NCBI RefSeq assembly: GCF_001886735.1
Contig: NZ_CP018081.1
Coordinates: forward strand, 124,001 to 188,000
Length of the DNA: 64,000 nt
Direction of reading: 5' to 3'
Origin: Sulfitobacter alexandrii
GTDB lineage: Bacteria; Pseudomonadota; Alphaproteobacteria; Rhodobacterales; Rhodobacteraceae
A program made the position numbers and the translations under genes. Positions 1-64,000 of the stretch are shown piece after piece (the first letter of the stretch is position 1; every line of letters starts with the position of its first letter). The notes below the pieces were generated by a model. The model had not been told where the DNA came from, ran no database searches, and saw only the letters and a program-made list of their open reading frames with translations.

Positions 1-433
1 GCGCAAGCGCCATCACGCCGGGCAGCAGCCGTATTCGCTGGTCGATCTGTGGCTGCCGCAACGCTATTTCGAGATGCTGCCCGAGGGCGCTGACGAAACG
101 CAGCTATATTCGCAACTGCTGCGCGACCACACCGGCATGACGGATCTGTCGGGCGACCAGATCATCACCATCGTTCGGGCCGACATCGCCACCGCGCACC
201 TGTTGGGCATCACCCTCAGCGAGCCGGTGGCCCATGTGGTCTCGCGCTTGTTCGATCCCGAAGGCCGCCCGGTCATGGCTCACCTCGTGCAGATCCGCAG
301 CGACGTCTTTTCCGCCGAGCGCCAGTTCGGCAATCTCGCCACAGGAGATCCCGGCTCCTGGCGCCCGCATATGGCGGAACCCGCCCCGCCCGAGCATTCG
401 GGCGAACCACACCCACGTCAGAAGAAGGAGTGA
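1..433 (+). CDS. GntR-family transcriptional regulator, C-terminal part
   Basis: The reading frame is open from the first bases of the window, so the start and the N-terminal winged-helix domain lie upstream. What is visible is a ligand-binding UTRA domain of the HutC subfamily: the stretch around LSGDQIITIVRADIATA, then LLGITLSEPVAHVVSRLF and a closing beta region ending in MAHLVQIRSDVFSAERQ. UTRA regulators are one-component repressors that bind a small-molecule inducer. The stop codon lies 4 nt before the ATG of the downstream acyl-CoA dehydrogenase, whose Shine-Dalgarno GAAGGAG overlaps the end of this gene. The regulator probably controls that gene. DNA-binding specificity cannot be judged because the helix-turn-helix is missing from the window. 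Confidence 0.85.
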   Translation, partial: RKRHHAGQQPYSLVDLWLPQRYFEMLPEGADETQLYSQLLRDHTGMTDLSGDQIITIVRADIATAHLLGITLSEPVAHVVSRLFDPEGRPVMAHLVQIRSDVFSAERQFGNLATGDPGSWRPHMAEPAPPEHSGEPHPRQKKE

Positions 434-437
434 TCGC

Positions 438-1601
438 ATGGATTTCGATCTCACCGAAGAGCAACGGGCCATCCGCGACGCGGTGGCCAGGATCTGCTCG
501 CGTTTCGACGATGCCTACTGGCTGGAACGCGAACGAACCGGGACCTTCCCCGAAGATTTTGCGGCCGAGATCGCAAAGGGCGGTTTCTATGGCGTCACGA
601 TGGAAGAGCAGTATGGCGGATCGGGCCTGGGTATCACAGAGGCATCGCTGGTCATGCAGGAGATCGGGCGTTACGGCGCGGCGGCCAGTTCCGCGGTGCA
701 TATCAATATCTTTGGGCTGCAACCGGTGGTCGGCTTCGGCACCGACGAACAGAAGGCTCGAATGCTGCCGCCTCTGATCCGCGGAGAGCACCGCTCCTGC
801 TTCGGCGTAACCGAACCGGACGCCGGCCTTGATACCACGCATATCTCGACCTTTGCGCGCCGACGCGAAGACGGTGGGTATGTGGTCAACGGGCGCAAGG
901 TCTGGACCTCGACCGCACAGCGCGCAGATCACATCCTGCTGGTGACCCGGACCACGCCCATCGAGGACTGCGAGCGACCGACCGACGGCATGTCAGTGTT
1001 CTACACCGATTTCGACCGCAGCAAGATCGACGTGCATGAAATTGCCAAGATGGGCCGCAAGGCGGTCGACTCCAACGCTATCTTCATTGATGGGCTGGAG
1101 GTGCCCGAAGAGGACCGCATCGGCGCGGAAGGTGAGGGTTTCAAGGTCCTGCTCCACGGGCTGAATGCCGAGCGGATCATTGTCGCCGCGGCTGCGGTCG
1201 GGTTTGGGATGTACGTACTGGAAAAGGCGGCCGCCTATGCGCGCGAACGCGTCGTCTTCGACCGTCCAATCGGCCAGAACCAGGCGATCCAGCATCCGCT
1301 GGCCTCGGTGTGGATGCGCCTTCAGGCGGCGGAACTGATGACCTACAAAGCCGCCACGCTTTACGATCAGGGCAAGCCCTGCGGGCTGGAGGCCAATACC
1401 GCGCGCAACCTCGCCGGCTCGGCGGCCTACGAAGCGGCATTCCGCGCGGTGCGCACCCACGGCGGCTTTGGCTTCGCGCAGGAATACCACGTCGAGCGTT
1501 ACTTTCGCGAAAGCGTACTGAACTTCATCGCGCCGGTCAGCGAGGAGTTGATCCTCTCCTACGTGGCCGAGAAGGCATTGGGGATGCCCAAGTCCTACTG
1601 A
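438..1601 (+). CDS. acyl-CoA dehydrogenase
   Basis: 387-residue FAD-dependent acyl-CoA dehydrogenase that introduces the alpha-beta double bond into an acyl-CoA and passes electrons to ETF. The start at 438 is set by GAAGGAG 7 nt upstream and the motif MDFDLTEEQRAIRDAV. The N-terminal helical domain runs to about residue 120. The middle beta domain has the EPDAGLDTT variant of the usual EPxAGSD motif, and the C-terminal helical domain follows. Glu245 in GLNAER lies where isovaleryl-CoA dehydrogenase carries its catalytic base. The C-terminus APVSEELILSY lacks the MCAD-type YEGT motif, so Glu245 is the likely base (inference by position). It is translationally linked to the GntR gene. Substrate unknown. 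Confidence 0.93.
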   Translation: MDFDLTEEQRAIRDAVARICSRFDDAYWLERERTGTFPEDFAAEIAKGGFYGVTMEEQYGGSGLGITEASLVMQEIGRYGAAASSAVHINIFGLQPVVGFGTDEQKARMLPPLIRGEHRSCFGVTEPDAGLDTTHISTFARRREDGGYVVNGRKVWTSTAQRADHILLVTRTTPIEDCERPTDGMSVFYTDFDRSKIDVHEIAKMGRKAVDSNAIFIDGLEVPEEDRIGAEGEGFKVLLHGLNAERIIVAAAAVGFGMYVLEKAAAYARERVVFDRPIGQNQAIQHPLASVWMRLQAAELMTYKAATLYDQGKPCGLEANTARNLAGSAAYEAAFRAVRTHGGFGFAQEYHVERYFRESVLNFIAPVSEELILSYVAEKALGMPKSY

Positions 1602-1635
1602 CTCTTCGCCCGTATCGCGATCACTCCGGGTCGTG

Positions 1636-1669
1636 CCCACCCTCGACGCTGACGAGCGCCGACGGTGGG
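1636..1669. terminator. hairpin between convergent genes
   Basis: An imperfect inverted repeat (arms CCCACC/GGTGGG, TCG/CGA, CGCT/AGCG around a GACG loop, two internal mismatches) lies in the gap between two convergent acyl-CoA dehydrogenase genes. CCTTTTC follows on the plus strand. It probably ends transcription from the left and perhaps from both sides. Confidence 0.45.
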
Positions 1670-1685
1670 GCGGCCAAGGCCCTTT

Positions 1686-2852
1686 TCAGAACGCGTTAAG
1701 CCCGGTCAGGTTGCGCCCGATGACCAGTTTTTGGATTTCGGTGGTGCCATCGGGAATCGGCATGACCTTTGCATTGCGGAAGTGCCGTTCAACGGGGAAC
1801 TCTTTGGTGATGCCGTTGCCGCCGTGGATCTGCACCGCTTTGCCGGCGATTTCGACGGCCATTTCGGTTGCATACCATTTCGCCATCGAGGTCTGGGTGT
1901 CACAGCGCACGCCCAGGTCCAGAAGTTGCAGCCCGCGCTGGCACAACAGGCGCGCGGCATCCAGGTGCGTGGCCATGTCGGCCAGGTAGCCTTGAATCAA
2001 CTGGTGCCCGCCGATCGGCTTACCATGTTGTTGGCGATCCTGCGCATATTTGACGGCACATTCCAACGCCGCCTGCGCTATGCCAATGCTCGTCAGGCCG
2101 ACAAACACGCGAGCGCTCTCAAACAGTTTCAATGTCTGGAACAGGCCGCCGCCTGCATTACCCAGAACATGGTCAGCGCTGGTTTCGGCACGGTCGAAAA
2201 ACAATTCGCAGGTCGATGCACCGACAAGCCCCAGCTTGCGCAATTCGCGGCTCTCGTAGTTGCCGGTATCGCGGTCGACGATGACCATGGAAATACCGTC
2301 GTCCAGATTGCAGACAACGATGGCGAAATCCGACTGGGCCCCATTGGAAATCCAGAGCTTCTGGCCAGTGACGAAAATCTTATCGCCCTCGCGGTCCGCA
2401 CGTGTCTTGACCTCGCGTACGTTCGAACCGACCTCTGGTTCGGAAATACAGGTGGCACAGATCCGTTCGCTGCGCAGGAGCGGCTTCAGATAGGCCTCTT
2501 TCTGCGCCACATTTCCCAAGAGGTTGACCGCGAACACGGCATGACCCTGAATCAGCACCGCGATTGCCAGATCGGCCCATATCCGGGCCAGTTCCTCGTA
2601 TAGGATGCCATAGGTCATGCGGTCGATTCCGGCACCGCCGTCCTCTTCGGGGATCAGGCCGCTGATCAGCCCGAATTCCTCGACCTTGGCGAACAGGGAC
2701 TTCAGGGTTTTCGCATCGGGGGGGTGGCCGAGGTTCTCGTATTTCTCGGCCAGCGGCGCGAACTCTGCCTCGGCCATCTTGCGGAAGTTTTCCAGCAACA
2801 TGCGTTGCTCATCTGTATAGATTGCCTGAGCGGCGGCGATCACGTTTTCCAT
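1686..2852 (-). CDS. acyl-CoA dehydrogenase (Asp at the usual catalytic Glu position)
   Basis: 388-residue acyl-CoA dehydrogenase, third gene of a minus-strand operon after a hydratase and a thiolase. AAGGAGA precedes the ATG. The ISEPEVGSN motif and a C-terminal IHGGNGITKEFPVERHFRN block place it with the short/medium-chain type. Where MCAD-type enzymes have YEGT(S/T)xIQ with the catalytic Glu, this protein reads PIPDGTTEIQ, so Asp368 occupies the position. The IVD-type alternative position reads FESARV, without Glu in the same register. Such Asp-type active sites are known in a few acyl-CoA dehydrogenases for unusual substrates; the substrate here is not known. Confidence 0.92.
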   Translation of the reverse strand: MENVIAAAQAIYTDEQRMLLENFRKMAEAEFAPLAEKYENLGHPPDAKTLKSLFAKVEEFGLISGLIPEEDGGAGIDRMTYGILYEELARIWADLAIAVLIQGHAVFAVNLLGNVAQKEAYLKPLLRSERICATCISEPEVGSNVREVKTRADREGDKIFVTGQKLWISNGAQSDFAIVVCNLDDGISMVIVDRDTGNYESRELRKLGLVGASTCELFFDRAETSADHVLGNAGGGLFQTLKLFESARVFVGLTSIGIAQAALECAVKYAQDRQQHGKPIGGHQLIQGYLADMATHLDAARLLCQRGLQLLDLGVRCDTQTSMAKWYATEMAVEIAGKAVQIHGGNGITKEFPVERHFRNAKVMPIPDGTTEIQKLVIGRNLTGLNAF

Positions 2853-2868
2853 GGTTCGTCTCCTTGTT

Positions 2869-4107
2869 TCAACGGCCCAGAATGGTGACGCAGGCGGCCG
2901 CTTCTTCTACCCCGTGCAACCCCCCGCCGTTTTCGGCGATGGCGTTCTTTGCCCCTTCGACCTGACGCGCGCCAGCTTCGCCGCGTAGTTGCGTGACCAG
3001 TTCGAAAACCTGCCCTATCCCTGTGGCACCGACCGGGTGGCCCTTGGATTCCAACCCGCCCGAGGGGTTCACCGGAATGCGTCCACCGATCTTTGTCTCG
3101 CCGCGCAGACTGGCGGGACCGCCCTCGCCGAATTCGACAAATCCGAGGTTCTCGATCTGGATCACTTCGCCCACGGCCGTGGCGTCATGCACTTCGGCCA
3201 CCGATATATCCTCGGGGCCGATCCCGGCCTGTTCATAGGCCTCAAGCGCGGCAAGCCGGGTCAGGTGGTTCTTGTAATCTTCCGGCGGACGATCGGTGCC
3301 CGAGCGCAGGATCGCGGCCTTGACCTTGATCGCGCGCGCGGGATCTAGGCCCAGACGTTTTATCCCCTCGCCGGTGCATAAAACGGCCGCAGCGGCCCCG
3401 TCCGAGATCGGGGCGCACATCGGCAGGGTCAGCGGATAGGTGATCGGCGGCGCGGCCAATACCCGATCGACGCTCATGGCTTCTCGGTATTGCGCCAGTG
3501 GATTATGCACGGAATGCGCATGGTTCTTGGCGGCGACGGCGGCGAACTGTTCCTGAGTTGTGCCAAAGGTCTTCATGTGCAGCCGGGCGAAGCCTGCGTA
3601 GACATCCATGAACACGCTGTAGGGCTTGGGCGATTTCGATCCTTCGGGTTCCTCGACCCCTGCACCCAGATCGGCCAGCCGTTGCGCGACCTCTTCGCTG
3701 TTGCTGACGTCCCAGCCGCTGTCGAAGGCCGAAAACATCAACGCACGGTCGTCAGAATACATCTTTTCGGCGCCCACGGCGAGACAGCAGTCGCCATTGC
3801 CGGCCTTGAGGAAATCGACTGCCAGTTTGAACCCGGTCGAGGCGCTGGCGCAGGCGTTTTCGACATTCACCACCGGAATGCCCTGAATGCCCATTTCACG
3901 CAGCGCGATTTCGCCGCGGATCATGTGCTGGCCCTCCATGTGGCCCTGCACCGCGTTCGAGAAGAATGCGCCGTCGATACGATCTGCCGTCACTCGGGCA
4001 TCGGAAAGCGCGGCGGCGACGGCCTCGCCGGTCATGTCCTTGATGGTTTTGTCCCGGAACTTTCCGAACGGCGTCATCCCGATGCCAACGATGTAAATGT
4101 CCTGCAT
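2869..4107 (-). CDS. thiolase-family protein (SCP-x/acetyl-CoA acetyltransferase type)
   Basis: 412 residues. The start at 4107 is chosen because AGGAGG lies 7 nt upstream; a longer in-frame extension to 4158 has no ribosome site. Thiolase fold with the nucleophile Cys87 in NACASAS, the EVHDATAVGE loop and the PSGGLESKGHPVGATG loop holding the catalytic His. The SCP-x branch of thiolases cleaves 3-oxoacyl-CoA, often with 2-methyl branches or bulky side chains, to acetyl- or propionyl-CoA. It lies between the hydratase (17 nt upstream) and the dehydrogenase (16 nt downstream) and should catalyse the last step of the same beta-oxidation spiral. The exact chain specificity is not visible. Confidence 0.9.
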   Translation of the reverse strand: MQDIYIVGIGMTPFGKFRDKTIKDMTGEAVAAALSDARVTADRIDGAFFSNAVQGHMEGQHMIRGEIALREMGIQGIPVVNVENACASASTGFKLAVDFLKAGNGDCCLAVGAEKMYSDDRALMFSAFDSGWDVSNSEEVAQRLADLGAGVEEPEGSKSPKPYSVFMDVYAGFARLHMKTFGTTQEQFAAVAAKNHAHSVHNPLAQYREAMSVDRVLAAPPITYPLTLPMCAPISDGAAAAVLCTGEGIKRLGLDPARAIKVKAAILRSGTDRPPEDYKNHLTRLAALEAYEQAGIGPEDISVAEVHDATAVGEVIQIENLGFVEFGEGGPASLRGETKIGGRIPVNPSGGLESKGHPVGATGIGQVFELVTQLRGEAGARQVEGAKNAIAENGGGLHGVEEAAACVTILGR

Positions 4108-4123
4108 CGTTTGTCCTCCTGAC

Positions 4124-4912
4124 CTAGTATCCGCGAAACTGCGGTTTTCGTTTTTCATTGAACGCCGACAGACCCTCGTGCATGTCCCAGGATCGCATGT
4201 GCGCGCGCAGGTTCAGCATCTCTTCGGAAAGCGCGGCGGTTTCGTCCACGTCCAGCGACCGATTGGAAACCGTCTTCATGCGGCGTAAGACCGCCGGGCT
4301 TTTTTCTGCCAGCCTGTCGGTAAAGGCCTGCACCGCTTGTCGCAGGTCTTCGTCCGCGACGACCTTGTTCACCAGTCCCCAGTCCATCATGTCCCGTGCC
4401 GAAACGTTCTCGCCCGAGAACAGCAGGTATTTCGCGCGGTTCAGGCCAATCCTACGCGGCAGGATCGCCGCACCGCCGGCCCCGGGAAAGACGCCAAAGT
4501 TGGAATGTGCGTCGCCCAGTTGCGCGCTTTCGGCGGCAAAGACCAGATCGCAGGCCATCACCATTTCCAAACCGCCCGCCATCGCCAGCCCGTTCACTGC
4601 GGCGATCACCGGTTTCGGGCCATGTCGCATAAGCCCAAACGTGTGATCGACAAGATCCAGAAGATCCGGCTCGCCTGGTGCATGTTTGGCGCCAGCAACT
4701 TCTTTCAGATCGGCACCGGCGCAGAATGCCCGGCCAGAGCCGGTCAGGACAATTGTACGCACCCCATCGTCGGCCAGCGCCGATTCCAGTGCTGCCGCCA
4801 TCTCGCGCAGCATCTGCGTTGACATTGCGTTGAGCTGTTCGGTGCGCTGGAAGGTAATCCATTCAGTTTTTGCGACCCGCTCAACGAATAGCGTCTGCTT
4901 TGCCTCACTCAT
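4124..4912 (-). CDS. enoyl-CoA hydratase/isomerase-family protein
   Basis: 262 residues. Start at 4912 with CAGGAG 7 nt upstream. Crotonase fold with the oxyanion-hole motifs GRAFCAGADLKE and NGLAMAGGLEMVMACD. The first catalytic Glu of classical hydratases (GGxE) is present. The second, normally in FGxPE, is replaced: the segment reads QLGDAHSNFG. The protein may be an isomerase, hydrolase or atypical hydratase rather than a plain hydratase. First gene of the operon hydratase-thiolase-dehydrogenase, divergent from the CoA-transferase at 5026. Confidence 0.9.
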   Translation of the reverse strand: MSEAKQTLFVERVAKTEWITFQRTEQLNAMSTQMLREMAAALESALADDGVRTIVLTGSGRAFCAGADLKEVAGAKHAPGEPDLLDLVDHTFGLMRHGPKPVIAAVNGLAMAGGLEMVMACDLVFAAESAQLGDAHSNFGVFPGAGGAAILPRRIGLNRAKYLLFSGENVSARDMMDWGLVNKVVADEDLRQAVQAFTDRLAEKSPAVLRRMKTVSNRSLDVDETAALSEEMLNLRAHMRSWDMHEGLSAFNEKRKPQFRGY

Positions 4913-5025
4913 GCTAAGCTCCTGATAATTATACATATTATTGGTTTTTCGCCTTGTCTTTTGCGGCGATTTACGCTGCACTCGGGCGGACCCGCACGTG
5001 GAAAACAAAAGAACTGGAGATTGAT
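4913..5025. promoter_or_regulatory. divergent promoter region
   Basis: 113-bp gap between two divergent starts. It is visibly AT-rich from 4920 to 4950 and contains TATAAT on the minus strand (4928-4933), very close to the start at 4912. No good -35 element could be assigned, and the TCTAACA operator found elsewhere in the window is absent. This suggests that the left 6 kb is controlled differently. Confidence 0.3.
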
Positions 5026-6129
5026 ATGAGCACTGCACCCCTGGCCGGCCTGAAAATCCTCAGCCTTGCCGAACAGTTTCCCGGTCCCTATGCCACAATG
5101 CTGTTGTCCGACATGGGAGCCGAGGTGATCATGATTGAACGCCCGGGCATCGGTGATCCGGCCCGGCAATTTCCGCCCTTGTTCCGGGCACTGAACCGAG
5201 GCAAGCGCAGCGTTGCGTTGGATCTGAAATCGGCCGAGGGGCTGGCACGGTTTCGCGAACTGGCCAAGGAATCGGATGTCATCGTCGAAGGGTTCCGCCC
5301 TGGCAAGCTTGCGGCCTTGGGTGCCGGTTTCGAGGACATGCGTAGTGTCAACTCGCGGCTGGTTTATGTATCGATTTCGGGTTACGGGCAGGACGGCCCC
5401 TATCGTGACAGGGCTGGCCATGACCTGAGCTATGAAGGGGTTGGCGGTTTGCTGGCCGATCAGGCCGATGCAAAGCAGCCCGGCCCTGTGCCGCCGATCC
5501 CCCTTGCGGATGTTGGCGCGGCGTTGTTCGCGGCGATCGCAATCCTGTCGGCGGTGGTGTCGAGCCAGCGCACAGGGCAGGGGCGTTACGTGGACGTGTC
5601 CATGTCGGATGCGGTGGTTTCGATGTTGACCGCATTCCTCGTTCCCGCCGCCAATGGAACACCGCTGGGCGAATTTATCGCCGAGCCGGGCTATGGCGTG
5701 TTCACCTGCAAAGACGGCAAGCTCTTGACCTTGTCCATCGCGCATGAGGACTGGTTCTGGAAACCGTTCTGCGATGTGATCGACAGGGCGGATCTTGCGC
5801 CGTTGACAGGCCGCGACCGTGTCGCCCGCAAGGCCGCGCTGCGCGAAGAAATCGCGGCGATTCTGGTTGGCAAGACGCGCGCCGAATGGGGCGACCTTCT
5901 GGATAAGGCGGGGGTGCCATGGGGTCCGGTCAATTCCCTGGTCGAAACGTTGGACGACCCCCATGTGCGTGCGCGCCAGCTGCTGCGCAAGATTACGCAT
6001 GACGGCGGCAAGGCCGAGACTTTTATTGTCCAGCCGTTGAAATTTGATGGCTTCGAAACCGCAACACCGAATCTGCCCCCTGAACTCGGGGCAGATAATG
6101 ACAGCGTTTTTTCGGACGACGCCACCTAG
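5026..6129 (+). CDS. class III (CaiB/BaiF) CoA-transferase
   Basis: 367 residues. ATG at 5026 with CTGGAGA 5 nt upstream. Family III CoA-transferases move CoA between carboxylic acids through an aspartyl-CoA intermediate. The N-terminal MSTAPLAGLKILSLAEQFPG block and GPYATMLLSDMGAEVIMIE are typical, and Asp133 in AGHDLSYEG matches the nucleophilic Asp of formyl-CoA transferase. The family is close to 400 residues; this one is slightly short at the C-terminus but complete. It is alone on the plus strand, convergent with the SDR at 6155 and divergent from the hydratase operon. It could activate the pathway acid using succinyl- or acetyl-CoA. Donor and acceptor are unknown. Confidence 0.92.
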   Translation: MSTAPLAGLKILSLAEQFPGPYATMLLSDMGAEVIMIERPGIGDPARQFPPLFRALNRGKRSVALDLKSAEGLARFRELAKESDVIVEGFRPGKLAALGAGFEDMRSVNSRLVYVSISGYGQDGPYRDRAGHDLSYEGVGGLLADQADAKQPGPVPPIPLADVGAALFAAIAILSAVVSSQRTGQGRYVDVSMSDAVVSMLTAFLVPAANGTPLGEFIAEPGYGVFTCKDGKLLTLSIAHEDWFWKPFCDVIDRADLAPLTGRDRVARKAALREEIAAILVGKTRAEWGDLLDKAGVPWGPVNSLVETLDDPHVRARQLLRKITHDGGKAETFIVQPLKFDGFETATPNLPPELGADNDSVFSDDAT

Positions 6130-6154
6130 AGGCGGCGGTTGGTCGATGTCTACT

Positions 6155-6943
6155 CTAGCAGGCAAACGAATACCCACCATTCACTGGATAGGTCTGTCCG
6201 GTGATCCAGCTGGCAGCATCCGAGCAGAGGAACAGGATCATTCCGGCGGGGTCTTCCGGCTCGCCCAGACGGCGGATCACGTATTGCGACAATGCCCGCT
6301 TCTCGGTCTCTGCATCCGGGATCAGGTCGGCGACAGCCGGAGTTCTTGTGCCCCCCAAGGCGACGCAATTCGCGGTGATCCCGAACCGGCCGCCGGCCTT
6401 TGCAATTGCCCGCATGAAGCCGGCCGCACCGGCCTTGGCCCCGGAATAAACCGCCAGATGCGGTTCACCGACACGGCCGGCGTCGGAAATGACGGTCACA
6501 ATGCGCCCATAGCCACTGTTAACCATCAACGGCATGGCGTGACGGGTGCAGTTCAGCACCCCATCGAAATTGGTGGCCATCCAGCGGCGCCATTCATCGG
6601 GATCGGATTCCCAAAAAGGGACCAGATCGTCGAGCCGCGATGTCGGCCCGGCGTTGCCCGCATTGTTGACCAGAATATCCACGCCGCCAAATGTGGTCTG
6701 CGTTTCGGCAAACGCCGCGCCAACCGCGTCGAAATCCGAGACGTCGAAGGCGAGCGGCAGAGCCTTTGCACCCGCTGCCTCCACTTCCGCGGCAACGCTT
6801 TCGGCCCGTTCGGCGTGAAAATCGTTGACAACGATGGCACCGGCTCCGTGTTCCGCCAGATAAAGCGCGACTTGCCGACCAACGCCTTGCCCCGCTCCGG
6901 TTACAAATGCGGTACGACCTTTGATGGAAAGCAGGTTACTCAT
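6155..6943 (-). CDS. SDR-family NAD(P)-dependent oxidoreductase
   Basis: 262 residues, AAAGGAG 6 nt before the ATG. Classical short-chain dehydrogenase: TGAGQGVG cofactor loop at 15-22, NNAGNAG near 93, catalytic Tyr166 and Lys170 in YSGAK. The C-terminal substrate loop ends with WITGQTYPVNGGYSFAC. Asp41 after the second strand (VVNDF) favours NAD over NADP. It lies 12 nt after livF, so it is probably the last gene of the transporter operon and would act on a hydroxyacyl-CoA or alcohol taken up by the importer (inference). Confidence 0.9.
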   Translation of the reverse strand: MSNLLSIKGRTAFVTGAGQGVGRQVALYLAEHGAGAIVVNDFHAERAESVAAEVEAAGAKALPLAFDVSDFDAVGAAFAETQTTFGGVDILVNNAGNAGPTSRLDDLVPFWESDPDEWRRWMATNFDGVLNCTRHAMPLMVNSGYGRIVTVISDAGRVGEPHLAVYSGAKAGAAGFMRAIAKAGGRFGITANCVALGGTRTPAVADLIPDAETEKRALSQYVIRRLGEPEDPAGMILFLCSDAASWITGQTYPVNGGYSFAC

Positions 6944-6955
6944 CTTCGCTCCTTT

Positions 6956-7753
6956 CTATCCCAGCCATCTCTTCCGGCGGCGATAGTGTTTGATATCTCG
7001 ATAGCTTTTGCGCTCGCCCGATGCGGTTACGCCGAGATAGAATTCCTTGATGTCCTCGTTGTCAGCGAGCTTGTCGGCAGGGCCGTCCATCACGATCCGG
7101 CCGTTCTCCATCACATAGGCATAGTCGGCGATCGATAGCGCCGCGGCGCTGTTTTGTTCGACCAGGAAGAAGGTCGTGCCTTCTGACTTGAGCTGCTTGA
7201 GCACTTCATAAACATCCCGGACCATCATCGGGGCCAATCCCAACGACGGTTCGTCGATCGCGATGATCTTGGGGCTGGCCATCATGGCCCGGCCGATCAG
7301 CAGCAGTTGTTGTTCGCCACCAGACATGAAGCCAGAGGTGCGGTTGCGCAGGTCCGCAAGCCGGGGCATCAAGGTGTAAACATGGTCCAGGCGCTTTTTC
7401 AGCTCGGCGGAGTTGGGCACCATGTGCCCGCCGACGATCAGGTTTTGCTCTGACGTCAGATGCCGCAAAACGCGCCGCCCTTCCATCACATGGATGAGAC
7501 CGTTCTTCACGACTTCCGAGGCTTCCATGTTCTGAATGGGAGTTCCGTCCAGAACGATGGACCCCGCCGAAACGGTTCCATCCTCGGATTTGAGCGTTCC
7601 CGAGATGGCTTTAAGCGTCGTGCTTTTTCCTGCGCCATTGCCACCGAGCAGAGCAACACATTGTCCCGCACGGACTGTCATGGACACGCCTTTGAGCGCC
7701 AGGATGACGTCGGAATATGTCACCTCTACGTTGTTGAGTTCCAGCATGGTCAT
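6956..7753 (-). CDS. livF: ABC transporter ATP-binding protein, LivF type
   Basis: 265 residues. Walker A GGNGAGKST at about 37-45, signature MSGGEQQ, Walker B IIAIDEPSLGLAP and the switch His replaced by the usual LivF FLVEQN. ATPase subunit of a HAAT-class (branched-chain amino acid type) importer. Two ATG codons (7753 and 7747) are possible; neither has a clear ribosome site. It is separated from the binding-protein gene by a strong hairpin (7779-7800), which suggests lower expression than the binding protein. Importers of this class carry amino acids, but also aromatic and fatty acids, amides and urea. The ligase gene in this operon argues for an organic acid. Confidence 0.93.
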   Translation of the reverse strand: MTMLELNNVEVTYSDVILALKGVSMTVRAGQCVALLGGNGAGKSTTLKAISGTLKSEDGTVSAGSIVLDGTPIQNMEASEVVKNGLIHVMEGRRVLRHLTSEQNLIVGGHMVPNSAELKKRLDHVYTLMPRLADLRNRTSGFMSGGEQQLLLIGRAMMASPKIIAIDEPSLGLAPMMVRDVYEVLKQLKSEGTTFFLVEQNSAAALSIADYAYVMENGRIVMDGPADKLADNEDIKEFYLGVTASGERKSYRDIKHYRRRKRWLG

Positions 7754-7778
7754 ATTGCCCGGGGCTAAGGATCAGAAC

Positions 7779-7800
7779 GGGCGCCGCGACTGCGGCGCCC
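7779..7800 (-). terminator. intra-operon hairpin between binding-protein and livF genes
   Basis: A perfect 9-bp stem GGGCGCCGC/GCGGCGCCC with a 4-nt loop directly follows the binding-protein gene on the transcribed strand. No T-run follows. Such hairpins after binding-protein genes usually protect the upstream mRNA or cause partial termination. Confidence 0.6.
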
Positions 7801-7808
7801 GGATTAAT

Positions 7809-9047
7809 TCACCATTTCTCAACTTGCGGAACGTCGACACCCGTTGCCGCGATGGTGATTTTCCCATCTTTGACGGTGCCCACATTCACTTTGAGGCCTT
7901 CCAATGGGAACGGTGCTTCTGGCGTAAAGGACAAGGTCGGCAGGAACCCATGGGTTTCTTCGGTGGTGATCGGTTTGGCAAAAAGCGCCTCACGTACCAT
8001 CTCTCCGGTCAGGCCCTCGGCGCCGTTCGCCTCGATCGCGTGATCGATCACGGTCACGGTATAGAGACCCTGAGATACGCCCATTGCGGTCACGACGTTC
8101 CAAGGTGCTTCGAGTCCGTAATCGGCAACCAATGTCTCGTAGAATTGTCGCGCGGGAGTGTCCTCATCGGCCGCAATCACCATGCCGTAGGCTTCAAAGT
8201 CCCCCTCCATTTGCTCAAGCCCGCCAAGCGCGCTACCCGAGGCTGGAAGCCCGTTATGCGAACTCATCATGATCGGGATGTTCGCCCCGTTGGCCTGCAG
8301 CCCACGTTTCGCGGCAACCACGATAGAGGTGTTCGTTTGGATTACCAGCACCTCGGCCCCGGCTCGTACAACGCGGCGCATTTGCCCCGTCAGATCGGTG
8401 GGTTGAACTTCGGTATAGATGACCTCGACGAGGTCGATCTCCTCGGGGTGCTCTTCGGCATAGAGTTCAATGCCCTTTGCCATGTCGACATAGGCAGGCG
8501 ATGCTTCTGAGGCGAGGATCGCAACCTTGAGCGGTTCGTCTCCGCCGCGCTGTTCACGCATCCAGTTCAGAAAGCCGACACTTTCGTGCGAATAGGTCGG
8601 GCGTGGGTTGAAAATCCAGGCATCCGGTTGCCAGGCAAAACCGTAGGCCGCTGTGGCCATGAACATCGGGATTTTGTCTTCCGGCAGGCGTTCGGAAAGG
8701 GCCGCGACGTCGGGCCCGCCGAGGCCGACAACCGCAATCGGGTCCAGTTCCGATTTGATCCCGGGCCAGAGACTTGCCACCTGTGCCGCGTCATAGCGGG
8801 TTTCGTAGTTTTTGTAGTTCAGCGTGACGCCAAGTTCCTTGCCGCGGGTTTCATTCCACCAGGTGAACACAGCCTCACGTCCGCCGGCCAGAATGGGCAT
8901 GATGTCAGCATAAGGGCCGGAAAAGTCCGACAGCAGGGCCAGATTATAGGTCTCTTCGGCCTGCGCCTTCAAAGGCATGGTCGCCGCGGCCGCCAAGGCA
9001 GCCGCAGCCAGAAAGCCGCGAAGACCTCGATTCGATTGGTAAGTCAT
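7809..9047 (-). CDS. ABC transporter periplasmic substrate-binding protein
   Basis: 412 residues, GGGAGGAAG before the ATG. N-terminal signal peptide with an Arg-rich start, the alanine-rich core AAAALAAAATMP and a likely cleavage after AQA near residue 30. The mature part is a Leu/Ile/Val-binding-protein-like (peripla_BP_6) fold: ALLSDFSGPYADI opens lobe 1 and VAILASEASPAYVD lies in the lobe 2 half. Family members bind amino acids, aromatic acids or amides. It sits between livM and livF. The ligand cannot be read from the sequence, but the neighbouring CoA ligase suggests a carboxylic acid. Confidence 0.93.
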   Translation of the reverse strand: MTYQSNRGLRGFLAAAALAAAATMPLKAQAEETYNLALLSDFSGPYADIMPILAGGREAVFTWWNETRGKELGVTLNYKNYETRYDAAQVASLWPGIKSELDPIAVVGLGGPDVAALSERLPEDKIPMFMATAAYGFAWQPDAWIFNPRPTYSHESVGFLNWMREQRGGDEPLKVAILASEASPAYVDMAKGIELYAEEHPEEIDLVEVIYTEVQPTDLTGQMRRVVRAGAEVLVIQTNTSIVVAAKRGLQANGANIPIMMSSHNGLPASGSALGGLEQMEGDFEAYGMVIAADEDTPARQFYETLVADYGLEAPWNVVTAMGVSQGLYTVTVIDHAIEANGAEGLTGEMVREALFAKPITTEETHGFLPTLSFTPEAPFPLEGLKVNVGTVKDGKITIAATGVDVPQVEKW

Positions 9048-9081
9048 ATTCTTCCTCCCAGGTTTAGAGCCGCTCTATTTC

Positions 9082-10134
9082 TCAGTAAGGAAACGGCCAG
9101 ATACGGTATGACGACTTCAGGATGTTCCAGCGGTGCATCAGCCCCTTGGGTTCGAGGATCATAAACAATGCGATCACGCCGCCAAGAACGACATTCATGC
9201 CAGCGAACACGATGTCACCGCCAAGGAATGATACCGAGTCGGCGATATTGGGGCCGACCGTCGCGATAATTTCCTGGATGATGCGGATAATGAAGACGCC
9301 GATCAGGGCCCCCACGATTGAACCCATCCCGCCGACGATGATCATCGCGACGAAGAAGATCGAGTGAAACAGGGTGAACTGGTCTACCCCCACGAAGCGG
9401 ATCAGATAGGCCCAAAGCGCCCCGCCGACGCCCGCATAGAAAGCGCCGATCAGGAAGGCATTTGCCTTTGTGGCCGCGACATTGATCCCCATTATACCCG
9501 CGGCCACGTCATCATCCCTGACCGCCACGAAGGCACGGCCGAAGCGTGACCGAACGATCCCGAACGCGCCCGCCACCATGATCGCGGTGACCGCGAAATT
9601 CAGATAGAACTGCGAAGATTCGCTGACAAATCGCAGCCCGAAAAGCTCGGCCGGGGGCACGGTGATACCGTTCGATCCACCCAGCCAGGTAGACGGCAGG
9701 TTCAATACGGCAAAGTGGAACAGGAACTGAGCTGCAATCGTGGTCAGTGCCAGATAGAACCCCTTGATCCGCGCCGCGGTCAAGCCAAAGAGAAAGCCGA
9801 ACAGCGCAGCCGAGAGCCCGGCCAGAGGAATGGTCAGCAGAAACGTAAGGCCGGTCTTCGAGGCCAGTATCGAGGCCGTATAGGCCCCGACCCCCATGAA
9901 AGCCGCCTGACCCAGGTTGATCTGGCCCGCATAGCCGGTGCAGATCTGAAGCCCGACGGCGATGACGGCGCTGATCATCATCATATTCAGGATAGCGATG
10001 ATACGGCTGCTCACCAGGTAAGGCGCCAACAGCAGTAGAGCCATGAATACGACGAGGGCCAGAAACTGCCAGCGCGTTCGGATCAAACGTCTGTCACTGC
10101 GATAGCTTGTCGGGAATACGCCGGAAGGGTCCAT
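9082..10134 (-). CDS. livM: ABC transporter permease, LivM type
   Basis: 350 residues with a hydrophilic N-terminus of about 20 residues, then eight to nine hydrophobic segments. Family motifs are GYAGQINLGQAAFMGVGAY near 85-100 and the EAA-like cytoplasmic loop RDDDVAAGIMGINV. Forms the membrane channel with LivH. The start codon is 3 nt from the LivH stop, so the two are translationally coupled. Confidence 0.94.
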   Translation of the reverse strand: MDPSGVFPTSYRSDRRLIRTRWQFLALVVFMALLLLAPYLVSSRIIAILNMMMISAVIAVGLQICTGYAGQINLGQAAFMGVGAYTASILASKTGLTFLLTIPLAGLSAALFGFLFGLTAARIKGFYLALTTIAAQFLFHFAVLNLPSTWLGGSNGITVPPAELFGLRFVSESSQFYLNFAVTAIMVAGAFGIVRSRFGRAFVAVRDDDVAAGIMGINVAATKANAFLIGAFYAGVGGALWAYLIRFVGVDQFTLFHSIFFVAMIIVGGMGSIVGALIGVFIIRIIQEIIATVGPNIADSVSFLGGDIVFAGMNVVLGGVIALFMILEPKGLMHRWNILKSSYRIWPFPY

Positions 10135-10137
10135 GGA

Positions 10138-11022
10138 TTACACCCGTTCAATTGTGCGCCAGCCGAACAGGCCGGTCGGTCGGATCAGCAGAATGGCAAG
10201 CATGATGATATAGGGGACAACGCTGCCCAGTGACCCTCCGATCAGCGGGTCAAGATAGTTGGTTGTCAGGCTCTGGACGATGCCGATAATCACGCCCGCA
10301 AGGATCAGCCCGCCGATGGATTCCAGCCCGGCAAACAGCGCCACCGGCAGGGCCGCGAACCCGATATCCGAGGCCAGGAAGGTCAGCGATTTGCCGCTGA
10401 GAAAGATCATCGCACCAATTGTGGACAGGATTGCCCCGAGAACCCAGGCAAAGGCAATCGAGCCTTTCACCGAAATGCCCATCGAGGAGGCCACGACGTG
10501 GTCTTCCGCCACGGCGGTCATCCGCAGGCCGGACCGGGTCCGGTTGAAGAACCACGACAGGCCGACGGCGGCGACAATGGTGATGATCCCGCCTATCAGG
10601 AGGTTCATCGGGATCAACATGTCGCCGAGGAACAAGGGTTTCAGCGGGAAAATGATCGGGAAGGGCCGCACGGCGGGACCGAACACAAGCAGCACCAGAC
10701 CGCGCAGCAGGATCAGAAGACCGACGGTGACCATGACCATCGAGAAAACCGATTCACCGATCAGCTTTGTCAGGAAAATCCGTTCGATTGCGTACCCGAC
10801 CAGCCCGGCCAGAACCAGCGAAAGGGGTATCGACAACCAAAGGCTAAGCCCCGCTTGCATCGTTGTGAACCAGACGATGAACCCGCCGATGATCACAAGC
10901 TCGCCCTGCGCGAAGTTGAACACCTTGCTGGCGCGATAAATCACAACAAAGCCCATGGCCACCAGCGAATACAGAAGGCCGATCAAAGCCCCGGTAATGA
11001 TGTCATTGATGAAATAGACCAT
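10138..11022 (-). CDS. livH: ABC transporter permease, LivH type
   Basis: 294 residues with about eight membrane segments, starting MVYFINDIITGALIGLLYS. The family motif GFVVIYRASKVFNFAQGEL is at about 26-44 and the cytoplasmic coupling loop contains AEDHVVASSMGISV. AAAGGAGGT, a near-perfect ribosome site, precedes the ATG. Upstream lies the acyl-CoA ligase gene (15 nt). Confidence 0.94.
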   Translation of the reverse strand: MVYFINDIITGALIGLLYSLVAMGFVVIYRASKVFNFAQGELVIIGGFIVWFTTMQAGLSLWLSIPLSLVLAGLVGYAIERIFLTKLIGESVFSMVMVTVGLLILLRGLVLLVFGPAVRPFPIIFPLKPLFLGDMLIPMNLLIGGIITIVAAVGLSWFFNRTRSGLRMTAVAEDHVVASSMGISVKGSIAFAWVLGAILSTIGAMIFLSGKSLTFLASDIGFAALPVALFAGLESIGGLILAGVIIGIVQSLTTNYLDPLIGGSLGSVVPYIIMLAILLIRPTGLFGWRTIERV

Positions 11023-11037
11023 TGTCGCCGACCTCCT

Positions 11038-13035
11038 TTAAGATTTGGACTGCCGCTTGGCAGCCTTCGATGCGTTTTCAACATCCGACACGCGAACCGT
11101 GGTCTTGAGAACGCCTTGACGACCGTCCTGATAGGTCACAGCGATTTCGAGATCTGTCTCGTCATCGCCAGCATAGATCGCCTCGACGAGCTTGGCATAC
11201 CGTTCCTCCAGAAAGGCCCGGCGAAGCTTTCGGCTGCGGGTCAACTCGCCTTCATCCGGGTCGAGTTCCTTGGGAAAATTCGCAAAACGTGCCACGCGCG
11301 AGCCTTCGGGCAGGAGCGCATTGATGCGCGCCACTTCGCCTTTGATAAGGTCCAGAACTTCGGGTTTCTGCGACAGATCGGTGTAGGTCGAAAAGCTGAT
11401 CTTGTTCTCTTCCGCCCAACGCCCGAGAACTTCCATATCGATATTGATAAGCGCGCTGACGAAATTCCGGCGTTCGTCGCCCAATGTCATGAGGTCCTTG
11501 ATGAAGGGGCTATACCGCAACCGCGTTTCGATGAACTGCGGCGGATAGCTGTGACCGTTTGCCAGGCGGCGCATGTCCTTGACACGGTCAAAGAACAATA
11601 GCTCGCCGTCGTCGGTCATCGAGACCGCATCACCGGTCTTGTACCAACCGTCTTCGGTCAGCACCTCTGCGGTCTTTTCGGGCTTGCCGTGATAGCCGCC
11701 GAAGCCCGATCCGCCACGCACCTGAAGCTCCCCTTCGTCCGAGACCCTGTATTCCAGCGGTTCGCCGTAGTTCGTGTTGCTTTGCATCCAGCTGCCGCTG
11801 GTTTCCAGCTGATAGCTTTCGCCGACATGCGCGGTCAGAAGGCCGATTTCGGTCGCGCCATACACGTTGCGCAGCTTAACCCCCATCGCGTGGAACATAC
11901 GAAAGACGTCAGGTGCCATCAGGGCGCCGCCGCTCATTGCGTTTTTGGCCTTACCAAGGCCAAGATTGTCGCGCAGGTGATGCAGCACCAGAGCTTCGGC
12001 AAAGGGAAGCTGCAGGCGTGCGGCAAGGCTGGGGCTACGCCCTTCCAGCCGCTCGACGTAAACGTTGCGGCCAACCTTCATGCCCCAATTGTACATCGCA
12101 TTGCGGAACTTGCCCGCGCCCAGCATCCGGGCCTGAACGATGGAGGCGAGGTTTTCCCACTGGCGCGGACTGAACACCAGTGCATCAACCGCCAGTTCGC
12201 GAATGTTGGTCAGTACGTCTTCAGGGCCTTCGGGAAAATTGACGACCATGGGCGCGATCAAACCGATCGACAGGCCGAAAATCTGTTCCGTGACCCAGGC
12301 AGGCGAAATGTAGGTCAGGTATTCGGTGCCCGGCGCGATTTCGATTGCCCCCATCACCCGCGAGCAATTGTCGAACAGGTAGCGATGGCTGATGACAACG
12401 CCCTTGGGTTTTCCCGTGGTCCCCGAAGTATAGGACAGCAAGGCGGTATCGTCCGCCCGTCCACGTTTTACGTGTTCTTCAAATCTGGCGGGTTCCTTGG
12501 CGTGGATCTGACGCCCTGCCGCGCTCACACTTTCAAACGAATGCAACAGGGGATGATCATAGCCCCACAGACCGGAATCGTCCCAGTAAACGACCGCCAG
12601 GGCGCCCGAGTACTTGCCCGCAATCTCGATGCATTTATCGACCTGCTCCTGATCCTGCGCCAGAAAAACCCGCGTTTGCGAGTCTTCGGCCAGATACAGA
12701 ATCTCTTCAGCGTTTTGATCCGGATAGACAGACAGGACTTTGCCGCCTAACGACTGGACGGCGTATTCAGCCCAGAAATGTTCGGGTTCGTTTTCGCCAA
12801 TCATCATGACGGATTCGCCAGCCGACAAGCCCAGGTTCTCCAACCCGAGAGCCAGGGCGCGAACCCTGTCAAGAACATCGGCCCAGGTGAATTCACGCCA
12901 GATGCCCAGGCGCTTGTGCCGTTCGGCGAGGTTGGTCGGTGTGGATGTCGCTCGCGCGAGCAAAACCTGCGGCAGGGTTTCGCTATGTGTCACTGCTGGG
13001 TCCGAAAAGACCATTGCTGTCCGTTGTTTGACCAT
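11038..13035 (-). CDS. AMP-forming long-chain acyl-CoA ligase (FadD15-like), inside ABC operon
   Basis: 665 residues. Adenylate-forming enzyme: P-loop LLSYTSGTTGKPKG at about 199-212, NVYGATEIG adenine-binding motif, YKTGDAV hinge and C-terminal lid with the TRSRKLRR catalytic-lysine region. It is the long-chain subgroup of about 600-660 residues that begins with a near N-terminal LPQVLLARA segment. It converts an imported acid plus ATP and CoA to acyl-CoA, AMP and PPi at the cytoplasmic face. The gene sits between livG and livH, both within 16 nt, so uptake and activation are co-expressed. That placement is the best evidence that the importer carries a carboxylic acid. Confidence 0.93.
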   Translation of the reverse strand: MVKQRTAMVFSDPAVTHSETLPQVLLARATSTPTNLAERHKRLGIWREFTWADVLDRVRALALGLENLGLSAGESVMMIGENEPEHFWAEYAVQSLGGKVLSVYPDQNAEEILYLAEDSQTRVFLAQDQEQVDKCIEIAGKYSGALAVVYWDDSGLWGYDHPLLHSFESVSAAGRQIHAKEPARFEEHVKRGRADDTALLSYTSGTTGKPKGVVISHRYLFDNCSRVMGAIEIAPGTEYLTYISPAWVTEQIFGLSIGLIAPMVVNFPEGPEDVLTNIRELAVDALVFSPRQWENLASIVQARMLGAGKFRNAMYNWGMKVGRNVYVERLEGRSPSLAARLQLPFAEALVLHHLRDNLGLGKAKNAMSGGALMAPDVFRMFHAMGVKLRNVYGATEIGLLTAHVGESYQLETSGSWMQSNTNYGEPLEYRVSDEGELQVRGGSGFGGYHGKPEKTAEVLTEDGWYKTGDAVSMTDDGELLFFDRVKDMRRLANGHSYPPQFIETRLRYSPFIKDLMTLGDERRNFVSALINIDMEVLGRWAEENKISFSTYTDLSQKPEVLDLIKGEVARINALLPEGSRVARFANFPKELDPDEGELTRSRKLRRAFLEERYAKLVEAIYAGDDETDLEIAVTYQDGRQGVLKTTVRVSDVENASKAAKRQSKS

Positions 13036-13039
13036 GCCG

Positions 13040-13819
13040 CTACCCCAGATATGCCTTTATGACAGCCGGGTCCTTCTGGATTTCTTCCGGGGTGCCTTCG
13101 GCGATGACCCGCCCGAAATCCAGCACCACGATCCGGTCGGCAAGGTCCATCACGACGCCCATGTCGTGCTCCACCAGAACTACCGGAATCTTGCGCGCCT
13201 CGCGCACATCGAGAATGAAGCGCGCCAGGTCTTCTTTTTCCTCCGAGTTCATGCCGGCCATCGGTTCATCCATCAGCAGGATCGACGGTTCCTGCGCCAA
13301 TGCACGGCCCAGATCGACACGCTTGCGCAACCCATACCCCAACGTGCCCACGGGCCGGTTGCGGATTGCCTCGATCTCGAGAAAATCGATGATCTCCTCT
13401 GCGGCTTCACGATGTTCCGATTCCTCGCGCATCACGGGACCGAACTGGAAAAAGGCCTGGACTACATTCGATTTCATCAGCATGTGGCGGCCGATCATAA
13501 TGTTTTCCACCACCGTCTGCCCGGCAAAAAGATGGGTGCCCTGAAACGTCCGCGCCAGACCGCGCCGGGCGATCTGGTCAACACGCAGGCCGGTCACGTC
13601 CTGCCCGGACAATTCGACACGGCCCTTCTGCGGACGGTAGAAGCCCGCAGTCACGTTCAGAAGTGATGTTTTTCCGGCACCATTCGGACCGATAATTGCA
13701 AGCAATTCATCGTCGGCCACGGAGATGCTCACATCGTCGAGCGCGGTCACACCGCCAAATTTCAAAGTTGCGCCACGCACCGCAAGCGGTGACGATACGT
13801 GCCCGTTATTCGTGGTCAT
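13040..13819 (-). CDS. livG: ABC transporter ATP-binding protein, LivG type
   Basis: 259 residues from ATG 13819; an extension to 13876 is possible but lacks the family N-terminus. Walker A IGPNGAGKT at 43-51 and Walker B SILLMDEPMAGM. The signature region is degenerate (LGYGLRKRVDLGRAL instead of LSGGQ), as is common in LivG subfamilies attached to acid importers. The end of the protein has EGTPEEIQKDPAVIKAYLG. First gene of the seven-gene transporter operon; its promoter carries the TCTAACA-type operator at 13975-13990. Confidence 0.93.
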   Translation of the reverse strand: MTTNNGHVSSPLAVRGATLKFGGVTALDDVSISVADDELLAIIGPNGAGKTSLLNVTAGFYRPQKGRVELSGQDVTGLRVDQIARRGLARTFQGTHLFAGQTVVENIMIGRHMLMKSNVVQAFFQFGPVMREESEHREAAEEIIDFLEIEAIRNRPVGTLGYGLRKRVDLGRALAQEPSILLMDEPMAGMNSEEKEDLARFILDVREARKIPVVLVEHDMGVVMDLADRIVVLDFGRVIAEGTPEEIQKDPAVIKAYLG

Positions 13820-13972
13820 GTTACAACCCGTGCTTTTCCCCAACACCTCATGGAGGCACGCATAGCCTGACCGCACGGTTTTCCGTTGGTTACGAGTTTT
13901 CCTCGCATCGTTCCTCCTCCCACCTCTTAATTCAGAGGTTTGCCTGGTCTATTTTACCAAGTCTCTCCGCGC

Positions 13973-14002
13973 AGCCTAACAGATGTTAGAAAAATTGGTC
14001 AA
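13973..14002 (-). promoter_or_regulatory. promoter with TetR-type operator for the importer operon
   Basis: On the minus strand: -35 TTGACC (13997-14002), 18-nt spacer, -10 TAGGCT (13973-13978). An inverted repeat CCTAACA-GA-TGTTAGA lies at 13975-13990, covering the -10 and most of the spacer; only the outermost base departs from the window consensus. Binding here should block RNA polymerase. Confidence 0.7.
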
Positions 14003-14031
14003 CAACTGAATCCGCTACCAAAGGAAACCGA

Positions 14032-14871
14032 TCAGACAGCCGCGTACTCTGCGGAAAAGCTTCGAAGACCGTTTTGATCCTGACACCAGACTGTCCCGGA
14101 GGTGCCGGTCTCTTCATTGTGCAGTTGCAATTCGCAGGGCAGGGTGAGTGGCGCGAGGCCGCGGAACGAAAACCGGTGGGGCGATGTTTTCAACGCATCC
14201 GCCGCCAGATTCAGAAGCAGCGTGGCCTGCAATGGGCCATGCACAACAAGCCCGGAATAGGCTTCGGTTTCGGTGGCGTAGACGTAATCATAGTGAATGC
14301 GATGGGCATTGAACGTCAGCGCCGAATAGCGAAACAGAAGAACAGGATCCGGTGTCAGCGTCGATCTAAGCGTGGTGGGGTCACCCGCGTCAGCTGCGCT
14401 CTCGCCCGTGCGGGGGGTGGAAATCTCACGATAAACGATCGTTTGCTGCTCCCGGATACAAAGCCGGTTGCCACTCAGATACTCATGTTCGACGGTCACA
14501 AACACCAATGGTCCACTACGGCCCTGCTTGGCCACAATATCCCTGATCGAAGAGCGCCGGGTGATGGTTTCGCCGATTTTCAGCGGCGCGATATGTTTAA
14601 CATCGCCGCCGGCCCACATCCGGGCGGGCAGCGGGACAGGGGGTAGGAATCCACCCCTTGCGGCATGGCCGTCTTCTGACAGGGCGGTCGCTGGCACGGT
14701 ATCAAGGGAAATGCACCAATGAATTCCCAGCGGGACATCGCCTGATCCGTCCCAAAGATGCGGACCGAGCGTGGCGCGGAATTTGTCGATCAGCCCCTCC
14801 GTCAGAACGTCTTCTTTAGTCTCGGTGCGTCCCAGCCAGGGCGCCAGCGCGTCAAGGTCGATCTCACCCAT
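14032..14871 (-). CDS. FAS1-like/MaoC-like dehydratase (mesaconyl-C4-CoA hydratase family)
   Basis: 279 residues from ATG 14871 (MGEIDLDALAPWLGR). It is a double-hotdog protein resembling mesaconyl-C4-CoA or 3-methylfumaryl-CoA hydratases. The N-terminal hotdog has the motif FLPPVPLPARMWAGGDV. The C-terminal MaoC-type half has ALTFNAHRIHYDYVYA and LVVHGPLQATLLLNLAAD. The known family members hydrate branched C4-C5 dicarboxyl-CoA esters. Last gene of the eleven-gene operon; the dehydrogenase ends 11 nt upstream. A role in hydrating an unsaturated, possibly carboxylated, acyl-CoA made by the operon's carboxylase is plausible but inferred. Confidence 0.87.
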   Translation of the reverse strand: MGEIDLDALAPWLGRTETKEDVLTEGLIDKFRATLGPHLWDGSGDVPLGIHWCISLDTVPATALSEDGHAARGGFLPPVPLPARMWAGGDVKHIAPLKIGETITRRSSIRDIVAKQGRSGPLVFVTVEHEYLSGNRLCIREQQTIVYREISTPRTGESAADAGDPTTLRSTLTPDPVLLFRYSALTFNAHRIHYDYVYATETEAYSGLVVHGPLQATLLLNLAADALKTSPHRFSFRGLAPLTLPCELQLHNEETGTSGTVWCQDQNGLRSFSAEYAAV

Positions 14872-14882
14872 AATCCTGGCCT

Positions 14883-16046
14883 TCAGAACGATCTTGGCAT
14901 GCCGAGGATATGTTCTCCGACATATGACAGGATCAGGTTGGTCGAGATCGGGGCGACCTGATAGAGGCGCGCCTCGCGGAACTTGCGCTCGACATCGTAT
15001 TCCCGTGCGAAACCGAAGCCGCCATGGGTCTGGATGCAGGCATTGGCCGCTTCCCAGCTGGCCTCCGAAGCCAGCAGCTTGGCCATATTCGCCTGTGCTC
15101 CGCAATCCAGCCCAGCATCGAACCGCCTGCAGGCTTCAAAGCGCATCAGATTGGCGGCCTCGATGTTCACATAGGACCTGGCGATAGGGAATTGCACGCC
15201 CTGGTTCTGGCCGATGGGGCGGTCAAAGACCATGCGGTCGCCGGCATAGGTGCGGGCCTTGTCGACGAACCAGTATCCATCACCGATACATTCCGCCGCA
15301 ATCAGGGTACGTTCGGCGTTCAGCCCGTCAAGAATATGGTAAAATCCGCGCCCCTCGGTCCCGATCAGGTTCTCGGCGGGGATTTCCAGGTTGTCGAAAA
15401 ACACTTCATTGGTTTCGTGGCCGGGCATATTGGCGATGGGGCGGACCTCCATGCCGTTGCCGACCGCCTCTTTCAGATCGACCATGAAGATCGACAGGCC
15501 CTGCGATTTCTTCTTGACCTCGGCCAGCGGCGTGGTGCGTGCCAGCAGGATCATCAGGTCGGAATGCTGGATACGGCTGATCCAGACCTTCTGGCCATTG
15601 ATCTCATACCGGTCGCCCTTTTTCACCGCCGTGGTCTTCAGTTTGGTGGTGTCGGTGCCGGTGGTCGGTTCGGTCACGGCCATGGATTGCAGGCGCAATT
15701 CGCCGCTGGCGATGCCGGGCAGATATTTCTGTTTCTGCTCCTCCGAACCATGCCGCAGCAGCGTGCCCATATTGTACATCTGCCCGTGGCAATGGCCCGC
15801 GTTGCCGCCGCAGCGGTTCACCTCCTCCATGATGATCGAGGCTTCCGTCAGGCCCAGACCCGAGCCGCCGTATTCTTCTGGGATCATCGCGGCGAGCCAG
15901 CCCTCGCGGGTCAGCGCATCGACGAATTCCTCGGGGTAGGTTTCATCCTCGCCGAACTTGCGATGATATTCTGGCGGAAACTGCGCGCAAAGTGCGCGCA
16001 AGGCGTCGCGCAGATCGGTGTGAGTGTCTGGGGCTGACGTCTGCAT
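14883..16046 (-). CDS. acyl-CoA dehydrogenase
   Basis: 387 residues. All domains are present: N-terminal helical part with YPEEFVDALTREGWLAAMIPEEYGG, middle-domain VTEPTTGTDTTKLKT, and a C-terminal domain with IQTHGGFGFAREYDVERKFREARLYQ. The Glu in GLNAERTLIAAE is the likely base; the C-terminal APISTNLILSY has no acidic residue at the MCAD position. Similar to the dehydrogenase at 438-1601 throughout, so the two may be paralogues. The citrate-synthase-like gene ends 3 nt before its ATG. Confidence 0.92.
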   Translation of the reverse strand: MQTSAPDTHTDLRDALRALCAQFPPEYHRKFGEDETYPEEFVDALTREGWLAAMIPEEYGGSGLGLTEASIIMEEVNRCGGNAGHCHGQMYNMGTLLRHGSEEQKQKYLPGIASGELRLQSMAVTEPTTGTDTTKLKTTAVKKGDRYEINGQKVWISRIQHSDLMILLARTTPLAEVKKKSQGLSIFMVDLKEAVGNGMEVRPIANMPGHETNEVFFDNLEIPAENLIGTEGRGFYHILDGLNAERTLIAAECIGDGYWFVDKARTYAGDRMVFDRPIGQNQGVQFPIARSYVNIEAANLMRFEACRRFDAGLDCGAQANMAKLLASEASWEAANACIQTHGGFGFAREYDVERKFREARLYQVAPISTNLILSYVGEHILGMPRSF

Positions 16047-16049
16047 CGG

Positions 16050-16844
16050 TTACTTCGCTCCTGAACCCGACGTTTCAAGAATTTCCTGCTCGGCACGCTG
16101 CCAAAGCTCATAGGAAATCGGGTTTTCGCTCTCTTCGAGGATATGACCGACCAGACCGATGGCGCGTGCCATGACGCCAAAGCCCCGCACGATCTTCCAG
16201 GGGAAGCCAAATTCACAGCAGATTGCTCCGATCGCCCCGGTGGCGTTAATCGGCAGCATCTTACCCGATTTTTCTTCGGCAACGGCCTGAATTTTCTGGA
16301 TCAACTCGATGTATTCACCGGACTTGCCGTTCTCGGCAGCGATCTGGAACAGGCGAGGTGTGCGCGGATCGACCGGCTTGTGCACCGGATGTCCGAGCCC
16401 CGGCACGATCATCTTGCGGGCGCGGAATTTTTCCACCGTCTCGACGGCCAGCGCATCCAGATCGACACCGGTGCCCAACTTGTCCTGTGGCAGTGCCTCG
16501 TAAAGCATTTTCGAGGCACCTTCCATAGAACCGACAAAGACGGTGCCCAGCCCACACAAGCCAGCCGCCACAGCCGCCTGAAGCGATTCCGGCGCCCCCA
16601 TATAGGTCATCCGCGCCGCCAGGGCCGATGGCGTGATGCCATGTTCGACAAGGGTGATGATGATGGCGTTGAAGACGCGGCTTTCCTCGAGCGTGGCCTT
16701 GCGGCCCGTCAATTGCAGAAAGGCCAGATCGCCCAGGTTCATGTGGCCGAGGATTTCGTTCGGCAAGTCGAGCCCGCGCACGCAGATCTTGTCGGGGGTG
16801 CTCCAGGCAATGTCGGAGCTGATTTTTTCTTTGCGTTTTCCCAT
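16050..16844 (-). CDS. citrate-synthase-like protein (citryl-CoA lyase family)
   Basis: 264 residues from ATG 16844, whose A and T overlap the SDR stop (TAATG). Much shorter than citrate synthase (about 430) and similar in size to citryl-CoA lyase (Ccl). Conserved blocks of the superfamily are VEHGITPSALAAR (His274 region), GLGHPVHKPVDPR (His320 region) and a C-terminal ARAIGLVGHILEE helix. The block that normally holds the general-base Asp (NVDFYSG or NVDGAT) reads PINATGAIGA, so that Asp appears to be missing. It may cleave or condense an acyl-CoA by modified chemistry. Operon partners are an HMG-CoA lyase-like enzyme and a MaoC-like hydratase. Confidence 0.8.
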   Translation of the reverse strand: MGKRKEKISSDIAWSTPDKICVRGLDLPNEILGHMNLGDLAFLQLTGRKATLEESRVFNAIIITLVEHGITPSALAARMTYMGAPESLQAAVAAGLCGLGTVFVGSMEGASKMLYEALPQDKLGTGVDLDALAVETVEKFRARKMIVPGLGHPVHKPVDPRTPRLFQIAAENGKSGEYIELIQKIQAVAEEKSGKMLPINATGAIGAICCEFGFPWKIVRGFGVMARAIGLVGHILEESENPISYELWQRAEQEILETSGSGAK

Positions 16845-17758
16845 TAGACCGGATCCCACGAAAAGACATCCGCCGAAACTTCGAGCGGTGTGAATTGCGA
16901 TTTGAGCGCGGGAATGGCGCGCTCGGCGATTTCATCGGCGGTCCAGCCGTCACCGGAGTGGACGGACCGGAGCGGGCGGGGCTGGTTGAACAGGAATATC
17001 TCGTTCATCCGCACTGCAAAGATTTGCCCCGACACATCCGCCGCGCGGTCGCTCATCAGGTAACAGGCCATCGGCGCGACCTTGGCGGGGGTCATCTTCT
17101 TGACCTTCTCGACCCGCGCCTTCTGTTCCTCCGTGTCGGTCTTGATCGACGATATCATCCGGCTCCAGGCGAAGGGCGCGATGCAGTTTGACCGCACGTT
17201 CCAGCGTTTCAGGTCGAGCGCTACCGATTTCGAGAAGGCCGCGATGCCCAGCTTTGCCGCCGAATAATTCGCCTGCGCCAGATTGCCGATCAGCCCCGAG
17301 GTCGAGGTCATGTGCACGAGCGCGCCGCTTTCCTGTTCGCGGAAATAGTCGGCGGCCGCGCGGCTGGTATTGAAGGCACCATAAAGATGGACCTTCACCA
17401 CCGCGTCGAAATCCTCATAGGTCATCTTGTGGAAGTAACCGTCGCGCAGAATGCCGGCGTTGTTTACCACCGCGTCGATGCGACCGAATTCCTTGACCCC
17501 GGCTTCGATCATCGCGCGCGCGGCATCGGGATCGGTGACAGAGCCGCCATCGGCAATGGCATCGCCCCCAGCGGCCCTGATCTCTTCGACGACTTTCTGC
17601 GCCGCAGTTTCTGTCTGACCGGTGCCTTTCAGGGATGCGCCCAGATCATTGACCACCACGGCGGCGCCTTCGGTAGCTGCCATCAAGGCGATATCACGCC
17701 CGATCCCACCGCCGGCCCCGGTGACCAGAACGACCTTTCCGTCAAGTGCTTTTGTCAT
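16844..17758 (-). CDS. SDR-family oxidoreductase, MFE-2-type (304 aa)
   Basis: 304 residues. TGAGGGIG loop at 14-21, the conserved VVVNDLGASLKGTG of the 17beta-HSD4/multifunctional-enzyme-2 branch, NNAGILRDG, and YSAAKLG with catalytic Tyr and Lys. About 50 extra residues follow the usual SDR end (from RPLRSVHSGDGWT on), typical of this long subgroup. These enzymes oxidise 3-hydroxyacyl-CoA with NAD. Start ATG has an upstream AAGAAGATG context and lies 12 nt after the lyase gene. Confidence 0.9.
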   Translation of the reverse strand: MTKALDGKVVLVTGAGGGIGRDIALMAATEGAAVVVNDLGASLKGTGQTETAAQKVVEEIRAAGGDAIADGGSVTDPDAARAMIEAGVKEFGRIDAVVNNAGILRDGYFHKMTYEDFDAVVKVHLYGAFNTSRAAADYFREQESGALVHMTSTSGLIGNLAQANYSAAKLGIAAFSKSVALDLKRWNVRSNCIAPFAWSRMISSIKTDTEEQKARVEKVKKMTPAKVAPMACYLMSDRAADVSGQIFAVRMNEIFLFNQPRPLRSVHSGDGWTADEIAERAIPALKSQFTPLEVSADVFSWDPV

Positions 17759-17770
17759 CTTCTTGCTCCC

Positions 17771-18730
17771 TCAGCGTGACTTGCGGTATTTGTCCAACCC
17801 GCCGGTGTGCATGACCCGGCCCATGAGCGGCACACCGATGATCTCTTCTGCTTTGACCGCCGCTGCGATCAGCTTGTCCAGATCAATGCCGGTTTCGATG
17901 CCGAGCTCGTGACACAGGAACACTGCATCCTCGGTGCAGACATTTCCTGCGGCGCGCGCGTGGCCGTGGCCCGCGAAAGGACAGCCGCCAAGACCGGCGA
18001 CGGAGCTTTCGAACATGTCCACGCCCATCGACAGGGCCGCATAAACGTTGGCGATCCCCAGCCCACGTGTGTCATGGATGTGCATACCGATGCGCGCCTC
18101 GGGCGCCAATTCGCGCAGGGCGCCGATCATCCGTTTGACCGCCTCGGGGTTTCCCCAACCCATGGTGTCGGCGACCACGAGGATCGGCACGGGGATGTTC
18201 TCTTCTTCGCATAGCTGAAGGATAAAGCGGAAATCGTCCAAGATGCGTTCTTGGGGGATGGGGCCCTCGAGGTTGCAGCCGAAAGCGGTCATCACATAGG
18301 CCGCGTCGACGGTATATCCCTCTTCCTTGTAAAGACGGACCCAGTCACGTTGTTTTTCCCGCATCTCGGCCGAGGAACAATTGTTGTTCGATTGGGCGAA
18401 TGCTTCGGAAGGATAGAACAGCAGACGCGGGTCGATATCGACCTCATGCGCGGTCAGGGCCTTGCGAAACCCTTTGTCGTTCAGCCACAGCGATGTGTAG
18501 TTCACGCCCGGTTTGCGCTTGATACGCTGGAACAACTCGCCGGTGTCCGCCATCTGAGGAACGTATTTCGGGCTGACAAAGCTGCCGACCTGAATGCGTT
18601 TCAAGCCGGTTTCGCTGAGCATGTCGATCAGTTCGATCCGCTCTTCGATCGGGTAAATCTTCTTTTCGATCTGAAAACCCTCACGCGGGCCTTCTTCACG
18701 AAATTCTACGAATTTGGGAAAGTCGCTCAT
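17771..18730 (-). CDS. HMG-CoA lyase-like aldolase
   Basis: 319 residues from ATG 18730 (GAGGAG 9 nt upstream). HMGL/DRE-TIM barrel: REGPREGFQ (the usual GPRDGLQ metal/catalytic loop), AFGCNLEG, ADTMGWGNP, HIHDTRGLGIAN and the C-terminal catalytic-cysteine signature GLGGCPFAGHGHARAAGNVCTED. The normal signature has GCPYAPGASGN; the GHGHARA insert is a divergence near the active site. HMG-CoA lyase splits 3-hydroxy-3-methylglutaryl-CoA into acetyl-CoA and acetoacetate. With the carboxylase pair directly upstream (4 nt), a leucine/isovalerate-like or isoprenoid-like lower pathway is suggested, but the altered loop could mean a longer or different substrate. Confidence 0.88.
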   Translation of the reverse strand: MSDFPKFVEFREEGPREGFQIEKKIYPIEERIELIDMLSETGLKRIQVGSFVSPKYVPQMADTGELFQRIKRKPGVNYTSLWLNDKGFRKALTAHEVDIDPRLLFYPSEAFAQSNNNCSSAEMREKQRDWVRLYKEEGYTVDAAYVMTAFGCNLEGPIPQERILDDFRFILQLCEEENIPVPILVVADTMGWGNPEAVKRMIGALRELAPEARIGMHIHDTRGLGIANVYAALSMGVDMFESSVAGLGGCPFAGHGHARAAGNVCTEDAVFLCHELGIETGIDLDKLIAAAVKAEEIIGVPLMGRVMHTGGLDKYRKSR

Positions 18731-18734
18731 TTCA

Positions 18735-20741
18735 TCACTCCTCGGATGGCAGGATCTCGGCGATGACCTGGCCGCGATCGACCATGTCCCCATTCGAGAC
18801 GGATATATTGCTGGCGATCCCGGCCGCGGCCGCCCGGATCGAGATTTCGAGTTTCATGGATTCCATGACCGCGACCACGTCGCCTTCGGCCACGCTCTGA
18901 CCGTCGGAGACCTTGATTTCGACAATCATGCCGGTCAGCGGAGAGGTCACGGCGCGATCCGCCGCGGCATCGCCGCCGGCAAAGGCAAGGGGCGCGGCGG
19001 GCCGAAAGACCAGGCGGCCTTCGGGCGTATCCAGTTCGATCACGCCCGCGTGCAGGCGCGCGTCGATCAGATGGACGGTGTCGCCTTCGCCGACACGCCA
19101 ACGGCCCGGGGTCAGTTCACGTGCCGACAGTATCAGCGCCTCGCCTTTCTCCGAACGGATGGTGTACTTGGCACCCGGTTTGACAGGACTGACGCGCAGT
19201 TCTTCGGATACCTCGTCAGAATCGGTAAGCGTCACGCGCTGCCCCGCTTCAATCGCATCGCCGCCCAGTCCAAGCCGCCAGCCGGTAAAGGCATCACGGT
19301 TGGTCCAGGGATTGGCGTCTGTGTCGCTGCGCGACTGGGTCACGAAGAGAATGGCAGCGGTCGCCTTCCACAGATCTGGGCGGGTCAGGCCGGGTGCCTG
19401 TGTCAGCTCATCCAGCCTGCCGTCGATCCAGCGGGTATGCACCTGCATCCGTTCGAATTCATGGTTTCGCGCCAGCGCCGTCAGAAAGGCGCGATTGGTT
19501 TCGACACCTTCGACCGCGACATGATCAAGCGCCGTGGCTAGACGTGCCAATGCGGTTTCCCGGTCGGGCGCGTGCACGATCAGCTTGGCGATCATCGGGT
19601 CGTAGTAGGGCGTGACGGCATCGCCTTCTTCGACGCCGCTGTCGATGCGCAGGCCCGATGGCAGGCTGAGCGTGGAGAGCGTGCCCGTCGACGGGGCGAA
19701 TTGCATCGCCGGATCTTCGGCGTAAAGCCGCGCCTCGACCGCGTGGCCGTTGATCGTCAGATCGTCCTGCACCAGTCCAAGGCCCGCGCCTTCGGCAATC
19801 CGCAGGTGAAGCGCGACAAGGTCCAGCCCGGTGATCGCTTCGGTGACGGGATGTTCCACCTGAATGCGCGGGTTCACCTCAAGGAAGAAATACTCGCCAC
19901 CCGCGACCAGAAATTCGACCGTGCCCAGCCCGCGATAGTCCAGCGTTTCGCCCAAGCGCACCGCGTCGCGTGCGATGTCGTCCAGAAGCGTTCGGGGCAG
20001 ACCCCAGGCCGGGGCTTCCTCGATGACCTTCTGGTGGCGGCGCTGAAGCGTGCAATCGCGTTCGAACAGATGCACCACATGGCCCTTGCCGTCACCTGCG
20101 ATCTGCACTTCAACATGGCGCGCCTCGGGCAGGAAACGCTCCAACAGCAGCCCTTCGGAGCCGAAGGTGGATTTTGCTTCGCGCAGCGCGCCTTCGATGT
20201 CCTCGACCAGCGTGGTCTCGTCAGTGACGAGCCGTTGTCCGCGCCCACCACCGCCGCCGACCGCCTTGAGCAGCACCGGCAGGCCCATTTGGCGCACCTC
20301 CTCGGCAATCTGCTCGGGATCGGACCGCGCACCTTCGGCGCCCGAAATCACCGGGACGCTGGCCGCCACGGCGGCCTCTTTGGCGCTGGCCTTGTCGCCG
20401 AAACGTTCAAGCGTTTCCGGCGTCGGCCCCATGAAGATCATGCCGGCGGCTTCGACCGAACGAGCAAAATCGGGGTTTTCGGCCAGAAAGCCATAACCGG
20501 GATGGATCGCATCCGCGCCCACTGATTGCGCAGCGGCAATCACCGCGTCGATTTTCAGATAGCTCTGGGATGCAGGTCCGGCGCCGATACAGACAGATTT
20601 GCCAATCTCGCGGACATGCAGGGCATTGACGTCGGCCTGCGAATGCACGCCGACGGGAATGATACCGCTTGCCCGCGCAGTGCGCGCGATCCGGCAGGCA
20701 ATTTCGCCGCGGTTGGCGATCAGAAGCGTCTTGATTTTCAC
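18735..20741 (-). CDS. acyl-CoA carboxylase alpha subunit (biotin carboxylase + biotin carrier), set A
   Basis: 668 residues. Biotin carboxylase domain (1-450) with IANRGEIACRIART, HPGYGFLAENPDF, the Gly-rich ATP-grasp loop KAVGGGGGRG, and the EVNPRIQVEHPVTE active-site segment. A BT-like middle region follows. The C-terminal biotinyl domain has the biotinylation motif VMESMKLE with Lys630. Length and order match MccA/LiuD, AtuF and PccA alpha subunits. It carboxylates biotin for the beta subunit encoded 10 nt upstream. Of the known families, MCC or geranyl-CoA carboxylase fits best because of the neighbouring HMG-CoA lyase. Confidence 0.94.
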   Translation of the reverse strand: MKIKTLLIANRGEIACRIARTARASGIIPVGVHSQADVNALHVREIGKSVCIGAGPASQSYLKIDAVIAAAQSVGADAIHPGYGFLAENPDFARSVEAAGMIFMGPTPETLERFGDKASAKEAAVAASVPVISGAEGARSDPEQIAEEVRQMGLPVLLKAVGGGGGRGQRLVTDETTLVEDIEGALREAKSTFGSEGLLLERFLPEARHVEVQIAGDGKGHVVHLFERDCTLQRRHQKVIEEAPAWGLPRTLLDDIARDAVRLGETLDYRGLGTVEFLVAGGEYFFLEVNPRIQVEHPVTEAITGLDLVALHLRIAEGAGLGLVQDDLTINGHAVEARLYAEDPAMQFAPSTGTLSTLSLPSGLRIDSGVEEGDAVTPYYDPMIAKLIVHAPDRETALARLATALDHVAVEGVETNRAFLTALARNHEFERMQVHTRWIDGRLDELTQAPGLTRPDLWKATAAILFVTQSRSDTDANPWTNRDAFTGWRLGLGGDAIEAGQRVTLTDSDEVSEELRVSPVKPGAKYTIRSEKGEALILSARELTPGRWRVGEGDTVHLIDARLHAGVIELDTPEGRLVFRPAAPLAFAGGDAAADRAVTSPLTGMIVEIKVSDGQSVAEGDVVAVMESMKLEISIRAAAAGIASNISVSNGDMVDRGQVIAEILPSEE

Positions 20742-20751
20742 GGTTCGCTCC

Positions 20752-22359
20752 TCACATCCTGAACACGCCGAAGTTGGTTTCGACCTTGGGTCTGCGCGAT
20801 GTTACATCCAGCATCAGCGCCATGACGTCACGGGTCTCACAGGGCTCGATCACGCTGTCGATCCAAAGGTTGGAAGCAAAATTATAGGCCCCCTGAAAAT
20901 CTTCGTATTCCTTGCGGATCGGTGCCTTGAAGGCTTCCTCCTCCTCGGGGGTCCAGCTTTTGCCTTCGCGTTCGTTGATCTGCGCGCGGACCTGAGCCAG
21001 CACGCTGGCGGCCTGTTCCGGCCCCATGATTGCCGACCGTCCCGTCGGCCAGGCGAACATTGCGTCCGGCTGGAACGGGCGGCCCAGCATCGCCAGGTAT
21101 CCCGCGCCGTAAGAGCCACCGGTGATGATTGTGAATTTCGGCACCCGGGCCGAAGACATGGCCGTGATCATTTTAGCACCGGCCTTGGCAATGCCCATCT
21201 GCTCGACCTCGCGGCCCACCATGAAGCCGTTCACATCGGCCAGGAACAGCAGCGGAATATCACGCTGGACGCAGAGATTGATGAAATGCGTCGCCTTCAG
21301 CGCGGCTTCGACGAAAAGCACGCCTGTATTGGCGATGATCCCGACCTCGTGGCCGTGGATGCGCCCCCAGCCGGTCATGATCGTGTCGCCATAAAGCGGC
21401 TTGAATTCGTGAAAATCGCTGCCGTCCACCAGCCGCGCGACGATCTCGCGGTTGTCTGTCGGCACCCTGGGATCGCGGCTGACAATGCCGTAGATTTCCT
21501 CGACCGGATAGGCCGGCGGGCGCGGCGCGGCGGGCGTCTTGCGGGGCCGGGGCTTTTCGCCCAGATGGCTGACGATCTCGCGGGTGATGGCCAGGGCGTG
21601 GGCGTCATCCTCGGCCAGATGGTCGGTCACGCCCGACACCGACGAATGCATCTTGCCGCCACCCAGTTCTTCGGCTTCGACCTTTTCGCCGGTTGCGGCA
21701 AAGGTCAATTCCGGTCCGCCCAGATACATAAAGCCCTGACCGCGCACGATCACCACTTCGTCACAGAGCGCGGGAATATATGCGCCACCCGCGGTGCAGG
21801 GCCCCATGACCACGGCGATTTGCGGCACACCATCGCCCGACATGCCGATCTGTTGGTGAAAGATGGACCCGAACTGGCCTTCGTCAGGAAAGATGTTTTC
21901 CTGATCCGGCAGGAAGGCACCGCCGGAATCCACGAGGGTGATGACGGGCAGACGGTTCTTCCATGCGATCTTCTGGGCGCGCACATGCTTGCGGGAAGTC
22001 ATGCCGAAATAGGTGCCGCCCTTTACGGTGGCATCATTGGCGATGATCATGCACTGACGGCCTTCGATCACACCGATGCCCGTGATGATGCCCGCGCCCG
22101 GTGGCACGCCTTCATATTTGTTCAACCCGGCCAGCTCGCCGAGTTCCAGGAATGGTGTACCCGGGTCGATCAGCCTTTCAATTCTTTCGCGCGGCAGGAT
22201 TTTGCCTTTGTCCACATGACGTTTGCGCGCCTTTTCGGGGCCGCCGACGCGCTGTTTGAGCCGGAGGGCATGTAGTTCATCGACCTTTTCGCGGTAAGAC
22301 ACGTCGTTGGCGCGGAAGTCGTCGGACCCGGTGTCGAGAAGGGATTTCATTCTTGTCAT
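20752..22359 (-). CDS. acyl-CoA carboxylase beta subunit (carboxyltransferase), set A
   Basis: 535 residues with N- and C-terminal carboxyltransferase domains typical of MccB/LiuB and AtuC: the N half has PERIERLIDPGTPFLELGELAG and GPCTAGGAYIPALCDE, the C half GFMVGREVEQMGIAKAGAKM and GSYGAGYLAMLGRPF. It transfers the carboxyl group from biotin to the gamma (vinylogous) carbon of a 3-methyl-enoyl-CoA in the named families. ATG 22359 overlaps the stop of the PaaK-like gene (ATGA). A second ATG lies at 22350. Confidence 0.94.
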   Translation of the reverse strand: MTRMKSLLDTGSDDFRANDVSYREKVDELHALRLKQRVGGPEKARKRHVDKGKILPRERIERLIDPGTPFLELGELAGLNKYEGVPPGAGIITGIGVIEGRQCMIIANDATVKGGTYFGMTSRKHVRAQKIAWKNRLPVITLVDSGGAFLPDQENIFPDEGQFGSIFHQQIGMSGDGVPQIAVVMGPCTAGGAYIPALCDEVVIVRGQGFMYLGGPELTFAATGEKVEAEELGGGKMHSSVSGVTDHLAEDDAHALAITREIVSHLGEKPRPRKTPAAPRPPAYPVEEIYGIVSRDPRVPTDNREIVARLVDGSDFHEFKPLYGDTIMTGWGRIHGHEVGIIANTGVLFVEAALKATHFINLCVQRDIPLLFLADVNGFMVGREVEQMGIAKAGAKMITAMSSARVPKFTIITGGSYGAGYLAMLGRPFQPDAMFAWPTGRSAIMGPEQAASVLAQVRAQINEREGKSWTPEEEEAFKAPIRKEYEDFQGAYNFASNLWIDSVIEPCETRDVMALMLDVTSRRPKVETNFGVFRM

Positions 22360-23747
22360 GGCAGGTCCGGATATTCTCTCAGAACGAAGGCGACCTTGGC
22401 GGCACCGGGTTTCTCAAAGGTGTCGGGCGCGACAAGGTGAACGTCGGCCTTGAAGACAAGGGCATCGCGCAGGCGCTGCTCGATTTTCTTCTTGAGCGCC
22501 TGGTCATCCGCGGCGTCGCGGTCGGGACCGCGTTCGACGATCACCGTCAGCGCGCCCTGCGTGGTGTGACCCTCGAAATCGGCCACGATGCGCATGACGC
22601 CGTTGGTCTCCGGCACCATCTCGGTGATCACGCTGTTGATGGCCGAGGGAAAGACATTGGCCCCGCGCACGATCAGCATGTCGTCGGTCCGGCCGGTGCA
22701 GCGGATCTTGGGCCCGGTGCGCCCGCAGGTGCAGTCGGTGTCGAGAACCTCGATGTAATCGCCCGACCGGAATCGCACGAGCGGGCTCGCCCGACGGCCG
22801 AGCGCGGTATAGATCATCTCGCCCTCGGCACCCTTTTCCCAAGGGATGATTTCTCCGCTTTCGGGGTCGAGCAATTCGGTAATGATGTAGTCCATGTTGA
22901 CCATATGCATCCCCGACTGGGCATCGCATTCAGCCCAATAGGTCACACCCAGATCGGTGCCGCCCAGCATCTCACAGCATTTCGCGCCCCAGGCCGCTTC
23001 GATCTTGGCCCGGATGGCGGGAATGCCGCCGCCGGGTTCGCCACCGACGATGATCTGTTCGACGCCCAGTTCACTGGCTTTGCAGCCGAGCACTTCGGGC
23101 GCTTTGTCAGCCAGGTGCAGCACGAAATTCGGCGCGCCGACGATGCAACGCGGGCGCGTGTCGGCGCAGGCGCGCAGCAGCCGTTCCACGCCACCATCCG
23201 CCCCCACAGGCACGTCGATTGCGCCCATGTACTGCAACCCCTGCATCACCGGAATGCCGCCGACAAAACCCTTGGCCAGCGAAAACGCATGCAGCACCAT
23301 ATCGCCGGACCGCACGCCATTGGCAAAGAAACAGCGCGCCGTCATCTCGTGCCACATCTCGGTATCGGCTTCGGTCAGCGCCACGTAAGACGGGCTTCCG
23401 GTGGTGCCGGACGAGGCCTGCATCTGGATGATATCGGCCATCGGCGCGGCCCGGTGTTTGCCGAACGGCGGTTCGGCGGCCAGGCTTTCGCGGATCTCGG
23501 TCTTGTAGGTATAGGGCAGTTTCTGGAGGTCTTCGATGGTGCGGATATCGTCGAATTCCACACCGGCTTTCGCGAACTTCTCCTGATAGAAAGTCGAGTT
23601 TGCCTTGAGATAGGCCATCTGATCGCGCAGCCGCTCTTCCTGAATACGGCGCACCTCGTCGAGCGGCGTGCCCTCGATCGCGTGCCAGAAGCGATCATTT
23701 ACCTTGTCGGCGGCATCTTCCCGCCGGAAGCGCATTCCAAATTGCAT
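22356..23747 (-). CDS. PaaK-type aryl/acyl-CoA ligase
   Basis: 463 residues. Phenylacetate-CoA ligase-like adenylating enzyme of the PaaK/CoF family: ATP loop QASSGTTGSPSYVALT at about 115-130, VGGEPGGGIPAIR, DLGVTYWAECD adenine region, RSGDYIEV hinge and a C-terminal domain with TDDMLIVRGANVFPSAIN. PaaK-type ligases act on aryl acids, but homologues inside alicyclic and terpenoid operons also exist. It would supply the CoA ester for this operon, in addition to the FadD-like ligase of the importer operon. Four-base overlap with the carboxyltransferase gene. Confidence 0.9.
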   Translation of the reverse strand: MQFGMRFRREDAADKVNDRFWHAIEGTPLDEVRRIQEERLRDQMAYLKANSTFYQEKFAKAGVEFDDIRTIEDLQKLPYTYKTEIRESLAAEPPFGKHRAAPMADIIQMQASSGTTGSPSYVALTEADTEMWHEMTARCFFANGVRSGDMVLHAFSLAKGFVGGIPVMQGLQYMGAIDVPVGADGGVERLLRACADTRPRCIVGAPNFVLHLADKAPEVLGCKASELGVEQIIVGGEPGGGIPAIRAKIEAAWGAKCCEMLGGTDLGVTYWAECDAQSGMHMVNMDYIITELLDPESGEIIPWEKGAEGEMIYTALGRRASPLVRFRSGDYIEVLDTDCTCGRTGPKIRCTGRTDDMLIVRGANVFPSAINSVITEMVPETNGVMRIVADFEGHTTQGALTVIVERGPDRDAADDQALKKKIEQRLRDALVFKADVHLVAPDTFEKPGAAKVAFVLREYPDLP

Positions 23748-23774
23748 GTCGTTCTCCGTTCCAAGCCGTGGCGA

Positions 23775-24935
23775 TCAATAGGATCGTGGCAGCCCCATGA
23801 CCTTTTCGCCGATAAAGCTCAGGCACAGTTCGCGGTTCACCGGCGCTGTGCGCAGCAGGCGGACCAGCGGGTACATCTCATAAAGCCCCGTATCTTCGGT
23901 AAAGCCCGATCCACCATGCGCCTGAAGCGCCGCGTCGACCGCTTCGATCCCGGCTTCGGCGGCGGCATATTTCGCCATGTTCGACGACGCACCGGCAGGC
24001 AGCTTGTTGTCGAACTCCCATGCCGCGCGCCGGGTCATCAGGCTGGCCATCTCGACCGCTGTGTGCGCCTTGGCCATCGGGTGCTGCACGCCCTGGTGCG
24101 CACCGATGGGTTGGCCGAACACATTGCGCTCGGAGGCATAGGCCACGCCCTTGTTCAGGGCGAACCGGCCGATGCCGCAGCACAAGGCGGCCAGGATGAT
24201 ACGCTCGGGGTTGAGGCTGTCGAACAGGATCGAGAACCCTTCGTCCACCTCGCCGACCACATCCTCGGGGCCGAGATCCACATCGTCGAAGAACAGTGTC
24301 CACTGCTCCTCGGGCAGGGGGATCGAGATCTTCACCCGCTGCTTGTCGACGCCTTTTTTCTTCAGATCCACGGCGAACAGGGTAAAGCCGTCGGTCTTGC
24401 GGCTGACCTCGGTATGCGGTTTGGTCCGCGCCACCACGAGGCAGTAGTCGGCCACTTCGGCCCCGGTGATGAAGGTCTTTTCGCCCGACAGGCTGAACCG
24501 GTTGCCTCGACGCTTGGCCAGCGTAGTGGCCTTCATCGTGTTCGACCCGGCCCCCGGTTCAGTGATCGCGAAACAGAACTGGATATCACCGCGGCAGGCA
24601 GCCGGCAGCAGTTCTTTCTTGTGGAACTCGCTTCCGTGGCTGGCGATATGGGCCAGCGACATGGTCGGCCCGACCACCATCATCAAAAGCGGAATGCCGT
24701 GATTGGCGGTGCCCTCCATGAACAGGGCCATTTCGGTCATACCAAGGCCCGCGCCGCCATATTCCTCGGGCACCATGATGCCGAGGAAGCCGTCATCGGC
24801 GATCTGGCGGAACATTTCGTGCGGAAACTCGTGCTTGCGTGCGTGTCTCAGCCAGTAATCGTTGTCGAACTTCTGCGCCAGCTGGCCGCCATAGTCGTAA
24901 ATCTGGCGTTGTTCGTCGTTCAAAATGAAATCCAT
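23775..24935 (-). CDS. acyl-CoA dehydrogenase
   Basis: 386 residues, complete. MDFILNDEQRQIYDYG start, ITEPGAGSNTMKATT FAD/substrate motif, Glu in DSLNPERIILAALCCG as likely base, and the C-terminal QAHGGSGFTEDTGLYEMYPLVRL. The end APVNRELCLSFIGEKVMGLPRSY is close to those of the 438 and 14883 enzymes, so these three form one subgroup. It lies 27 nt before the PaaK-like ligase. Confidence 0.92.
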   Translation of the reverse strand: MDFILNDEQRQIYDYGGQLAQKFDNDYWLRHARKHEFPHEMFRQIADDGFLGIMVPEEYGGAGLGMTEMALFMEGTANHGIPLLMMVVGPTMSLAHIASHGSEFHKKELLPAACRGDIQFCFAITEPGAGSNTMKATTLAKRRGNRFSLSGEKTFITGAEVADYCLVVARTKPHTEVSRKTDGFTLFAVDLKKKGVDKQRVKISIPLPEEQWTLFFDDVDLGPEDVVGEVDEGFSILFDSLNPERIILAALCCGIGRFALNKGVAYASERNVFGQPIGAHQGVQHPMAKAHTAVEMASLMTRRAAWEFDNKLPAGASSNMAKYAAAEAGIEAVDAALQAHGGSGFTEDTGLYEMYPLVRLLRTAPVNRELCLSFIGEKVMGLPRSY

Positions 24936-24944
24936 GTTTCGTCC

Positions 24945-25724
24945 TCAAGCCTTGAATTCGGGGGCGCGCCGGTTCTCGAATGCATCGAGGCCCTCCGCCA
25001 CGTCATCGCTGGGCAGTGCGCGCACGGCGGCATCGCGCTCAAGCCGCATCTGCTGGTCGATACCAAGGTCCGCGCCTTCGCGCGCCAACCGCTTCATCTC
25101 GGCGATGCCGGGACGTGAACGGGTGGCGATTTTCTCGCAGTATTCCAGCGCAGACTTGTGCAGGTCCGCATCCGGCACGATGTAGTTGACCAATCCGGCC
25201 TCTTTGGCCTCGTCCGACTTGAGCCAGCGGGCCGAGAACATCAGGTCGAGCGCCCTGCGCTGCCCCATCAACCGTGTCAACCGCTGCGAGCCACCCCAAC
25301 CGGGAATCAGCCCGAATTGCGCGTGCTGATCGCCAAACTGGGCGCTTTCGGCCGCGAAACACACATCGCATGCCAGCATCAGTTCGATCCCGCCGGCCAG
25401 ACACAACCCCTGCACTGCCACCACGACAGGGAGGGAGGAGGTTTCAAGCGCACGCAGGTTGTTCATGCCAAAGGCGATGAAATGGTCCAGCGCGGCGGGA
25501 TCGTTCAATTTACCTTTCACTTCCACCAGATCGGCACCGGTGCAAAAGTGCTTGCCCTGCGCCCGGATGAGGATCGCCCGAATAGCGGGGTTCGCCTCGA
25601 ATTCCGCACGCGCGACAGAAATACGCTCATGCACCTCAAGTGATAGGCAATTGAATTTCTCGGGGCGGGCCAGTTCGATGATGCCGGTGTTGCCCTCGGA
25701 AGTGACGAGGATGGGGTCGCTCAT
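24945..25724 (-). CDS. enoyl-CoA hydratase/isomerase-family protein
   Basis: 259 residues. Crotonase fold with GKHFCTGADLVEV and GLCLAGGIELMLACDVCF, which keeps the first catalytic Glu (GGIE). The second position reads QFGDQHAQFGLIPGWGG, with His-Ala in place of Pro-Glu, like the protein at 4124-4912. Therefore isomerase, hydrolase or atypical hydratase activity should be considered. Its ATG overlaps the stop of the first operon gene (ATGA). Confidence 0.9.
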   Translation of the reverse strand: MSDPILVTSEGNTGIIELARPEKFNCLSLEVHERISVARAEFEANPAIRAILIRAQGKHFCTGADLVEVKGKLNDPAALDHFIAFGMNNLRALETSSLPVVVAVQGLCLAGGIELMLACDVCFAAESAQFGDQHAQFGLIPGWGGSQRLTRLMGQRRALDLMFSARWLKSDEAKEAGLVNYIVPDADLHKSALEYCEKIATRSRPGIAEMKRLAREGADLGIDQQMRLERDAAVRALPSDDVAEGLDAFENRRAPEFKA

Positions 25725-26902
25725 TTCGAGGCTCCCTTCGCCTTCTTGTCATACTGCAGCGCCATGCGACCGACCTTCTCGCGGGCGATCACCAGCTTCT
25801 GAATCTGCGCGGTGCCGTCGCCGATCTGAAGGCCGAGAACGTCGTTGTAACGCTGGTGGTGGGGCAGGTCGGTGGTGTAGCCGTAATGTCCGTGCAGGAT
25901 CAGGCACTGGTGCAGGATCTCGCAGGCGGTTTTGGGCAGGTACCATTTGCACATGGCAGCCTGAGAGGTGTGGGGCAGGCCACAGTCGCGCAGGTCCAGC
26001 GTGTAATAGCAAAGCTGGCGCATCATGGTCAGTTGGGTCTCGGCCTCGGCCAAGGGAAAGCTGACACCCTGATACTGCACGATCGGGGCTCCGAATGCCT
26101 CGCGCTCCTGAACGTAGGCCCAGGTTTCATCCACCGACGCTTGCGCGGCCCCCAGGCACTCCAGCCCGATCAGTGCGCGGGAATAGTCGAAGCCCGCCAT
26201 GATCGTGCCAAAAGCACGGTCCTGTTCCGCCATCATGTTTTCAGCCGGCACGAAAACATCGTCAAAGAAAACCGAGCCGCGCCCGACAGGCTTGGTGCCG
26301 ATGTCGTCAAAATGGGTGCGCTTGATGCCTTCCTGGTTCAGATCGACGAAAAAGGCGCTGACCCCGCGTGAGCCGCCGTCAGGATCGCCGGTACGGGCAA
26401 AGACGACCGCCGCATCCGCCTGACTGGCAAAACTCATGGATGTCTTTTCACCGTTCAGCCGCCAGCCGTTGCCGGATTTCTCGGCCCTCAGAATCAGGTT
26501 CGCCGCATCCGAACCGCCACGCGGCTCTGTCAGGCCCAGACCAATGACGGCATCACCCGAAACAACCTTGGGCACCCATTCCGACGCGATGTTCTTGGAG
26601 GCATGTTTGGCAACCATTCCGCCCATGAGAGAGCCCAGAAGCTGCACGTAACTTGCGTTGAAATCGGCATAGGCGATCTCTTCGACGATCAGCCCTGACG
26701 TGACAGAGCTTTCGCCGAGTCCCCCGAATTCCTCGGGCAGATCGGCCCCGATCAGCCCCAGTGCGCCCATCTCCTTGATCAGCGCACGGTCGAATGTATG
26801 GCCGCTGGCGCGTTCTTGATATGTGGGCGCAAGCCTTTCAGTTGCGAAGCGCTTTGCGGTCTCGCGAAACGCCTTCTGATCGTCTGTAGGCTGGAATTGC
26901 AT
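25721..26902 (-). CDS. acyl-CoA dehydrogenase, first gene of the eleven-gene operon (Asp-type)
   Basis: 393 residues from ATG 26902 (GGAGGAGCACCG upstream); an in-frame extension runs into the operator and is not coding. LTEPRGGSDAANLILRAE replaces the canonical EPxAGSD. The C-terminus has LHGHYGYTTDLPHHQRYNDVLG and IGDGTAQIQKLVIAREKVG, so Asp stands at the MCAD Glu376 position. The alternative IVD position reads FDYSRALIGLE without Glu. CaiA- and cyclohexanecarboxyl-CoA-dehydrogenase-like proteins come to mind, but this is a positional argument only. Confidence 0.92.
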   Translation of the reverse strand: MQFQPTDDQKAFRETAKRFATERLAPTYQERASGHTFDRALIKEMGALGLIGADLPEEFGGLGESSVTSGLIVEEIAYADFNASYVQLLGSLMGGMVAKHASKNIASEWVPKVVSGDAVIGLGLTEPRGGSDAANLILRAEKSGNGWRLNGEKTSMSFASQADAAVVFARTGDPDGGSRGVSAFFVDLNQEGIKRTHFDDIGTKPVGRGSVFFDDVFVPAENMMAEQDRAFGTIMAGFDYSRALIGLECLGAAQASVDETWAYVQEREAFGAPIVQYQGVSFPLAEAETQLTMMRQLCYYTLDLRDCGLPHTSQAAMCKWYLPKTACEILHQCLILHGHYGYTTDLPHHQRYNDVLGLQIGDGTAQIQKLVIAREKVGRMALQYDKKAKGASK

Positions 26903-26942
26903 CGGTGCTCCTCCCCATGAGCGAAAATCTTCTTTCCAAAAA

Positions 26943-26971
26943 AATCTAACAAATGTTAGAATGTAGATCAA
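26943..26971. promoter_or_regulatory. divergent promoter with perfect TCTAACA-AA-TGTTAGA operator
   Basis: The operator occupies 26945-26960 with two perfect 7-bp arms. On the minus strand -35 TTGATC (26966-26971), 17-nt spacer and -10 TAGATT (26943-26948) drive the eleven-gene operon. On the plus strand TAGAAT (26957-26962) can serve as -10 for the flavoenzyme gene. One repressor could silence both directions. Confidence 0.75.
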
Positions 26972-26997
26972 GTGCAGTTTTGAGGAGGAGAACCAAA

Positions 26998-29031
26998 GTG
27001 AAAAATAGACCAGATGGAAGCTTTGAAACCATGCTCTCGCCCATCCGCGCAGGCCAGCATACGTTGCGAAATCGTGTCATCATGGGGTCGATGCACACGC
27101 GGTTGGAAACCGAGCCCGACGGCATAGCCAAACAGATCGCATTTTACGCCGAGCGTGCGCGGGGGGAGGCGGCGATTCTGGTCACCGGCGGGTTTTCGCC
27201 CAATGCCGAGGGCATATTCGATCCAGAAGGTCCGAGAATCGATGACCCGGAAGAAGCGCTTGACCTGCGCCCGATCTGCGAGGCGGTGCAGGCCGAAGGC
27301 AGCCTGATCTGCGCACAACTCCTCCACGCCGGGCGCTATGCCAAGATCGAAGGGTGTGTGGCCCCGTCGCCGATCCGCGCTCCGATCAACCGTTTCATCC
27401 CGCGTGAAATGACCGAAGCCGACATTCTCCGTACCATCGAGGATTTTGCCGTGGCGGCCGCCAATGCGCAGGCCGCAGGCTTTGATGGCGTCGAGATCAT
27501 GGGGTCCGAAGGATACCTGATCAACGAATTCACCGTCACCCACACCAACAAGCGCCAAGACGACTGGGGCGGCAGCGCCGCGAACCGCCACCGATTCCCG
27601 GTCGAGATCGTGCGCGCGGTGCGCGAACGTTGCGGCCCCGACTTTCTGGTCATCTACCGGATTTCGGCGGCCGATCTGGTCGAGGGCGGCGCGCCCGCCG
27701 ATGAAATTGCCGCACTGGCCCGCAAGATCGAGGCTGCGGGTGCGGATATCCTGAACACCGGCATCGGCTGGCATGAGGCCCGCGTGCCGACGATCGCCTA
27801 CCCGGTGCCGCGCGGTGCCTGGCGCAAGGCGGCAGCCAACGTCAAAGCGGCGGTGTCGATCCCGGTAGTCGCCTCGAACCGGATCAACACACCCCAGCTT
27901 GCAGAAGACATACTTGCCTCTGGCGATGCGGACATGATCTCGATGGCGCGCCCGTTTCTGGCCGATCCGCATTTCGTGAAAAAGACGCGCGAGGGCCGCG
28001 CAGACGAGATCAACACCTGCATTGCCTGCAACCAGGCCTGCCTGGATTTCATTTTTTCGGACCGGCCGGTCGGATGTCTGGTCAATCCAAGGGCCGGGCG
28101 TGAAACGGAATTCCGGGATACGCCAACCGACACGCCAAAGAAAGTGGCCGTCGTTGGCGGTGGTGCCGCGGGCATGGCCACAGCCGCCGAGGCGGCGCGG
28201 CTGGGCCACGATGTCACCCTGTTCGAAGCGCAGGACAAATTGGGCGGTCAGCTGAATCTGGCCCGCGCCGCACCAGGCAAGGACGAATTCGACGAAACCC
28301 TGCGGTATTATGCCGGTCAGATGCAGAAACACGGGGTCACGCAGCGTCTGGGACAGCGGGCAGAGGCGAGCGATCTTGAGGGATTTGACCATGTGGTCAT
28401 CGCCACCGGGGTCACGCCGCGCATTCCCGACCTGCCGGGTATCGACCATCCCAGCGTCGCGACCTACGCCGAAATTCTGTCCGGTGACCGCGAGGCGGGC
28501 GACCGTGTCGTGGTGATGGGGGCGGGGGGCATCGGTCATGATGTGGCCGAGTTCCTAGTGACCAAACCCGCCGAGACCGCGAATTCCGACGTCTTTTGCG
28601 AAACCTGGGGTGTGGACCCCGAATTTGTCTCCTCGGGTGCCCTGGCGGGCGACCCTCTGGCACCGAAGCCGTCGCGCCGCAAGGTCGTCATGCTGCAGCG
28701 CAAGACCGCTAAACCGGGCGCGGGGCTTGGTGTTTCGACAGGGTGGATCCTGCGCAACGCGCTGCGCAAACATGGGGTCGAGGCAATGGGCGGGGTGACC
28801 TATGAACATATCGACGATGCGGGGCTGCACATCGTCGCGGACGGAAACCCGACGGTCATCGCAGCCGATACAATTGTGCTGTGCACCGGTCAGGAACCGG
28901 AACGAGCCCTGGCCAAAGAGGTTGTAGCGCGCGGCGTCCCGGTTACGATGATCGGCGGGGCAAAGGAGGCCGCCGAACTGGATGCGCTGCGCGCCATTGA
29001 TGAGGGCGTGCGCCTGGCGCAGGATCTCTGA
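26998..29031 (+). CDS. 2,4-dienoyl-CoA reductase-like flavo-iron-sulfur oxidoreductase (FadH family)
   Basis: 677 residues. Translation most likely starts at GTG 26998, because GAGGAGGAG ends 7 nt before it; an ATG at 26953 lies within the operator. N-terminal FMN TIM barrel of the old-yellow-enzyme type (LSPIRAGQHTLRNRVIMGSMH, then the EIMGSEGYLINEF active-site loop). The 4Fe-4S motif has Cys341, Cys344, Cys348 and Cys360. The C-terminal part is an FAD/NAD(P)-binding domain with VAVVGGGAAGMATA. Such enzymes reduce dienoyl-CoA esters or enones in unsaturated acyl chains. Divergent from the degradation operon with a shared operator, which ties it to the same pathway. Confidence 0.92.
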   Translation: MKNRPDGSFETMLSPIRAGQHTLRNRVIMGSMHTRLETEPDGIAKQIAFYAERARGEAAILVTGGFSPNAEGIFDPEGPRIDDPEEALDLRPICEAVQAEGSLICAQLLHAGRYAKIEGCVAPSPIRAPINRFIPREMTEADILRTIEDFAVAAANAQAAGFDGVEIMGSEGYLINEFTVTHTNKRQDDWGGSAANRHRFPVEIVRAVRERCGPDFLVIYRISAADLVEGGAPADEIAALARKIEAAGADILNTGIGWHEARVPTIAYPVPRGAWRKAAANVKAAVSIPVVASNRINTPQLAEDILASGDADMISMARPFLADPHFVKKTREGRADEINTCIACNQACLDFIFSDRPVGCLVNPRAGRETEFRDTPTDTPKKVAVVGGGAAGMATAAEAARLGHDVTLFEAQDKLGGQLNLARAAPGKDEFDETLRYYAGQMQKHGVTQRLGQRAEASDLEGFDHVVIATGVTPRIPDLPGIDHPSVATYAEILSGDREAGDRVVVMGAGGIGHDVAEFLVTKPAETANSDVFCETWGVDPEFVSSGALAGDPLAPKPSRRKVVMLQRKTAKPGAGLGVSTGWILRNALRKHGVEAMGGVTYEHIDDAGLHIVADGNPTVIAADTIVLCTGQEPERALAKEVVARGVPVTMIGGAKEAAELDALRAIDEGVRLAQDL

Positions 29032-29057
29032 ACCGAGGCTCGGGCAAGGGGGAAACT

Positions 29058-30578
29058 ATGCTGACCGACGTCATCCGCGCGGGGCGCGCTGATCTGTATT
29101 CGATCTTTCGAACCCGCGCACATGACTGCGCCCGCGCCCTCGCCATCGAGGACGGCAGCAGGAAACTGACCTATGCAGAACTGCTGGAGCGGGTCGATCG
29201 TCTGGCGGCTGTCTTTCTGGCACGAGGCGTGGCGCCCGGAGACAGGATCGCGATCCTGTCGCATAACCGCTCAGAATACCTGGAGGTCGAACTTGCAGCA
29301 GCGGGAATCGGCGCGATCGTCGCCTGTCTGAACTGGCGGCTTGCCCCCGATGAACTGCGGCACTGCATCGATCTGGTCGAGCCGGTTCTCGCGGTTGTCG
29401 AACCGGAACTTTCAGAAGCTTACCGCGCCGTCGCGTCGACACCCTGTCTAACCGTCGGGCCAGACCTGGAAACGGCCATTGCCGGGGTCGAGCCGGACCC
29501 GCGCACCGGAACCATGGTTGACGACCCCGAGGCCGGTCTGACGATCCTCTATACCTCGGGGACCACGGGCCTGCCCAAGGGGGCGCATATCAGCCACCGC
29601 GCGCATATCGCCCGATCCATGGTTTTTGCGGCCCAGCTGGCGCTGGATCCCGGCGACGGGTTCATCGCCTGGGCGCCGATGTTCCACATGGCCTCCACCG
29701 ATCATGCGCTGGCAACGATCCTGCGGGGCGGGACCGTGGTGATGGTGGACGGGCTGCAGCCCGCCGTCATCAACGAGGCGCTGTCACGCCACAGGATCGG
29801 CTGGTTCGTGATGATGCCCGGGGCACTGGAGGCTTTTATTAACGAACGGCACGCCAACCCTTTGCCGCTGAAGGGGATCAAGGTTTGCGGCGCAATGGCT
29901 GATCTGGTGCCGCCGCATCAGATCGCGGAACTGACCGGTCTTCTGGACACGCCCTATCTGAATTCCTTCGGGGCGACCGAAACCGGCCTGCCGCCGGGAA
30001 CCGCCGATCTGATCGCGCCGGGTGTGACCCCGGACCGGCTGTCCAAGCGCATCAGCGCCTTTTGCGAGGTGCGGCTGGTCGATCCCGACGACCGCGAAGT
30101 CCCCGATGGAACGCCGGGCGAAATGGCGCTTCGGGGTTCGACGCTGTTTTCCGGGTACTGGAACGCCGACGACACCAATGCCCGTGACTTTCGCAACGGC
30201 TTTTTCCACATGGGCGATCTGTTCCGGCGCAATGCGGACGGCACCGTCGACTTTGTGGATCGGGCGAAATACCTGATCAAGACCGGAGGTGAAAACGTCT
30301 ATCCGGCGGAAATCGAACGTGTGCTTCTTTCCCATCCCGATGTGATCGATGCTGCCGTGGTCAGGGCCTTCGACGCGAAATGGGGGGAAAGCCCGGTGGC
30401 CTTTGTCGCCTGTGACGATGACGGGCCGGATGCCGAGGCGCTGCTGAACTTGTGCCGCGAAAGCCTGGCTGGCTATAAGCGACCGCGCGAAATTCGCTTC
30501 ATCGCGTTCGAGGACTTTCCCAGATCGACCAGCGGAAAGGTCCAGCGGCATATCCTCGAAGCCCGGCTCGCAGATTAA
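29058..30578 (+). CDS. AMP-forming acyl-CoA ligase
   Basis: 506 residues, AAGGGGG 6 nt before ATG 29058. Adenylate-forming signature TILYTSGTTGLPKGAH at about 162-177, FGATETGLPPG adenine motif, HMGDLFRRN hinge and a C-terminal lid ending FPRSTSGKVQRHIL with the catalytic Lys. Size and motifs match the medium/short-chain acyl-CoA and fatty-acyl-CoA synthetase subgroup. Only 26 nt follow the flavoenzyme gene, so the two are co-transcribed under the 26945 operator. Confidence 0.92.
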   Translation: MLTDVIRAGRADLYSIFRTRAHDCARALAIEDGSRKLTYAELLERVDRLAAVFLARGVAPGDRIAILSHNRSEYLEVELAAAGIGAIVACLNWRLAPDELRHCIDLVEPVLAVVEPELSEAYRAVASTPCLTVGPDLETAIAGVEPDPRTGTMVDDPEAGLTILYTSGTTGLPKGAHISHRAHIARSMVFAAQLALDPGDGFIAWAPMFHMASTDHALATILRGGTVVMVDGLQPAVINEALSRHRIGWFVMMPGALEAFINERHANPLPLKGIKVCGAMADLVPPHQIAELTGLLDTPYLNSFGATETGLPPGTADLIAPGVTPDRLSKRISAFCEVRLVDPDDREVPDGTPGEMALRGSTLFSGYWNADDTNARDFRNGFFHMGDLFRRNADGTVDFVDRAKYLIKTGGENVYPAEIERVLLSHPDVIDAAVVRAFDAKWGESPVAFVACDDDGPDAEALLNLCRESLAGYKRPREIRFIAFEDFPRSTSGKVQRHILEARLAD

Positions 30579-30598
30579 TTTTCGCTCTGACCCGATCG

Positions 30599-30686
30599 TC
30601 ACCCCGCCACGCCCGTTCGCCCCACTAGCGATATAAGCGTTCCTTTCATCGTTGCGATGAGCTTCTCATCCCCGCCCTTTGGAGTA
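30599..30686 (-). pseudogene. remnant of a PaaI-type thioesterase C-terminus
   Basis: Read on the minus strand this stretch encodes KGGDEKLIATMKGTLISLVG followed by RTGVAG and a stop. It matches the C-terminal end (DEKLVATMTGTLMALIGRAG) of the intact thioesterase at 35033-35488 at roughly three of four positions. Nothing recognisable precedes it, so only the last 25-30 codons remain. Because the two copies differ, it is an old paralogue fragment rather than a recent duplication. Confidence 0.75.
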
Positions 30687-31041
30687 GCCCCCTGAAAGAG
30701 GTCCACCAACTGGGATAGATTGACCCGCGATTGATGTGCTGCCCTCTGTCGGACCACAGGGCTGCGGGTATTCCGGGGGATTGAGCTCAGGAGGATTCTT
30801 CGATCCCTAAGCCATTAATCAGCGCGATCGGTGGTTTGTTCCAGGTTGCGCTGTGGGAGCAGCAGGTAACCCGGCGCTTCGCACGGACGGGCATGGAATG
30901 CCGGCAAGTGCCGGTTGACGCTGCTGCGGGCCTTCAAGGGAAAGTCGGCGACTATCCGATGTGCGGGACAAAGCGGACATTCGCCAAGCGACCTCAAACG
31001 TCCGGTTCTGTACTGCGGCCCGACAAAACGATATCAAGTGA
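30687..31041. other. non-coding stretch, no gene recognised
   Basis: Some 355 bp between the thioesterase remnant and the GST gene. Short open frames exist on both strands but none has a ribosome site or a recognisable product. The part from 30830 to 31050 has the look of a dispersed intergenic sequence or eroded element; that is an impression, not a demonstrated repeat in this window. Confidence 0.35.
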
Positions 31042-31746
31042 TCAGCGGTCAGCCGATCGCACCTGTGTAACTGTCTTCTTCGGCCCTCCTGTCTGCATGA
31101 TCTGGGACAGGTAAGAATTGCGCCGTCTGATGAAGTCACGCAGAAGGGTCGGGTAATCTTCACTGACGGCATTCTTCACAGAAACCCGACGCTCCAGTTC
31201 ATGTCGCCAGGCCCTTACACGGGCAAGCCCTGTGAAGACGCCAAACTCTCCGATGGTGTCAAAAACGTCGAAATAGCGGAAGACCGGGCCGAATACGACA
31301 TCGACGAGGCTGAACCGGTGGCCATCGAACCATGGTCCCTCCCCAAGCTCCGCGTCCAGCCGAAGGAACTTTGAGCGGAGCGCCGCCACTTTTTCTTCCA
31401 ACGCTTTCTCGTTCGGCGCCGAGTAGAACCCCGCAATGTCGTTCAAGACAGCAGATCCAAATTCAATCCAGGCACGGTGGCGGGCGCGATCGAGAGCGTC
31501 GTGCGGATGGAGCGCGTGGGGTTGTGTATCCTCAAGATATTCGAGGATAACCGCAGATTCGAAAATCGGCGTCCCGTCCACAACCAGGACAGGCGTCTTG
31601 CCCAGCGGAGATATGGCAAGAAACCAGTCGGGCTTGTTCGAAAGATCGATGTCAGTTCTCTCGAACGTGACACCTTTCTCAGTGAGCGAGATCGCCGCGC
31701 GCTGCACATATGGGCAGAGCGCATGGCTAATGAGGTGGAGGCTCAT
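31042..31746 (-). CDS. glutathione S-transferase family protein
   Basis: 234 residues. N-terminal thioredoxin-like domain (1-78) with HALCPYVQRAAISL, a possible active-site Cys11, cis-Pro motif LGKTPVLVVDG and the glutathione gamma-glutamyl site FESAVILEYLED. The all-helical C-terminal domain follows, including WFDGHRFSLVDVVFGPVF. The cysteine rather than a tyrosine or serine suggests an omega/beta-like or thiol-transferase type. Its ATG overlaps the DoxX stop (ATGA), so the pair is one operon facing the MarR regulator. A detoxification role is likely. Confidence 0.88.
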   Translation of the reverse strand: MSLHLISHALCPYVQRAAISLTEKGVTFERTDIDLSNKPDWFLAISPLGKTPVLVVDGTPIFESAVILEYLEDTQPHALHPHDALDRARHRAWIEFGSAVLNDIAGFYSAPNEKALEEKVAALRSKFLRLDAELGEGPWFDGHRFSLVDVVFGPVFRYFDVFDTIGEFGVFTGLARVRAWRHELERRVSVKNAVSEDYPTLLRDFIRRRNSYLSQIMQTGGPKKTVTQVRSADR

Positions 31747-32177
31747 GTTGTCTCTCCCGCCATCTGCACGTTACCGGGCGCGAAGGAAGGGCTGAGGGCG
31801 AAACGGCCGTCGCCCAGAAGCCCTTGCACGATGGCAAGCAGCGTCAGATAGGCCGGGTATTCCCACCCGCCGTTCTCGTATCCGAACATCCAGCCGTTTC
31901 CGGAGTGAGCCCAGGTCGCACCGGCCAGGATGGGCACGGTCGCCGATGCGACCCACCGAGCCTGTACGCCGAGGACCAAAAGGGCACCGGCAATCGCCTC
32001 GACTGCAAAGACCATATAAGCAAACCAGCCGGGCAGCCCGATCGAAATGAAGAACTGCGCCGTTCCGGGAAGTGTGAAAATGAAGAGCTTGAGAAACAGG
32101 CTGTGCGCCAGGAACATGATCCCGAGTGCTATACGGAGCAGGAATATCCCAAATTCTGTGAGGTGCGATTGTGACAT
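31743..32177 (-). CDS. DoxX-family membrane protein
   Basis: 144 residues with four hydrophobic segments: FGIFLLRIALGIMFLAHSL, FFISIGLPGWFAYMVFAVEA, a third after ARWVASATVPIL and a fourth at YLTLLAIVQGLLG. GWEYPAYL is typical of the family. DoxX proteins are small inner-membrane proteins linked to quinone or thiol redox stress. First gene of the doxX-gst operon, divergent from the MarR gene. Confidence 0.85.
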   Translation of the reverse strand: MSQSHLTEFGIFLLRIALGIMFLAHSLFLKLFIFTLPGTAQFFISIGLPGWFAYMVFAVEAIAGALLVLGVQARWVASATVPILAGATWAHSGNGWMFGYENGGWEYPAYLTLLAIVQGLLGDGRFALSPSFAPGNVQMAGETT

Positions 32178-32195
32178 GATATGATCCCATATGTC

Positions 32196-32236
32196 GATGC
32201 ATTGGCATCTATATATGCCGCGTCATATGCCGCGTC
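32196..32236. promoter_or_regulatory. putative MarR operator region
   Basis: Between doxX and the MarR gene lie an inverted repeat GATGC-ATTG-GCATC (32196-32209) and, directly after it, a perfect tandem repeat of the 12-mer ATATGCCGCGTC (32213-32224 and 32225-32236). Either may be the binding site of the MarR protein. The sequence is unrelated to the TCTAACA operator. Confidence 0.5.
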
Positions 32237-32275
32237 AAGGTTGATGCACTTACATGTACATGATAGGTGCTGGGT

Positions 32276-32704
32276 ATGAACGAGATTGACCATGCTACTG
32301 AGGCCGCCTGGACAGCCCTCATGACTAAAAGCCGCGTTTTGCTTGAGGCTGTCGAAACGTCTCTGAAATCGGCAGGATACCCGCCACTTGCATGGTATGA
32401 CGCGCTTCTGGAACTCGAGAAGGCAGGCCCAGACGGACTCCGGCCATTCGAACTCAAAGACCGGATTTTGTTACCCCAATACGGTACATCGCGGTTGCTG
32501 AACCGTATGGTGAAAGCAGGGCTGGTGGACCGACAGGACTGCTTGGAAGATGGGCGAGGTCAAAACATTTCTATCTCTGAAAAGGGTAAATCTGTCAGGA
32601 GGGCGATGTGGCCGATCTATGAACGGGTTCTGTCGGAAAGGATCGGCGCAAAGCTGAAACCCAAAGACGCCGCTCAATTGGCCACGCTACTCTCAAGGCT
32701 CTGA
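32276..32704 (+). CDS. MarR-family transcriptional regulator
   Basis: 142 residues from ATG 32276 (a GTG at 32267 is also possible). Winged-helix MarR fold: LAWYDALLELEKAGPDGLRP, the recognition segment QYGTSRLLNRMVKAGLVDRQ and wing EDGRGQNISISEKGKSVRRA, then the dimer helix LSERIGAKLKPKDAAQLATL. One-component repressor, probably of the divergent doxX-gst operon and itself. Base composition looks lower in GC than in the catabolic operons, consistent with later acquisition. Confidence 0.88.
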   Translation: MNEIDHATEAAWTALMTKSRVLLEAVETSLKSAGYPPLAWYDALLELEKAGPDGLRPFELKDRILLPQYGTSRLLNRMVKAGLVDRQDCLEDGRGQNISISEKGKSVRRAMWPIYERVLSERIGAKLKPKDAAQLATLLSRL

Positions 32705-32743
32705 AGTCTCGGTCGACTGACGCGAAACCTGTCTGTGACTTTC

Positions 32744-32784
32744 CACGCTAAGTGGCCCTGAATTTTTTTTCACGTTAATTGGCC
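32744..32784. repeat. two imperfect 14-bp repeats, possible IS21-like end
   Basis: CACGCTAAGTGGCC (32744-32757) and CACGTTAATTGGCC (32771-32784) agree at 12 of 14 positions with a 27-bp period, separated by a T8 run. Read on the minus strand the stretch begins TGTCGGCCAATTAACGTG. Tandem end repeats starting with TG are typical of IS21-family termini. No IstA/IstB genes are nearby, so it would be a solo end. Confidence 0.35.
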
Positions 32785-32793
32785 GACAGTTGC

Positions 32794-33029
32794 CTATGTC
32801 GGTGTGCGAAGGGTGTTTCGGGCTGTTTCGACGTCCTTTCGCATCCAACAGACTTCTGCGTGATCGTTGATAAATCCCATGGCCTGCATGAATGCATATA
32901 CGGTGGTCGGTCCCACGAATTTGAAGCCAAGCTTTCGTAGGTCTTTGGAAAGGGTCTCGGACGCTGGTGATTTGGACCGCATTTGTGGCAGTGCGTCGTC
33001 CTTGGCAGGTTCATATAGCCAGATGAATG
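32794..33029 (-). pseudogene. tag: tag, 3' half (DNA-3-methyladenine glycosylase I), separated by an IS
   Basis: The minus-strand frame runs from the insertion point through FIWLYEPAKDDALPQM, SETLSKDLRKLGFKFVGPTT and VYAFMQAMGFINDHAEVC to a TAG stop at 32794. It matches the C-terminal half of Tag, the base-excision glycosylase for 3-methyladenine. The zinc ligands His and Cys of NDHxxxC are kept. The 5' half continues on the other side of the IS256-type element at 34455 onward. The gene cannot make a working protein here. Confidence 0.85.
33022..33029. repeat. target-site duplication, left copy
   Basis: GATGAATG, identical to 34455-34462. It directly flanks the left end of the IS256-family element. 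Eight-base duplications are usual for this family. Confidence 0.85.
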
Positions 33030-34454
33030 GGTCACGTCCCTTGGAGAGGTGTAACTCTGGGTCGCGCCCTTGATGGCGTCCGCGTTCCGCATGAGGCGCT
33101 GTAGGACGGCATCAAGGGCGCGGTGGTCATCGGAAAATTTTCGGTAGGGTCGGGTTGCTGAACCAACCTGAACCGAAGGAAGACCCCGATGACCAAACCC
33201 ATGATGGACCTGCGAGAGCTTGTGGAGAAGAGCGCAGACGCCGATCTTCTTCGAGATATGATCGGTTTTGCCGCCGAGCGGCTGATGGAACTCGAGGTTG
33301 GCGCGAAGACAGGCGCCGACTATGGCGAGAAGAATCCGGCACGGCTTGTGCAGCGGAACGGTTACCGAGATCGGGACTGGCAGACGCGGGCCGGGAACGT
33401 GGAGTTGCGCATCCCAAAGCTGCGCAGCGGCAGCTATTTCCCGTCCTTTCTCGAGCCGCGCCGGGCCACCGAGAAGGCCCTGACGGCGGTCATTCAGGAG
33501 GCCTATGTCCACGGCGTCTCGACCCGATCCATGGACGATCTGGTCCAGGCGATGGGCGGGACCGGCATCTCGAAGAGCCAGGTCAGCCGCCTGTGCGAGG
33601 AAATCGACGAACGCGTCGATACTTTTCTCACCCGCCCGATCGAGGGCGAATGGCCCTACCTCTGGATCGACGCCACCTATCTCAAGGTCCGACAGGGCGG
33701 TCGTATCGTCTCCGTCGCCGTGACCATTGCCGTCGGCGTCAACACGGACGGGCGCCGCGAGGTGCTGGGCATGTCCATCGGGCCGTCCGAGGCCGAGACG
33801 TTCTGGACCGATTTCCTGCGCGACCTGGTGCGCCGCGGACTGAACGGGGTGAAGCTGGTGATCAGCGACGCACACGAGGGGATCAAGGCTGCCACGGCGC
33901 GTGTCCTGTCCACCACCTGGCAGCGCTGCCGCGTGCATTTCCAGCGAAATGCGCTCGCCCATGCCGGCAAGAGCAGCCGTCGCGTCATATCAGCCTTCAT
34001 CGCCACCGCCTTCGCCCAGCCGGACCATGCGGCGGCCAAGACCCAATGGCGAAACGTCGCCGACCAGATGCGGGGCAAGCTGCCCAAGCTCGCGACCCTC
34101 ATGGATGGCGCCGAGGAGGACGTGCTGGCCTACATGACCTTCCCCCAGCAACACCGGGCGAAGTTACACTCGACCAATCCGATCGAACGTCTGAACGGCG
34201 AGATCAAGCGGCGCACCGATGTCGTCGGGATCTTTCCCAATGAAGCCTCGATCCGGCGTCTCGTCGGCGCGATCCTGATGGAGCAGACTGAGGAATGGGC
34301 CGTCCAGCGCTCTCGCTACATGACACTGGAAACCTTGGGCCCGTCTGCGATGATCCCATCGTCAGCCTGCCTGCCGCGCAGACGGACTGACCAGCTCGGC
34401 GCGCCGAAAACCAGCTGGCCAGCCTTGAGCTACACCACCAATTGGGACGTGATC
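33030..34454 (+). mobile_element. IS256-family insertion sequence (1425 bp)
   Basis: Left end GGTCACGTCCC and right end GATCACGTCCC (read inward) agree at 10 of 11 positions, and weaker similarity continues inward to GGTGTA(A/G)CTC. The element carries one transposase gene and is bracketed by the 8-bp duplication GATGAATG. Both flanks belong to one tag gene, so the insertion site is known to the base. The transposase carries a late frameshift, see its entry. Confidence 0.9.
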
Positions 34455-34568
34455 GATGAATGCGGCGAAGGAGCCTTCCTCTTGGACGACCTCGAAAGTA
34501 CGGCGAGCGTTGTTGATCACGGCTTCGATCTTGCCTCGATAGCGAACAATTCCTTCATCGGCAAGTAG
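33189..34568 (+). CDS. IS256-family (mutator-type) transposase, C-terminus frameshifted
   Basis: DDE transposase with Asp161 in LWIDATY, Asp227 in ISDAHEG and the glutamate of [13 protein letters not shown] near 333. The start [20 protein letters not shown] is typical. The family usually ends shortly after YMTLET with a DDPxVSLPA tail. Here the tail ([14 protein letters not shown], stop at 34388-34390) is in another frame, implying a one-base deletion near 34343. The present frame therefore runs 60 codons further, through the right IS end into tag DNA, giving 459 residues instead of about 400. The catalytic core is intact; whether the altered tail still permits transposition is open. Confidence 0.88.
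34455..34462. repeat. target-site duplication, right copy
   Basis: GATGAATG, the second copy of the duplicated target, directly after the right end of the IS256-family element. Confidence 0.85.
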
Positions 34569-34767
34569 GCGCTCAATGTCGTTGTCGTCAAAGTTCGCAA
34601 CTCCCCGAAAGTCGAACCCGGCGAAGGCAGCACGAAAGTTCTCGCGCTTGGCCAGAATGGTGCGCCAGCTCAGCCCTGACTGGAAACTCCGGCGTGACGG
34701 CAGCCCATCGGCACCGTGGGCGTCCATCCGTTCCAATTACGGTTGCAGCATCAGGCCGCTGCCGCAT
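34455..34767 (-). pseudogene. tag: tag, 5' half (DNA-3-methyladenine glycosylase I), with internal deletion
   Basis: From ATG 34767 the minus strand encodes TVIGTDGRPRCRWAAVTPEF, the Tag N-terminus including the first zinc Cys. The frame then jumps directly to FQSGLSWRTILAKRENFRAA and on to EGSFAAFI at the IS junction. The segment normally between them (about 25 residues containing YHDTEWG and the second zinc ligand) is missing and the frame shifts by one. Joining this half with the left half across one copy of GATGAATG restores FAAFIWLYEP. The gene thus has two independent lesions. Confidence 0.82.
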
Positions 34768-34863
34768 AAACTTGAACAGAAACCGAACCAGATCCTCCGT
34801 TACGATACAGTCTCAGCTCTCCGAAAAACCCTGACGACGGACAATCGGCGACCGCACTGCTAA

Positions 34864-34971
34864 AAGCTAACATTACCGCTTGACAGGTCTGAACCTGCTG
34901 GCGGCGATCTGGATACCGCGCGCGCCTACGGGAAACGGTTGGCCGAGGTCGCGAGCCGCTGGAACAGCTGA
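34864..34971 (+). pseudogene. possible C-terminal remnant of an NAD(P)H-dependent oxidoreductase
   Basis: A plus-strand frame reads EPAGGDLDTARAYGKRLAEV followed by ASRWNS and a stop. This resembles the last helix of flavodoxin-like NAD(P)H oxidoreductases (WrbA/NQO type). Upstream the frame is closed and no start is visible. Similarity over one helix is weak, so the assignment is tentative. The rest of 34768-35032 shows no gene. Confidence 0.3.
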
Positions 34972-35032
34972 TCCAGCTGTCTGAATAATCGGCCCGACCG
35001 CCCGGATCGGATGTGCTGCGGCCGGGTTGCGC

Positions 35033-35488
35033 TCAGTCCGCGACCCCCGCCCGCCCGATCAGCGCCATGAGCGTTCCGGTCATCGTTGCGACGAGCTTTT
35101 CATCCTGGCCCTTCACGGCATAGGCACGCGCCTCGCATATGGTCAGCGTCCTGCCTGGTTTCACCACGTCAGCGACGAAGCGAAACCGTTCGCCGTCCGC
35201 CGGGTTGAGTAGGTTGATCTTGAATTCGGCCGTCAACACTGCCGCGTCCGCTGGCATCAGCGAAAAGGCCGCGTATCCGCAGGCGCTGTCCAGCGCTGTC
35301 GACACGATTCCGGCATGCAAAAACCCATGCTGCTGGGTCAGTGCAACCTGATGTGCCATTTCCAGAACGATGCGGCCGGGTAACAACTCGGCAATGCTGA
35401 TCCCCAACGTGTTCATCACCTTCTGGCGATCGAAACTGTTGCGCACGCGTGCGTCATAGTCGGGGTTTTTCGGTTTGAATTGTGTCAT
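35033..35488 (-). CDS. PaaI-family thioesterase (hotdog fold)
   Basis: 151 residues. Hotdog domain with the active-site segment QQHGFLHAGIVSTALDSACG (the usual HGGxxxxLxD) and LTAEFKINLLNPADGERF. These enzymes hydrolyse aryl- or acyl-CoA to release CoA when pathways stall. GGAAGACCCGCC precedes the ATG. Last gene of the operon synthetase-NmrA-AraC-PaaI; the AraC stop is 21 nt upstream. Confidence 0.9.
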   Translation of the reverse strand: MTQFKPKNPDYDARVRNSFDRQKVMNTLGISIAELLPGRIVLEMAHQVALTQQHGFLHAGIVSTALDSACGYAAFSLMPADAAVLTAEFKINLLNPADGERFRFVADVVKPGRTLTICEARAYAVKGQDEKLVATMTGTLMALIGRAGVAD

Positions 35489-35509
35489 GGCGGGTCTTCC
35501 TCTTCGATT

Positions 35510-36214
35510 TCATTCGTCAATGACCAATCTTAGGCGGTCTTTGAGGCGCGTATCTTGTAGCGAAAGGTCAAAACGACGCGGAATAGACAGAGCGCGCAAC
35601 GCGCCGGGCGGTTTGCCGGCGAAGATCCGGCAAGCGGCGGACAAGTGAGATTGATCGTAATATCCGGCGTCCAGCGCCAGATCGCTCAGCGGCAGGGTCT
35701 TTGACGCAAGCTGCCCGAGAGCCCGGCGAAAGCGTCGCAAGGTCGCAAGCCGCCGCCGCGACACGCCGGTTTCCGCCCGCACCTTTCGACGTTTGGTCCG
35801 GTCGCTGTAAGCTCCGGTTGGTGCGGCAAAGCTCAGGTCTCTCGCAAGGCCGTCAAGCACCGCGATGAGCGCAGGCAGGTCATCGTCCCCGGTCTGAATC
35901 CGGGCCAGTTCTGAGGCCAGCATGTCCAGCCCTTTGGAGTCGGGAAATCGCTGCGGTCGTGACGACAGTCGCAGCCCGGCCACGACACCCTGGAATGGCC
36001 TTGGGCGGGGCGAAAAATAGGGGCGCGGTTCTGCCAGCGATACGCGCCCGCCGCCGCTGTCGTCGCGCGTTACCGAAAGGGTAAAGAGGTCGGTTGCGAA
36101 CCGCCCGCGTCCACCACCGCTCAGCACACCGGTATCGCGGAACACGAACAAATGGTCGATCTGTTTGGCCGCTTCCTCAGGCGGCGCCAGTTCGAGATAA
36201 AGCGGCGCCGCCAT
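35510..36214 (-). CDS. AraC-family transcriptional regulator
   Basis: 234 residues from ATG 36214, 4 nt after the stop of the NmrA-like gene; an upstream start at 36262 would overlap that gene by 44 nt. The C-terminal AraC double helix-turn-helix includes RRLATLRRFRRALGQLASKT and LSDLALDAGYYDQSHLSAAC plus the FAGKPPGALR end. The N-terminal sensor domain is of no named type. It probably regulates its own operon. No TCTAACA operator lies nearby, so this is a separate control circuit. Confidence 0.85.
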   Translation of the reverse strand: MAAPLYLELAPPEEAAKQIDHLFVFRDTGVLSGGGRGRFATDLFTLSVTRDDSGGGRVSLAEPRPYFSPRPRPFQGVVAGLRLSSRPQRFPDSKGLDMLASELARIQTGDDDLPALIAVLDGLARDLSFAAPTGAYSDRTKRRKVRAETGVSRRRLATLRRFRRALGQLASKTLPLSDLALDAGYYDQSHLSAACRIFAGKPPGALRALSIPRRFDLSLQDTRLKDRLRLVIDE

Positions 36215-36218
36215 CAGG

Positions 36219-37073
36219 TTACTTGACGAAAGCATCCCGGTTCTCGGCGACGAAATCGGCAAATCGGCGCGCCGGGCGTCCCATCACATCGCTGACCGTG
36301 GTCTCGATGCCGGCAAGGTAGCCCTTGGGCGCGATGGAAGCCAATTCGACCATGGCTCTGGCGACCTCGTCCTGCATTCCGCCAGCCACCATGCCCGCCT
36401 TGGCATTTTCGGCCGACAGGGGTGCGCAGGTGACAGTGCGCCCGGTCACCCTGGACAGGAGGGCGGCGATATCTTCTCCGGTAAGAGCTTCGGGCCCGGT
36501 CAGACCAAGAGCCTTGCCTTCGTAACCCGGAGCGGTCAGCGCCTCGGCGGCGACATCCGCGATGTCGCGGGCGTCGATCCAGGCCACGGGGCCGCCCAGA
36601 TCGTCATAGTACACGGCGTCCTTTGCAATGTTACCGGCCTGCCACAGCAGGTTCTGCATGAAATAGGTCGGCTGGACAAAGGTCCAGTCAAGGCCGCTTT
36701 GCTTCAGCAGCTCCTGGGTTTCGGAATGCCACTTTCCAAAGGTCAGCCCCGCCTTGGGCGACGCGCCAAGCCCCGTGGCCACAACGATATGGCGCACGCC
36801 CGCGGCCTTGGCCGCCTCGATCACGTTCGCCTTCCACTGGCGCATGTTCAGATGGGCAGGCGTGACCAGGTATATCTTTTCTGCCCCGTCACAGGCCCGC
36901 GCCAGCGCGGCAGGGTCCGTGAAATCCGCGACGACCGCCTCGCATCCTTTGGCCTTTAGCGCGTCTAACTTTGAGAGGTCGCTGGTGACAGCGCGCACGG
37001 TCGCGCCTTTTGCCAGAAGCGTGTCGACGAGGGGCGCACCAGTCGTGCCCGTGGCTCCGAAAACAGTGATCAT
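36219..37073 (-). CDS. NmrA-like NAD(P)-binding protein
   Basis: 284 residues. Atypical SDR of the NmrA/HSCARG and QOR2-like group: TVFGATGTTGAPLV cofactor loop at 3-16, then VVATGLGAS and FVQPTYFMQNLLWQ, without a YxxxK motif. Members either reduce quinones or act as NADPH sensors for regulators; the AraC gene directly downstream fits either. ATG overlaps the synthetase stop (ATGA). Confidence 0.87.
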   Translation of the reverse strand: MITVFGATGTTGAPLVDTLLAKGATVRAVTSDLSKLDALKAKGCEAVVADFTDPAALARACDGAEKIYLVTPAHLNMRQWKANVIEAAKAAGVRHIVVATGLGASPKAGLTFGKWHSETQELLKQSGLDWTFVQPTYFMQNLLWQAGNIAKDAVYYDDLGGPVAWIDARDIADVAAEALTAPGYEGKALGLTGPEALTGEDIAALLSRVTGRTVTCAPLSAENAKAGMVAGGMQDEVARAMVELASIAPKGYLAGIETTVSDVMGRPARRFADFVAENRDAFVK

Positions 37074-39007
37074 GACTTTTCCTTTTGCAGGTCTGCGATG
37101 GGCTGAATGGTTTCCGGGTTGCTGATCGACGACAGATCGCCTGGATCTTCACCGAGAAAGGCGGCGCGCACGACACGGCGCATGGTTTTCATGCTGCGGG
37201 TCTTGGGCAGCGCTTCGACAAAGTGGATCTCGCGCGGGCGGAAGGGTTTCGAGACGATCTCCCCGACACGATCCTTGAGCCGGTTCACGAGCTCCGCGTC
37301 CGGCGACACATTTGGTGCCGCCACGCAGACGCAGACGACAGCCACGCCCTTGATGTCATCAGGTGCCGCGATGGCCGCGGCGTCCACCACCTCTCCGGTT
37401 TCGGTCAGGGCCGCCTCGATCTCGGGCGGGCCGATGCGTTTGCCGGCGATGTTCAGCGTGTCGTCCGACCGGCCCAGGATATACCATGTCCCGTCCGGAT
37501 CGCAGCGCACCCAGTCGCCGTGCCGCCAGAGGCCGGGGAAGGTGGACCAGTAGGTGTCAAGGTAGCGATCGCGGTCCCCCCTGATGGCCGGGGTCAGACC
37601 CAGAGGCGGCTGGGTCACGACCAGTTCGCCGACCTCGCCCGGTGCGGCTTCGCTGCCGTCCTGGCGCAGAACCTTGGCCCCGACACCCAGGGCCTGGGCC
37701 GAAAATCCGCCGGGCTTGAGCTCGTGCAGCACGGTCGAGGTCAGGATCGCGCCAAAAAGCTCGGTCCCGCCCGAGATGTTCAGCGGCACGGCGCGGCGGC
37801 GACAGATATGATCGAGCTGCCAGAGCCAGGCATCCTCGGTCCAGGGCTCGCCGGTCGAGGCGACGATGCGCAGGGACGACAAGTCGTAGCCCGACAAAGA
37901 TTCAGTATCCTGCGTCATGAACTGCCGTACCAGGGTCGGGGCCACGCCGAGATGCGTGACCTCCATCTCGGACGCAAGACGCAGCAGCCTGAAGGGATCG
38001 CCGGGCATTGATGGTGCGCCCTCGGCCAGCACCAGAGTCGAACCGGACAAGAGCACCGATAAAAGGGTGAGCGGTCCCATGACCCACCCCATGTCGGTCA
38101 TCCAGAGGTGCCGGTCATCCCGTTTCATGTCGAGGCAAAGCAGGAAATCGGCCGTGGCCTTGGCCTGCACGCCCAAATGGGTATGCACGACACCCTTGGG
38201 CCGCCCGGTGGTGCCCGATGTATAGGCGATGAGAAAGGTGTCATCGGCACTGACGGGAACGGCGGCAAACTCCGGACTGGCGCGGCCCACTGTTTCGGTC
38301 CAGTCCAGATCGCGGGCCGGATCGGCCACCGCATCGCCGAACCGTCGCAGGCTGATCACGGTATGAACCGATGGTACGTCGGTCAAAGCCTGGGCAAGGG
38401 TCGCTTCCATCCAGACCGGCTTGCCTCGCCGGGGTGTGGCATCCGCCGTCAACACCGCCACGGCATCCGCGTCGTTCAGGCGCGATACGATGGCATGGGG
38501 CGCAAAACCGGAAAACAGCGGCACCGCAACCGCGCCCAGCCGGGCAATACCCAGAAGCGCGGCCTCGATTTCGGGGATCATCGGCATATAGATGCCCACC
38601 GCCTGACCGGGCCTTACACCGCGCGTGGCAAGGGCCGAGGCGACGCGGGAGGCTTCGGCGGTAAGGTCGGAATAGGTCCAGCGGCGGCGGCTTCCGTCTT
38701 CGCCGACCCAGTCGATTGCGACCTTGTCGCCCAAGCCATCGGCAATTCGGGCGTCAAGACAGGTTTCCGTCAGATTCAAAGTACTCCCGACGGCCCACCG
38801 GATCGATTCGGGCCCTTCGGAGATATCTCGCAACCGGCTGTAGGGCCGCGCGAACCGTATCCCGGCATGGTCAATGATCTGGCCCCAGAACCAGTCTGGG
38901 TCTTCATTCGAACGGCGGACGAGTTCCTCGTAACTGTCAATGCCGCAGCCCTTCAGAAATGAGGTCAGCGTGCTTGTCCGCTGGATGTCAGAGCCTGGCT
39001 GAAACAT
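37070..39007 (-). CDS. acetyl-CoA synthetase-like AMP-forming acyl-CoA ligase
   Basis: 645 residues from ATG 39007 (AAAGG upstream; 39040 also possible). ACS-type architecture: an N-terminal ACAS region from about 40 to 95, P-loop LIAYTSGTTGRPKGVVHTH, ISGGTELFGAI adenine motif, WRHGDWVRCD hinge, and a C-terminal domain with LGRSDDTLNIAGKRIGPPEI and PKTRSMKTMRRVVR carrying the acylation-sensitive Lys. It activates short or medium acids. First gene of an operon with NmrA-like, AraC and PaaI genes. Confidence 0.92.
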   Translation of the reverse strand: MFQPGSDIQRTSTLTSFLKGCGIDSYEELVRRSNEDPDWFWGQIIDHAGIRFARPYSRLRDISEGPESIRWAVGSTLNLTETCLDARIADGLGDKVAIDWVGEDGSRRRWTYSDLTAEASRVASALATRGVRPGQAVGIYMPMIPEIEAALLGIARLGAVAVPLFSGFAPHAIVSRLNDADAVAVLTADATPRRGKPVWMEATLAQALTDVPSVHTVISLRRFGDAVADPARDLDWTETVGRASPEFAAVPVSADDTFLIAYTSGTTGRPKGVVHTHLGVQAKATADFLLCLDMKRDDRHLWMTDMGWVMGPLTLLSVLLSGSTLVLAEGAPSMPGDPFRLLRLASEMEVTHLGVAPTLVRQFMTQDTESLSGYDLSSLRIVASTGEPWTEDAWLWQLDHICRRRAVPLNISGGTELFGAILTSTVLHELKPGGFSAQALGVGAKVLRQDGSEAAPGEVGELVVTQPPLGLTPAIRGDRDRYLDTYWSTFPGLWRHGDWVRCDPDGTWYILGRSDDTLNIAGKRIGPPEIEAALTETGEVVDAAAIAAPDDIKGVAVVCVCVAAPNVSPDAELVNRLKDRVGEIVSKPFRPREIHFVEALPKTRSMKTMRRVVRAAFLGEDPGDLSSISNPETIQPIADLQKEKS

Positions 39008-39082
39008 TCGCAACCTTTCTAGAATGAAAAAGGGCCGCACATAAGGCGCGGCCAGTCGGGGAGGTAACTCTTGGCACGGTAT

Positions 39083-39114
39083 GGCAGCAGCGCCTTGAGT
39101 CCGGCGCTGCTGCC
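39083..39114 (-). terminator. hairpin after the BadH-like gene
   Basis: Perfect 12-bp stem GGCAGCAGCGCC/GGCGCTGCTGCC with an 8-nt loop, 6 nt downstream of the dehydrogenase stop. On the transcribed strand no T-run follows, so it may act as a Rho-assisted terminator or an mRNA stabiliser. It separates this gene from the synthetase operon. Confidence 0.6.
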
Positions 39115-39120
39115 AGCGTT

Positions 39121-39882
39121 TTAACCGTGCATGGACAGGCCGCCCGAAACCGAAATCACCTGGCCGGTAATGAACCCTGCGTCGTCCGACGACAGGAAGC
39201 AGATGATGCCAGGGTAATCCGTCGGCTGCGCAAGACGCTTCATCGGAATCGCCCGCTTGAGACCTTCGGCGATCTTTTGACCGGCCTCGCCCTCGGCAAC
39301 CTGAGCGAACAGCGGCGTATCGGTCGGGCCGGGGGCGACCGCATTCAATTGAATACCTTTACGCGCCAGTTCGCGCGCTACGGTTTTGGTGAACGAGATG
39401 ATGCCACCCTTGCAGGCCGAATACACGGCTTCGCCGGATGATCCGACGCGTCCGGCGTCGGACGCGATGTTGACCACACGGCCGCCGCCGTTCTTGACCA
39501 TGCCCGGAAGCACCGCGTGATGCATATTCAGCGGACCGTAAAGATTTATGTCGATGACCTTTTTCCAAAGGTCGGGATCGGTGTCGAGGAACGGTTTGAT
39601 CACGTCCCAGCCGGCATTGTTCACCAGCACATCGACCGGACCCCCGGCCTCGAACTCGGCTACAGCCTTGTCGACCTGGGCACGGTCGGTGATGTCCACC
39701 TTGAAGGCCTGCGCCTTGCCGCCGGCCTCGGTGATCAGGCGAACCGTTTCCTTCGCCCCGTCTTCGCTCATGTCAAAGATCGCAATCTCGGCACCTTCTT
39801 CGCCGAACCGTTCGCACACCGCGCGCCCGATGCCGCTGCCGCCGCCGGTCACGATCACGCGTTTTCCACTCAACCCTCGCAT
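39121..39882 (-). CDS. SDR dehydrogenase, BadH-like (2-hydroxycyclohexanecarboxyl-CoA dehydrogenase family)
   Basis: 253 residues from ATG 39882 with GAGGAGGA 7 nt upstream. TGGGSGIG loop near 11-18, NNAGWDVIKPF, the conserved LYGPLNMHHAVLPGMV, catalytic YSACK, and DDAGFITGQVISVSGGL at the end. The segments NNAGWD, MHHAVLPGMV and VSGGL closely resemble BadH of alicyclic-acid degradation, from memory of that family. It oxidises a 2- or 3-hydroxyacyl-CoA. Monocistronic, divergent from the tandem TetR gene with a perfect operator between them, so probably its main target. No other specific Bad/Ali enzyme is certain in the window. Confidence 0.87.
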   Translation of the reverse strand: MRGLSGKRVIVTGGGSGIGRAVCERFGEEGAEIAIFDMSEDGAKETVRLITEAGGKAQAFKVDITDRAQVDKAVAEFEAGGPVDVLVNNAGWDVIKPFLDTDPDLWKKVIDINLYGPLNMHHAVLPGMVKNGGGRVVNIASDAGRVGSSGEAVYSACKGGIISFTKTVARELARKGIQLNAVAPGPTDTPLFAQVAEGEAGQKIAEGLKRAIPMKRLAQPTDYPGIICFLSSDDAGFITGQVISVSGGLSMHG

Positions 39883-39922
39883 ATGGAGGTCCTCCTCTTC
39901 CGCTATCATCTTGGCAAAGAAC

Positions 39923-39974
39923 TTGATTCGGAACGTTCCTTGCGTTATTCTAACATTTGTTAGATTTAATGCAA
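39923..39974. promoter_or_regulatory. divergent promoter with perfect TCTAACA-TT-TGTTAGA operator
   Basis: Operator at 39949-39964, both 7-bp arms perfect. Plus strand: -35 TTGATT (39923-39928), 17-nt spacer, -10 TATTCT (39946-39951). Minus strand: TAGAAT overlaps the operator 16 nt from TTGCAT. An additional 10-bp palindrome GGAACGTTCC (39930-39939) lies inside the plus-strand spacer. Autoregulation of the tandem TetR and control of the BadH-like gene are expected. Confidence 0.72.
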
Positions 39975-41374
39975 TGGACAGTCTCGTGTCCCGCAAGTAT
40001 CGAAATGGAATGGTACACAAGACTGACCCACCCAGGACACTGAGCGAAGACTTGAGCAAGTCTGAGAGGACACGTGAGGGTATCCTTTCGGCGGCTGCGC
40101 GACTTTTTCGGTATGAAGGCTATCACGCAACGACTATGCGCGACATCGCGCAGGAAGCTGGCATTGAGGCCGGCAGCATTTATTATCATTTTCAATCCAA
40201 AGACCAGATTCTGAGCGAAGTTCTCGATCTTGGCGTCCGTCAACTATATCAGGCGGTCAGTGAAATCGTTCGGTCGGCACCGACAAGTTCGGAGGGTTTT
40301 CGCAAGACCTTCGAATTGCTGATTGAAACACATCTGAACTATCTCTTGACCGACAGCGACTTCACGTCAGCCAATATTCGGAACTATCCGATGTTGTCGG
40401 ACGAAACACGCGCCCCGCATCGCGAATTGCGTGCATCATATGCAGGGGCCTGGGGCAAATTCCTGAATGACGCCAAACGCGCCGGCCACCTTCGAAGCGA
40501 CATATCCACTGCTGTGATCCGCCAGTTCATCCTGAGTGCCATGAACTGGACCGTAGAATGGTACGATGTCGACAAGTATCCGGTGCGCATCCTCGCGGTA
40601 CGAATGAGTAAGCTGATACTTGACGGAATGTGTCCACATCGCAAGGCGGGTACCGAAGGCTTGAAGCTGTGCCCCGCCACTCCCGCCAAGATCCCGGATC
40701 CCGACGGCAAGGCGGCTAAGACCCGTGCAGAAATTCTAAAGGCCGCAGCGCGCGTTCTGAGGGACAATGGCTACAAGGCGACCACGCTGAGAAAGATCGC
40801 GGAAGAAGCGGACATGAAAGCGGGAAGCGTCTATTACCATTTCAACTCCAAGGAAGCGATCGTTGACGAAGTTCTAAACGCCGGACTGAGGGACTTGCTA
40901 GCAGGTGTCGAAGCCGCCGTTCGGAAATTCGATGCCCCGTACGATCATTACGCCAGGATAGCGACTGCAATCTGGGCGCACCTGGATTTCCTCTTCAAGG
41001 CAAGCGAATTCACCTCGGCGAATATCAGAAGCTATGGAATGCTCCCCAATCATTTCAGGGAGAGGCACAGGGGTATTCGCCGTGAGTATGGAAAACTCTG
41101 GGATCGGATACTCCGTGAAGCTCAGGACGACGGTGCCATACGGTCGGATATCAAGATCGTCCCCTTGCGCCAGGTGATGTTGGGTGCCTTAAACTGGACG
41201 GTGGAATGGTTCGACCCGAACAAGGCAGGAGTGGAAGGATATCTATCACTGCCTGAATTCTCCAGCATGCTCATCAATCTGTTATTGGAAGGCATTTGTA
41301 ACCGGGAAGCGACCCCGTCCACAGGACAAGGTAGCCCTGAAAGCGGTTGCCCCGGTCAGACCAGAAGGAAGTGA
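39974..41374 (+). CDS. tandem TetR-family regulator: two complete TetR units in one polypeptide
   Basis: 466 residues if translated from ATG 39974 (10 nt after the operator, no clear ribosome site); ATG 40010 is an alternative. Unit 1 spans about 31-220: helix-turn-helix TTMRDIAQEAGIEAGSIYYH at 53-72, then FTSANIRNYPM and NWTVEWYD. Unit 2 spans about 247-441: TTLRKIAEEADMKAGSVYYH at 270-289, then FTSANIRSYGM and NWTVEWFD. A linker of about 25 residues joins them. The halves are clearly homologous but well diverged. TetR proteins normally dimerise, so this chain could form a built-in pseudo-dimer, or a dimer with four reading heads. It overlaps the convergent thioesterase gene by 19 bp. Its own promoter carries the shared operator. 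Confidence 0.9.
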   Translation: MDSLVSRKYRNGMVHKTDPPRTLSEDLSKSERTREGILSAAARLFRYEGYHATTMRDIAQEAGIEAGSIYYHFQSKDQILSEVLDLGVRQLYQAVSEIVRSAPTSSEGFRKTFELLIETHLNYLLTDSDFTSANIRNYPMLSDETRAPHRELRASYAGAWGKFLNDAKRAGHLRSDISTAVIRQFILSAMNWTVEWYDVDKYPVRILAVRMSKLILDGMCPHRKAGTEGLKLCPATPAKIPDPDGKAAKTRAEILKAAARVLRDNGYKATTLRKIAEEADMKAGSVYYHFNSKEAIVDEVLNAGLRDLLAGVEAAVRKFDAPYDHYARIATAIWAHLDFLFKASEFTSANIRSYGMLPNHFRERHRGIRREYGKLWDRILREAQDDGAIRSDIKIVPLRQVMLGALNWTVEWFDPNKAGVEGYLSLPEFSSMLINLLLEGICNREATPSTGQGSPESGCPGQTRRK

Positions 41375-41757
41375 TACAGCCCTTCGGCAACCGCCTTTTC
41401 CCGATCCGTCTGCCAGCTGAGCACGCTGACGCTTGCCATCCGTTTGCCTTTGCGCGTGACGTTAGCGCGCGCAAAAAGCGGTCCCTTCACACCGGGTCTG
41501 AGGTAATCGACGGTCAGGTTGATCGGCTTGGCCGGAACGTCGGCGAAATCGGGCTGTACCGCGATGGCGGCAGTGGCCTCCATAAAACTCGCGATTATGC
41601 CGCCATGGTAGTACTCCATGATCGGGTTACCGACATGGCGGTCATCAAAGGTCATTTCCGCCTCAGCATGGAGACTGTCTAGACTTCTGACCTCAAAGTT
41701 GAGAAATCGGAAGAACGGCACCCGGGATACATTGGCATTGACAGTTTGCACGTCCAT
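41356..41757 (-). CDS. hotdog-fold thioesterase (PaaI-like)
   Basis: 133 residues from ATG 41757, overlapping the previous stop (TGATG). Motif MEYYHGGIIASFMEATAAIA is the PaaI-type HGG segment with acidic Glu; LTVDYLRPGVKGPLFARANV follows. CoA-ester hydrolase or pathway valve. Last gene of the five- or six-gene operon starting at 46341; its 3' end overlaps the tandem TetR gene tail to tail. Confidence 0.88.
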   Translation of the reverse strand: MDVQTVNANVSRVPFFRFLNFEVRSLDSLHAEAEMTFDDRHVGNPIMEYYHGGIIASFMEATAAIAVQPDFADVPAKPINLTVDYLRPGVKGPLFARANVTRKGKRMASVSVLSWQTDREKAVAEGLYHFLLV

Positions 41758-42239
41758 CACGAAGTTTTTCCTTTTGTCATTGCGTCAAACAGGCTGGTTT
41801 CGCCGCGCGTCAATGCAAACGAGGCGGTTCCCCTGGCTATTTCAGCATCCTCATGGCCCGCGAACCAGACGCTGCCGGAATTGAAGGCGATGTGGCGGGT
41901 CTTGCGAAAACAATGCGCTTGAACGATGACATCCGCGCGTGAACGGGCCGGGCGCAGGTAATCAACTCTGAGGTCAAGAGTGGCCATGGTACTGACGCCT
42001 TCGATGGCAACAAAGTTCGCCAGTCCAAAGACACTGTCCAGAAGTGCCGTCAGGATACCACCGTGGAGCAGCGATTGTTCCGCATCGACGCAAAAGTCCG
42101 GATTGAACGGCATCCGAACCCGAACACCTTCCGTCGAGACCTCTTCGATCTCAAGCGCCATATGCGTTATCAGACCCTTGCCGCGCGCATTCCACATCTG
42201 CGCGATTTGCTCCATCTTCTTTTGGGTGATGTCTGACAT
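41757..42239 (-). CDS. hotdog-fold thioesterase (PaaI-like)
   Basis: 160 residues. Starts MSDITQKKMEQIAQMWNARG; motif EQSLLHGGILTALLDSVFGL with the HGG and catalytic Asp, then LDLRVDYLRPARSRADVIV. Only weakly similar to the thioesterase immediately downstream. Adjacent unequal hotdog genes may form a heteromer, or one may be the hydrolase and the other a partner; not resolvable here. AAAGGA precedes the ATG. Confidence 0.88.
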   Translation of the reverse strand: MSDITQKKMEQIAQMWNARGKGLITHMALEIEEVSTEGVRVRMPFNPDFCVDAEQSLLHGGILTALLDSVFGLANFVAIEGVSTMATLDLRVDYLRPARSRADVIVQAHCFRKTRHIAFNSGSVWFAGHEDAEIARGTASFALTRGETSLFDAMTKGKTS

Positions 42240-42251
42240 GCGATCTTTCCT

Positions 42252-43055
42252 TTAACGCCCCGTGAAATTGGGTTTTCGTTTTTCGACGAACGCAGCAACC
42301 GCCTCGTGGTGGTCTTCGGTCTGATGCATGAGCGCCTGATAGGCCGCCGCGGAATTCAGGAAATCCGGCAGGTCCATCCGTTCGGCATTGCGCATCAGAC
42401 GCTTGGCGACCCGCACCGCACGCGGCGGTTTCGCGGCGATGACAGCGGCCCGTTCGCGGGCACGTTCCATCAATTTTTCATGAGGCACAAGTTCAAGCAC
42501 CATACCAAGCTCCAGCGCTTCCTTGGCCTCGACCATGCGCCCTGAGAAGGTCAGATCGGCGGCCTTCTGGTGGCCCAGACGACGCAACAGGAACCAGCTG
42601 CCCGCATCGCCCGGAATGATTCCGAGATTCAGAAACACCTCGCCGAACCTTGCTTTTTCCGACGCGATGCGCATGTCGCACATCATGGTCAGGTCGCACC
42701 CCGCGCCCACCGCCGGGCCGTTGACTGCGGCGATGGTCGGAATATCCATGTTGTAGAGCGCAAGCGGCAGCCGCTGCACCCCATCAACATAGCTCTGCGC
42801 CGCCGCCAGCGGCTCCTTGCGGAACACGCTGTCGGGATCGTTCATTTCCTTGATGTCGCCGCCGGCACAAAAGGCCGGGTCGGCGCCGGTCAGGATCATC
42901 ACGCTGACCTGAGGATCGGCCTGCACCTTGGCGAAGGTCTTCAGAAGGGCAGCGATCATGTCGTTTCCGGTGACCGGGTTGCGCCGCTCGGGATCGTTCA
43001 GCGTAACCGTGGCGATCCTGTCGGAAATCTCCAGAAGGACGGGCTGTTTATTCAT
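42252..43055 (-). CDS. enoyl-CoA hydratase/isomerase-family protein
   Basis: 267 residues from ATG 43055, which has GGGGAG at a good 9-nt spacing; ATG 43064 is too close to it. The gene overlaps the SDR by 8 nt. Crotonase motifs DPAFCAGGDIKEMNDPD and NGPAVGAGCDLTMMCDMRIA. The first Glu position of classical hydratases is Asp here (GAGCD) and the second site reads RFGEVFLNLGIIPGDAG. Hence again an atypical active site. Confidence 0.9.
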   Translation of the reverse strand: MNKQPVLLEISDRIATVTLNDPERRNPVTGNDMIAALLKTFAKVQADPQVSVMILTGADPAFCAGGDIKEMNDPDSVFRKEPLAAAQSYVDGVQRLPLALYNMDIPTIAAVNGPAVGAGCDLTMMCDMRIASEKARFGEVFLNLGIIPGDAGSWFLLRRLGHQKAADLTFSGRMVEAKEALELGMVLELVPHEKLMERARERAAVIAAKPPRAVRVAKRLMRNAERMDLPDFLNSAAAYQALMHQTEDHHEAVAAFVEKRKPNFTGR

Positions 43056-43902
43056 TCTTGCCATCTCCCCGTTCGCGTTTTTCGAACATCGCGGGGTTGA
43101 TCATGTCCCGCGCGTCATGACCCATATGCAAGGTCTCACCGCCGTCTACATAAATGTCTTCTCCGGTGATGAAACCGCCAAGTTTCGAGGCCAGGAAAAT
43201 GATCGTGCCTGCGATGTCCTCGGCCGCCCCCATCCGGTTTAGCACCGAGCGGTTCAGCTTTTTCCACTGTTCCGGCGGAATCGGATAGCGGCCAAGCGCA
43301 TCGGTCTTGATCGTGCCCGGCGCGACACAGTTCAGCCGGATGCCGTACTCGCCCCATTCGGCGGCCAGCGTTTTCATCATGCCCGTCACACCGGCGCGGG
43401 CGGCGACGGTGTGTGTAAAGCCGGTAAGCGCGGTGCGCGCAGAGATGGCGGTGACAAACACAACCGATCCACCATTGTCGTACATGAAGTGATCCGCCGC
43501 TGCCCGGGTCATCTGCCAAGATCCGATCAGGTTGTTGCGGATCACGGCTTCGAAGCCCTTGTTGGTGATATCGCGGGCGGCCGCGATATACTGGCCGCCG
43601 GCATTGTTCACCAAGACATCCAACTGCCCATAGTGGTCCTTGATCCGCCCCATCGCAGTTTCAATACTGTCTTCGTCGCGGGTGTCTCCGGGCACGACGA
43701 AGGCCTCGCCCCCCGCCGCGCGGATCATTTCGGCGGTCTCTTCCAGCGGCTCTTCCCGGCGCGCGAACAGCGCAAGCCTGGCTCCGCAAGCGGCCATTTC
43801 GATCGCCGTCGCCCGGCCCATTCCAGATCCAGACCCCGTGACCAGGGCAACCTGGCCCGCCATGAGATCCGACGCGTAACGCCTTGATTTCGCTTCGCTC
43901 AT
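43048..43902 (-). CDS. SDR-family enoyl-CoA reductase (PECR/DECR-like)
   Basis: 284 residues. TGSGSGMG cofactor loop near 22-29, NNAGGQYIAAA, FVTAISARTALTGF. The place of the usual YxxxK reads HTVAARAGVTGMMKTLAAEW, as in peroxisomal trans-2-enoyl-CoA reductases (which have SGAARAG). These enzymes reduce enoyl- or 2,4-dienoyl-CoA with NADPH. An Arg-rich start after strand 2 (LFARRE) agrees with NADPH. Second-order function in unsaturated or branched chains is likely. 11 nt after the dehydrogenase gene. Confidence 0.88.
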   Translation of the reverse strand: MSEAKSRRYASDLMAGQVALVTGSGSGMGRATAIEMAACGARLALFARREEPLEETAEMIRAAGGEAFVVPGDTRDEDSIETAMGRIKDHYGQLDVLVNNAGGQYIAAARDITNKGFEAVIRNNLIGSWQMTRAAADHFMYDNGGSVVFVTAISARTALTGFTHTVAARAGVTGMMKTLAAEWGEYGIRLNCVAPGTIKTDALGRYPIPPEQWKKLNRSVLNRMGAAEDIAGTIIFLASKLGGFITGEDIYVDGGETLHMGHDARDMINPAMFEKRERGDGKNE

Positions 43903-43913
43903 GTTCCGCCCCC

Positions 43914-45113
43914 TTAGTTCTTCAGCAATTCGCCGGAGATGATGAGTTTGCGAACCTCCTGGGTGCCCGCGCCGACCTCAAGCACGCGACCGGTCCGGTA
44001 CAGCCGGTTCACTTCGGTATCACGCATGTAGCCTGAGCCGCCGTGAATCTGGACAGCTTTGTCCAGCACGAAGGATGTCGCCTCAGCGGCCTTGTAGATC
44101 GCCGCAGCGGTGAGCTTGTGGATTTCGCCGCGCCCGCCTTCGCCCTCTTCGAGGCCTTCACACATGGCAGCGGTGCGCAAGGACAGGCTGCGCGCGGCCT
44201 CGATCTGCGTATACATGTCGGCCAGCATCGCCTGAACCATCTGGAAACTGGCGATCGGTTTGCCGAATTGCTGGCGTGTCTTGGCGTAATCGATGGAAAT
44301 ATCCAGCGCCCGCTGCGCAATGCCCAGAGCGTTGAAACAGACGATGGCACGTTCCAGATCAAGTCCGGACATGGTAACGGCAACCCCGCCATCCAGCTTG
44401 CCGACCATGTTTCTGGCCGGAACACGGCAATCTTCGAATACCAGTTCGCCCGTCGGCGAGCCGCGGAATCCCATCTTGTTGAGCTTCTGCGCCACCTTGA
44501 AACCGGGCGTGTCGGTTTCCACGATAAAGGCGGAAATGCCCTTGGCCCCTTTTTCGGGCGATGTCTTGGCATAGACCAGCACCAGATCGGCAATCGGCCC
44601 ATTGGTGATGTAGATCTTGGCGCCGTTCAGGATGTAGTCGTCGCCATCCTTTTTGGCCGTGGTCCGCATCGAGCCAAGCGCATCGGACCCCGCGCCGGGT
44701 TCGGTCAGGCCCAGAGCACCCACCAGCGTGCCGTTGCACAGGCCCGGCAGGTATTTTCGGCGCAACTCGTCATTGGCGTTGCGATAGATGTTGTTGACGC
44801 ACAAATTGTCATGGGCCACATGGGTCAGTCCGATGGCCGCCGAGGCCCTAGACATTTCCTCGGTGATGATACAGGCCGAGGTAAAGTCGAGCCCGGCCCC
44901 GCCGAATTCCGGCGGCACGTTCAGGCCGAGATATCCCATCTCGCCCAGCTTGGGGAAAACCGAAGGCGGCAGGTCATCAGTATCGTCCATTTCCGCGTTC
45001 AGATGGTGGAATTCGGACATGAAGAACTTGCCGGCCTGATCGGCCAGGGCCTGCTGTTCGTCCGTCATGAAATGTGTTGGCAGAGCGGTGTCGTTGCGCA
45101 GTTGCTTGTTCAT
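43914..45113 (-). CDS. acyl-CoA dehydrogenase, isovaleryl-CoA dehydrogenase-like
   Basis: 399 residues from ATG 45113 (GAGGGGGACGAG upstream). LTEPGAGSDALGSMRTTAKK, GFRGSPTGELVFEDCRVP, and SGLDLERAIVCFNALGIAQ with Glu at the IVD catalytic position. The C-terminal VGAGTQEVRKLIISGELL lacks the MCAD Glu, as in true isovaleryl-CoA dehydrogenases. Clearly a paralogue of the next gene upstream (45127-46341). Acts on short methyl-branched acyl-CoA. Confidence 0.93.
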   Translation of the reverse strand: MNKQLRNDTALPTHFMTDEQQALADQAGKFFMSEFHHLNAEMDDTDDLPPSVFPKLGEMGYLGLNVPPEFGGAGLDFTSACIITEEMSRASAAIGLTHVAHDNLCVNNIYRNANDELRRKYLPGLCNGTLVGALGLTEPGAGSDALGSMRTTAKKDGDDYILNGAKIYITNGPIADLVLVYAKTSPEKGAKGISAFIVETDTPGFKVAQKLNKMGFRGSPTGELVFEDCRVPARNMVGKLDGGVAVTMSGLDLERAIVCFNALGIAQRALDISIDYAKTRQQFGKPIASFQMVQAMLADMYTQIEAARSLSLRTAAMCEGLEEGEGGRGEIHKLTAAAIYKAAEATSFVLDKAVQIHGGSGYMRDTEVNRLYRTGRVLEVGAGTQEVRKLIISGELLKN

Positions 45114-45126
45114 TGTCTCGTCCCCC

Positions 45127-46341
45127 TCAGGCGCGCAAAAGTTCTTCGGCAATGATGATCTTGCGGACTTCGCTTGTACCCGCGCCGATTTCCAGCAGCT
45201 TGTTGGCGCGGAACAGCCGGTTGATCTCGGTGTCCTGCATGTAGCCAGAGCCACCATGAATATGGCAGGCTTCGGTCACCGCCTTGTTGAATGCCTCGCC
45301 GGCGTAAAGACAGGCCGCCGCCGTCAGTTTGTGGATTTCGCCGCGGCCCCCGGCCCCTTTCGGCAACCCGGTACAGGCGGCCAGCGCGCGATAACCGAAG
45401 GCGCGCGCGGTTTCGACCTCGGTGTAGATCTCGGCCAGTTTCGACTGCATCATCTGGAAACTTGCAATCGGCTTGCCGAACTGTTCGCGAATCTTGGCGT
45501 ATTCCAGCCCCAGTTCCAGGGCGCGTTCGGCCATGCCAACGCAGACTGAGGCAACCATAGCACGCTCCAGATCCAACCCGCTCATTACCACCGAAACGCC
45601 GGTGTTTTCCGGTCCAACCATGGCGGATGCGGGTACGCGGCAATCCTCAAACACCAGTTCTCCGGTTGGCGAGCCGCGAAAGCCCATTTTGTCAAGCTTT
45701 TGCGCCACCTTGAAACCGGGATTGTCCGTCTCGATGATGAAAGCAGAAATGCCCTTGGCGCCCTTCGACTTGTCGGTTTTGGCATAAAGCAGGATCACAT
45801 CGGCAATGGGGCCGTTGGTGATGTAAATCTTCGAGCCGTTGATGACATAATCATCACCGTCGCGGCGGGCAGTGGTGGCCATGGATCCGAGCGCATCGGA
45901 TCCCGCACCCGGTTCGGTCAGGCCCAAAGCACCGACGAGCTCGCCCGAGCAAAGGCCCGGCACGTATTTCTTCACCTGCTCTTCGGAGCCATTGCGCAGC
46001 AGGTTATTCAGGCACAGGTTGTCATGCGCCCCGTGCGAGAGGCCCACAGCCGGATTCCACTTCGAAATCACCTCGGACACCAGCGCCTGGGTGAACTCGT
46101 TCTGCCCCGATCCGCCCAGCTCCTCCGGCGCGGTAATCCCCAGCAGGCCCAGCTCGCCCATCTGCTTGAACAGATCATCGGGCCACCATTCCTCGTCATC
46201 CATGCGCGCCTGCAGCGGGTGCAGCACCTCGCGCGATACCCGATCCACGTGATCGACGATCTGGCGTTGCTCATCAGTCAAAGAATAGTTCGCCCTGATG
46301 GCTTCCAGATCAGCCGAGATGGCCTCACTTTGAGCGGTCAT
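45127..46341 (-). CDS. acyl-CoA dehydrogenase, isovaleryl-CoA dehydrogenase-like
   Basis: 404 residues from ATG 46341 with GGGAGGA upstream; a longer frame reaches into the operator. LTEPGAGSDALGSMATTARR, GFRGSPTGELVFEDCRVPAS, base Glu in SGLDLERAMVASVCVGMAE, and IGAGTSEVRKIIIAEELL. Closest to the dehydrogenase at 43914; the tandem pair probably arose by duplication. First gene of the minus-strand operon. Confidence 0.93.
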   Translation of the reverse strand: MTAQSEAISADLEAIRANYSLTDEQRQIVDHVDRVSREVLHPLQARMDDEEWWPDDLFKQMGELGLLGITAPEELGGSGQNEFTQALVSEVISKWNPAVGLSHGAHDNLCLNNLLRNGSEEQVKKYVPGLCSGELVGALGLTEPGAGSDALGSMATTARRDGDDYVINGSKIYITNGPIADVILLYAKTDKSKGAKGISAFIIETDNPGFKVAQKLDKMGFRGSPTGELVFEDCRVPASAMVGPENTGVSVVMSGLDLERAMVASVCVGMAERALELGLEYAKIREQFGKPIASFQMMQSKLAEIYTEVETARAFGYRALAACTGLPKGAGGRGEIHKLTAAACLYAGEAFNKAVTEACHIHGGSGYMQDTEINRLFRANKLLEIGAGTSEVRKIIIAEELLRA

Positions 46342-46372
46342 ATCGTCCTCCCGAAAAATGTTGTTTGCGTTG

Positions 46373-46409
46373 TTGACCAAAATCAAACACATGTTAGAAA
46401 ATAGATCAA
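46373..46409. promoter_or_regulatory. divergent overlapping promoters with shared operator
   Basis: Operator TCAAACA-CA-TGTTAGA at 46383-46398 (one mismatch to consensus). Minus strand: -35 TTGATC (46404-46409), 17 nt, -10 TTGATT (46381-46386). Plus strand: -35 TTGACC (46373-46378), 16 nt, -10 TAGAAA (46395-46400). The operator lies inside both core promoters, so one bound repressor would block both operons. Confidence 0.72.
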
Positions 46410-46474
46410 GCCAAGCTTTTGACGACCTGACGTAAGAAAGCGCGGCGTCCTGAATGCAGGGGGGAACTTCGGAA

Positions 46475-47260
46475 ATGACTGAGAGCGTTGTTCAATCGCA
46501 GGTGCTCGGCAAAGAAGTGCGTATCACGATTCGACGTCCTGATAATCGAAATGCCCTCAACCGTGAGGTCGCAGACGGGATCATGGCCGCCATATGTGCT
46601 GCCGAGAGGGACAGCGATTGCCGCGTGATCGTTCTGACCGGCGAGGGCGAGCGCGCCTTCTGTGCCGGGGGCGACATCAAGGCGGGGGCGGATGGCGGCC
46701 CGTTTGTTCAGGATCCGGCGGACCCGGATCATTTTGCCGGAAGGTTGTTCGAGACGATACAGGCGTGCCGAAAGCCAACGATCGCGCGCATCAATGGCGT
46801 CGCGATGGGGGCGGGAGCGGGCATCATCTGTGCCTGCGATCTGGCTGTGATGGCGGATCATGCCCGCGTCGGAACGCCGGAAGTGAAGGTGGGTCTGTTT
46901 CCCATGACGATCGTGCCACCCATGATGCGCGTGCTGCCCCGGCGGAGGCTGATGGAGATGTTCATCACCGGCGTTCCTCTGACGGCCGAGGAAGCCCTGC
47001 AGTTCAATCTGGTCAACTATGTGACCGATGCCGCGGGGCTGGACGACAAGGTTGCAGAACTGGTTGCCCAGATCGCCGCGCAGTCGCCGAGCGCGATCCG
47101 GCTGGGAAAATACGCCTGTCACGCGATGGAGGATATGACCTATCCGCAGCAGATGCGGTTTGCAGAAACACTTTTACCGCGTGTGGCGCAGACCGAAGAC
47201 GCGCGCGAAGGCTTTGATGCCTTCATCTCGAAGCGCAAACCTGAATGGACGGGCCGCTGA
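46475..47260 (+). CDS. enoyl-CoA hydratase-family protein (AtuE/LiuC-like)
   Basis: 261 residues from ATG 46475, which has AGGGGGGAA 8 nt upstream; an ATG at 46454 lacks one. ERAFCAGGDIKAG and NGVAMGAGAGIICACDLAVM. The second catalytic segment RVGTPEVKVGLFPMTI keeps the Pro-Glu, whereas the first position is Gly (GAGAG). The TPEVKVGLFP segment recalls methylglutaconyl- and isohexenylglutaconyl-CoA hydratases, which act after the carboxylation step. First gene of the operon hydratase-AtuA-carboxylase B. Confidence 0.88.
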   Translation: MTESVVQSQVLGKEVRITIRRPDNRNALNREVADGIMAAICAAERDSDCRVIVLTGEGERAFCAGGDIKAGADGGPFVQDPADPDHFAGRLFETIQACRKPTIARINGVAMGAGAGIICACDLAVMADHARVGTPEVKVGLFPMTIVPPMMRVLPRRRLMEMFITGVPLTAEEALQFNLVNYVTDAAGLDDKVAELVAQIAAQSPSAIRLGKYACHAMEDMTYPQQMRFAETLLPRVAQTEDAREGFDAFISKRKPEWTGR

Positions 47261-47281
47261 TCAAACGGGGAGGAGAGGAAT

Positions 47282-49081
47282 ATGTCGGAACGCAAGCTGC
47301 GCATCGGATGCGCGTCGGGCTTCTGGGGCGATACGCCGGAAGCGATCGGTCAACTGGTCTCAAAGGGCGAGATCGACTATCTGGTGTTTGACTATCTGGC
47401 AGAGGTGACAATGTCGCTGATGGCGCGGGCCCGCGCCAAAGCGCCCGAGACGGGCTATGCGCCGGACTTCGTCAAGGCGCTGGCACCCTGGTTGCCGGAT
47501 ATCAAGGCAAAAGGGATCAAGGTCGTTGCCAATGCAGGGGGCGTGAACCCGCGTGGCTGCAGCGATGCGCTTGCCAAAGCCGCCGCCCAGGCCGGGATCG
47601 ATCTGTCCATCGGAGTCGTGCTAGGCGATGACCTGTTGCCCAGGGCCGATGAAATTCGCAAAAACGGTCAGACGGAAATGTTCTCGGGTGTCGCATTTCC
47701 AGATGATATCTGGAGCATGAATGCCTATCTGGGTGCCCGCCCCATCGCTGCCGCGCTGGATGCCGGGGCCGACATCGTGATCACCGGACGCTGCGCCGAC
47801 AGCGCGGTCGCGCTTGGTCCCCTGATGCATGAATACGGCTGGGGCGACGATGACTGGGACAAGCTCAGCCAGGGATCGCTGGCCGGCCACCTGATCGAAT
47901 GCGGCCCCCAGGGAACCGGCGGCAACTTCACCGACTGGCAGGACGTGCCGGGTTGGGACAATATGGGCATGCCCATCGTCGAGGCGTCCGAAGACGGCAG
48001 TTTCATCATGACCAAGACGCCTGACACCGGCGGGCTGGTCGTGCCCGGGTCAGTCGGAGAGCAGATGCTCTATGAAATCGGGGATCCGCGCGCCTACCTG
48101 TTGCCCGACGTGATCTGCGACTGGTCCGGGGTCACCCTGGAGCAGGTCGGACCCGATCAGGTGCTGGTCAAGGGCGGCAGGGGGCTTGGGCGCACCGACA
48201 GCTACAAGGTGTCGGCGACCCATGCCGATGGCTGGCGCGCGGTCTCTACCCTGACACTGGCCGCGATTGATGCACCCGCCAAGGCCGAACGTGTGGCCGA
48301 GGCGATCCTGACCCGCTGTCGCCGGATTTTCCGCGACCGCAACATGGGCGATTTTCGGCAGGTCAGCGTCGAGGTGCTGGGGGCCGAGGCGGCCTATGGC
48401 GCAAATGCGCGCGCCCGAACCCGCGAGGTGGTGCTCAAGATCGGCGCGGTCCATGACGATCGCGCCGCGCTGAACATCTTTGCCGGCGAAATAGCACCGA
48501 TGGCGATTTCGACCGCGCAGGGTCTGACCGGGTTCTTCGCCGGACGGCCCAAGGTGCAACCGGTGGTCCGCCTGTTCTCCTTCCTTCAGAGCAAGGCCGA
48601 GACCCCCGTCGCGGTCGAGGTCGACGGCAAGGATGTGCCCGTGAGCGTGGCCACTACGCCAGTCCACCTTGATCCACCTGCCGCACCGCCCGCAGATAGC
48701 CGCGAGCCCGGCCCGGACGCTGTCAAGGTCCGCCTCGTCGATCTGGCCTGGGGCCGCTCGGGCGACAAGGGGGACATCGCCAATATCGGCATCCTCGCGC
48801 GCAAGCCGGACTACCTGCCATATATCCGCTCGGCTCTCAGCGAAGAGGTGGTGAAGGACTATTTCGCCCATGTCTGCGACGGCAGGGTAGAACGGTTCGA
48901 CTTGCCTGGAAGCCATTCGCTGAATTTCCTGTTGCATGAATCGCTTGGCGGTGGCGGCATCGCCTCGGTTCGCATAGACCCGCAGGGCAAAGGGTTCGCG
49001 CAGATGCTGCTTGATATCGAAATTCCCGTGCCAGCCGATCTGGCTGCACGTGACGGACTGAATGCCGCGGCCCGGAACTAA
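47282..49081 (+). CDS. AtuA-family protein (DUF1446) with fused C-terminal AtuA-like domain
   Basis: 599 residues, GGGGAGGAG before the ATG. The N-terminal DUF1446 domain (1-450) contains RIGCASGFWGDTPEA, VVANAGGVNPRGC and DIVITGRCADSAVALGPL. The C-terminal domain (from about 480, VRLVDLAWGRSGDKGDIANI) is the AtuA-like ferredoxin-fold domain that in many species is a separate small protein. AtuA is the first gene of the acyclic terpene utilisation (citronellol/geraniol) cluster of Pseudomonas, and its biochemical role is still unclear. Here it lies between a hydratase and a carboxylase, the same company as in Atu clusters. This is the strongest pointer to isoprenoid-like substrates. Confidence 0.9.
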   Translation: MSERKLRIGCASGFWGDTPEAIGQLVSKGEIDYLVFDYLAEVTMSLMARARAKAPETGYAPDFVKALAPWLPDIKAKGIKVVANAGGVNPRGCSDALAKAAAQAGIDLSIGVVLGDDLLPRADEIRKNGQTEMFSGVAFPDDIWSMNAYLGARPIAAALDAGADIVITGRCADSAVALGPLMHEYGWGDDDWDKLSQGSLAGHLIECGPQGTGGNFTDWQDVPGWDNMGMPIVEASEDGSFIMTKTPDTGGLVVPGSVGEQMLYEIGDPRAYLLPDVICDWSGVTLEQVGPDQVLVKGGRGLGRTDSYKVSATHADGWRAVSTLTLAAIDAPAKAERVAEAILTRCRRIFRDRNMGDFRQVSVEVLGAEAAYGANARARTREVVLKIGAVHDDRAALNIFAGEIAPMAISTAQGLTGFFAGRPKVQPVVRLFSFLQSKAETPVAVEVDGKDVPVSVATTPVHLDPPAAPPADSREPGPDAVKVRLVDLAWGRSGDKGDIANIGILARKPDYLPYIRSALSEEVVKDYFAHVCDGRVERFDLPGSHSLNFLLHESLGGGGIASVRIDPQGKGFAQMLLDIEIPVPADLAARDGLNAAARN

Positions 49082-49093
49082 GAGGACGACACC

Positions 49094-50563
49094 ATGACCA
49101 TTTCGAAACTCCTGGTCGCCAATCGGGGCGAGATCGCGGCGCGCGTGTTGCGCACCGCCAAGGCCCGCGGGCTTGCGACGGCCGTGTTGCGTCATGTCGC
49201 CGAGCAAGAGGGGCCGGCGCATCTGATCGCAGATGAGGTCGTGATGATCGACGGCCCGACGCCCGTGGCCGCCTATCTCGATATTCCGCAGATCGTCGCG
49301 GCGGCAACAAAGATCGGCGCGGATGCGGTGCATCCCGGCTATGGCTTTCTGTCAGAGAATGCCGGTTTTGTCGCGGCGCTGGAAAAAGCCGGAGTGACCT
49401 TTGTCGGCCCGACGTCCGAGGTCATCGACCTGATGGGGGACAAGGTCCGCGCCCGCGCCTTTGTCGAGGAACACGGGTTTCCCGTCGCCCCCTCGGCGAT
49501 CGAGGATGATGATCCGGCGAGCTTTGTCGAACGCGCCCGCGCCGTGGGCTATCCGCTGCTGATCAAACCCTCGGCCGGCGGTGGCGGCAAGGGCATGCGC
49601 GTTGTGCGCGAGGACAGCACGCTGGAAACCGAAATCGAAACCGCGCGCCGCGAAGGCGAACGATATTTCGGCGACGGGCGGCTTTTCGTCGAACGCTATA
49701 TCGAACGCCCGCGCCATATCGAGGTGCAGGTGATGGGCGACGGACAGGGCAACGTGGTCCATTTCTGGGAACGTGAATGTTCGATCCAGCGCCGGTTCCA
49801 GAAGATTATCGAGGAAACGCCGTCACCGGCGCTGACCCCCGAGCAACGGGATGAGATCTGCGAGACCGCTGCCGGAATTGCCCGTGCCGTCAAATACCGC
49901 GGGGCAGGGACCGTTGAATTCATCTATGCGCAGGACGGGGCCTTTTATTTCCTGGAAATGAACACCCGCCTTCAGGTCGAACATCCGGTGACCGAACTGG
50001 TGACCGGCTTCGATCTGGTTGCCGAGCAGCTGCGTGTCGCGGCGGGCGACGGGCTGAGCGCCGTGCAGGCGGATATTCCCCAAACCGGACACTCGATCGA
50101 ACTGCGCATCTGCGCCGAGGACGCGACGGCCGATTTCCGGCCCGCGATCGGCGATATCCTGCTGCTGGACGAACCCCAGGGCGAGGGGATCCGCGTGGAC
50201 AGCGGCATTCTGGATGGCGGCAAGGTGACAACCGACTTCGACCCGATGTTGTCCAAGCTGATCGTACATGGCCCGGATCGCGCGCAGGCCATCGCCCGTG
50301 CCCGGAGCGCGGTGCAAAGCTATGTGATTCTCGGGGTAACGACCAACACTGGTTACCTGGATGCAATCCTTGCACATCCGGATTTCGCCTCTGGTGACGT
50401 TTCAACTGGCTTCCTGGCTGAACAATCCGAAACGCTGACCGCGCCGGGCGAAGATGTCTCTGACTTGCTGATAGCGGCGGCGGCCCTATCGGACGAGCGC
50501 CTGGTGAGTGACGTAATGCAGATACCGGAAATGTACCGCAAGATGGGCGGGTGGAGAAACTGA
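49094..50563 (+). CDS. biotin carboxylase subunit, set B (no fused biotin carrier)
   Basis: 489 residues. LLVANRGEIAARVLRTAK, HPGYGFLSENAGFVAAL, KPSAGGGGKGMRVV ATP-grasp loop, EMNTRLQVEHPVTEL and the C-terminal biotin carboxylase domain with DPMLSKLIVHGPDR. It ends MYRKMGGWRN at a TGA that overlaps the start of the biotin-carrier gene (TGATG). In the related alpha subunits of sets A and C these two parts are one polypeptide of about 668 residues. Confidence 0.93.
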   Translation: MTISKLLVANRGEIAARVLRTAKARGLATAVLRHVAEQEGPAHLIADEVVMIDGPTPVAAYLDIPQIVAAATKIGADAVHPGYGFLSENAGFVAALEKAGVTFVGPTSEVIDLMGDKVRARAFVEEHGFPVAPSAIEDDDPASFVERARAVGYPLLIKPSAGGGGKGMRVVREDSTLETEIETARREGERYFGDGRLFVERYIERPRHIEVQVMGDGQGNVVHFWERECSIQRRFQKIIEETPSPALTPEQRDEICETAAGIARAVKYRGAGTVEFIYAQDGAFYFLEMNTRLQVEHPVTELVTGFDLVAEQLRVAAGDGLSAVQADIPQTGHSIELRICAEDATADFRPAIGDILLLDEPQGEGIRVDSGILDGGKVTTDFDPMLSKLIVHGPDRAQAIARARSAVQSYVILGVTTNTGYLDAILAHPDFASGDVSTGFLAEQSETLTAPGEDVSDLLIAAAALSDERLVSDVMQIPEMYRKMGGWRN

Positions 50564-51066
50564 TGCAACGGATTTTTCAGATCGACGGAGAAGAGACTGA
50601 TTGCTGGTTGGGTCATGATGGCAGCCGGTTCGTGCTCAATACCCCCACTGGCGCTGTTACCTGCCAATTGGACCCGACGGGTCTGCCGGGCGGTTACAAG
50701 CTGCGGGCCAAGGGTGTTGTGCGCGAATTGCGACTGGCCGTGGGGCCGGAAGCAACTTTTGTGCACATGGACGGGCGAACCTACGAAGTCGGGCGGGTTG
50801 ATCCCGCCGAACGCCTGGCCGGAAGCGACGGTGGCGCGAGCGACGACCGATTGGTGGCGCCCATGCCGGGTGTCGTGGTGTCGGTTGCGGTTAAACCCGG
50901 CGATGCGGTTGAAGAAGGCCAGCCGCTTCTGGTGATCGAAAGCATGAAGTTGGAAACCACACTGACGGCGCCGCGCGGCGGGGTCGTTGCCGAAATGCCA
51001 TTCGCCGAAGGCGACAGTTTTGGTCTGAAAGACATCCTGGCCCAATTGGCCCCGGAGGAGGAGTGA
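50563..51066 (+). CDS. biotin carrier (biotinyl domain) subunit, set B
   Basis: 167 residues from ATG 50563 (GGTGGAG upstream, overlapping the previous stop); GTG 50551 is an alternative. The first 90 residues form the linker/BT-type region, and the biotinyl domain begins at LVAPMPGVVVSVAVKPGD. Biotinylation motif VIESMKLE with Lys129. It carries carboxybiotin between the biotin carboxylase (upstream) and carboxyltransferase (downstream). Confidence 0.92.
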   Translation: MQRIFQIDGEETDCWLGHDGSRFVLNTPTGAVTCQLDPTGLPGGYKLRAKGVVRELRLAVGPEATFVHMDGRTYEVGRVDPAERLAGSDGGASDDRLVAPMPGVVVSVAVKPGDAVEEGQPLLVIESMKLETTLTAPRGGVVAEMPFAEGDSFGLKDILAQLAPEEE

Positions 51067-51068
51067 CA

Positions 51069-52676
51069 ATGCGCAGGATTGAAAGTCAGATCGACACCAA
51101 TGCCGCCGACTACAAGGCAAATTTCGCCGCCATGTCTGAACGGCTGAAGGAATTCCACGCCCGCCAGCACGCGGCGCGTTTCGAACGTCCGCAACGCGAT
51201 ATCGACCGCCTTGCCCGCCAGAACAAACTGGGCGTGCGCGAGCGGTTGAAACTGCTGCTGGACCCCGGCACTCCGTTTTTGGAGTTTTCCACACTTGCCG
51301 CCTGTCGCGAATACGATGGCACCGTGCCTGGCGCCGCTGTGGTGACGGGCATCGGTATTGTGCAGGGTCGCGAGGTCGCCATCCACGCCAACGACGCTAG
51401 CGTCAAGGGCGGGGCTTGGTATCCACATACGGTCAAAAAGGTCGTGCGTCTTCTGGATGTCGCGCTGGAAAACCGCCTGCCGGTCATCCATATCTGCGAC
51501 AGCGCGGGCGGTTTCCTGCCGCTGCAGCACGGGGTGTTTCCCGACCGGTATCTGGGCGGGCGGGTGTTCCGCAACCAGGTCAAGCTGAGCCAGGCCAATA
51601 TCCCGCAGATTGCCGTGGTCGGCGGACACTGCACGGCTGGCGGTGCCTATGTGCCGACGCTGAGCGACTACAACATCATCATCGAAGGCACAGGCGCGAT
51701 TTTCCTTGGCGGTCCCCCGCTGGTCAAGGCGGCCACCGGCGAAGAGGTCGGTGTTCAGGAACTTGGTGGGGCGGTTATGCATACCTCGGTTTCGGGAACC
51801 GGCGACTACCGAGCCGCCACTGAACAGCACGCCTTTTCACTGGCGCGCGAGATTGTCAGCCAATGGAAGCGCACCCCGAAAACGATCATCGAAACCGCCG
51901 CTTTTGAAGAGCCGTACTACGACCCCAAGGAGCTTTATGGGATCATCCCCAAGGACCGGAAAACCCAGTTTGATATGCGCGAGGTTCTGGCGCGGATCGT
52001 CGATGGCTCGCGCTTTCACGAATACCAGCCCGACTATGGCACCACGATGGTTTGCGGCTTTGCCCATATCTGGGGTTACAAGGTTGGCATCCTTGCCAAC
52101 AACGGGGTGTTGTTCAACGACAGCTCGCTGAAGGCGGCGCATTTCATGCAGCTTTGCAATCAGAACCGCACACCTCTGGTCTTCTTTCAGAACATCACTG
52201 GCTATATGGTGGGCCGCGAATACGAAGAACGCGGCATCGCCAAGGACGGTGCCAAGATGCTGATGGCGCAGGGCGGTTCGGTCGTGCCGAAGTTCACAGT
52301 GATCGCCAATGCCTCGTACGGGGCAGGCAATTACGGCATGTGCGGGCGGGCCTGGGATGCGCGCACGCTGTTTATGTGGCCGCAAGCCGAGATCGGCGTG
52401 ATGGGGGCGGATCAGGCCGCTAATACCATGGCGGACGTCAAGATTCGGCAGCTTCAGCGCGAAGGCAAAGAGCTGACCGAAGAAGAAATCGCCGCGATCC
52501 GCGAACCGGTGCTGGAAAAATACAAGCGCGATGTCGAAGCCTATACCTCCACCTCGGAACTGTGGGATGACGGCATCCTCGATCCGGCGGACACACGCAA
52601 CGCGCTTGGCATGTCGATTTCTGCCTCGCTCAATGCACCGATCGACGATCCGCACTACGGGATCTTCCGTCTGTAA
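51069..52676 (+). CDS. acyl-CoA carboxylase beta subunit (carboxyltransferase), set B
   Basis: 535 residues from ATG 51069 (GGAGGAG upstream). N half: RERLKLLLDPGTPFLEFSTL and VGGHCTAGGAYVPTLSDY; C half: ITGYMVGREYEERGIAKDGAKM and NASYGAGNYGMCGRAWDAR. MccB/AtuC/LiuB type. Beside AtuA, a geranyl-CoA-carboxylase-like role is plausible. No sequence rule to separate MCC from GCC was applied with certainty: the known Gly/Phe selector in the beta subunit would need alignment. Confidence 0.93.
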   Translation: MRRIESQIDTNAADYKANFAAMSERLKEFHARQHAARFERPQRDIDRLARQNKLGVRERLKLLLDPGTPFLEFSTLAACREYDGTVPGAAVVTGIGIVQGREVAIHANDASVKGGAWYPHTVKKVVRLLDVALENRLPVIHICDSAGGFLPLQHGVFPDRYLGGRVFRNQVKLSQANIPQIAVVGGHCTAGGAYVPTLSDYNIIIEGTGAIFLGGPPLVKAATGEEVGVQELGGAVMHTSVSGTGDYRAATEQHAFSLAREIVSQWKRTPKTIIETAAFEEPYYDPKELYGIIPKDRKTQFDMREVLARIVDGSRFHEYQPDYGTTMVCGFAHIWGYKVGILANNGVLFNDSSLKAAHFMQLCNQNRTPLVFFQNITGYMVGREYEERGIAKDGAKMLMAQGGSVVPKFTVIANASYGAGNYGMCGRAWDARTLFMWPQAEIGVMGADQAANTMADVKIRQLQREGKELTEEEIAAIREPVLEKYKRDVEAYTSTSELWDDGILDPADTRNALGMSISASLNAPIDDPHYGIFRL

Positions 52677-52759
52677 AGGCTTGAGGGACGGCACACCGGG
52701 TCGGGGAGTGCCGTTCCGCGTCAAGGCGCTTCCATCTGGCGCTTTCGGAATCTGAAGTA

Positions 52760-52794
52760 GTCCTGACCGGTCCGGTTCCCGGACAGGTCAGGAC
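52760..52794. terminator. hairpin between convergent carboxylase and paaY-like genes
   Basis: Arms GTCCTGACCGGTCCGG and CCGGACAGGTCAGGAC pair over 16 bp with one mismatch around a 3-nt loop. It overlaps the last codons of the PaaY-like gene and lies 84 nt after the carboxylase gene; a bidirectional terminator is likely. Confidence 0.6.
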
Positions 52795-53399
52795 GATGTC
52801 CGCCGCGCCTCCTGAATGGAGACGACGTCAGAGGCCGCCATGCCGGGCCGGTCTGCCTCGACCGCCTTCAGCGGTTCGACCGGCGTCAATCCGGCCAGAC
52901 AGTCGCGCGCAAGTTGCTGGTATTCCGCGGTGCCGCGCGTTTTCCACGCGACTTCTTTCTCGCTGACCTCGCGGATCACCTTTGCCGGCGATCCCACCAC
53001 CATCGAACGCGGCGGAATCACGGTTTCGCCACGCACAAACGCCTGCGCGCCGACAATCGATTCCGCCCCAAGCTCTACACCATCCATAATGACGGAATTC
53101 ATTCCGACCAGAGCGTTCCGGCCCACTGTGCAACCGTGCAGGATCGCGCCATGGCCGATGTGGCCGTCGCTTTCCACCACGGCGTCGCGGCCGGGAAAGG
53201 AATGGATGATGCAATTGTCCTGAACATTGGCTCCATCCCCGATCACGATCCTGCCGAAATCGCCCCGCAAGCTTGCTCCGGGGCCGATGTAGCATCCATG
53301 ACCCAAGATGACATTTCCGATCAGAACGGCCTGGGGGTGGACATATGTATCCTCGGGCACGACGGGTATAAAACCCTTGAACTCATAACAGTATGCCAT
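52788..53399 (-). CDS. PaaY-like hexapeptide-repeat protein (gamma-carbonic-anhydrase fold)
   Basis: 203 residues from ATG 53399 (AAAGGTGG upstream). Left-handed beta-helix: successive hexapeptide turns from [14 protein letters not shown] to [14 protein letters not shown], with His residues at [12 protein letters not shown] that would bind metal between subunits, then a C-terminal helix. PaaY is a broad CoA-thioesterase that clears dead-end CoA esters in phenylacetate degradation; CaiE is similar. It is divergent from the thiolase operon and has its own operator-overlapped promoter. Confidence 0.88.
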
Positions 53400-53498
53400 T
53401 CCGACCACCTTTCGTAAGCTGAGTGCTAAACGCTTGTCAGCGGTTGCGCCGGGACCAGAATCCCTCAATTGTGCCGCCGATCAGGGCGTGTGGCCCGA

Positions 53499-53527
53499 AA
53501 ACAAACACAAGTTAGAAAATAGCGCAA
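53499..53527 (-). promoter_or_regulatory. promoter of the paaY-like gene with degenerate operator
   Basis: Minus strand -35 TTGCGC (53522-53527), 17 nt, -10 TTGTTT (53499-53504). The inverted repeat ACAAACA-CA-AGTTAGA (53501-53516) is a weak version of the window consensus but has the same placement relative to the promoter as the copies at 26945 and 46383. Confidence 0.5.
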
Positions 53528-53553
53528 GCTCCCTACGTCACAGCTTGGCAATA

Positions 53554-53598
53554 TTGACACTTCCCAAGGTTGGGATTTAAAATCTAACAAATGGTAGA
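53554..53598 (+). promoter_or_regulatory. sigma70 promoter plus operator of the thiolase operon
   Basis: -35 TTGACA (53554-53559, perfect), 18-nt spacer, -10 TAAAAT (53578-53583). The operator TCTAACA-AA-TGGTAGA (53583-53598, one mismatch) begins at the end of the -10 and covers the expected transcription start. It is the best promoter in the window and shows directly how a repressor on this site would act. Confidence 0.78.
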
Positions 53599-53652
53599 AA
53601 ATAGGCTGGCGGACCGATTAGGGTGGCCTGACCGAACTTGGGAGAGAGAGAA

Positions 53653-54837
53653 ATGACAGACAAAGCCTATGTTGCAGGCGTTGGGATGGTCCCGTTCCAG
53701 AAGCCGGGAAAATCCGAAAGCTACGATGTGATGGCGACCGCTGCGACCCGGTCCGCTCTGGCAGACGCAGGGTTGGATTATGATAAAGTCCAACAGGCCT
53801 ATGTTGGCTATGTCTATGGCGACAGCACCTGCGGTCAGCGCGCCCTGTACCATGTCGGAATGACAGGCATCCCGGTTCTGAATGTGAACAACAACTGCTC
53901 GACCGGATCGTCCGCCCTGTTCCTGGCCAGGCAGGCAGTTGAAAGCGGCGCGGTCGAATGTGCTCTGGCACTTGGGTTCGAACAGATGCAGCCCGGCGCA
54001 ATCGGTGCGATGTTCCATGACCGGGTCAGCCCGTTTGCGGCATTCGACAGAGAAACCGACGAACTGGTTGGCAGTGCCGAGATCCCGCTGGCGCTGCGGT
54101 ACTTCGGCGGTGCGGGCAAGGCGCATATGGACGAGTTCGGCACCCCCCTGGAAACCTTCGCAAAAATCCGCGCCAAGGCCAGCCGACATGCTGCGAAGAA
54201 TCCGGTTGCCCTGTTCCGGCAGGAGGTGACGGCGGAAGACGTCATGGCCGCCCAGGTCGTCTGGCCCGGCGTCATGACCAAGCTCATGGCCTGTCCGCCA
54301 ACCTGTGGCGCGGCCGCCGCGATCATTTGTTCCAAGGAATTCGCCGACAAGCACGGACTGGACAGTTCGGTTCGGATCGCGGCGCAGGCCATGACGACGG
54401 ACGGCCCGGAAACTTTCGAAGCCCATGACATGCGCGAAGTGGTCGGCTTTTCGATGGCCAAGCGCGCCGCCGATCAGGTTTACGAGGACGCGGGCATCGG
54501 GCCCGAGGACGTGGATGTGGTCGAACTGCACGACTGTTTCGCCCACAACGAGCTTATCACCTATGAGGCGCTTGGCCTTTGCAGTCGCGGCGAAGCGGCG
54601 AAATTCGTTGATGATGGCGACAACACCTACGGCGGAAAATACGTGACCAACCCGTCGGGCGGTCTTTTGTCCAAAGGCCATCCGCTTGGGGCGACCGGCC
54701 TAGCGCAATGTACCGAGCTCGTTCAGCAGCTTCGCGGCCAGGCAGATGCGCGCCAGGTTGATGGCGCACGTCTGGCGCTTCAGCACAATCTGGGCCTCGG
54801 CGGGGCCTGCGTCACCACGCTTTATGAAAAAGCCTGA
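53653..54837 (+). CDS. thiolase-family protein (SCP-x type)
   Basis: 394 residues from ATG 53653 (GGAGAGAGAG upstream). VNNNCSTGSSALFLA with the nucleophilic Cys, ELHDCFAHNELITYEALGLC and NPSGGLLSKGHPLGATG with catalytic His. Like the protein at 2869, it belongs to the SCP-x/3-ketoacyl thiolase branch that handles branched or bulky chains, but the two are clearly different sequences. First gene of a two-gene operon ended by a strong hairpin. Confidence 0.92.
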   Translation: MTDKAYVAGVGMVPFQKPGKSESYDVMATAATRSALADAGLDYDKVQQAYVGYVYGDSTCGQRALYHVGMTGIPVLNVNNNCSTGSSALFLARQAVESGAVECALALGFEQMQPGAIGAMFHDRVSPFAAFDRETDELVGSAEIPLALRYFGGAGKAHMDEFGTPLETFAKIRAKASRHAAKNPVALFRQEVTAEDVMAAQVVWPGVMTKLMACPPTCGAAAAIICSKEFADKHGLDSSVRIAAQAMTTDGPETFEAHDMREVVGFSMAKRAADQVYEDAGIGPEDVDVVELHDCFAHNELITYEALGLCSRGEAAKFVDDGDNTYGGKYVTNPSGGLLSKGHPLGATGLAQCTELVQQLRGQADARQVDGARLALQHNLGLGGACVTTLYEKA

Positions 54838-54861
54838 TAGCGCCTTTCGGGAGGAATCAAT

Positions 54862-55692
54862 ATGACTGGAAAACTCGACGGGCGCGTGGCGCTGGTCTCG
54901 GGCTCGGGCCGGGGCATTGGCCGCGAAATCGCTCTCAAACTGGCCTCGGAAGGGGCCCGGCTGGTGATCAACGATCTGGACGCCGATCCGGCCAATGAAA
55001 CCGCCGAGGCGGTGCGCGCAATGGGTGCTGAGGCCGTGGTCTGTGCCGGCAGCGTTACCGAAGACGGTTTTGCCGAACGGTTCATCAAGACCGGCGTGGA
55101 CAGCTTTGGCGGGTTAGACATCATCGTGAACAACGCAGGCTACACTTGGGATAGCGTCGTTCAGAAGATGTCCGACGAACAGTGGCAGGCGATCATCGAC
55201 GTCCACCTGACGGCACCTTTCAAGATCCTGCGCGCTGCCCAGCCGGTGATCAGCGCCAAGGCCAAGGAAGAGGCCGCCGCCGGGCAAGAGGTGTTCCGCA
55301 AGGTAGTCAACATCTCGTCCATCGCAGGGACCGGCGGCAATGCTGGCCAGATCAACTATTCCGCCGCCAAGGCCGGTATCCTAGGGGTCACCCGGACGAT
55401 GGCCAAGGAATGGGGCCGCTACAAGGTCAACGTCAACGCCGTCGCCTTCGGCCCGATCCGCACCCGCCTGACCGAAGGCAGCGCGGATGGCGACAGCACG
55501 ATCAAGGTCGAAGAAAAAGAGATCAAGGTCGGCGTGAACCCCGATCTCCTGTCCCAGATGGAGCGCATGATCCCGCTGGGCCGGGTCGGCACTCCGGAAG
55601 AAGCTGCCGGTGCCGTCTATCTGTTCTGTGCGCCGGAATCGAACTTCATTTCAGGCCAGCACGTCATCTGCGGTGGCGGTTTCGTGATCTAA
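54862..55692 (+). CDS. SDR-family oxidoreductase
   Basis: 276 residues, GGGAGGA before the ATG. SGSGRGIG loop near 13-20, NDLDAD after strand 2 (NAD preference), NNAGYTWDS, catalytic YSAAKAG, and an insert around EEKEIKVGVNPDLLSQM before the end GQHVICGGGF. FabG-like 3-hydroxyacyl-CoA dehydrogenase supplying the thiolase encoded 24 nt upstream. Confidence 0.9.
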   Translation: MTGKLDGRVALVSGSGRGIGREIALKLASEGARLVINDLDADPANETAEAVRAMGAEAVVCAGSVTEDGFAERFIKTGVDSFGGLDIIVNNAGYTWDSVVQKMSDEQWQAIIDVHLTAPFKILRAAQPVISAKAKEEAAAGQEVFRKVVNISSIAGTGGNAGQINYSAAKAGILGVTRTMAKEWGRYKVNVNAVAFGPIRTRLTEGSADGDSTIKVEEKEIKVGVNPDLLSQMERMIPLGRVGTPEEAAGAVYLFCAPESNFISGQHVICGGGFVI

Positions 55693-55697
55693 GGCAT

Positions 55698-55728
55698 TTG
55701 CCCGGACCCGATGACGGGGTCCGGGCAA
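55698..55728 (+). terminator. hairpin terminator of the thiolase-SDR operon
   Basis: Perfect 12-bp stem TTGCCCGGACCC/GGGTCCGGGCAA with a 7-nt loop, 6 nt after the stop codon. No long T-run follows, but position and stem strength indicate the operon end. Confidence 0.7.
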
Positions 55729-55809
55729 GCACATTAATGTCTGGACGGCCTCTTGGCGGTCGCCAATGCGGAATTTTCCGCAAACTCTAGTCTGGCACGA
55801 TCACGACGA

Positions 55810-55850
55810 TTGACTCACTTGCGTTGTTAACCTAACAGGCGTTAGTTAGG
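55810..55850 (+). promoter_or_regulatory. promoter and operator of the TetR-carboxylase-bioY operon
   Basis: -35 TTGACT (55810-55815), 17 nt, weak -10 TAACAG (55833-55838). The inverted repeat CCTAACA-GG-CGTTAGT (55831-55846) covers the -10; outer arms CCTAAC and GTTAGG (55831-55836, 55845-55850) form a second, wider palindrome. Autoregulation by the TetR gene that follows is likely. Confidence 0.62.
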
Positions 55851-55872
55851 CGTTGGAGCGATACGAAGGTCT

Positions 55873-56502
55873 ATGGCACAGAACACGGCAATCAAAGCCA
55901 ACGAGACATCGCGCAGCGCGGTTGGACGGGACGGGGTGCTGGACATTGCCGCGCGGCTTTTCCGCGAACAAGGCTACGGGTCCGTTTCGCTCCGAAAAAT
56001 TGCCGAGGCCGCCGGGATCAAGGCGGGTAGCATATACTATCATTTCGGTTCCAAGGACGAGATCGTCGCGGCCGTTCTTGATGCAGGGATTCGAGTCGTT
56101 CACGCGAGCATGAGAGACGCCATCACCGACCTGCGGGCCGATACCGACGGCGAAACGGTACTGCGCGCCGCGATCCGGGCGCATCTGCGCGCGCTTCTTG
56201 ATGTGAGCGATTATACATCGGCGAATGTGCGTATTTTCGGGCAGGTGCCGCAATCCGTCCGGGATGCCAACTTGCCCACGCGAAGGGCCTATGAGGCAGA
56301 GTGGGACAGTCTTCTGTCCCAGCTTAAGAAAGATGGCACGCTGAAGCAAGACGTCGATATCCGTCGCCTGCGCCTGATGCTGATCGGTACATTGAACGCC
56401 ACGCTCGATTGGTTCGACCCGGACCGCGGTAGCGCCGATGCGTTGTCACGCACCTATGCCGATGTGTTCCTCAACGGGATACTCCAAAGACAGGATACCT
56501 GA
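55873..56502 (+). CDS. TetR-family transcriptional regulator
   Basis: 209 residues. N-terminal helix-turn-helix VSLRKIAEAAGIKAGSIYYH at about 43-62, followed by a ligand domain with YTSANVRIFGQVP and ATLDWFDPDRG. The recognition segment KAGSIYYHF and the TSAN(V/I)R motif are shared with both halves of the tandem TetR at 39974, so all three belong to one subfamily and should read similar DNA. First gene of the carboxylase C operon, with the carboxyltransferase 4 nt downstream. Likely effector is a CoA ester of the pathway, as for many acyl-CoA-responsive TetR proteins (inference). Confidence 0.92.
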   Translation: MAQNTAIKANETSRSAVGRDGVLDIAARLFREQGYGSVSLRKIAEAAGIKAGSIYYHFGSKDEIVAAVLDAGIRVVHASMRDAITDLRADTDGETVLRAAIRAHLRALLDVSDYTSANVRIFGQVPQSVRDANLPTRRAYEAEWDSLLSQLKKDGTLKQDVDIRRLRLMLIGTLNATLDWFDPDRGSADALSRTYADVFLNGILQRQDT

Positions 56503-56506
56503 CTAC

Positions 56507-58105
56507 ATGGCACGTCTTGAAACAGCGGTGCTGACCGCATCAGAGACCTACACCCGCAACCACGCCGCACAAAGCGAGCGCGTCGAAACGCTGCGTGCGC
56601 GGATCGCCGAAGCAACGGCTGGCGGCCGCCCCGACATGGTCGCGCGGCATCGCAAGCGCGGCAAGCTGCTGGTCCGCGAACGGATCGACCTGCTGGTGGA
56701 TCCGGGCACTGCATTTCTTGAGTTGTCGTCGCTTGCCGCCTACGGTCAATATGGAGGCGAGGTGCCCGGTGCGGGGATCGTGACCGGTATCGGGATCGTC
56801 CACGGGCTGCCCTGCGTTGTGATCGCCAACGATGCGACAGTGAAGGGTGGTTCCTTCTATCACGAAACCGTGCAGAAACACATCCGCGCCCAGGAAATCG
56901 CAGCCGAGAACCGGCTGCCCTGCCTCTATCTGGTGGATTGCGGCGGTGCCTATCTGCCAGAGCAGGACAGGGTCTTCCCCGATGCCCGGCATTTCGGCAA
57001 TTCCTTTTATCGCCAGACCAACATGTCGGCGAGCGGTCTGCCGCAGATCTCGGCGGTCTTTGGAGGCTGCACGGCCGGTGGGGCCTATATCCCGGCCCTG
57101 TCGGACGAGGTCATCATGGTGCGCGGCAACGCGCGCATCCATCTGGGCGGGCCGTCGATCGTCAAGGTGGCGATCAACGAAGAGGTCGATGGCGAAACGC
57201 TGGGCGGGGCCGAGATGCATTCGCGTGTTTCGGGGGTGTCCGACCATCTGGCCGAGGACGAGTACCACGCATTGGCACTCATGCGCGACATCGTGGCCGA
57301 GCTGGGCCAGTCGCGCGCGATGCAGCCCGACAAGGTACCACAGCCGCCCGCGCATGATCCCCAGGAACTGCTTGGCGTCATCAGCGCCGATCGCAAACAG
57401 CCCTATGACATGCGCGAGGTTCTGCTGCGCATGATCGACGCCGGCGAATTCCGCGAATTCAAGCCCGGATGGGGTGAGACGCTGGTCTGTGGCACAGCGT
57501 GCATCCATGGATACCGGGTTGGCATTCTGGCCAACAACGGTGCGCTTTTGTCCGCAAGTTCGCTGAAGGGCGCGCAATTCGTGTCGATGTGCGATCAACG
57601 CAACATCCCGCTTTTGTTCCTGCACAACATCTCGGGCTTCATGGTTGGCACCGACGCTGAACGCGGCGGCATAGCCAAGGACAGCGCCAAGCTGGTCTAT
57701 GCCATGTCGGTGGCCAAGGTGCCGCGCCTGTCGGTGCTGCTGGGTGGCTCTTACGGGGCGGGCAACTACGGCATGTGCGGACGTGGCTTCGCCCCGAATT
57801 TTCTCTTTGCCTGGCCCACTGCGGAACTGGCCACCATGTCTGCCGACATCGCCACAAATGTGATGCTGGAACTGCGCCGCCAGAAAGGGGGCGACCCGGG
57901 CAAGATGGAGGCCGACATGAAGCTGATCGAGGAGCAGGTTCGGGCCCAGTACGGTGAACAGTCCGATCCCTATTATGCCACCTCGCGGCTTTGGGATGAC
58001 GGGCTGATCGAACCCGCGCAAACCCGCGATATCCTTGGCCTGTGCCTGGCCATCGTGACATCGGTGCCCGAAGCCGGTCGCCATACGCCTGTATTCAGAA
58101 TGTGA
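56507..58105 (+). CDS. acyl-CoA carboxylase beta subunit (carboxyltransferase), set C
   Basis: 532 residues from ATG 56507. RKRGKLLVRERIDLLVDPG, FGGCTAGGAYIPALSDE in the N half, ISGFMVGTDAERGGIAKDSA and GGSYGAGNYGMCGRGFAPN in the C half. MccB/LiuB type. The operon order beta subunit, hydratase, alpha subunit, dehydrogenase resembles leucine/isovalerate (liu) operons, but no HMG-CoA lyase is present in it. Confidence 0.93.
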   Translation: MARLETAVLTASETYTRNHAAQSERVETLRARIAEATAGGRPDMVARHRKRGKLLVRERIDLLVDPGTAFLELSSLAAYGQYGGEVPGAGIVTGIGIVHGLPCVVIANDATVKGGSFYHETVQKHIRAQEIAAENRLPCLYLVDCGGAYLPEQDRVFPDARHFGNSFYRQTNMSASGLPQISAVFGGCTAGGAYIPALSDEVIMVRGNARIHLGGPSIVKVAINEEVDGETLGGAEMHSRVSGVSDHLAEDEYHALALMRDIVAELGQSRAMQPDKVPQPPAHDPQELLGVISADRKQPYDMREVLLRMIDAGEFREFKPGWGETLVCGTACIHGYRVGILANNGALLSASSLKGAQFVSMCDQRNIPLLFLHNISGFMVGTDAERGGIAKDSAKLVYAMSVAKVPRLSVLLGGSYGAGNYGMCGRGFAPNFLFAWPTAELATMSADIATNVMLELRRQKGGDPGKMEADMKLIEEQVRAQYGEQSDPYYATSRLWDDGLIEPAQTRDILGLCLAIVTSVPEAGRHTPVFRM

Positions 58106-58114
58106 GGCTTCAAG

Positions 58115-58909
58115 TTGACCAATACCTACAACACGATCCTTGTCGAAACCGATGCGCGCGGCGTCGCCACGCTGACGCTCAACCGCCCCGACAAACACAA
58201 TGCGCTGAATGGCGAATTGATCGCAGAGCTATACGATGCCGCCGAAAAGCTGGCTGCAGATGACGATGTGCGTATTGTGGTCCTGACCGGCGCGGGCAAG
58301 AGCTTCTGCGCGGGCGGCGATTTCAACTGGTTCGCCTCTAATGTCGAGAAAACCCGTAGTGAAAGGGTCGCACAAAGCGCCACGCTGGCGCGGCTGTTGC
58401 GCCGTCTTGACACGCTGCCCAAACCCTTGATCGGGAGGATCAACGGCCCGGCTTACGGTGGCGGTGTCGGCATGATCTCCGTCTGCGACTACACCATCGG
58501 CGCCGAAGGCGCGCGCTTCGGTCTGACCGAGGTCAAACTGGGCCTTCTGCCCGCGAATATATCGCCTTACGTGGTGGCCCGCATCGGCAAGGTGCATTCG
58601 CGTGAGACCATGCTGTCGGGGGCGTTGTTCGACACCGCCCGCGCCGAGCGGATCGGTCTGTTGACCGAGGTTGTCGCGCCGGGCGACCTGGACGCCACGG
58701 TGAACCGGGTGGTGCATGATCACCTTCAGGCCGCGCCGGGTGCGGTGGCCGATACCAAGGCGCTGATCGCCTATGTCGCGTCCCACGATCTGGAGACCAA
58801 CATGATCTACACCGCCGACCGGCTGGCCGATGCGTGGGAGACGGAGGAAGGTATCGAAGGCATCAACAGTTTCATCAACAAGGGCGTTCCGTCATGGCGG
58901 GTGAAATGA
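58115..58909 (+). CDS. methylglutaconyl-CoA hydratase-like enoyl-CoA hydratase (LiuC type)
   Basis: 264 residues. TTG at 58115 is the only sensible start (MTNTYNTILVETDARGVATL); GAGGC lies before it. GKSFCAGGDFNWF and GPAYGGGVGMISVCDYTIG. FGLTEVKLGLLPANISPYVV is the characteristic segment of LiuC/AUH-like 3-methylglutaconyl-CoA hydratases, with the second catalytic Glu present. It would hydrate the product of the carboxylase whose subunits are encoded on both sides. Confidence 0.9.
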   Translation: MTNTYNTILVETDARGVATLTLNRPDKHNALNGELIAELYDAAEKLAADDDVRIVVLTGAGKSFCAGGDFNWFASNVEKTRSERVAQSATLARLLRRLDTLPKPLIGRINGPAYGGGVGMISVCDYTIGAEGARFGLTEVKLGLLPANISPYVVARIGKVHSRETMLSGALFDTARAERIGLLTEVVAPGDLDATVNRVVHDHLQAAPGAVADTKALIAYVASHDLETNMIYTADRLADAWETEEGIEGINSFINKGVPSWRVK

Positions 58910-60909
58910 GCTTCACCCGCGTTCTGATCGCCAACCGGGGCGAGATTGCCCGGCGCATCCAGCGCGGGTGCCGCAAACTGGGGCTGGAAAGCGTAGCGGT
59001 GTTTTCGGACGCGGACCGCGACGCGCCCTTCGTGGCCGAGGCCGATCATGCCGTCTGCATCGGCGGGGCCGCCCCGTCGGACAGCTATTTGAACGTCGCG
59101 GCCATCCTTGAGGCCGCGCGGGCGACGGGCGCGGATGCGGTACACCCGGGCTATGGTTTTCTGTCTGAGAATGCCGGTTTCGCGGCGGCGGTCGAGGCGG
59201 CGGGCCTTGTGTTCATCGGGCCGGAACCCGACGCTATCGCGCGGATGGGCTCCAAGATCGAGGCCAAGGCTGCCGCCGAAGCCGCAGGCGTGCCCGTCCT
59301 GCCCGGCTATCGCGGCGAGGATCAGTCCGACGCGCGCCTGCTGCAAGAGGCCGAGGCGCTTGGCACCCCCTTTCTGGTCAAGGCCAGCGCCGGCGGCGGC
59401 GGACGCGGGATGCGGCTGGTCTCCGATCTGGGCGACGCACCCGACGCGATTGCATCTGCCCGGGCCGAAGCGCAGAGCGCCTTCGACGATCCGGCGGTGT
59501 TCCTCGAACGCTATGCACCCCGTGCCCGCCACGTCGAAGTGCAGGTTCTGGGCGACACTCACGGCACCGTGCTGCATCTGGGCGACCGCGATTGTTCGCT
59601 GCAACGCAACCACCAAAAGCTGATCGAAGAAGCCCCCGCCGCCGATCTTCCCGAGGCTGTGCGCGACCGCATGCGTGCGGCAGCGGTGCGGTTGGCGCAG
59701 GCGATCGGCTATCGCTCCGCCGGGACGGTGGAATACCTCTATGACCCCGGGCGCGGTGAATACTACTTTCTGGAAATGAATACCCGGTTGCAGGTGGAAC
59801 ACCCCGTGACCGAGGCGATCACCGGCATCGATCTGGTCGAATGGCAGTTGCGCATCGCGCGGGGCGAGCCGCTGGCGCTGACGCAAGGCGATGTGCAGTT
59901 TGACGGGCACGCCATTGAAATCCGCATCGCCGCCGAAAACCCGGCCGAGAATTTCCGCCCCGAAACGGGCGAGATCAGCCTTTGGGCTCCGCCCGCCGGC
60001 GTGCGGCTCGATACCGGGGTCGAGGCAGGCTCGGTCGTCAGCCACCATTACGATTCGATGATTGCCAAGCTGATCGTCCACGCGCCGGACCGGGCCGGTG
60101 CGATCCGTCAGGCGGTTGTCGCAATGGATGCCTTTGCAGTCGGTGGCGTCGGTCTGAACCTGGCCTATCAGCGCGCGTTGCTGACACACCCGGATTTTGC
60201 GGCGTTCCGGCACCATACCTCGGGCCTGCCCGAGATGTTCCCAGGCGGCTGGAGTGAACCGTCCGCTGATCCCCGGGACATGGCCCTTGCCGCGATGGCG
60301 CTGTATCTGCATCTCGCCCCGGCGGGCGCGTCGCCCTGGGAAAGCCTGGGGTCATGGCGGCTCACGGCACCTGCGGGGTGGCCCGGTGCAGCATCCTATT
60401 GGGAGACGACCAAAGACGACCCGATCCGCGTAAACGGCTCCGGGTCTGTGTTGACAGCCGTACAGCCGGACGGCCAGACCATCACGGTCGAGAGTGCCGC
60501 TTTAACCGAATGCCGTCTGAGCGGACGCATCGACGGGGTTCCGTTTTCGCGCATCACTTACGTCGTGCGCGCGCCGGGTCACTGGCGAGTGCACCTGCAA
60601 ACCCCTGCCGGAATGACCGCGACAGACCTGCGCACGCTGGAAGACCAGCATCTGCAACGTGCCACCGGTGGATCTGGCGGCGCTGACCTGTTGTCCGCAC
60701 CCATGCCCGGCGCCGTTGCCGAGGTGCGCGTCGCACTCGGCGACCGCGTCAAAGCCGGTGACACGCTGGTGGTGCTTGAGGCCATGAAGCTGTTGCAAAG
60801 CCTGCCCGCGCCGGTCGCGGGCGTGGTGACGGAAATCTATTGTGCACCGGCCGACACGGTTGCCGGGCACGCCCCACTTATCAAACTCGATCCAGAGGAA
60901 AACACATGA
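58906..60909 (+). CDS. acyl-CoA carboxylase alpha subunit (biotin carboxylase + biotin carrier), set C
   Basis: 667 residues from ATG 58906, overlapping the hydratase stop (ATGA). VLIANRGEIARRIQRGC, HPGYGFLSENAGFAAAV, KASAGGGGRGMRLV, EMNTRLQVEHPVTEAI, a BT region and the biotinyl domain with VLEAMKLL and Lys628. The Ala in EAMK is common in MccA-type subunits. Works with the set C beta subunit. Confidence 0.94.
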   Translation: MSFTRVLIANRGEIARRIQRGCRKLGLESVAVFSDADRDAPFVAEADHAVCIGGAAPSDSYLNVAAILEAARATGADAVHPGYGFLSENAGFAAAVEAAGLVFIGPEPDAIARMGSKIEAKAAAEAAGVPVLPGYRGEDQSDARLLQEAEALGTPFLVKASAGGGGRGMRLVSDLGDAPDAIASARAEAQSAFDDPAVFLERYAPRARHVEVQVLGDTHGTVLHLGDRDCSLQRNHQKLIEEAPAADLPEAVRDRMRAAAVRLAQAIGYRSAGTVEYLYDPGRGEYYFLEMNTRLQVEHPVTEAITGIDLVEWQLRIARGEPLALTQGDVQFDGHAIEIRIAAENPAENFRPETGEISLWAPPAGVRLDTGVEAGSVVSHHYDSMIAKLIVHAPDRAGAIRQAVVAMDAFAVGGVGLNLAYQRALLTHPDFAAFRHHTSGLPEMFPGGWSEPSADPRDMALAAMALYLHLAPAGASPWESLGSWRLTAPAGWPGAASYWETTKDDPIRVNGSGSVLTAVQPDGQTITVESAALTECRLSGRIDGVPFSRITYVVRAPGHWRVHLQTPAGMTATDLRTLEDQHLQRATGGSGGADLLSAPMPGAVAEVRVALGDRVKAGDTLVVLEAMKLLQSLPAPVAGVVTEIYCAPADTVAGHAPLIKLDPEENT

Positions 60910-62072
60910 CCAGACAAGACAACATCACCGCGGCCTCCGGCCCGTTCAACGAAGACCTCGAGATGATCCGCGACCAGCTGCGCCGGTTCATCGAAACCGA
61001 GGTGACCGCCAAGGCCGAGGCCTGGGAAGAGGAGGGCATGGTGCCCCGCGACGTGCTGCGCCGGATGGGTGATCTCGGCGTTCTGGGGATGCGCTATGAC
61101 GAACAGTATGGCGGCGCGGGGCTGGACGTGATGTCCAGCGTGGTTTTGGCCGAAGAGGTCGGGCGATCCACCTTCGGCGGATTCTCGGCCACGGTTCTGG
61201 TCCACACCGACATGGCGTCGCCGCATCTGGAAAACGCCGGCACGCCCGAACAGAAGGCGCGGTGGATGCCGTCGATCACCTCTGGCGAAATGATCACCGC
61301 CGTCGCCGTGACCGAGCCGGGCGCGGGCTCGGACGTGGCCGGCATGCGCACCCGCGCGGTGCGGGACGGGTCGGATTGGGTGCTGAACGGCACCAAGATG
61401 TTCATCACCAACGGCGTGCATGGCGATCTCTACTTTGTCGGTGCCAAGACCGATCCCGATGCCAAGGGGTCGCGCGGGATCACCATATTTGCGGTCGAAA
61501 AAGGCACGCCGGGCTTTTCGGTCGGACGGGCGTTGAACAAGACCGGCTGGCTGTGCTCGGACACTGCCGAACTGATCTTCGAAGATGTCCGCATCCCGGC
61601 CGAAAACGTTCTGGGCGAGGTCAACCGCGGCTTCTATTCGGTAATGAAGAACTTCCAGAACGAACGCATTGTGCTGGGTGCGATGGCATGTGCCGAAGCG
61701 CAAACCGCGCTCGACATGACCGTGGATTATGTCAAGCAGCGCAAAGCCTTTGGCGGCGTTCTGTGGGACAAGCAGGCCGTGCGCCAACGGCTGGCCGACT
61801 GCCAGACGCGGATCGCGGCAGGACGTCAGCTGGTCTATCACGCCGCCAGTCTGGATGCCGCGGGCGGTGACTGCGTGAAAGAGGTCTCGATGGTCAAAGC
61901 CTATTGCGGCGAACTGGTGAACAGCGTACTTTATGACTGCGTCCAGTTTCACGGCGGCATGGGTTATATGCGCGAAACACCGGTGGAACGCATGTCACGC
62001 GATGCCCGTGTGCAGGCCATCGGCGGCGGGGCGAGCGAAGTCATGTTGGAAGAAGTCGCCAAGCGCATGTGA
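60906..62072 (+). CDS. acyl-CoA dehydrogenase
   Basis: 388 residues, ATGA overlap with the carboxylase. TEPGAGSDVAGMRTRAVRDG, NKTGWLCSDTAELIFEDVRI, Glu in NFQNERIVLGAMACAEAQ as likely base, and the C-terminal FHGGMGYMRETPVERMSRDA with IGGGASEVMLEEVAKRM. It could make the enoyl-CoA used by carboxylase C (the isovaleryl-CoA or citronellyl-CoA dehydrogenase role). Confidence 0.92.
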   Translation: MTRQDNITAASGPFNEDLEMIRDQLRRFIETEVTAKAEAWEEEGMVPRDVLRRMGDLGVLGMRYDEQYGGAGLDVMSSVVLAEEVGRSTFGGFSATVLVHTDMASPHLENAGTPEQKARWMPSITSGEMITAVAVTEPGAGSDVAGMRTRAVRDGSDWVLNGTKMFITNGVHGDLYFVGAKTDPDAKGSRGITIFAVEKGTPGFSVGRALNKTGWLCSDTAELIFEDVRIPAENVLGEVNRGFYSVMKNFQNERIVLGAMACAEAQTALDMTVDYVKQRKAFGGVLWDKQAVRQRLADCQTRIAAGRQLVYHAASLDAAGGDCVKEVSMVKAYCGELVNSVLYDCVQFHGGMGYMRETPVERMSRDARVQAIGGGASEVMLEEVAKRM

Positions 62073-62121
62073 GCTTACTATCCAAAAAAAATAACAATCT
62101 TCAGAAACAAGGACGAAAAAG

Positions 62122-62688
62122 ATGAATCTGGAAACCACTCAAAGCCAATCAGTCGCAAGACTGACCCGAGAAATCTCGATAATACTCGTCGGCACAATTC
62201 TTTTGGCACTATCCGCCAAAATCGTGGTGCCGTTCTACCCGGTTCCCATGTCTACACAAACCCTGGTTGTCTTGGGTCTGGGCCTTTTCCTGGGGCCGGT
62301 GCGCAGTAGTCTTGTTGTTGTGGCATACCTTTTTGAAGGTCTGCTTGGCCTGCCGGTCTTCGCAGGCACGCCTCCGGCGCCGGCCGGACTGGCGTATATT
62401 GCGGGTCCCACAGGCGGATACCTGGTAGGCTTCGCACTTGCAGCGGCCGCTGCCGGATGGATTGTTCAAGCACTGCAAGGACTTTGGCCTTCATTCAGAG
62501 CATCTGTCGCGGTCTTTTTGGGTTCGATAGTCATGTATTGCGCAGGGCTGCTCTGGTTGGGTGGCTTTGTCGGCTATGGCGAAAAGTTGCTGAACGCCGG
62601 TCTTTATCCGTTCCTTCTCGGGGATCTGACGAAGGCGACAATTGCTGTAGTTCTGTATACAGCTTACCATAATCGCCGCGCTGTGTGA
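62122..62688 (+). CDS. bioY: BioY, biotin transporter substrate-binding membrane subunit
   Basis: 188 residues with about six hydrophobic segments. Family motifs are KIVVPFYPVPMSTQTLVVL and GGYLVGFALAAAA, with GPVRSSLVVVAYLFEGLLGL between. BioY is the S component of an ECF importer and can also take up biotin slowly without AT modules. It follows the dehydrogenase by 49 nt in the same operon as carboxylase C. This makes sense because three biotin enzymes are induced together. No BioR-type box was found upstream. Its base composition looks lower in GC than that of the carboxylase genes. Confidence 0.92.
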   Translation: MNLETTQSQSVARLTREISIILVGTILLALSAKIVVPFYPVPMSTQTLVVLGLGLFLGPVRSSLVVVAYLFEGLLGLPVFAGTPPAPAGLAYIAGPTGGYLVGFALAAAAAGWIVQALQGLWPSFRASVAVFLGSIVMYCAGLLWLGGFVGYGEKLLNAGLYPFLLGDLTKATIAVVLYTAYHNRRAV

Positions 62689-62698
62689 CTGCCAGCCC

Positions 62699-62735
62699 AA
62701 GACCGTATCAGACTGTTTCAGTCTGATACGGTCTT
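62699..62735 (+). terminator. strong hairpin terminator after bioY
   Basis: Perfect 17-bp stem (AAGACCGTATCAGACTG and its complement) with a TTT loop, starting 10 nt after the bioY stop; TCTTAGTCC follows. Ends the TetR-carboxylase-bioY operon. Confidence 0.75.
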
Positions 62736-62874
62736 AGTCCAATATAAGTTGAAATGGTCCGATGCCAGATTTGGCAGGCACCGGACGCCAGCCTGAGGTT
62801 TCCGGCGCCATGCGAGAGCAATGCGCAAAACTGTGCGAACCAAATTGTTCGCAATCAATGCCTGGTCGCACACA

Positions 62875-63630
62875 ATGAAAAGAAGCAGCATGTTTTTCTC
62901 AGAGCCGGAGCCTTGCCGCGCGAAGGGAGTCGAATTGGCCCCTGGAATTCTGAGGATCGTCGCGAACAATCCCGGAAAGATGACCTACCACGGGACAAAT
63001 AGCTACATCATTGATACGCCTGATGGTCGGTTCATAATCGACCCCGGCCCAGCAGAAGACAGTACACATTTCGGGGCAATCATCGAAAATTTGGGGGCCA
63101 AACCATCTGGGATTCTGCTCACACACCACCATTCTGATCATTTTGGAGTCGTCCCAGCCCTGCGAGCACGGACAGACGCACCTGTTTATGCCTCACGGGC
63201 ATTCCCTGACGATGCATTTCGACCTGACCGGTTTCTGGAGGACGGACAGGTCATTGCCGGTCTTACCGTCCTGCACACACCTGGTCACGCGAGCGACCAC
63301 CTTTGTTTCGCGAGACCTGACGGAGTGCTCTTCACGGGCGACCACGTTATGAGTTGGAACAGTTCGATCGTCAGCCCCCCTGACGGAAACATGCACGACT
63401 ACTGCGCGCAGCTACAGCGGCTGATTGAGCGCGACGATAGGATCTACTTTCCGGGGCACGGACCTATACTCCGGGATCCGCAACCTTACGTCAAACGGTT
63501 GCTTTCCAACCGCATGCGTCGCGAGGCGGAGATCCTCGCCCACCTCTCAAACACCCCGGATTCGGTCCAGAATATCGCCGCTTCCGTCTACCAGAAAACC
63601 GACCCACATATCGCAATGGCCGCAGGATGA
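62875..63630 (+). pseudogene. metallo-beta-lactamase-fold hydrolase with premature stop
   Basis: About 251 residues from ATG 62875 (62890 and 62821 are alternatives) to an in-frame TGA at 63628. Metal motifs are complete: THHHSDHFG, TPGHASDHL, FTGDHVM and PGHGP, as in LACTB2-like hydrolases. After the TGA the same frame continues NVAAHLEKLLSESRAVQDGG to VCKLT and TAA at 63706-63708, which is the normal C-terminal helix of the family (AAERNVAAHLEKL). A single CGA-to-TGA change explains it. The lost 26 residues lie outside the active site, so the shortened protein might fold, or the stop might be read through. Confidence 0.75.
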
Positions 63631-63786
63631 AACGTTGCGGCGCATCTGGAGAAGCTGTTGTCTGAGTCGCGGGCGGTACAAGATGGCGGAGTCTGTAAAT
63701 TAACATAAGAGTTATTATGCGCAACATGAAATTCCCCTATTTTCAATAGGTTTCGCCCTCTACCACCTCCCTGTGGGCGAACCTCT

Positions 63787-63820
63787 GGCGGCACCGACGC
63801 GGTCGGTGTCGCCCCTTTTT
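63787..63820 (+). terminator. Rho-independent terminator
   Basis: Stem GGCGGCACCGAC/GTCGGTGTCGCC (one G-T pair) with a 3-nt loop followed by CCTTTTT. It lies between the metallo-hydrolase and the next gene and is the most canonical terminator in the window. The remainder of 63709-63916 holds no recognisable gene. Confidence 0.8.
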
Positions 63821-63916
63821 AACGAGCCAGGAATAAGTTCAACCGAGATCAGATCACGGGAACGTCCCAGCCGAATAGGACTGAAGAACCGAAGCAGAAA
63901 AGGCGGACACGAACCG

Positions 63917-64000
63917 GTGAGCATCGAAAAGGAAGAAGCGGTTCCGGTCGCGCGGCTTGTTGACGGTCGCAGTGATCGAACCGTTGGTTGGGTCTATCGC
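63917..64000 (+). CDS. start of an unidentified protein (3' partial)
   Basis: An open frame from GTG 63917 runs to the window edge (VSIEKEEAVPVARLVDGRSD, then RTVGWVYR). AAAAGGCGG about 12 nt upstream could be the ribosome site. Only 28 residues are visible and I do not recognise the family. Confidence 0.35.
   Translation, partial: MSIEKEEAVPVARLVDGRSDRTVGWVYR

Follow-up and report, generated by a model that had tools for sequence, protein, structure and literature searches.

The window, by which we mean the whole 64,000-nt stretch of DNA analysed here, lies on contig NZ_CP018081.1 (206,954 b) of Sulfitobacter alexandrii. This contig encodes transfer functions (a VirD4-like coupling protein, a TrbE/VirB4-like protein and a T2SSE-type ATPase) together with partition and replication functions (a ParA-like protein and RepB), and its content of type IV transfer and partition/replication genes marks it as a putative conjugative plasmid. 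The genes of the window that concern us are the following:

6956..13876, minus strand: branched-chain-type ABC importer operon with an AMP-binding ligase, a putative controlled unit
14032..26902, minus strand: 11-gene operon (start from syntenic annotation)
27031..30578, plus strand: OYE/FadH-family flavoenzyme and AMP-binding ligase (start from syntenic annotation)
39121..39882, minus strand: SDR (called BadH-like in the sequence-only reading)
40010..41374, plus strand: double TetR, the proposed repressor (454 aa from MVHK; alternative start ATG at 39974)
41356..46341, minus strand: operon of two acyl-CoA dehydrogenases, SDR, ECH and two thioesterases
46475..52676, plus strand: operon of ECH, AtuA-family protein, biotin carboxylase, BCCP and carboxyltransferase
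52788..53390, minus strand: PaaY-like protein, scoring 290.8 bits against a cut-off of 319.6 (start estimated by family match)
53653..55692, plus strand: SCP-x type thiolase (PRK08256, above cut-off) and SDR
55873..56502, plus strand: single TetR (209 aa) of the same subfamily as the double TetR (39% identical to its half 2, 34% to its half 1)
56438..62688, plus strand: carboxyltransferase, ECH, biotin carboxylase, acyl-CoA dehydrogenase and BioY

The 11-gene operon comprises acyl-CoA dehydrogenases, ECH, a ligase, a biotin-dependent carboxylase, HMG-CoA lyase, SDR, citryl-CoA lyase and MaoC; its first gene scores 521.6 bits against TIGR03207, below the cut-off of 575 for that family.

Between these genes recurs a 16-base palindrome with the consensus TCTAACA-N2-TGTTAGA, the copies of which we graded by mismatch count. 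The window holds seven copies, as against 0.36 expected and a maximum of three after shuffling:

13975..13990, no strand: operator copy CCTAACAGATGTTAGA, one mismatch; precedes the minus-strand importer operon (minus-strand -35 TTGACC, 18 nt, -10 TAGGCT)
26945..26960, no strand: perfect operator; separates the 11-gene carboxylase/acyl-CoA operon (minus) from the OYE/FadH-family flavoenzyme gene (plus)
39949..39964, no strand: perfect operator; separates the SDR gene (minus) from the double-TetR gene (plus)
46383..46398, no strand: operator TCAAACACATGTTAGA, one mismatch; separates the acyl-CoA dehydrogenase operon (minus) from the ECH-AtuA-carboxylase operon (plus)
53501..53516, no strand: degenerate operator ACAAACACAAGTTAGA, three mismatches; precedes the PaaY-like gene (minus) and is paired with 53583, 82 bp apart
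53583..53598, no strand: operator TCTAACAAATGGTAGA, one mismatch; precedes the SCP-x-type thiolase/SDR operon (plus)
55831..55846, no strand: operator variant CCTAACAGGCGTTAGT, three mismatches; 26 bases ahead of the single-TetR start codon (plus, heading the carboxylase-BioY operon)

All seven had been pointed out in the sequence-only reading, and a pattern scan of the window recovers each of them; their intergenic position is likewise borne out, for 13975, 26945, 39949 and 46383 by gene starts as annotated on NZ_CP045373.1, a syntenic plasmid, and for 53501, 53583 and 55831, which lie beyond the syntenic stretch, by ORF ends and family matches. The first 6 kb and the segment 30.6-39.0 kb, said to lack the operator, contain no copy at up to three mismatches. 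Counterparts of the 53501/53583 pair occur elsewhere: genome G061 has two operators 78 bp apart between an SDR homologue and a homologue of the thiolase, and Phaeobacter sp. G2 has a two-mismatch version of the degenerate 53501 operator.

In the predicted promoters, the operators fall between a TTG-type -35 and a TAGATT/TAGAAA-like -10, which is the placement expected of a blocking repressor. Four minus-strand promoters had been proposed to share one geometry; in the form of a TTG-containing -35, a 17- or 18-nt spacer and a TAGNNT -10, it holds at 13975 and, with TTGATC-17-TAGATT, at 26945, and is weaker at 46383 and 53501. For 39949, the spacer on the minus strand measures 16, and TTGATT-17-TATTCT on the plus strand gives the better fit. 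That every copy overlaps the -10 in the same way is ruled out by 53583 and 55831, where the copy sits at or just behind that element.

The palindrome is not confined to the window. The contig carries 13 copies, including six with zero to three mismatches outside the window, and a genome scan with the pattern (run as a mismatch count) placed all ten sites that have two mismatches or fewer in 4.42 Mb on NZ_CP018081.1, near acyl-CoA genes and TetR genes, with one before an IclR-type regulator gene. The same site precedes functionally related operons, at a frequency above chance and with conservation across species, as would be expected of a regulon; the earlier idea of a co-regulated set stands on this sequence evidence, with a scope that is plasmid-wide rather than one of seven local promoters. 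Off the plasmid, the pattern alone is noise: at three mismatches, the whole genome yields 37 sites as against 66 for a reversed control, and two-mismatch counts likewise fall below that control in whole genomes of Marinobacter (7 versus 22) and Bradyrhizobium (10 versus 29). We therefore dropped raw genome counts at two to three mismatches as uninformative outside the plasmid.

Which protein would read these sites? The product of 40010..41374 contains two stretches each of TetR_N (together 128.7 bits) and TetR_C_24, and its predicted structure is almost all-helical; its two units are 41% identical to each other, with nearly identical recognition helices. It combines the N-terminal TetR_N helix-turn-helix and all-helical ligand domain of the TetR family with a palindromic operator that, by sequence, overlaps the promoter of its own gene. 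Described initially as a ‘tandem TetR’, it does have two TetR units, but one single chain holds both complete units.

The operator and this protein are found together across genomes. Among 80 related loci, 78 have the operator just upstream of the double-TetR match, down to 52% identity; of the two others, one (L087) is cut by a contig end and one (L098, Acidocella) is a true miss. Of 149 genomes of the same bacterial family, in which the double TetR was sought at a limit of 1e-40 with the best candidates (up to 11 per genome) scored, the four with at least two strict operator copies are the four with the double TetR, and the other 145, all without it, have zero or one. In the same scan, the reversed pattern also reaches at least two copies in nine other genomes. 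Eleven plasmids carrying the double-TetR gene have 105 operator sites, compared to five for the reversed control. The double-TetR system also occurs, with its operators retained, in Marinobacter, a member of another class. Within the order of Marinobacter (390 genomes, best four or fewer candidates each), the double TetR was found in Marinobacter alone, with one-unit matches elsewhere; of 20 such one-unit loci outside Marinobacter, 15 have no site at up to three mismatches, four (L167, L168, L169 and L175) have a three-mismatch site and one (L171) has a two-mismatch site. A search of the phylum (398 genomes, a few best candidates per genome) returned no further double TetR, and distant plasmid relatives in Polaromonas, Cupriavidus and Rhodococcus have no sites at up to two mismatches.

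This distribution bears on two other explanations. The palindrome might be the site of an unrelated global regulator or sigma factor, with the TetR genes as mere targets; target lists do not by themselves name a binder, and the site before the IclR-type gene would suit such a regulator. The 145 family members with at most one strict copy and no double TetR speak against it, as do the operators kept in Marinobacter, from which the binder seems to travel with the system, and we regard this explanation as very unlikely. Alternatively, the copies might be non-functional and conserved merely through recent sharing of a plasmid segment, many loci being >90% identical in plasmid DNA and in protein. 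Yet across 30 promoters with flank identity <85%, the operator arms carry 1.80 bits and the flanks 0.55-0.70, and sites are kept at 52-58% protein identity and despite altered gene order; we give this explanation almost no weight.

A third explanation deserves more attention, namely that a homodimer of the single TetR (55873-56502) is the main repressor, the double TetR being minor or modulating, or that both share all sites. The letters of its recognition helix are those of double-TetR half 1, and a copy of the core palindrome stands before its gene in eight plasmid records as well as in G044, G138 and Marinobacter. Moreover, in genome G430 a half-length single TetR adjoins an ORF for an enoyl-CoA hydratase, the start of which is preceded, 12 bases away, by a perfect operator; this operator therefore does not require a fused TetR. 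The single TetR is present in three of the four genomes with at least two strict copies and on nine of the 11 double-TetR plasmids. Its apparent restriction to G000 and G138 (1e-40, best 11 or fewer candidates) was overturned by a 75% relative in G044, and we consequently dropped the argument from co-occurrence against it, except for G061, which has four strict copies and a best single-TetR relative only 38% identical. (One site in G061 precedes a gene, at locus L140, without a counterpart site on the window's contig.) On the other side, the operator before the single TetR (55831) has C in place of T as its outer base, as do those before its relatives at L114, L115, L134 and L180 and in the eight plasmid records (where the search pattern itself required C), which suggests a separate specificity. 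In a tree of TetRs, from which the single TetRs of L163 and L173 were left out for lack of a suitable reading frame, several rows start arbitrarily, and the long branches leave the position of single TetRs unsure. Finally, plasmids W07 and W08 have ten sites each, and in these plasmid records only the double-TetR halves, with no single-TetR relative at E <=1e-15, were found. The sequence-only reading had named one or both TetR genes as the likely repressors; comparative genomics supports the double TetR, and because of these two plasmids the genes are not equal candidates. The same observation made the double TetR, already the likely repressor, slightly more so, and left the single TetR an improbable main repressor, a little more so than before, although some part in the control may fall to it.

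We thus consider it likely that the palindrome is the operator of the single-chain double TetR (40010-41374), which would repress a large set of acyl-CoA catabolic genes of the plasmid. The sequence evidence covers the sites, their positions and conservation, their co-inheritance with the double TetR and the predicted fold; binding by that protein and repression we infer. The two TetR units of one chain would pack against one another as an intramolecular dimer, each of the two near-identical recognition helices reading one half-site. Once bound, the protein would occlude the stretch that separates the -35 from the -10, shutting down its own promoter along with some ten more on this plasmid. 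Its release from DNA is probably brought about by an acyl-CoA intermediate of the pathway, the substrate class of which we also infer, whereupon the importer, the ligases, the dehydrogenases, three biotin-dependent carboxylases, the biotin transporter and its own gene would be induced together.

The closest known parallel is Mce3R of Mycobacterium tuberculosis, a double-TFR repressor (structure 9b7y) with a 25-bp asymmetric nonpalindromic operator, as reported in PMC11667970. The predicted fold of the double TetR matches Mce3R over most of its length (17% identical in structural alignment) and, like the Mce3R type, would place two TFR units of one polypeptide in a single omega-shaped TFR. Unlike the actinobacterial Mce3R with its asymmetric operator, the system described here has a near-perfect 16-bp palindrome with symmetric arms in many copies; given those arms, we place it among the double TFRs as a variant distinct from Mce3R. 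AtuR of Pseudomonas is the repressor of acyclic terpene utilisation (PMC4847356, PMC3511530). It resembles the present system as a TetR repressor of CoA-thioester catabolism genes that include AtuA and a biotin-dependent carboxylase; one operon of the window has an AtuA-family gene, which does not adjoin the double TetR. As a name for the present regulator, AtuR was set aside, the double TetR having turned up, among the candidates scored in the 390 genomes of the Marinobacter order, in Marinobacter alone. Going by the title of a 2010 paper, AtuR reportedly binds two 13-bp inverted repeats between atuA and atuR. Each half of the double TetR also resembles KstR2, PfmR, FadR, AibR and DarR, in sequence or predicted fold; these, unlike the double TetR, are single-unit chains. 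They act as homodimers. Searches of the literature for the motif, for fused TetRs or for the plasmid module gave nothing pertinent beyond the papers on Mce3R and AtuR, which is weak evidence of absence, and the available parts of PMC9025767, PMC5064897 and PMC9044938 hold no description of this regulon.

More tentatively, and with somewhat less than even confidence, we envisage a self-contained and transferable regulon, in which a natural single-chain pseudo-dimer from one ancient duplication-fusion would read perfect palindromes and repress a dozen operons without two-chain assembly on an incoming conjugative plasmid, while the paralogous ordinary TetR would read the outer-base operator sub-type, giving two-tier control.

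The analysis proposes a regulator and an operator for a large catabolic plasmid module of marine Roseobacter-group bacteria, the genes of which have so far been annotated singly, merely as acyl-CoA enzymes. It would extend double-TetR repressors, for which PMC11667970 describes an asymmetric structure, to a form whose operator is symmetric, and this symmetry opens the single-chain-dimer idea to a direct test. The operator may help to mark out the full extent of the pathway, and expression driven by it may offer a handle on the growth substrate.

All seven copies of the palindrome TCTAACA-N2-TGTTAGA listed by the sequence-only reading (starting at 13975, 26945, 39949, 46383, 53501, 53583, and 55831) were recovered exactly when the window was searched with up to three mismatches, compared with a mean of 0.36 in dinucleotide shuffles, none of which reached seven. 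All seven are intergenic, as had been claimed. For four of them, gene starts were transferred from a syntenic Sulfitobacter sp. THAF37 plasmid (96.6% identical to the window across 14.0–30.5 kb; annotation used to about 51 kb); the other three were placed by the ends of ORFs and by matches to families.

A whole-genome scan, proposed earlier as a check (G000, the window's own genome; 4,418,693 bases, 29 contigs), placed all perfect (n = 4), one-mismatch (n = 3), and two-mismatch (n = 3) sites on C7, the contig holding the window, which makes up 4.7% of the genome. Three-mismatch matches alone are uninformative, because sites with up to three mismatches number 37 versus 66 for the reversed control pattern. 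C7 carries 13 sites with 0–3 mismatches. The proposed local regulon is confirmed and extends beyond the seven window copies.

Further operator sites on C7 and the two TetR genes of the window
C7:126515, 131238, 172282, 175943, 179544, and 192146: six operator sites beyond the window's seven, 0–3 mismatches
Window 40010–41374, plus strand: double TetR, the proposed repressor
Window 55873–56502, plus strand: single TetR, 209 aa, same subfamily as the double TetR

Adjoining the six extra sites are genes for an IclR-type regulator, CoA transferases, a CoA-ligase-like protein, a transglutaminase-like protein, a ChsH2-type OB-fold protein, and an SDR protein, together with an acyl-CoA dehydrogenase-like ORF (C7:178347–179504, so labelled because it and the window's acyl-CoA dehydrogenase match one and the same stretch). 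C7 is most likely a conjugative plasmid, since it also has genes for transfer and partition (coupling protein, TrbE/VirB4-like, T2SSE-type ATPase, ParA-like, and RepB). Window positions 63782–64000 differ from the corresponding place on C7 (171 differing positions in total); the first 30-mer common to the window end and C7 begins 219 bases in, with few differences beyond.

Of 26 site orientations, 17 show a TTG 9–13 bases ahead of the operator, covering 12 of the 13 contig sites; the local background is 0.022 per position, and the range was picked after inspection of the promoters. At these TTG-bearing promoters, the last four operator bases are often the first four of a TAGATT/TAGAAA-like −10 element. 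At 53583 and 55831 the copy sits level with the −10 or immediately behind it. At 39949, a plus-strand TTGATT-17-TATTCT promoter is a better fit to the double-TetR gene, and in 23 of 30 relatives a TTGATT precedes the operator by no more than 32 bases. Given the operator's position relative to the −35 and −10 elements, a protein bound there would be expected to block RNA polymerase, and repression is the natural inference.

The ORF beside the perfect 39949 site encodes two TetR_N and two TetR_C_24 stretches in a single chain, the halves being 41% identical to each other. Relatives were sought in one genome per species and numbered 125; of the best 80 loci, 78 have an operator with up to two mismatches between 108 and 10 bases ahead of the match start, at protein identities of 52–100%. 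One of the two misses is cut by a contig end (L087); the other, in Acidocella (L098), is a true miss, with no site at up to five mismatches in 1,000 bases upstream. Across these 80 loci, sites with up to two mismatches number 188 versus 2 for the reversed pattern. After removal of loci with flanks at least 85% alike, the 30 remaining promoters hold 1.80 bits per position in the operator arms, 0.54 in the centre, and 0.55 and 0.70 in the flanks. Conservation points to a protein that begins with the residues MVHK or further upstream. Four plasmid records (L024, L125, L126, and L127) annotate the protein from a methionine 42 residues downstream, within the first helix-turn-helix.

Operator and double TetR are also inherited together. 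Among 149 family genomes, the strict pattern TCTAACNNNNGTTAGA has five copies in G000, four each in G044 and G061, and five in G138; elsewhere it has one copy in five genomes and zero in 140. The reversed control has two or three copies in nine genomes, none of them among these four. The double TetR (E up to 1e-40; scoring limited to 11 candidates per genome) occurs in exactly the same four, a coincidence with a probability of about 5e-8 by our own arithmetic, for which the two-copy threshold was picked after the counts were seen. In G061, where the protein is 55% identical and gene order differs, operators precede homologues of several C7 operons, namely those with the thiolase, with the double TetR, and with the genes at C7:171548, 175995, and 191250; the paired sites before the thiolase are 78 bp apart (82 bp in the window), and one site (in L140) precedes a different gene. 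Eleven plasmid records, picked for variety from 68 with a double-TetR match (Pseudosulfitobacter pseudonitzschiae, present many times, was taken once), carry 8–11 sites each, 105 in total versus 5 for the control. Three other records of the 68, holding distant relatives only, have zero sites.

Three of the four positive genomes (in G061 the relatives are just 38–39% identical) and nine of the 11 plasmids carry the single TetR; the other two plasmid records, W07 (Sulfitobacter pontiacus) and W08 (P. pseudonitzschiae), have 10 sites each without it on the record. The copy before the single TetR starts with C, not T, in the window, G138, G044, Sulfitobacter BSw21498 (L134), and Marinobacter, in a search without a C requirement. 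A C-requiring pattern, applied to nine of the 11 records (all but W03 and W08), found such a copy directly before the gene in eight, ending in ...GTTAGT (n = 7) or ...GTTAGG (n = 1); the ninth, W07, is without the gene. Before the double TetR the outer base is T in 29 of 30 promoters, which suggests that the outer base pair may be paralog-specific. C is not limited to the single TetR, since the pattern also matched elsewhere (e.g. before the importer).

In G430, a half-length TetR (L110 1471–2211), possibly an unfused relative of the system, adjoins an enoyl-CoA hydratase ORF whose start is preceded, at 12 bases, by a perfect operator (L110 592–607); the operator may therefore be older than the TetR fusion.

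The gammaproteobacterium Marinobacter aromaticivorans (G540; L087, L160, and L180) has a double TetR 76% identical, cut by the contig end, and a single TetR 80% identical, with an operator; these identities suggest that the system may have been transferred between classes. A double TetR 30% identical on Rhodococcus sp. DK17 pDK3 (L137), near HMG-CoA lyase, acyl-CoA dehydrogenase, CaiB, and MaoC genes, is a possible actinobacterial counterpart; that record has zero operator sites at up to two mismatches. Another single TetR (L134 9441–10094) adjoins a cobalamin-dependent acyl-CoA mutase set and has no operator within 160 bases upstream. Within the Marinobacter order, some distant TetR relatives of one unit have weakly resembling sites nearby, with two mismatches (L171 489–504) or three (L167, L168, L169, and L175).

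Plasmids with the double TetR come from Roseobacter-group, Paracoccus, and Roseibium strains, and Bradyrhizobium and Marinobacter have relatives; with its palindromic operator the protein is a predicted variant of the known double-TetR repressors. The genes that it would control include three biotin-dependent carboxylase sets, an AtuA-family protein, HMG-CoA lyase, citryl-CoA lyase, several acyl-CoA dehydrogenases (one scoring 521.6 bits to cyclohexanecarboxyl-CoA dehydrogenase, under the 575 cut-off), an SCP-x-type thiolase, a branched-chain-type importer, and BioY, a biotin transporter consistent with the carboxylases. From this content, we infer that the pathway breaks down, via CoA esters, an acid that is methyl-branched or alicyclic and perhaps isoprenoid.
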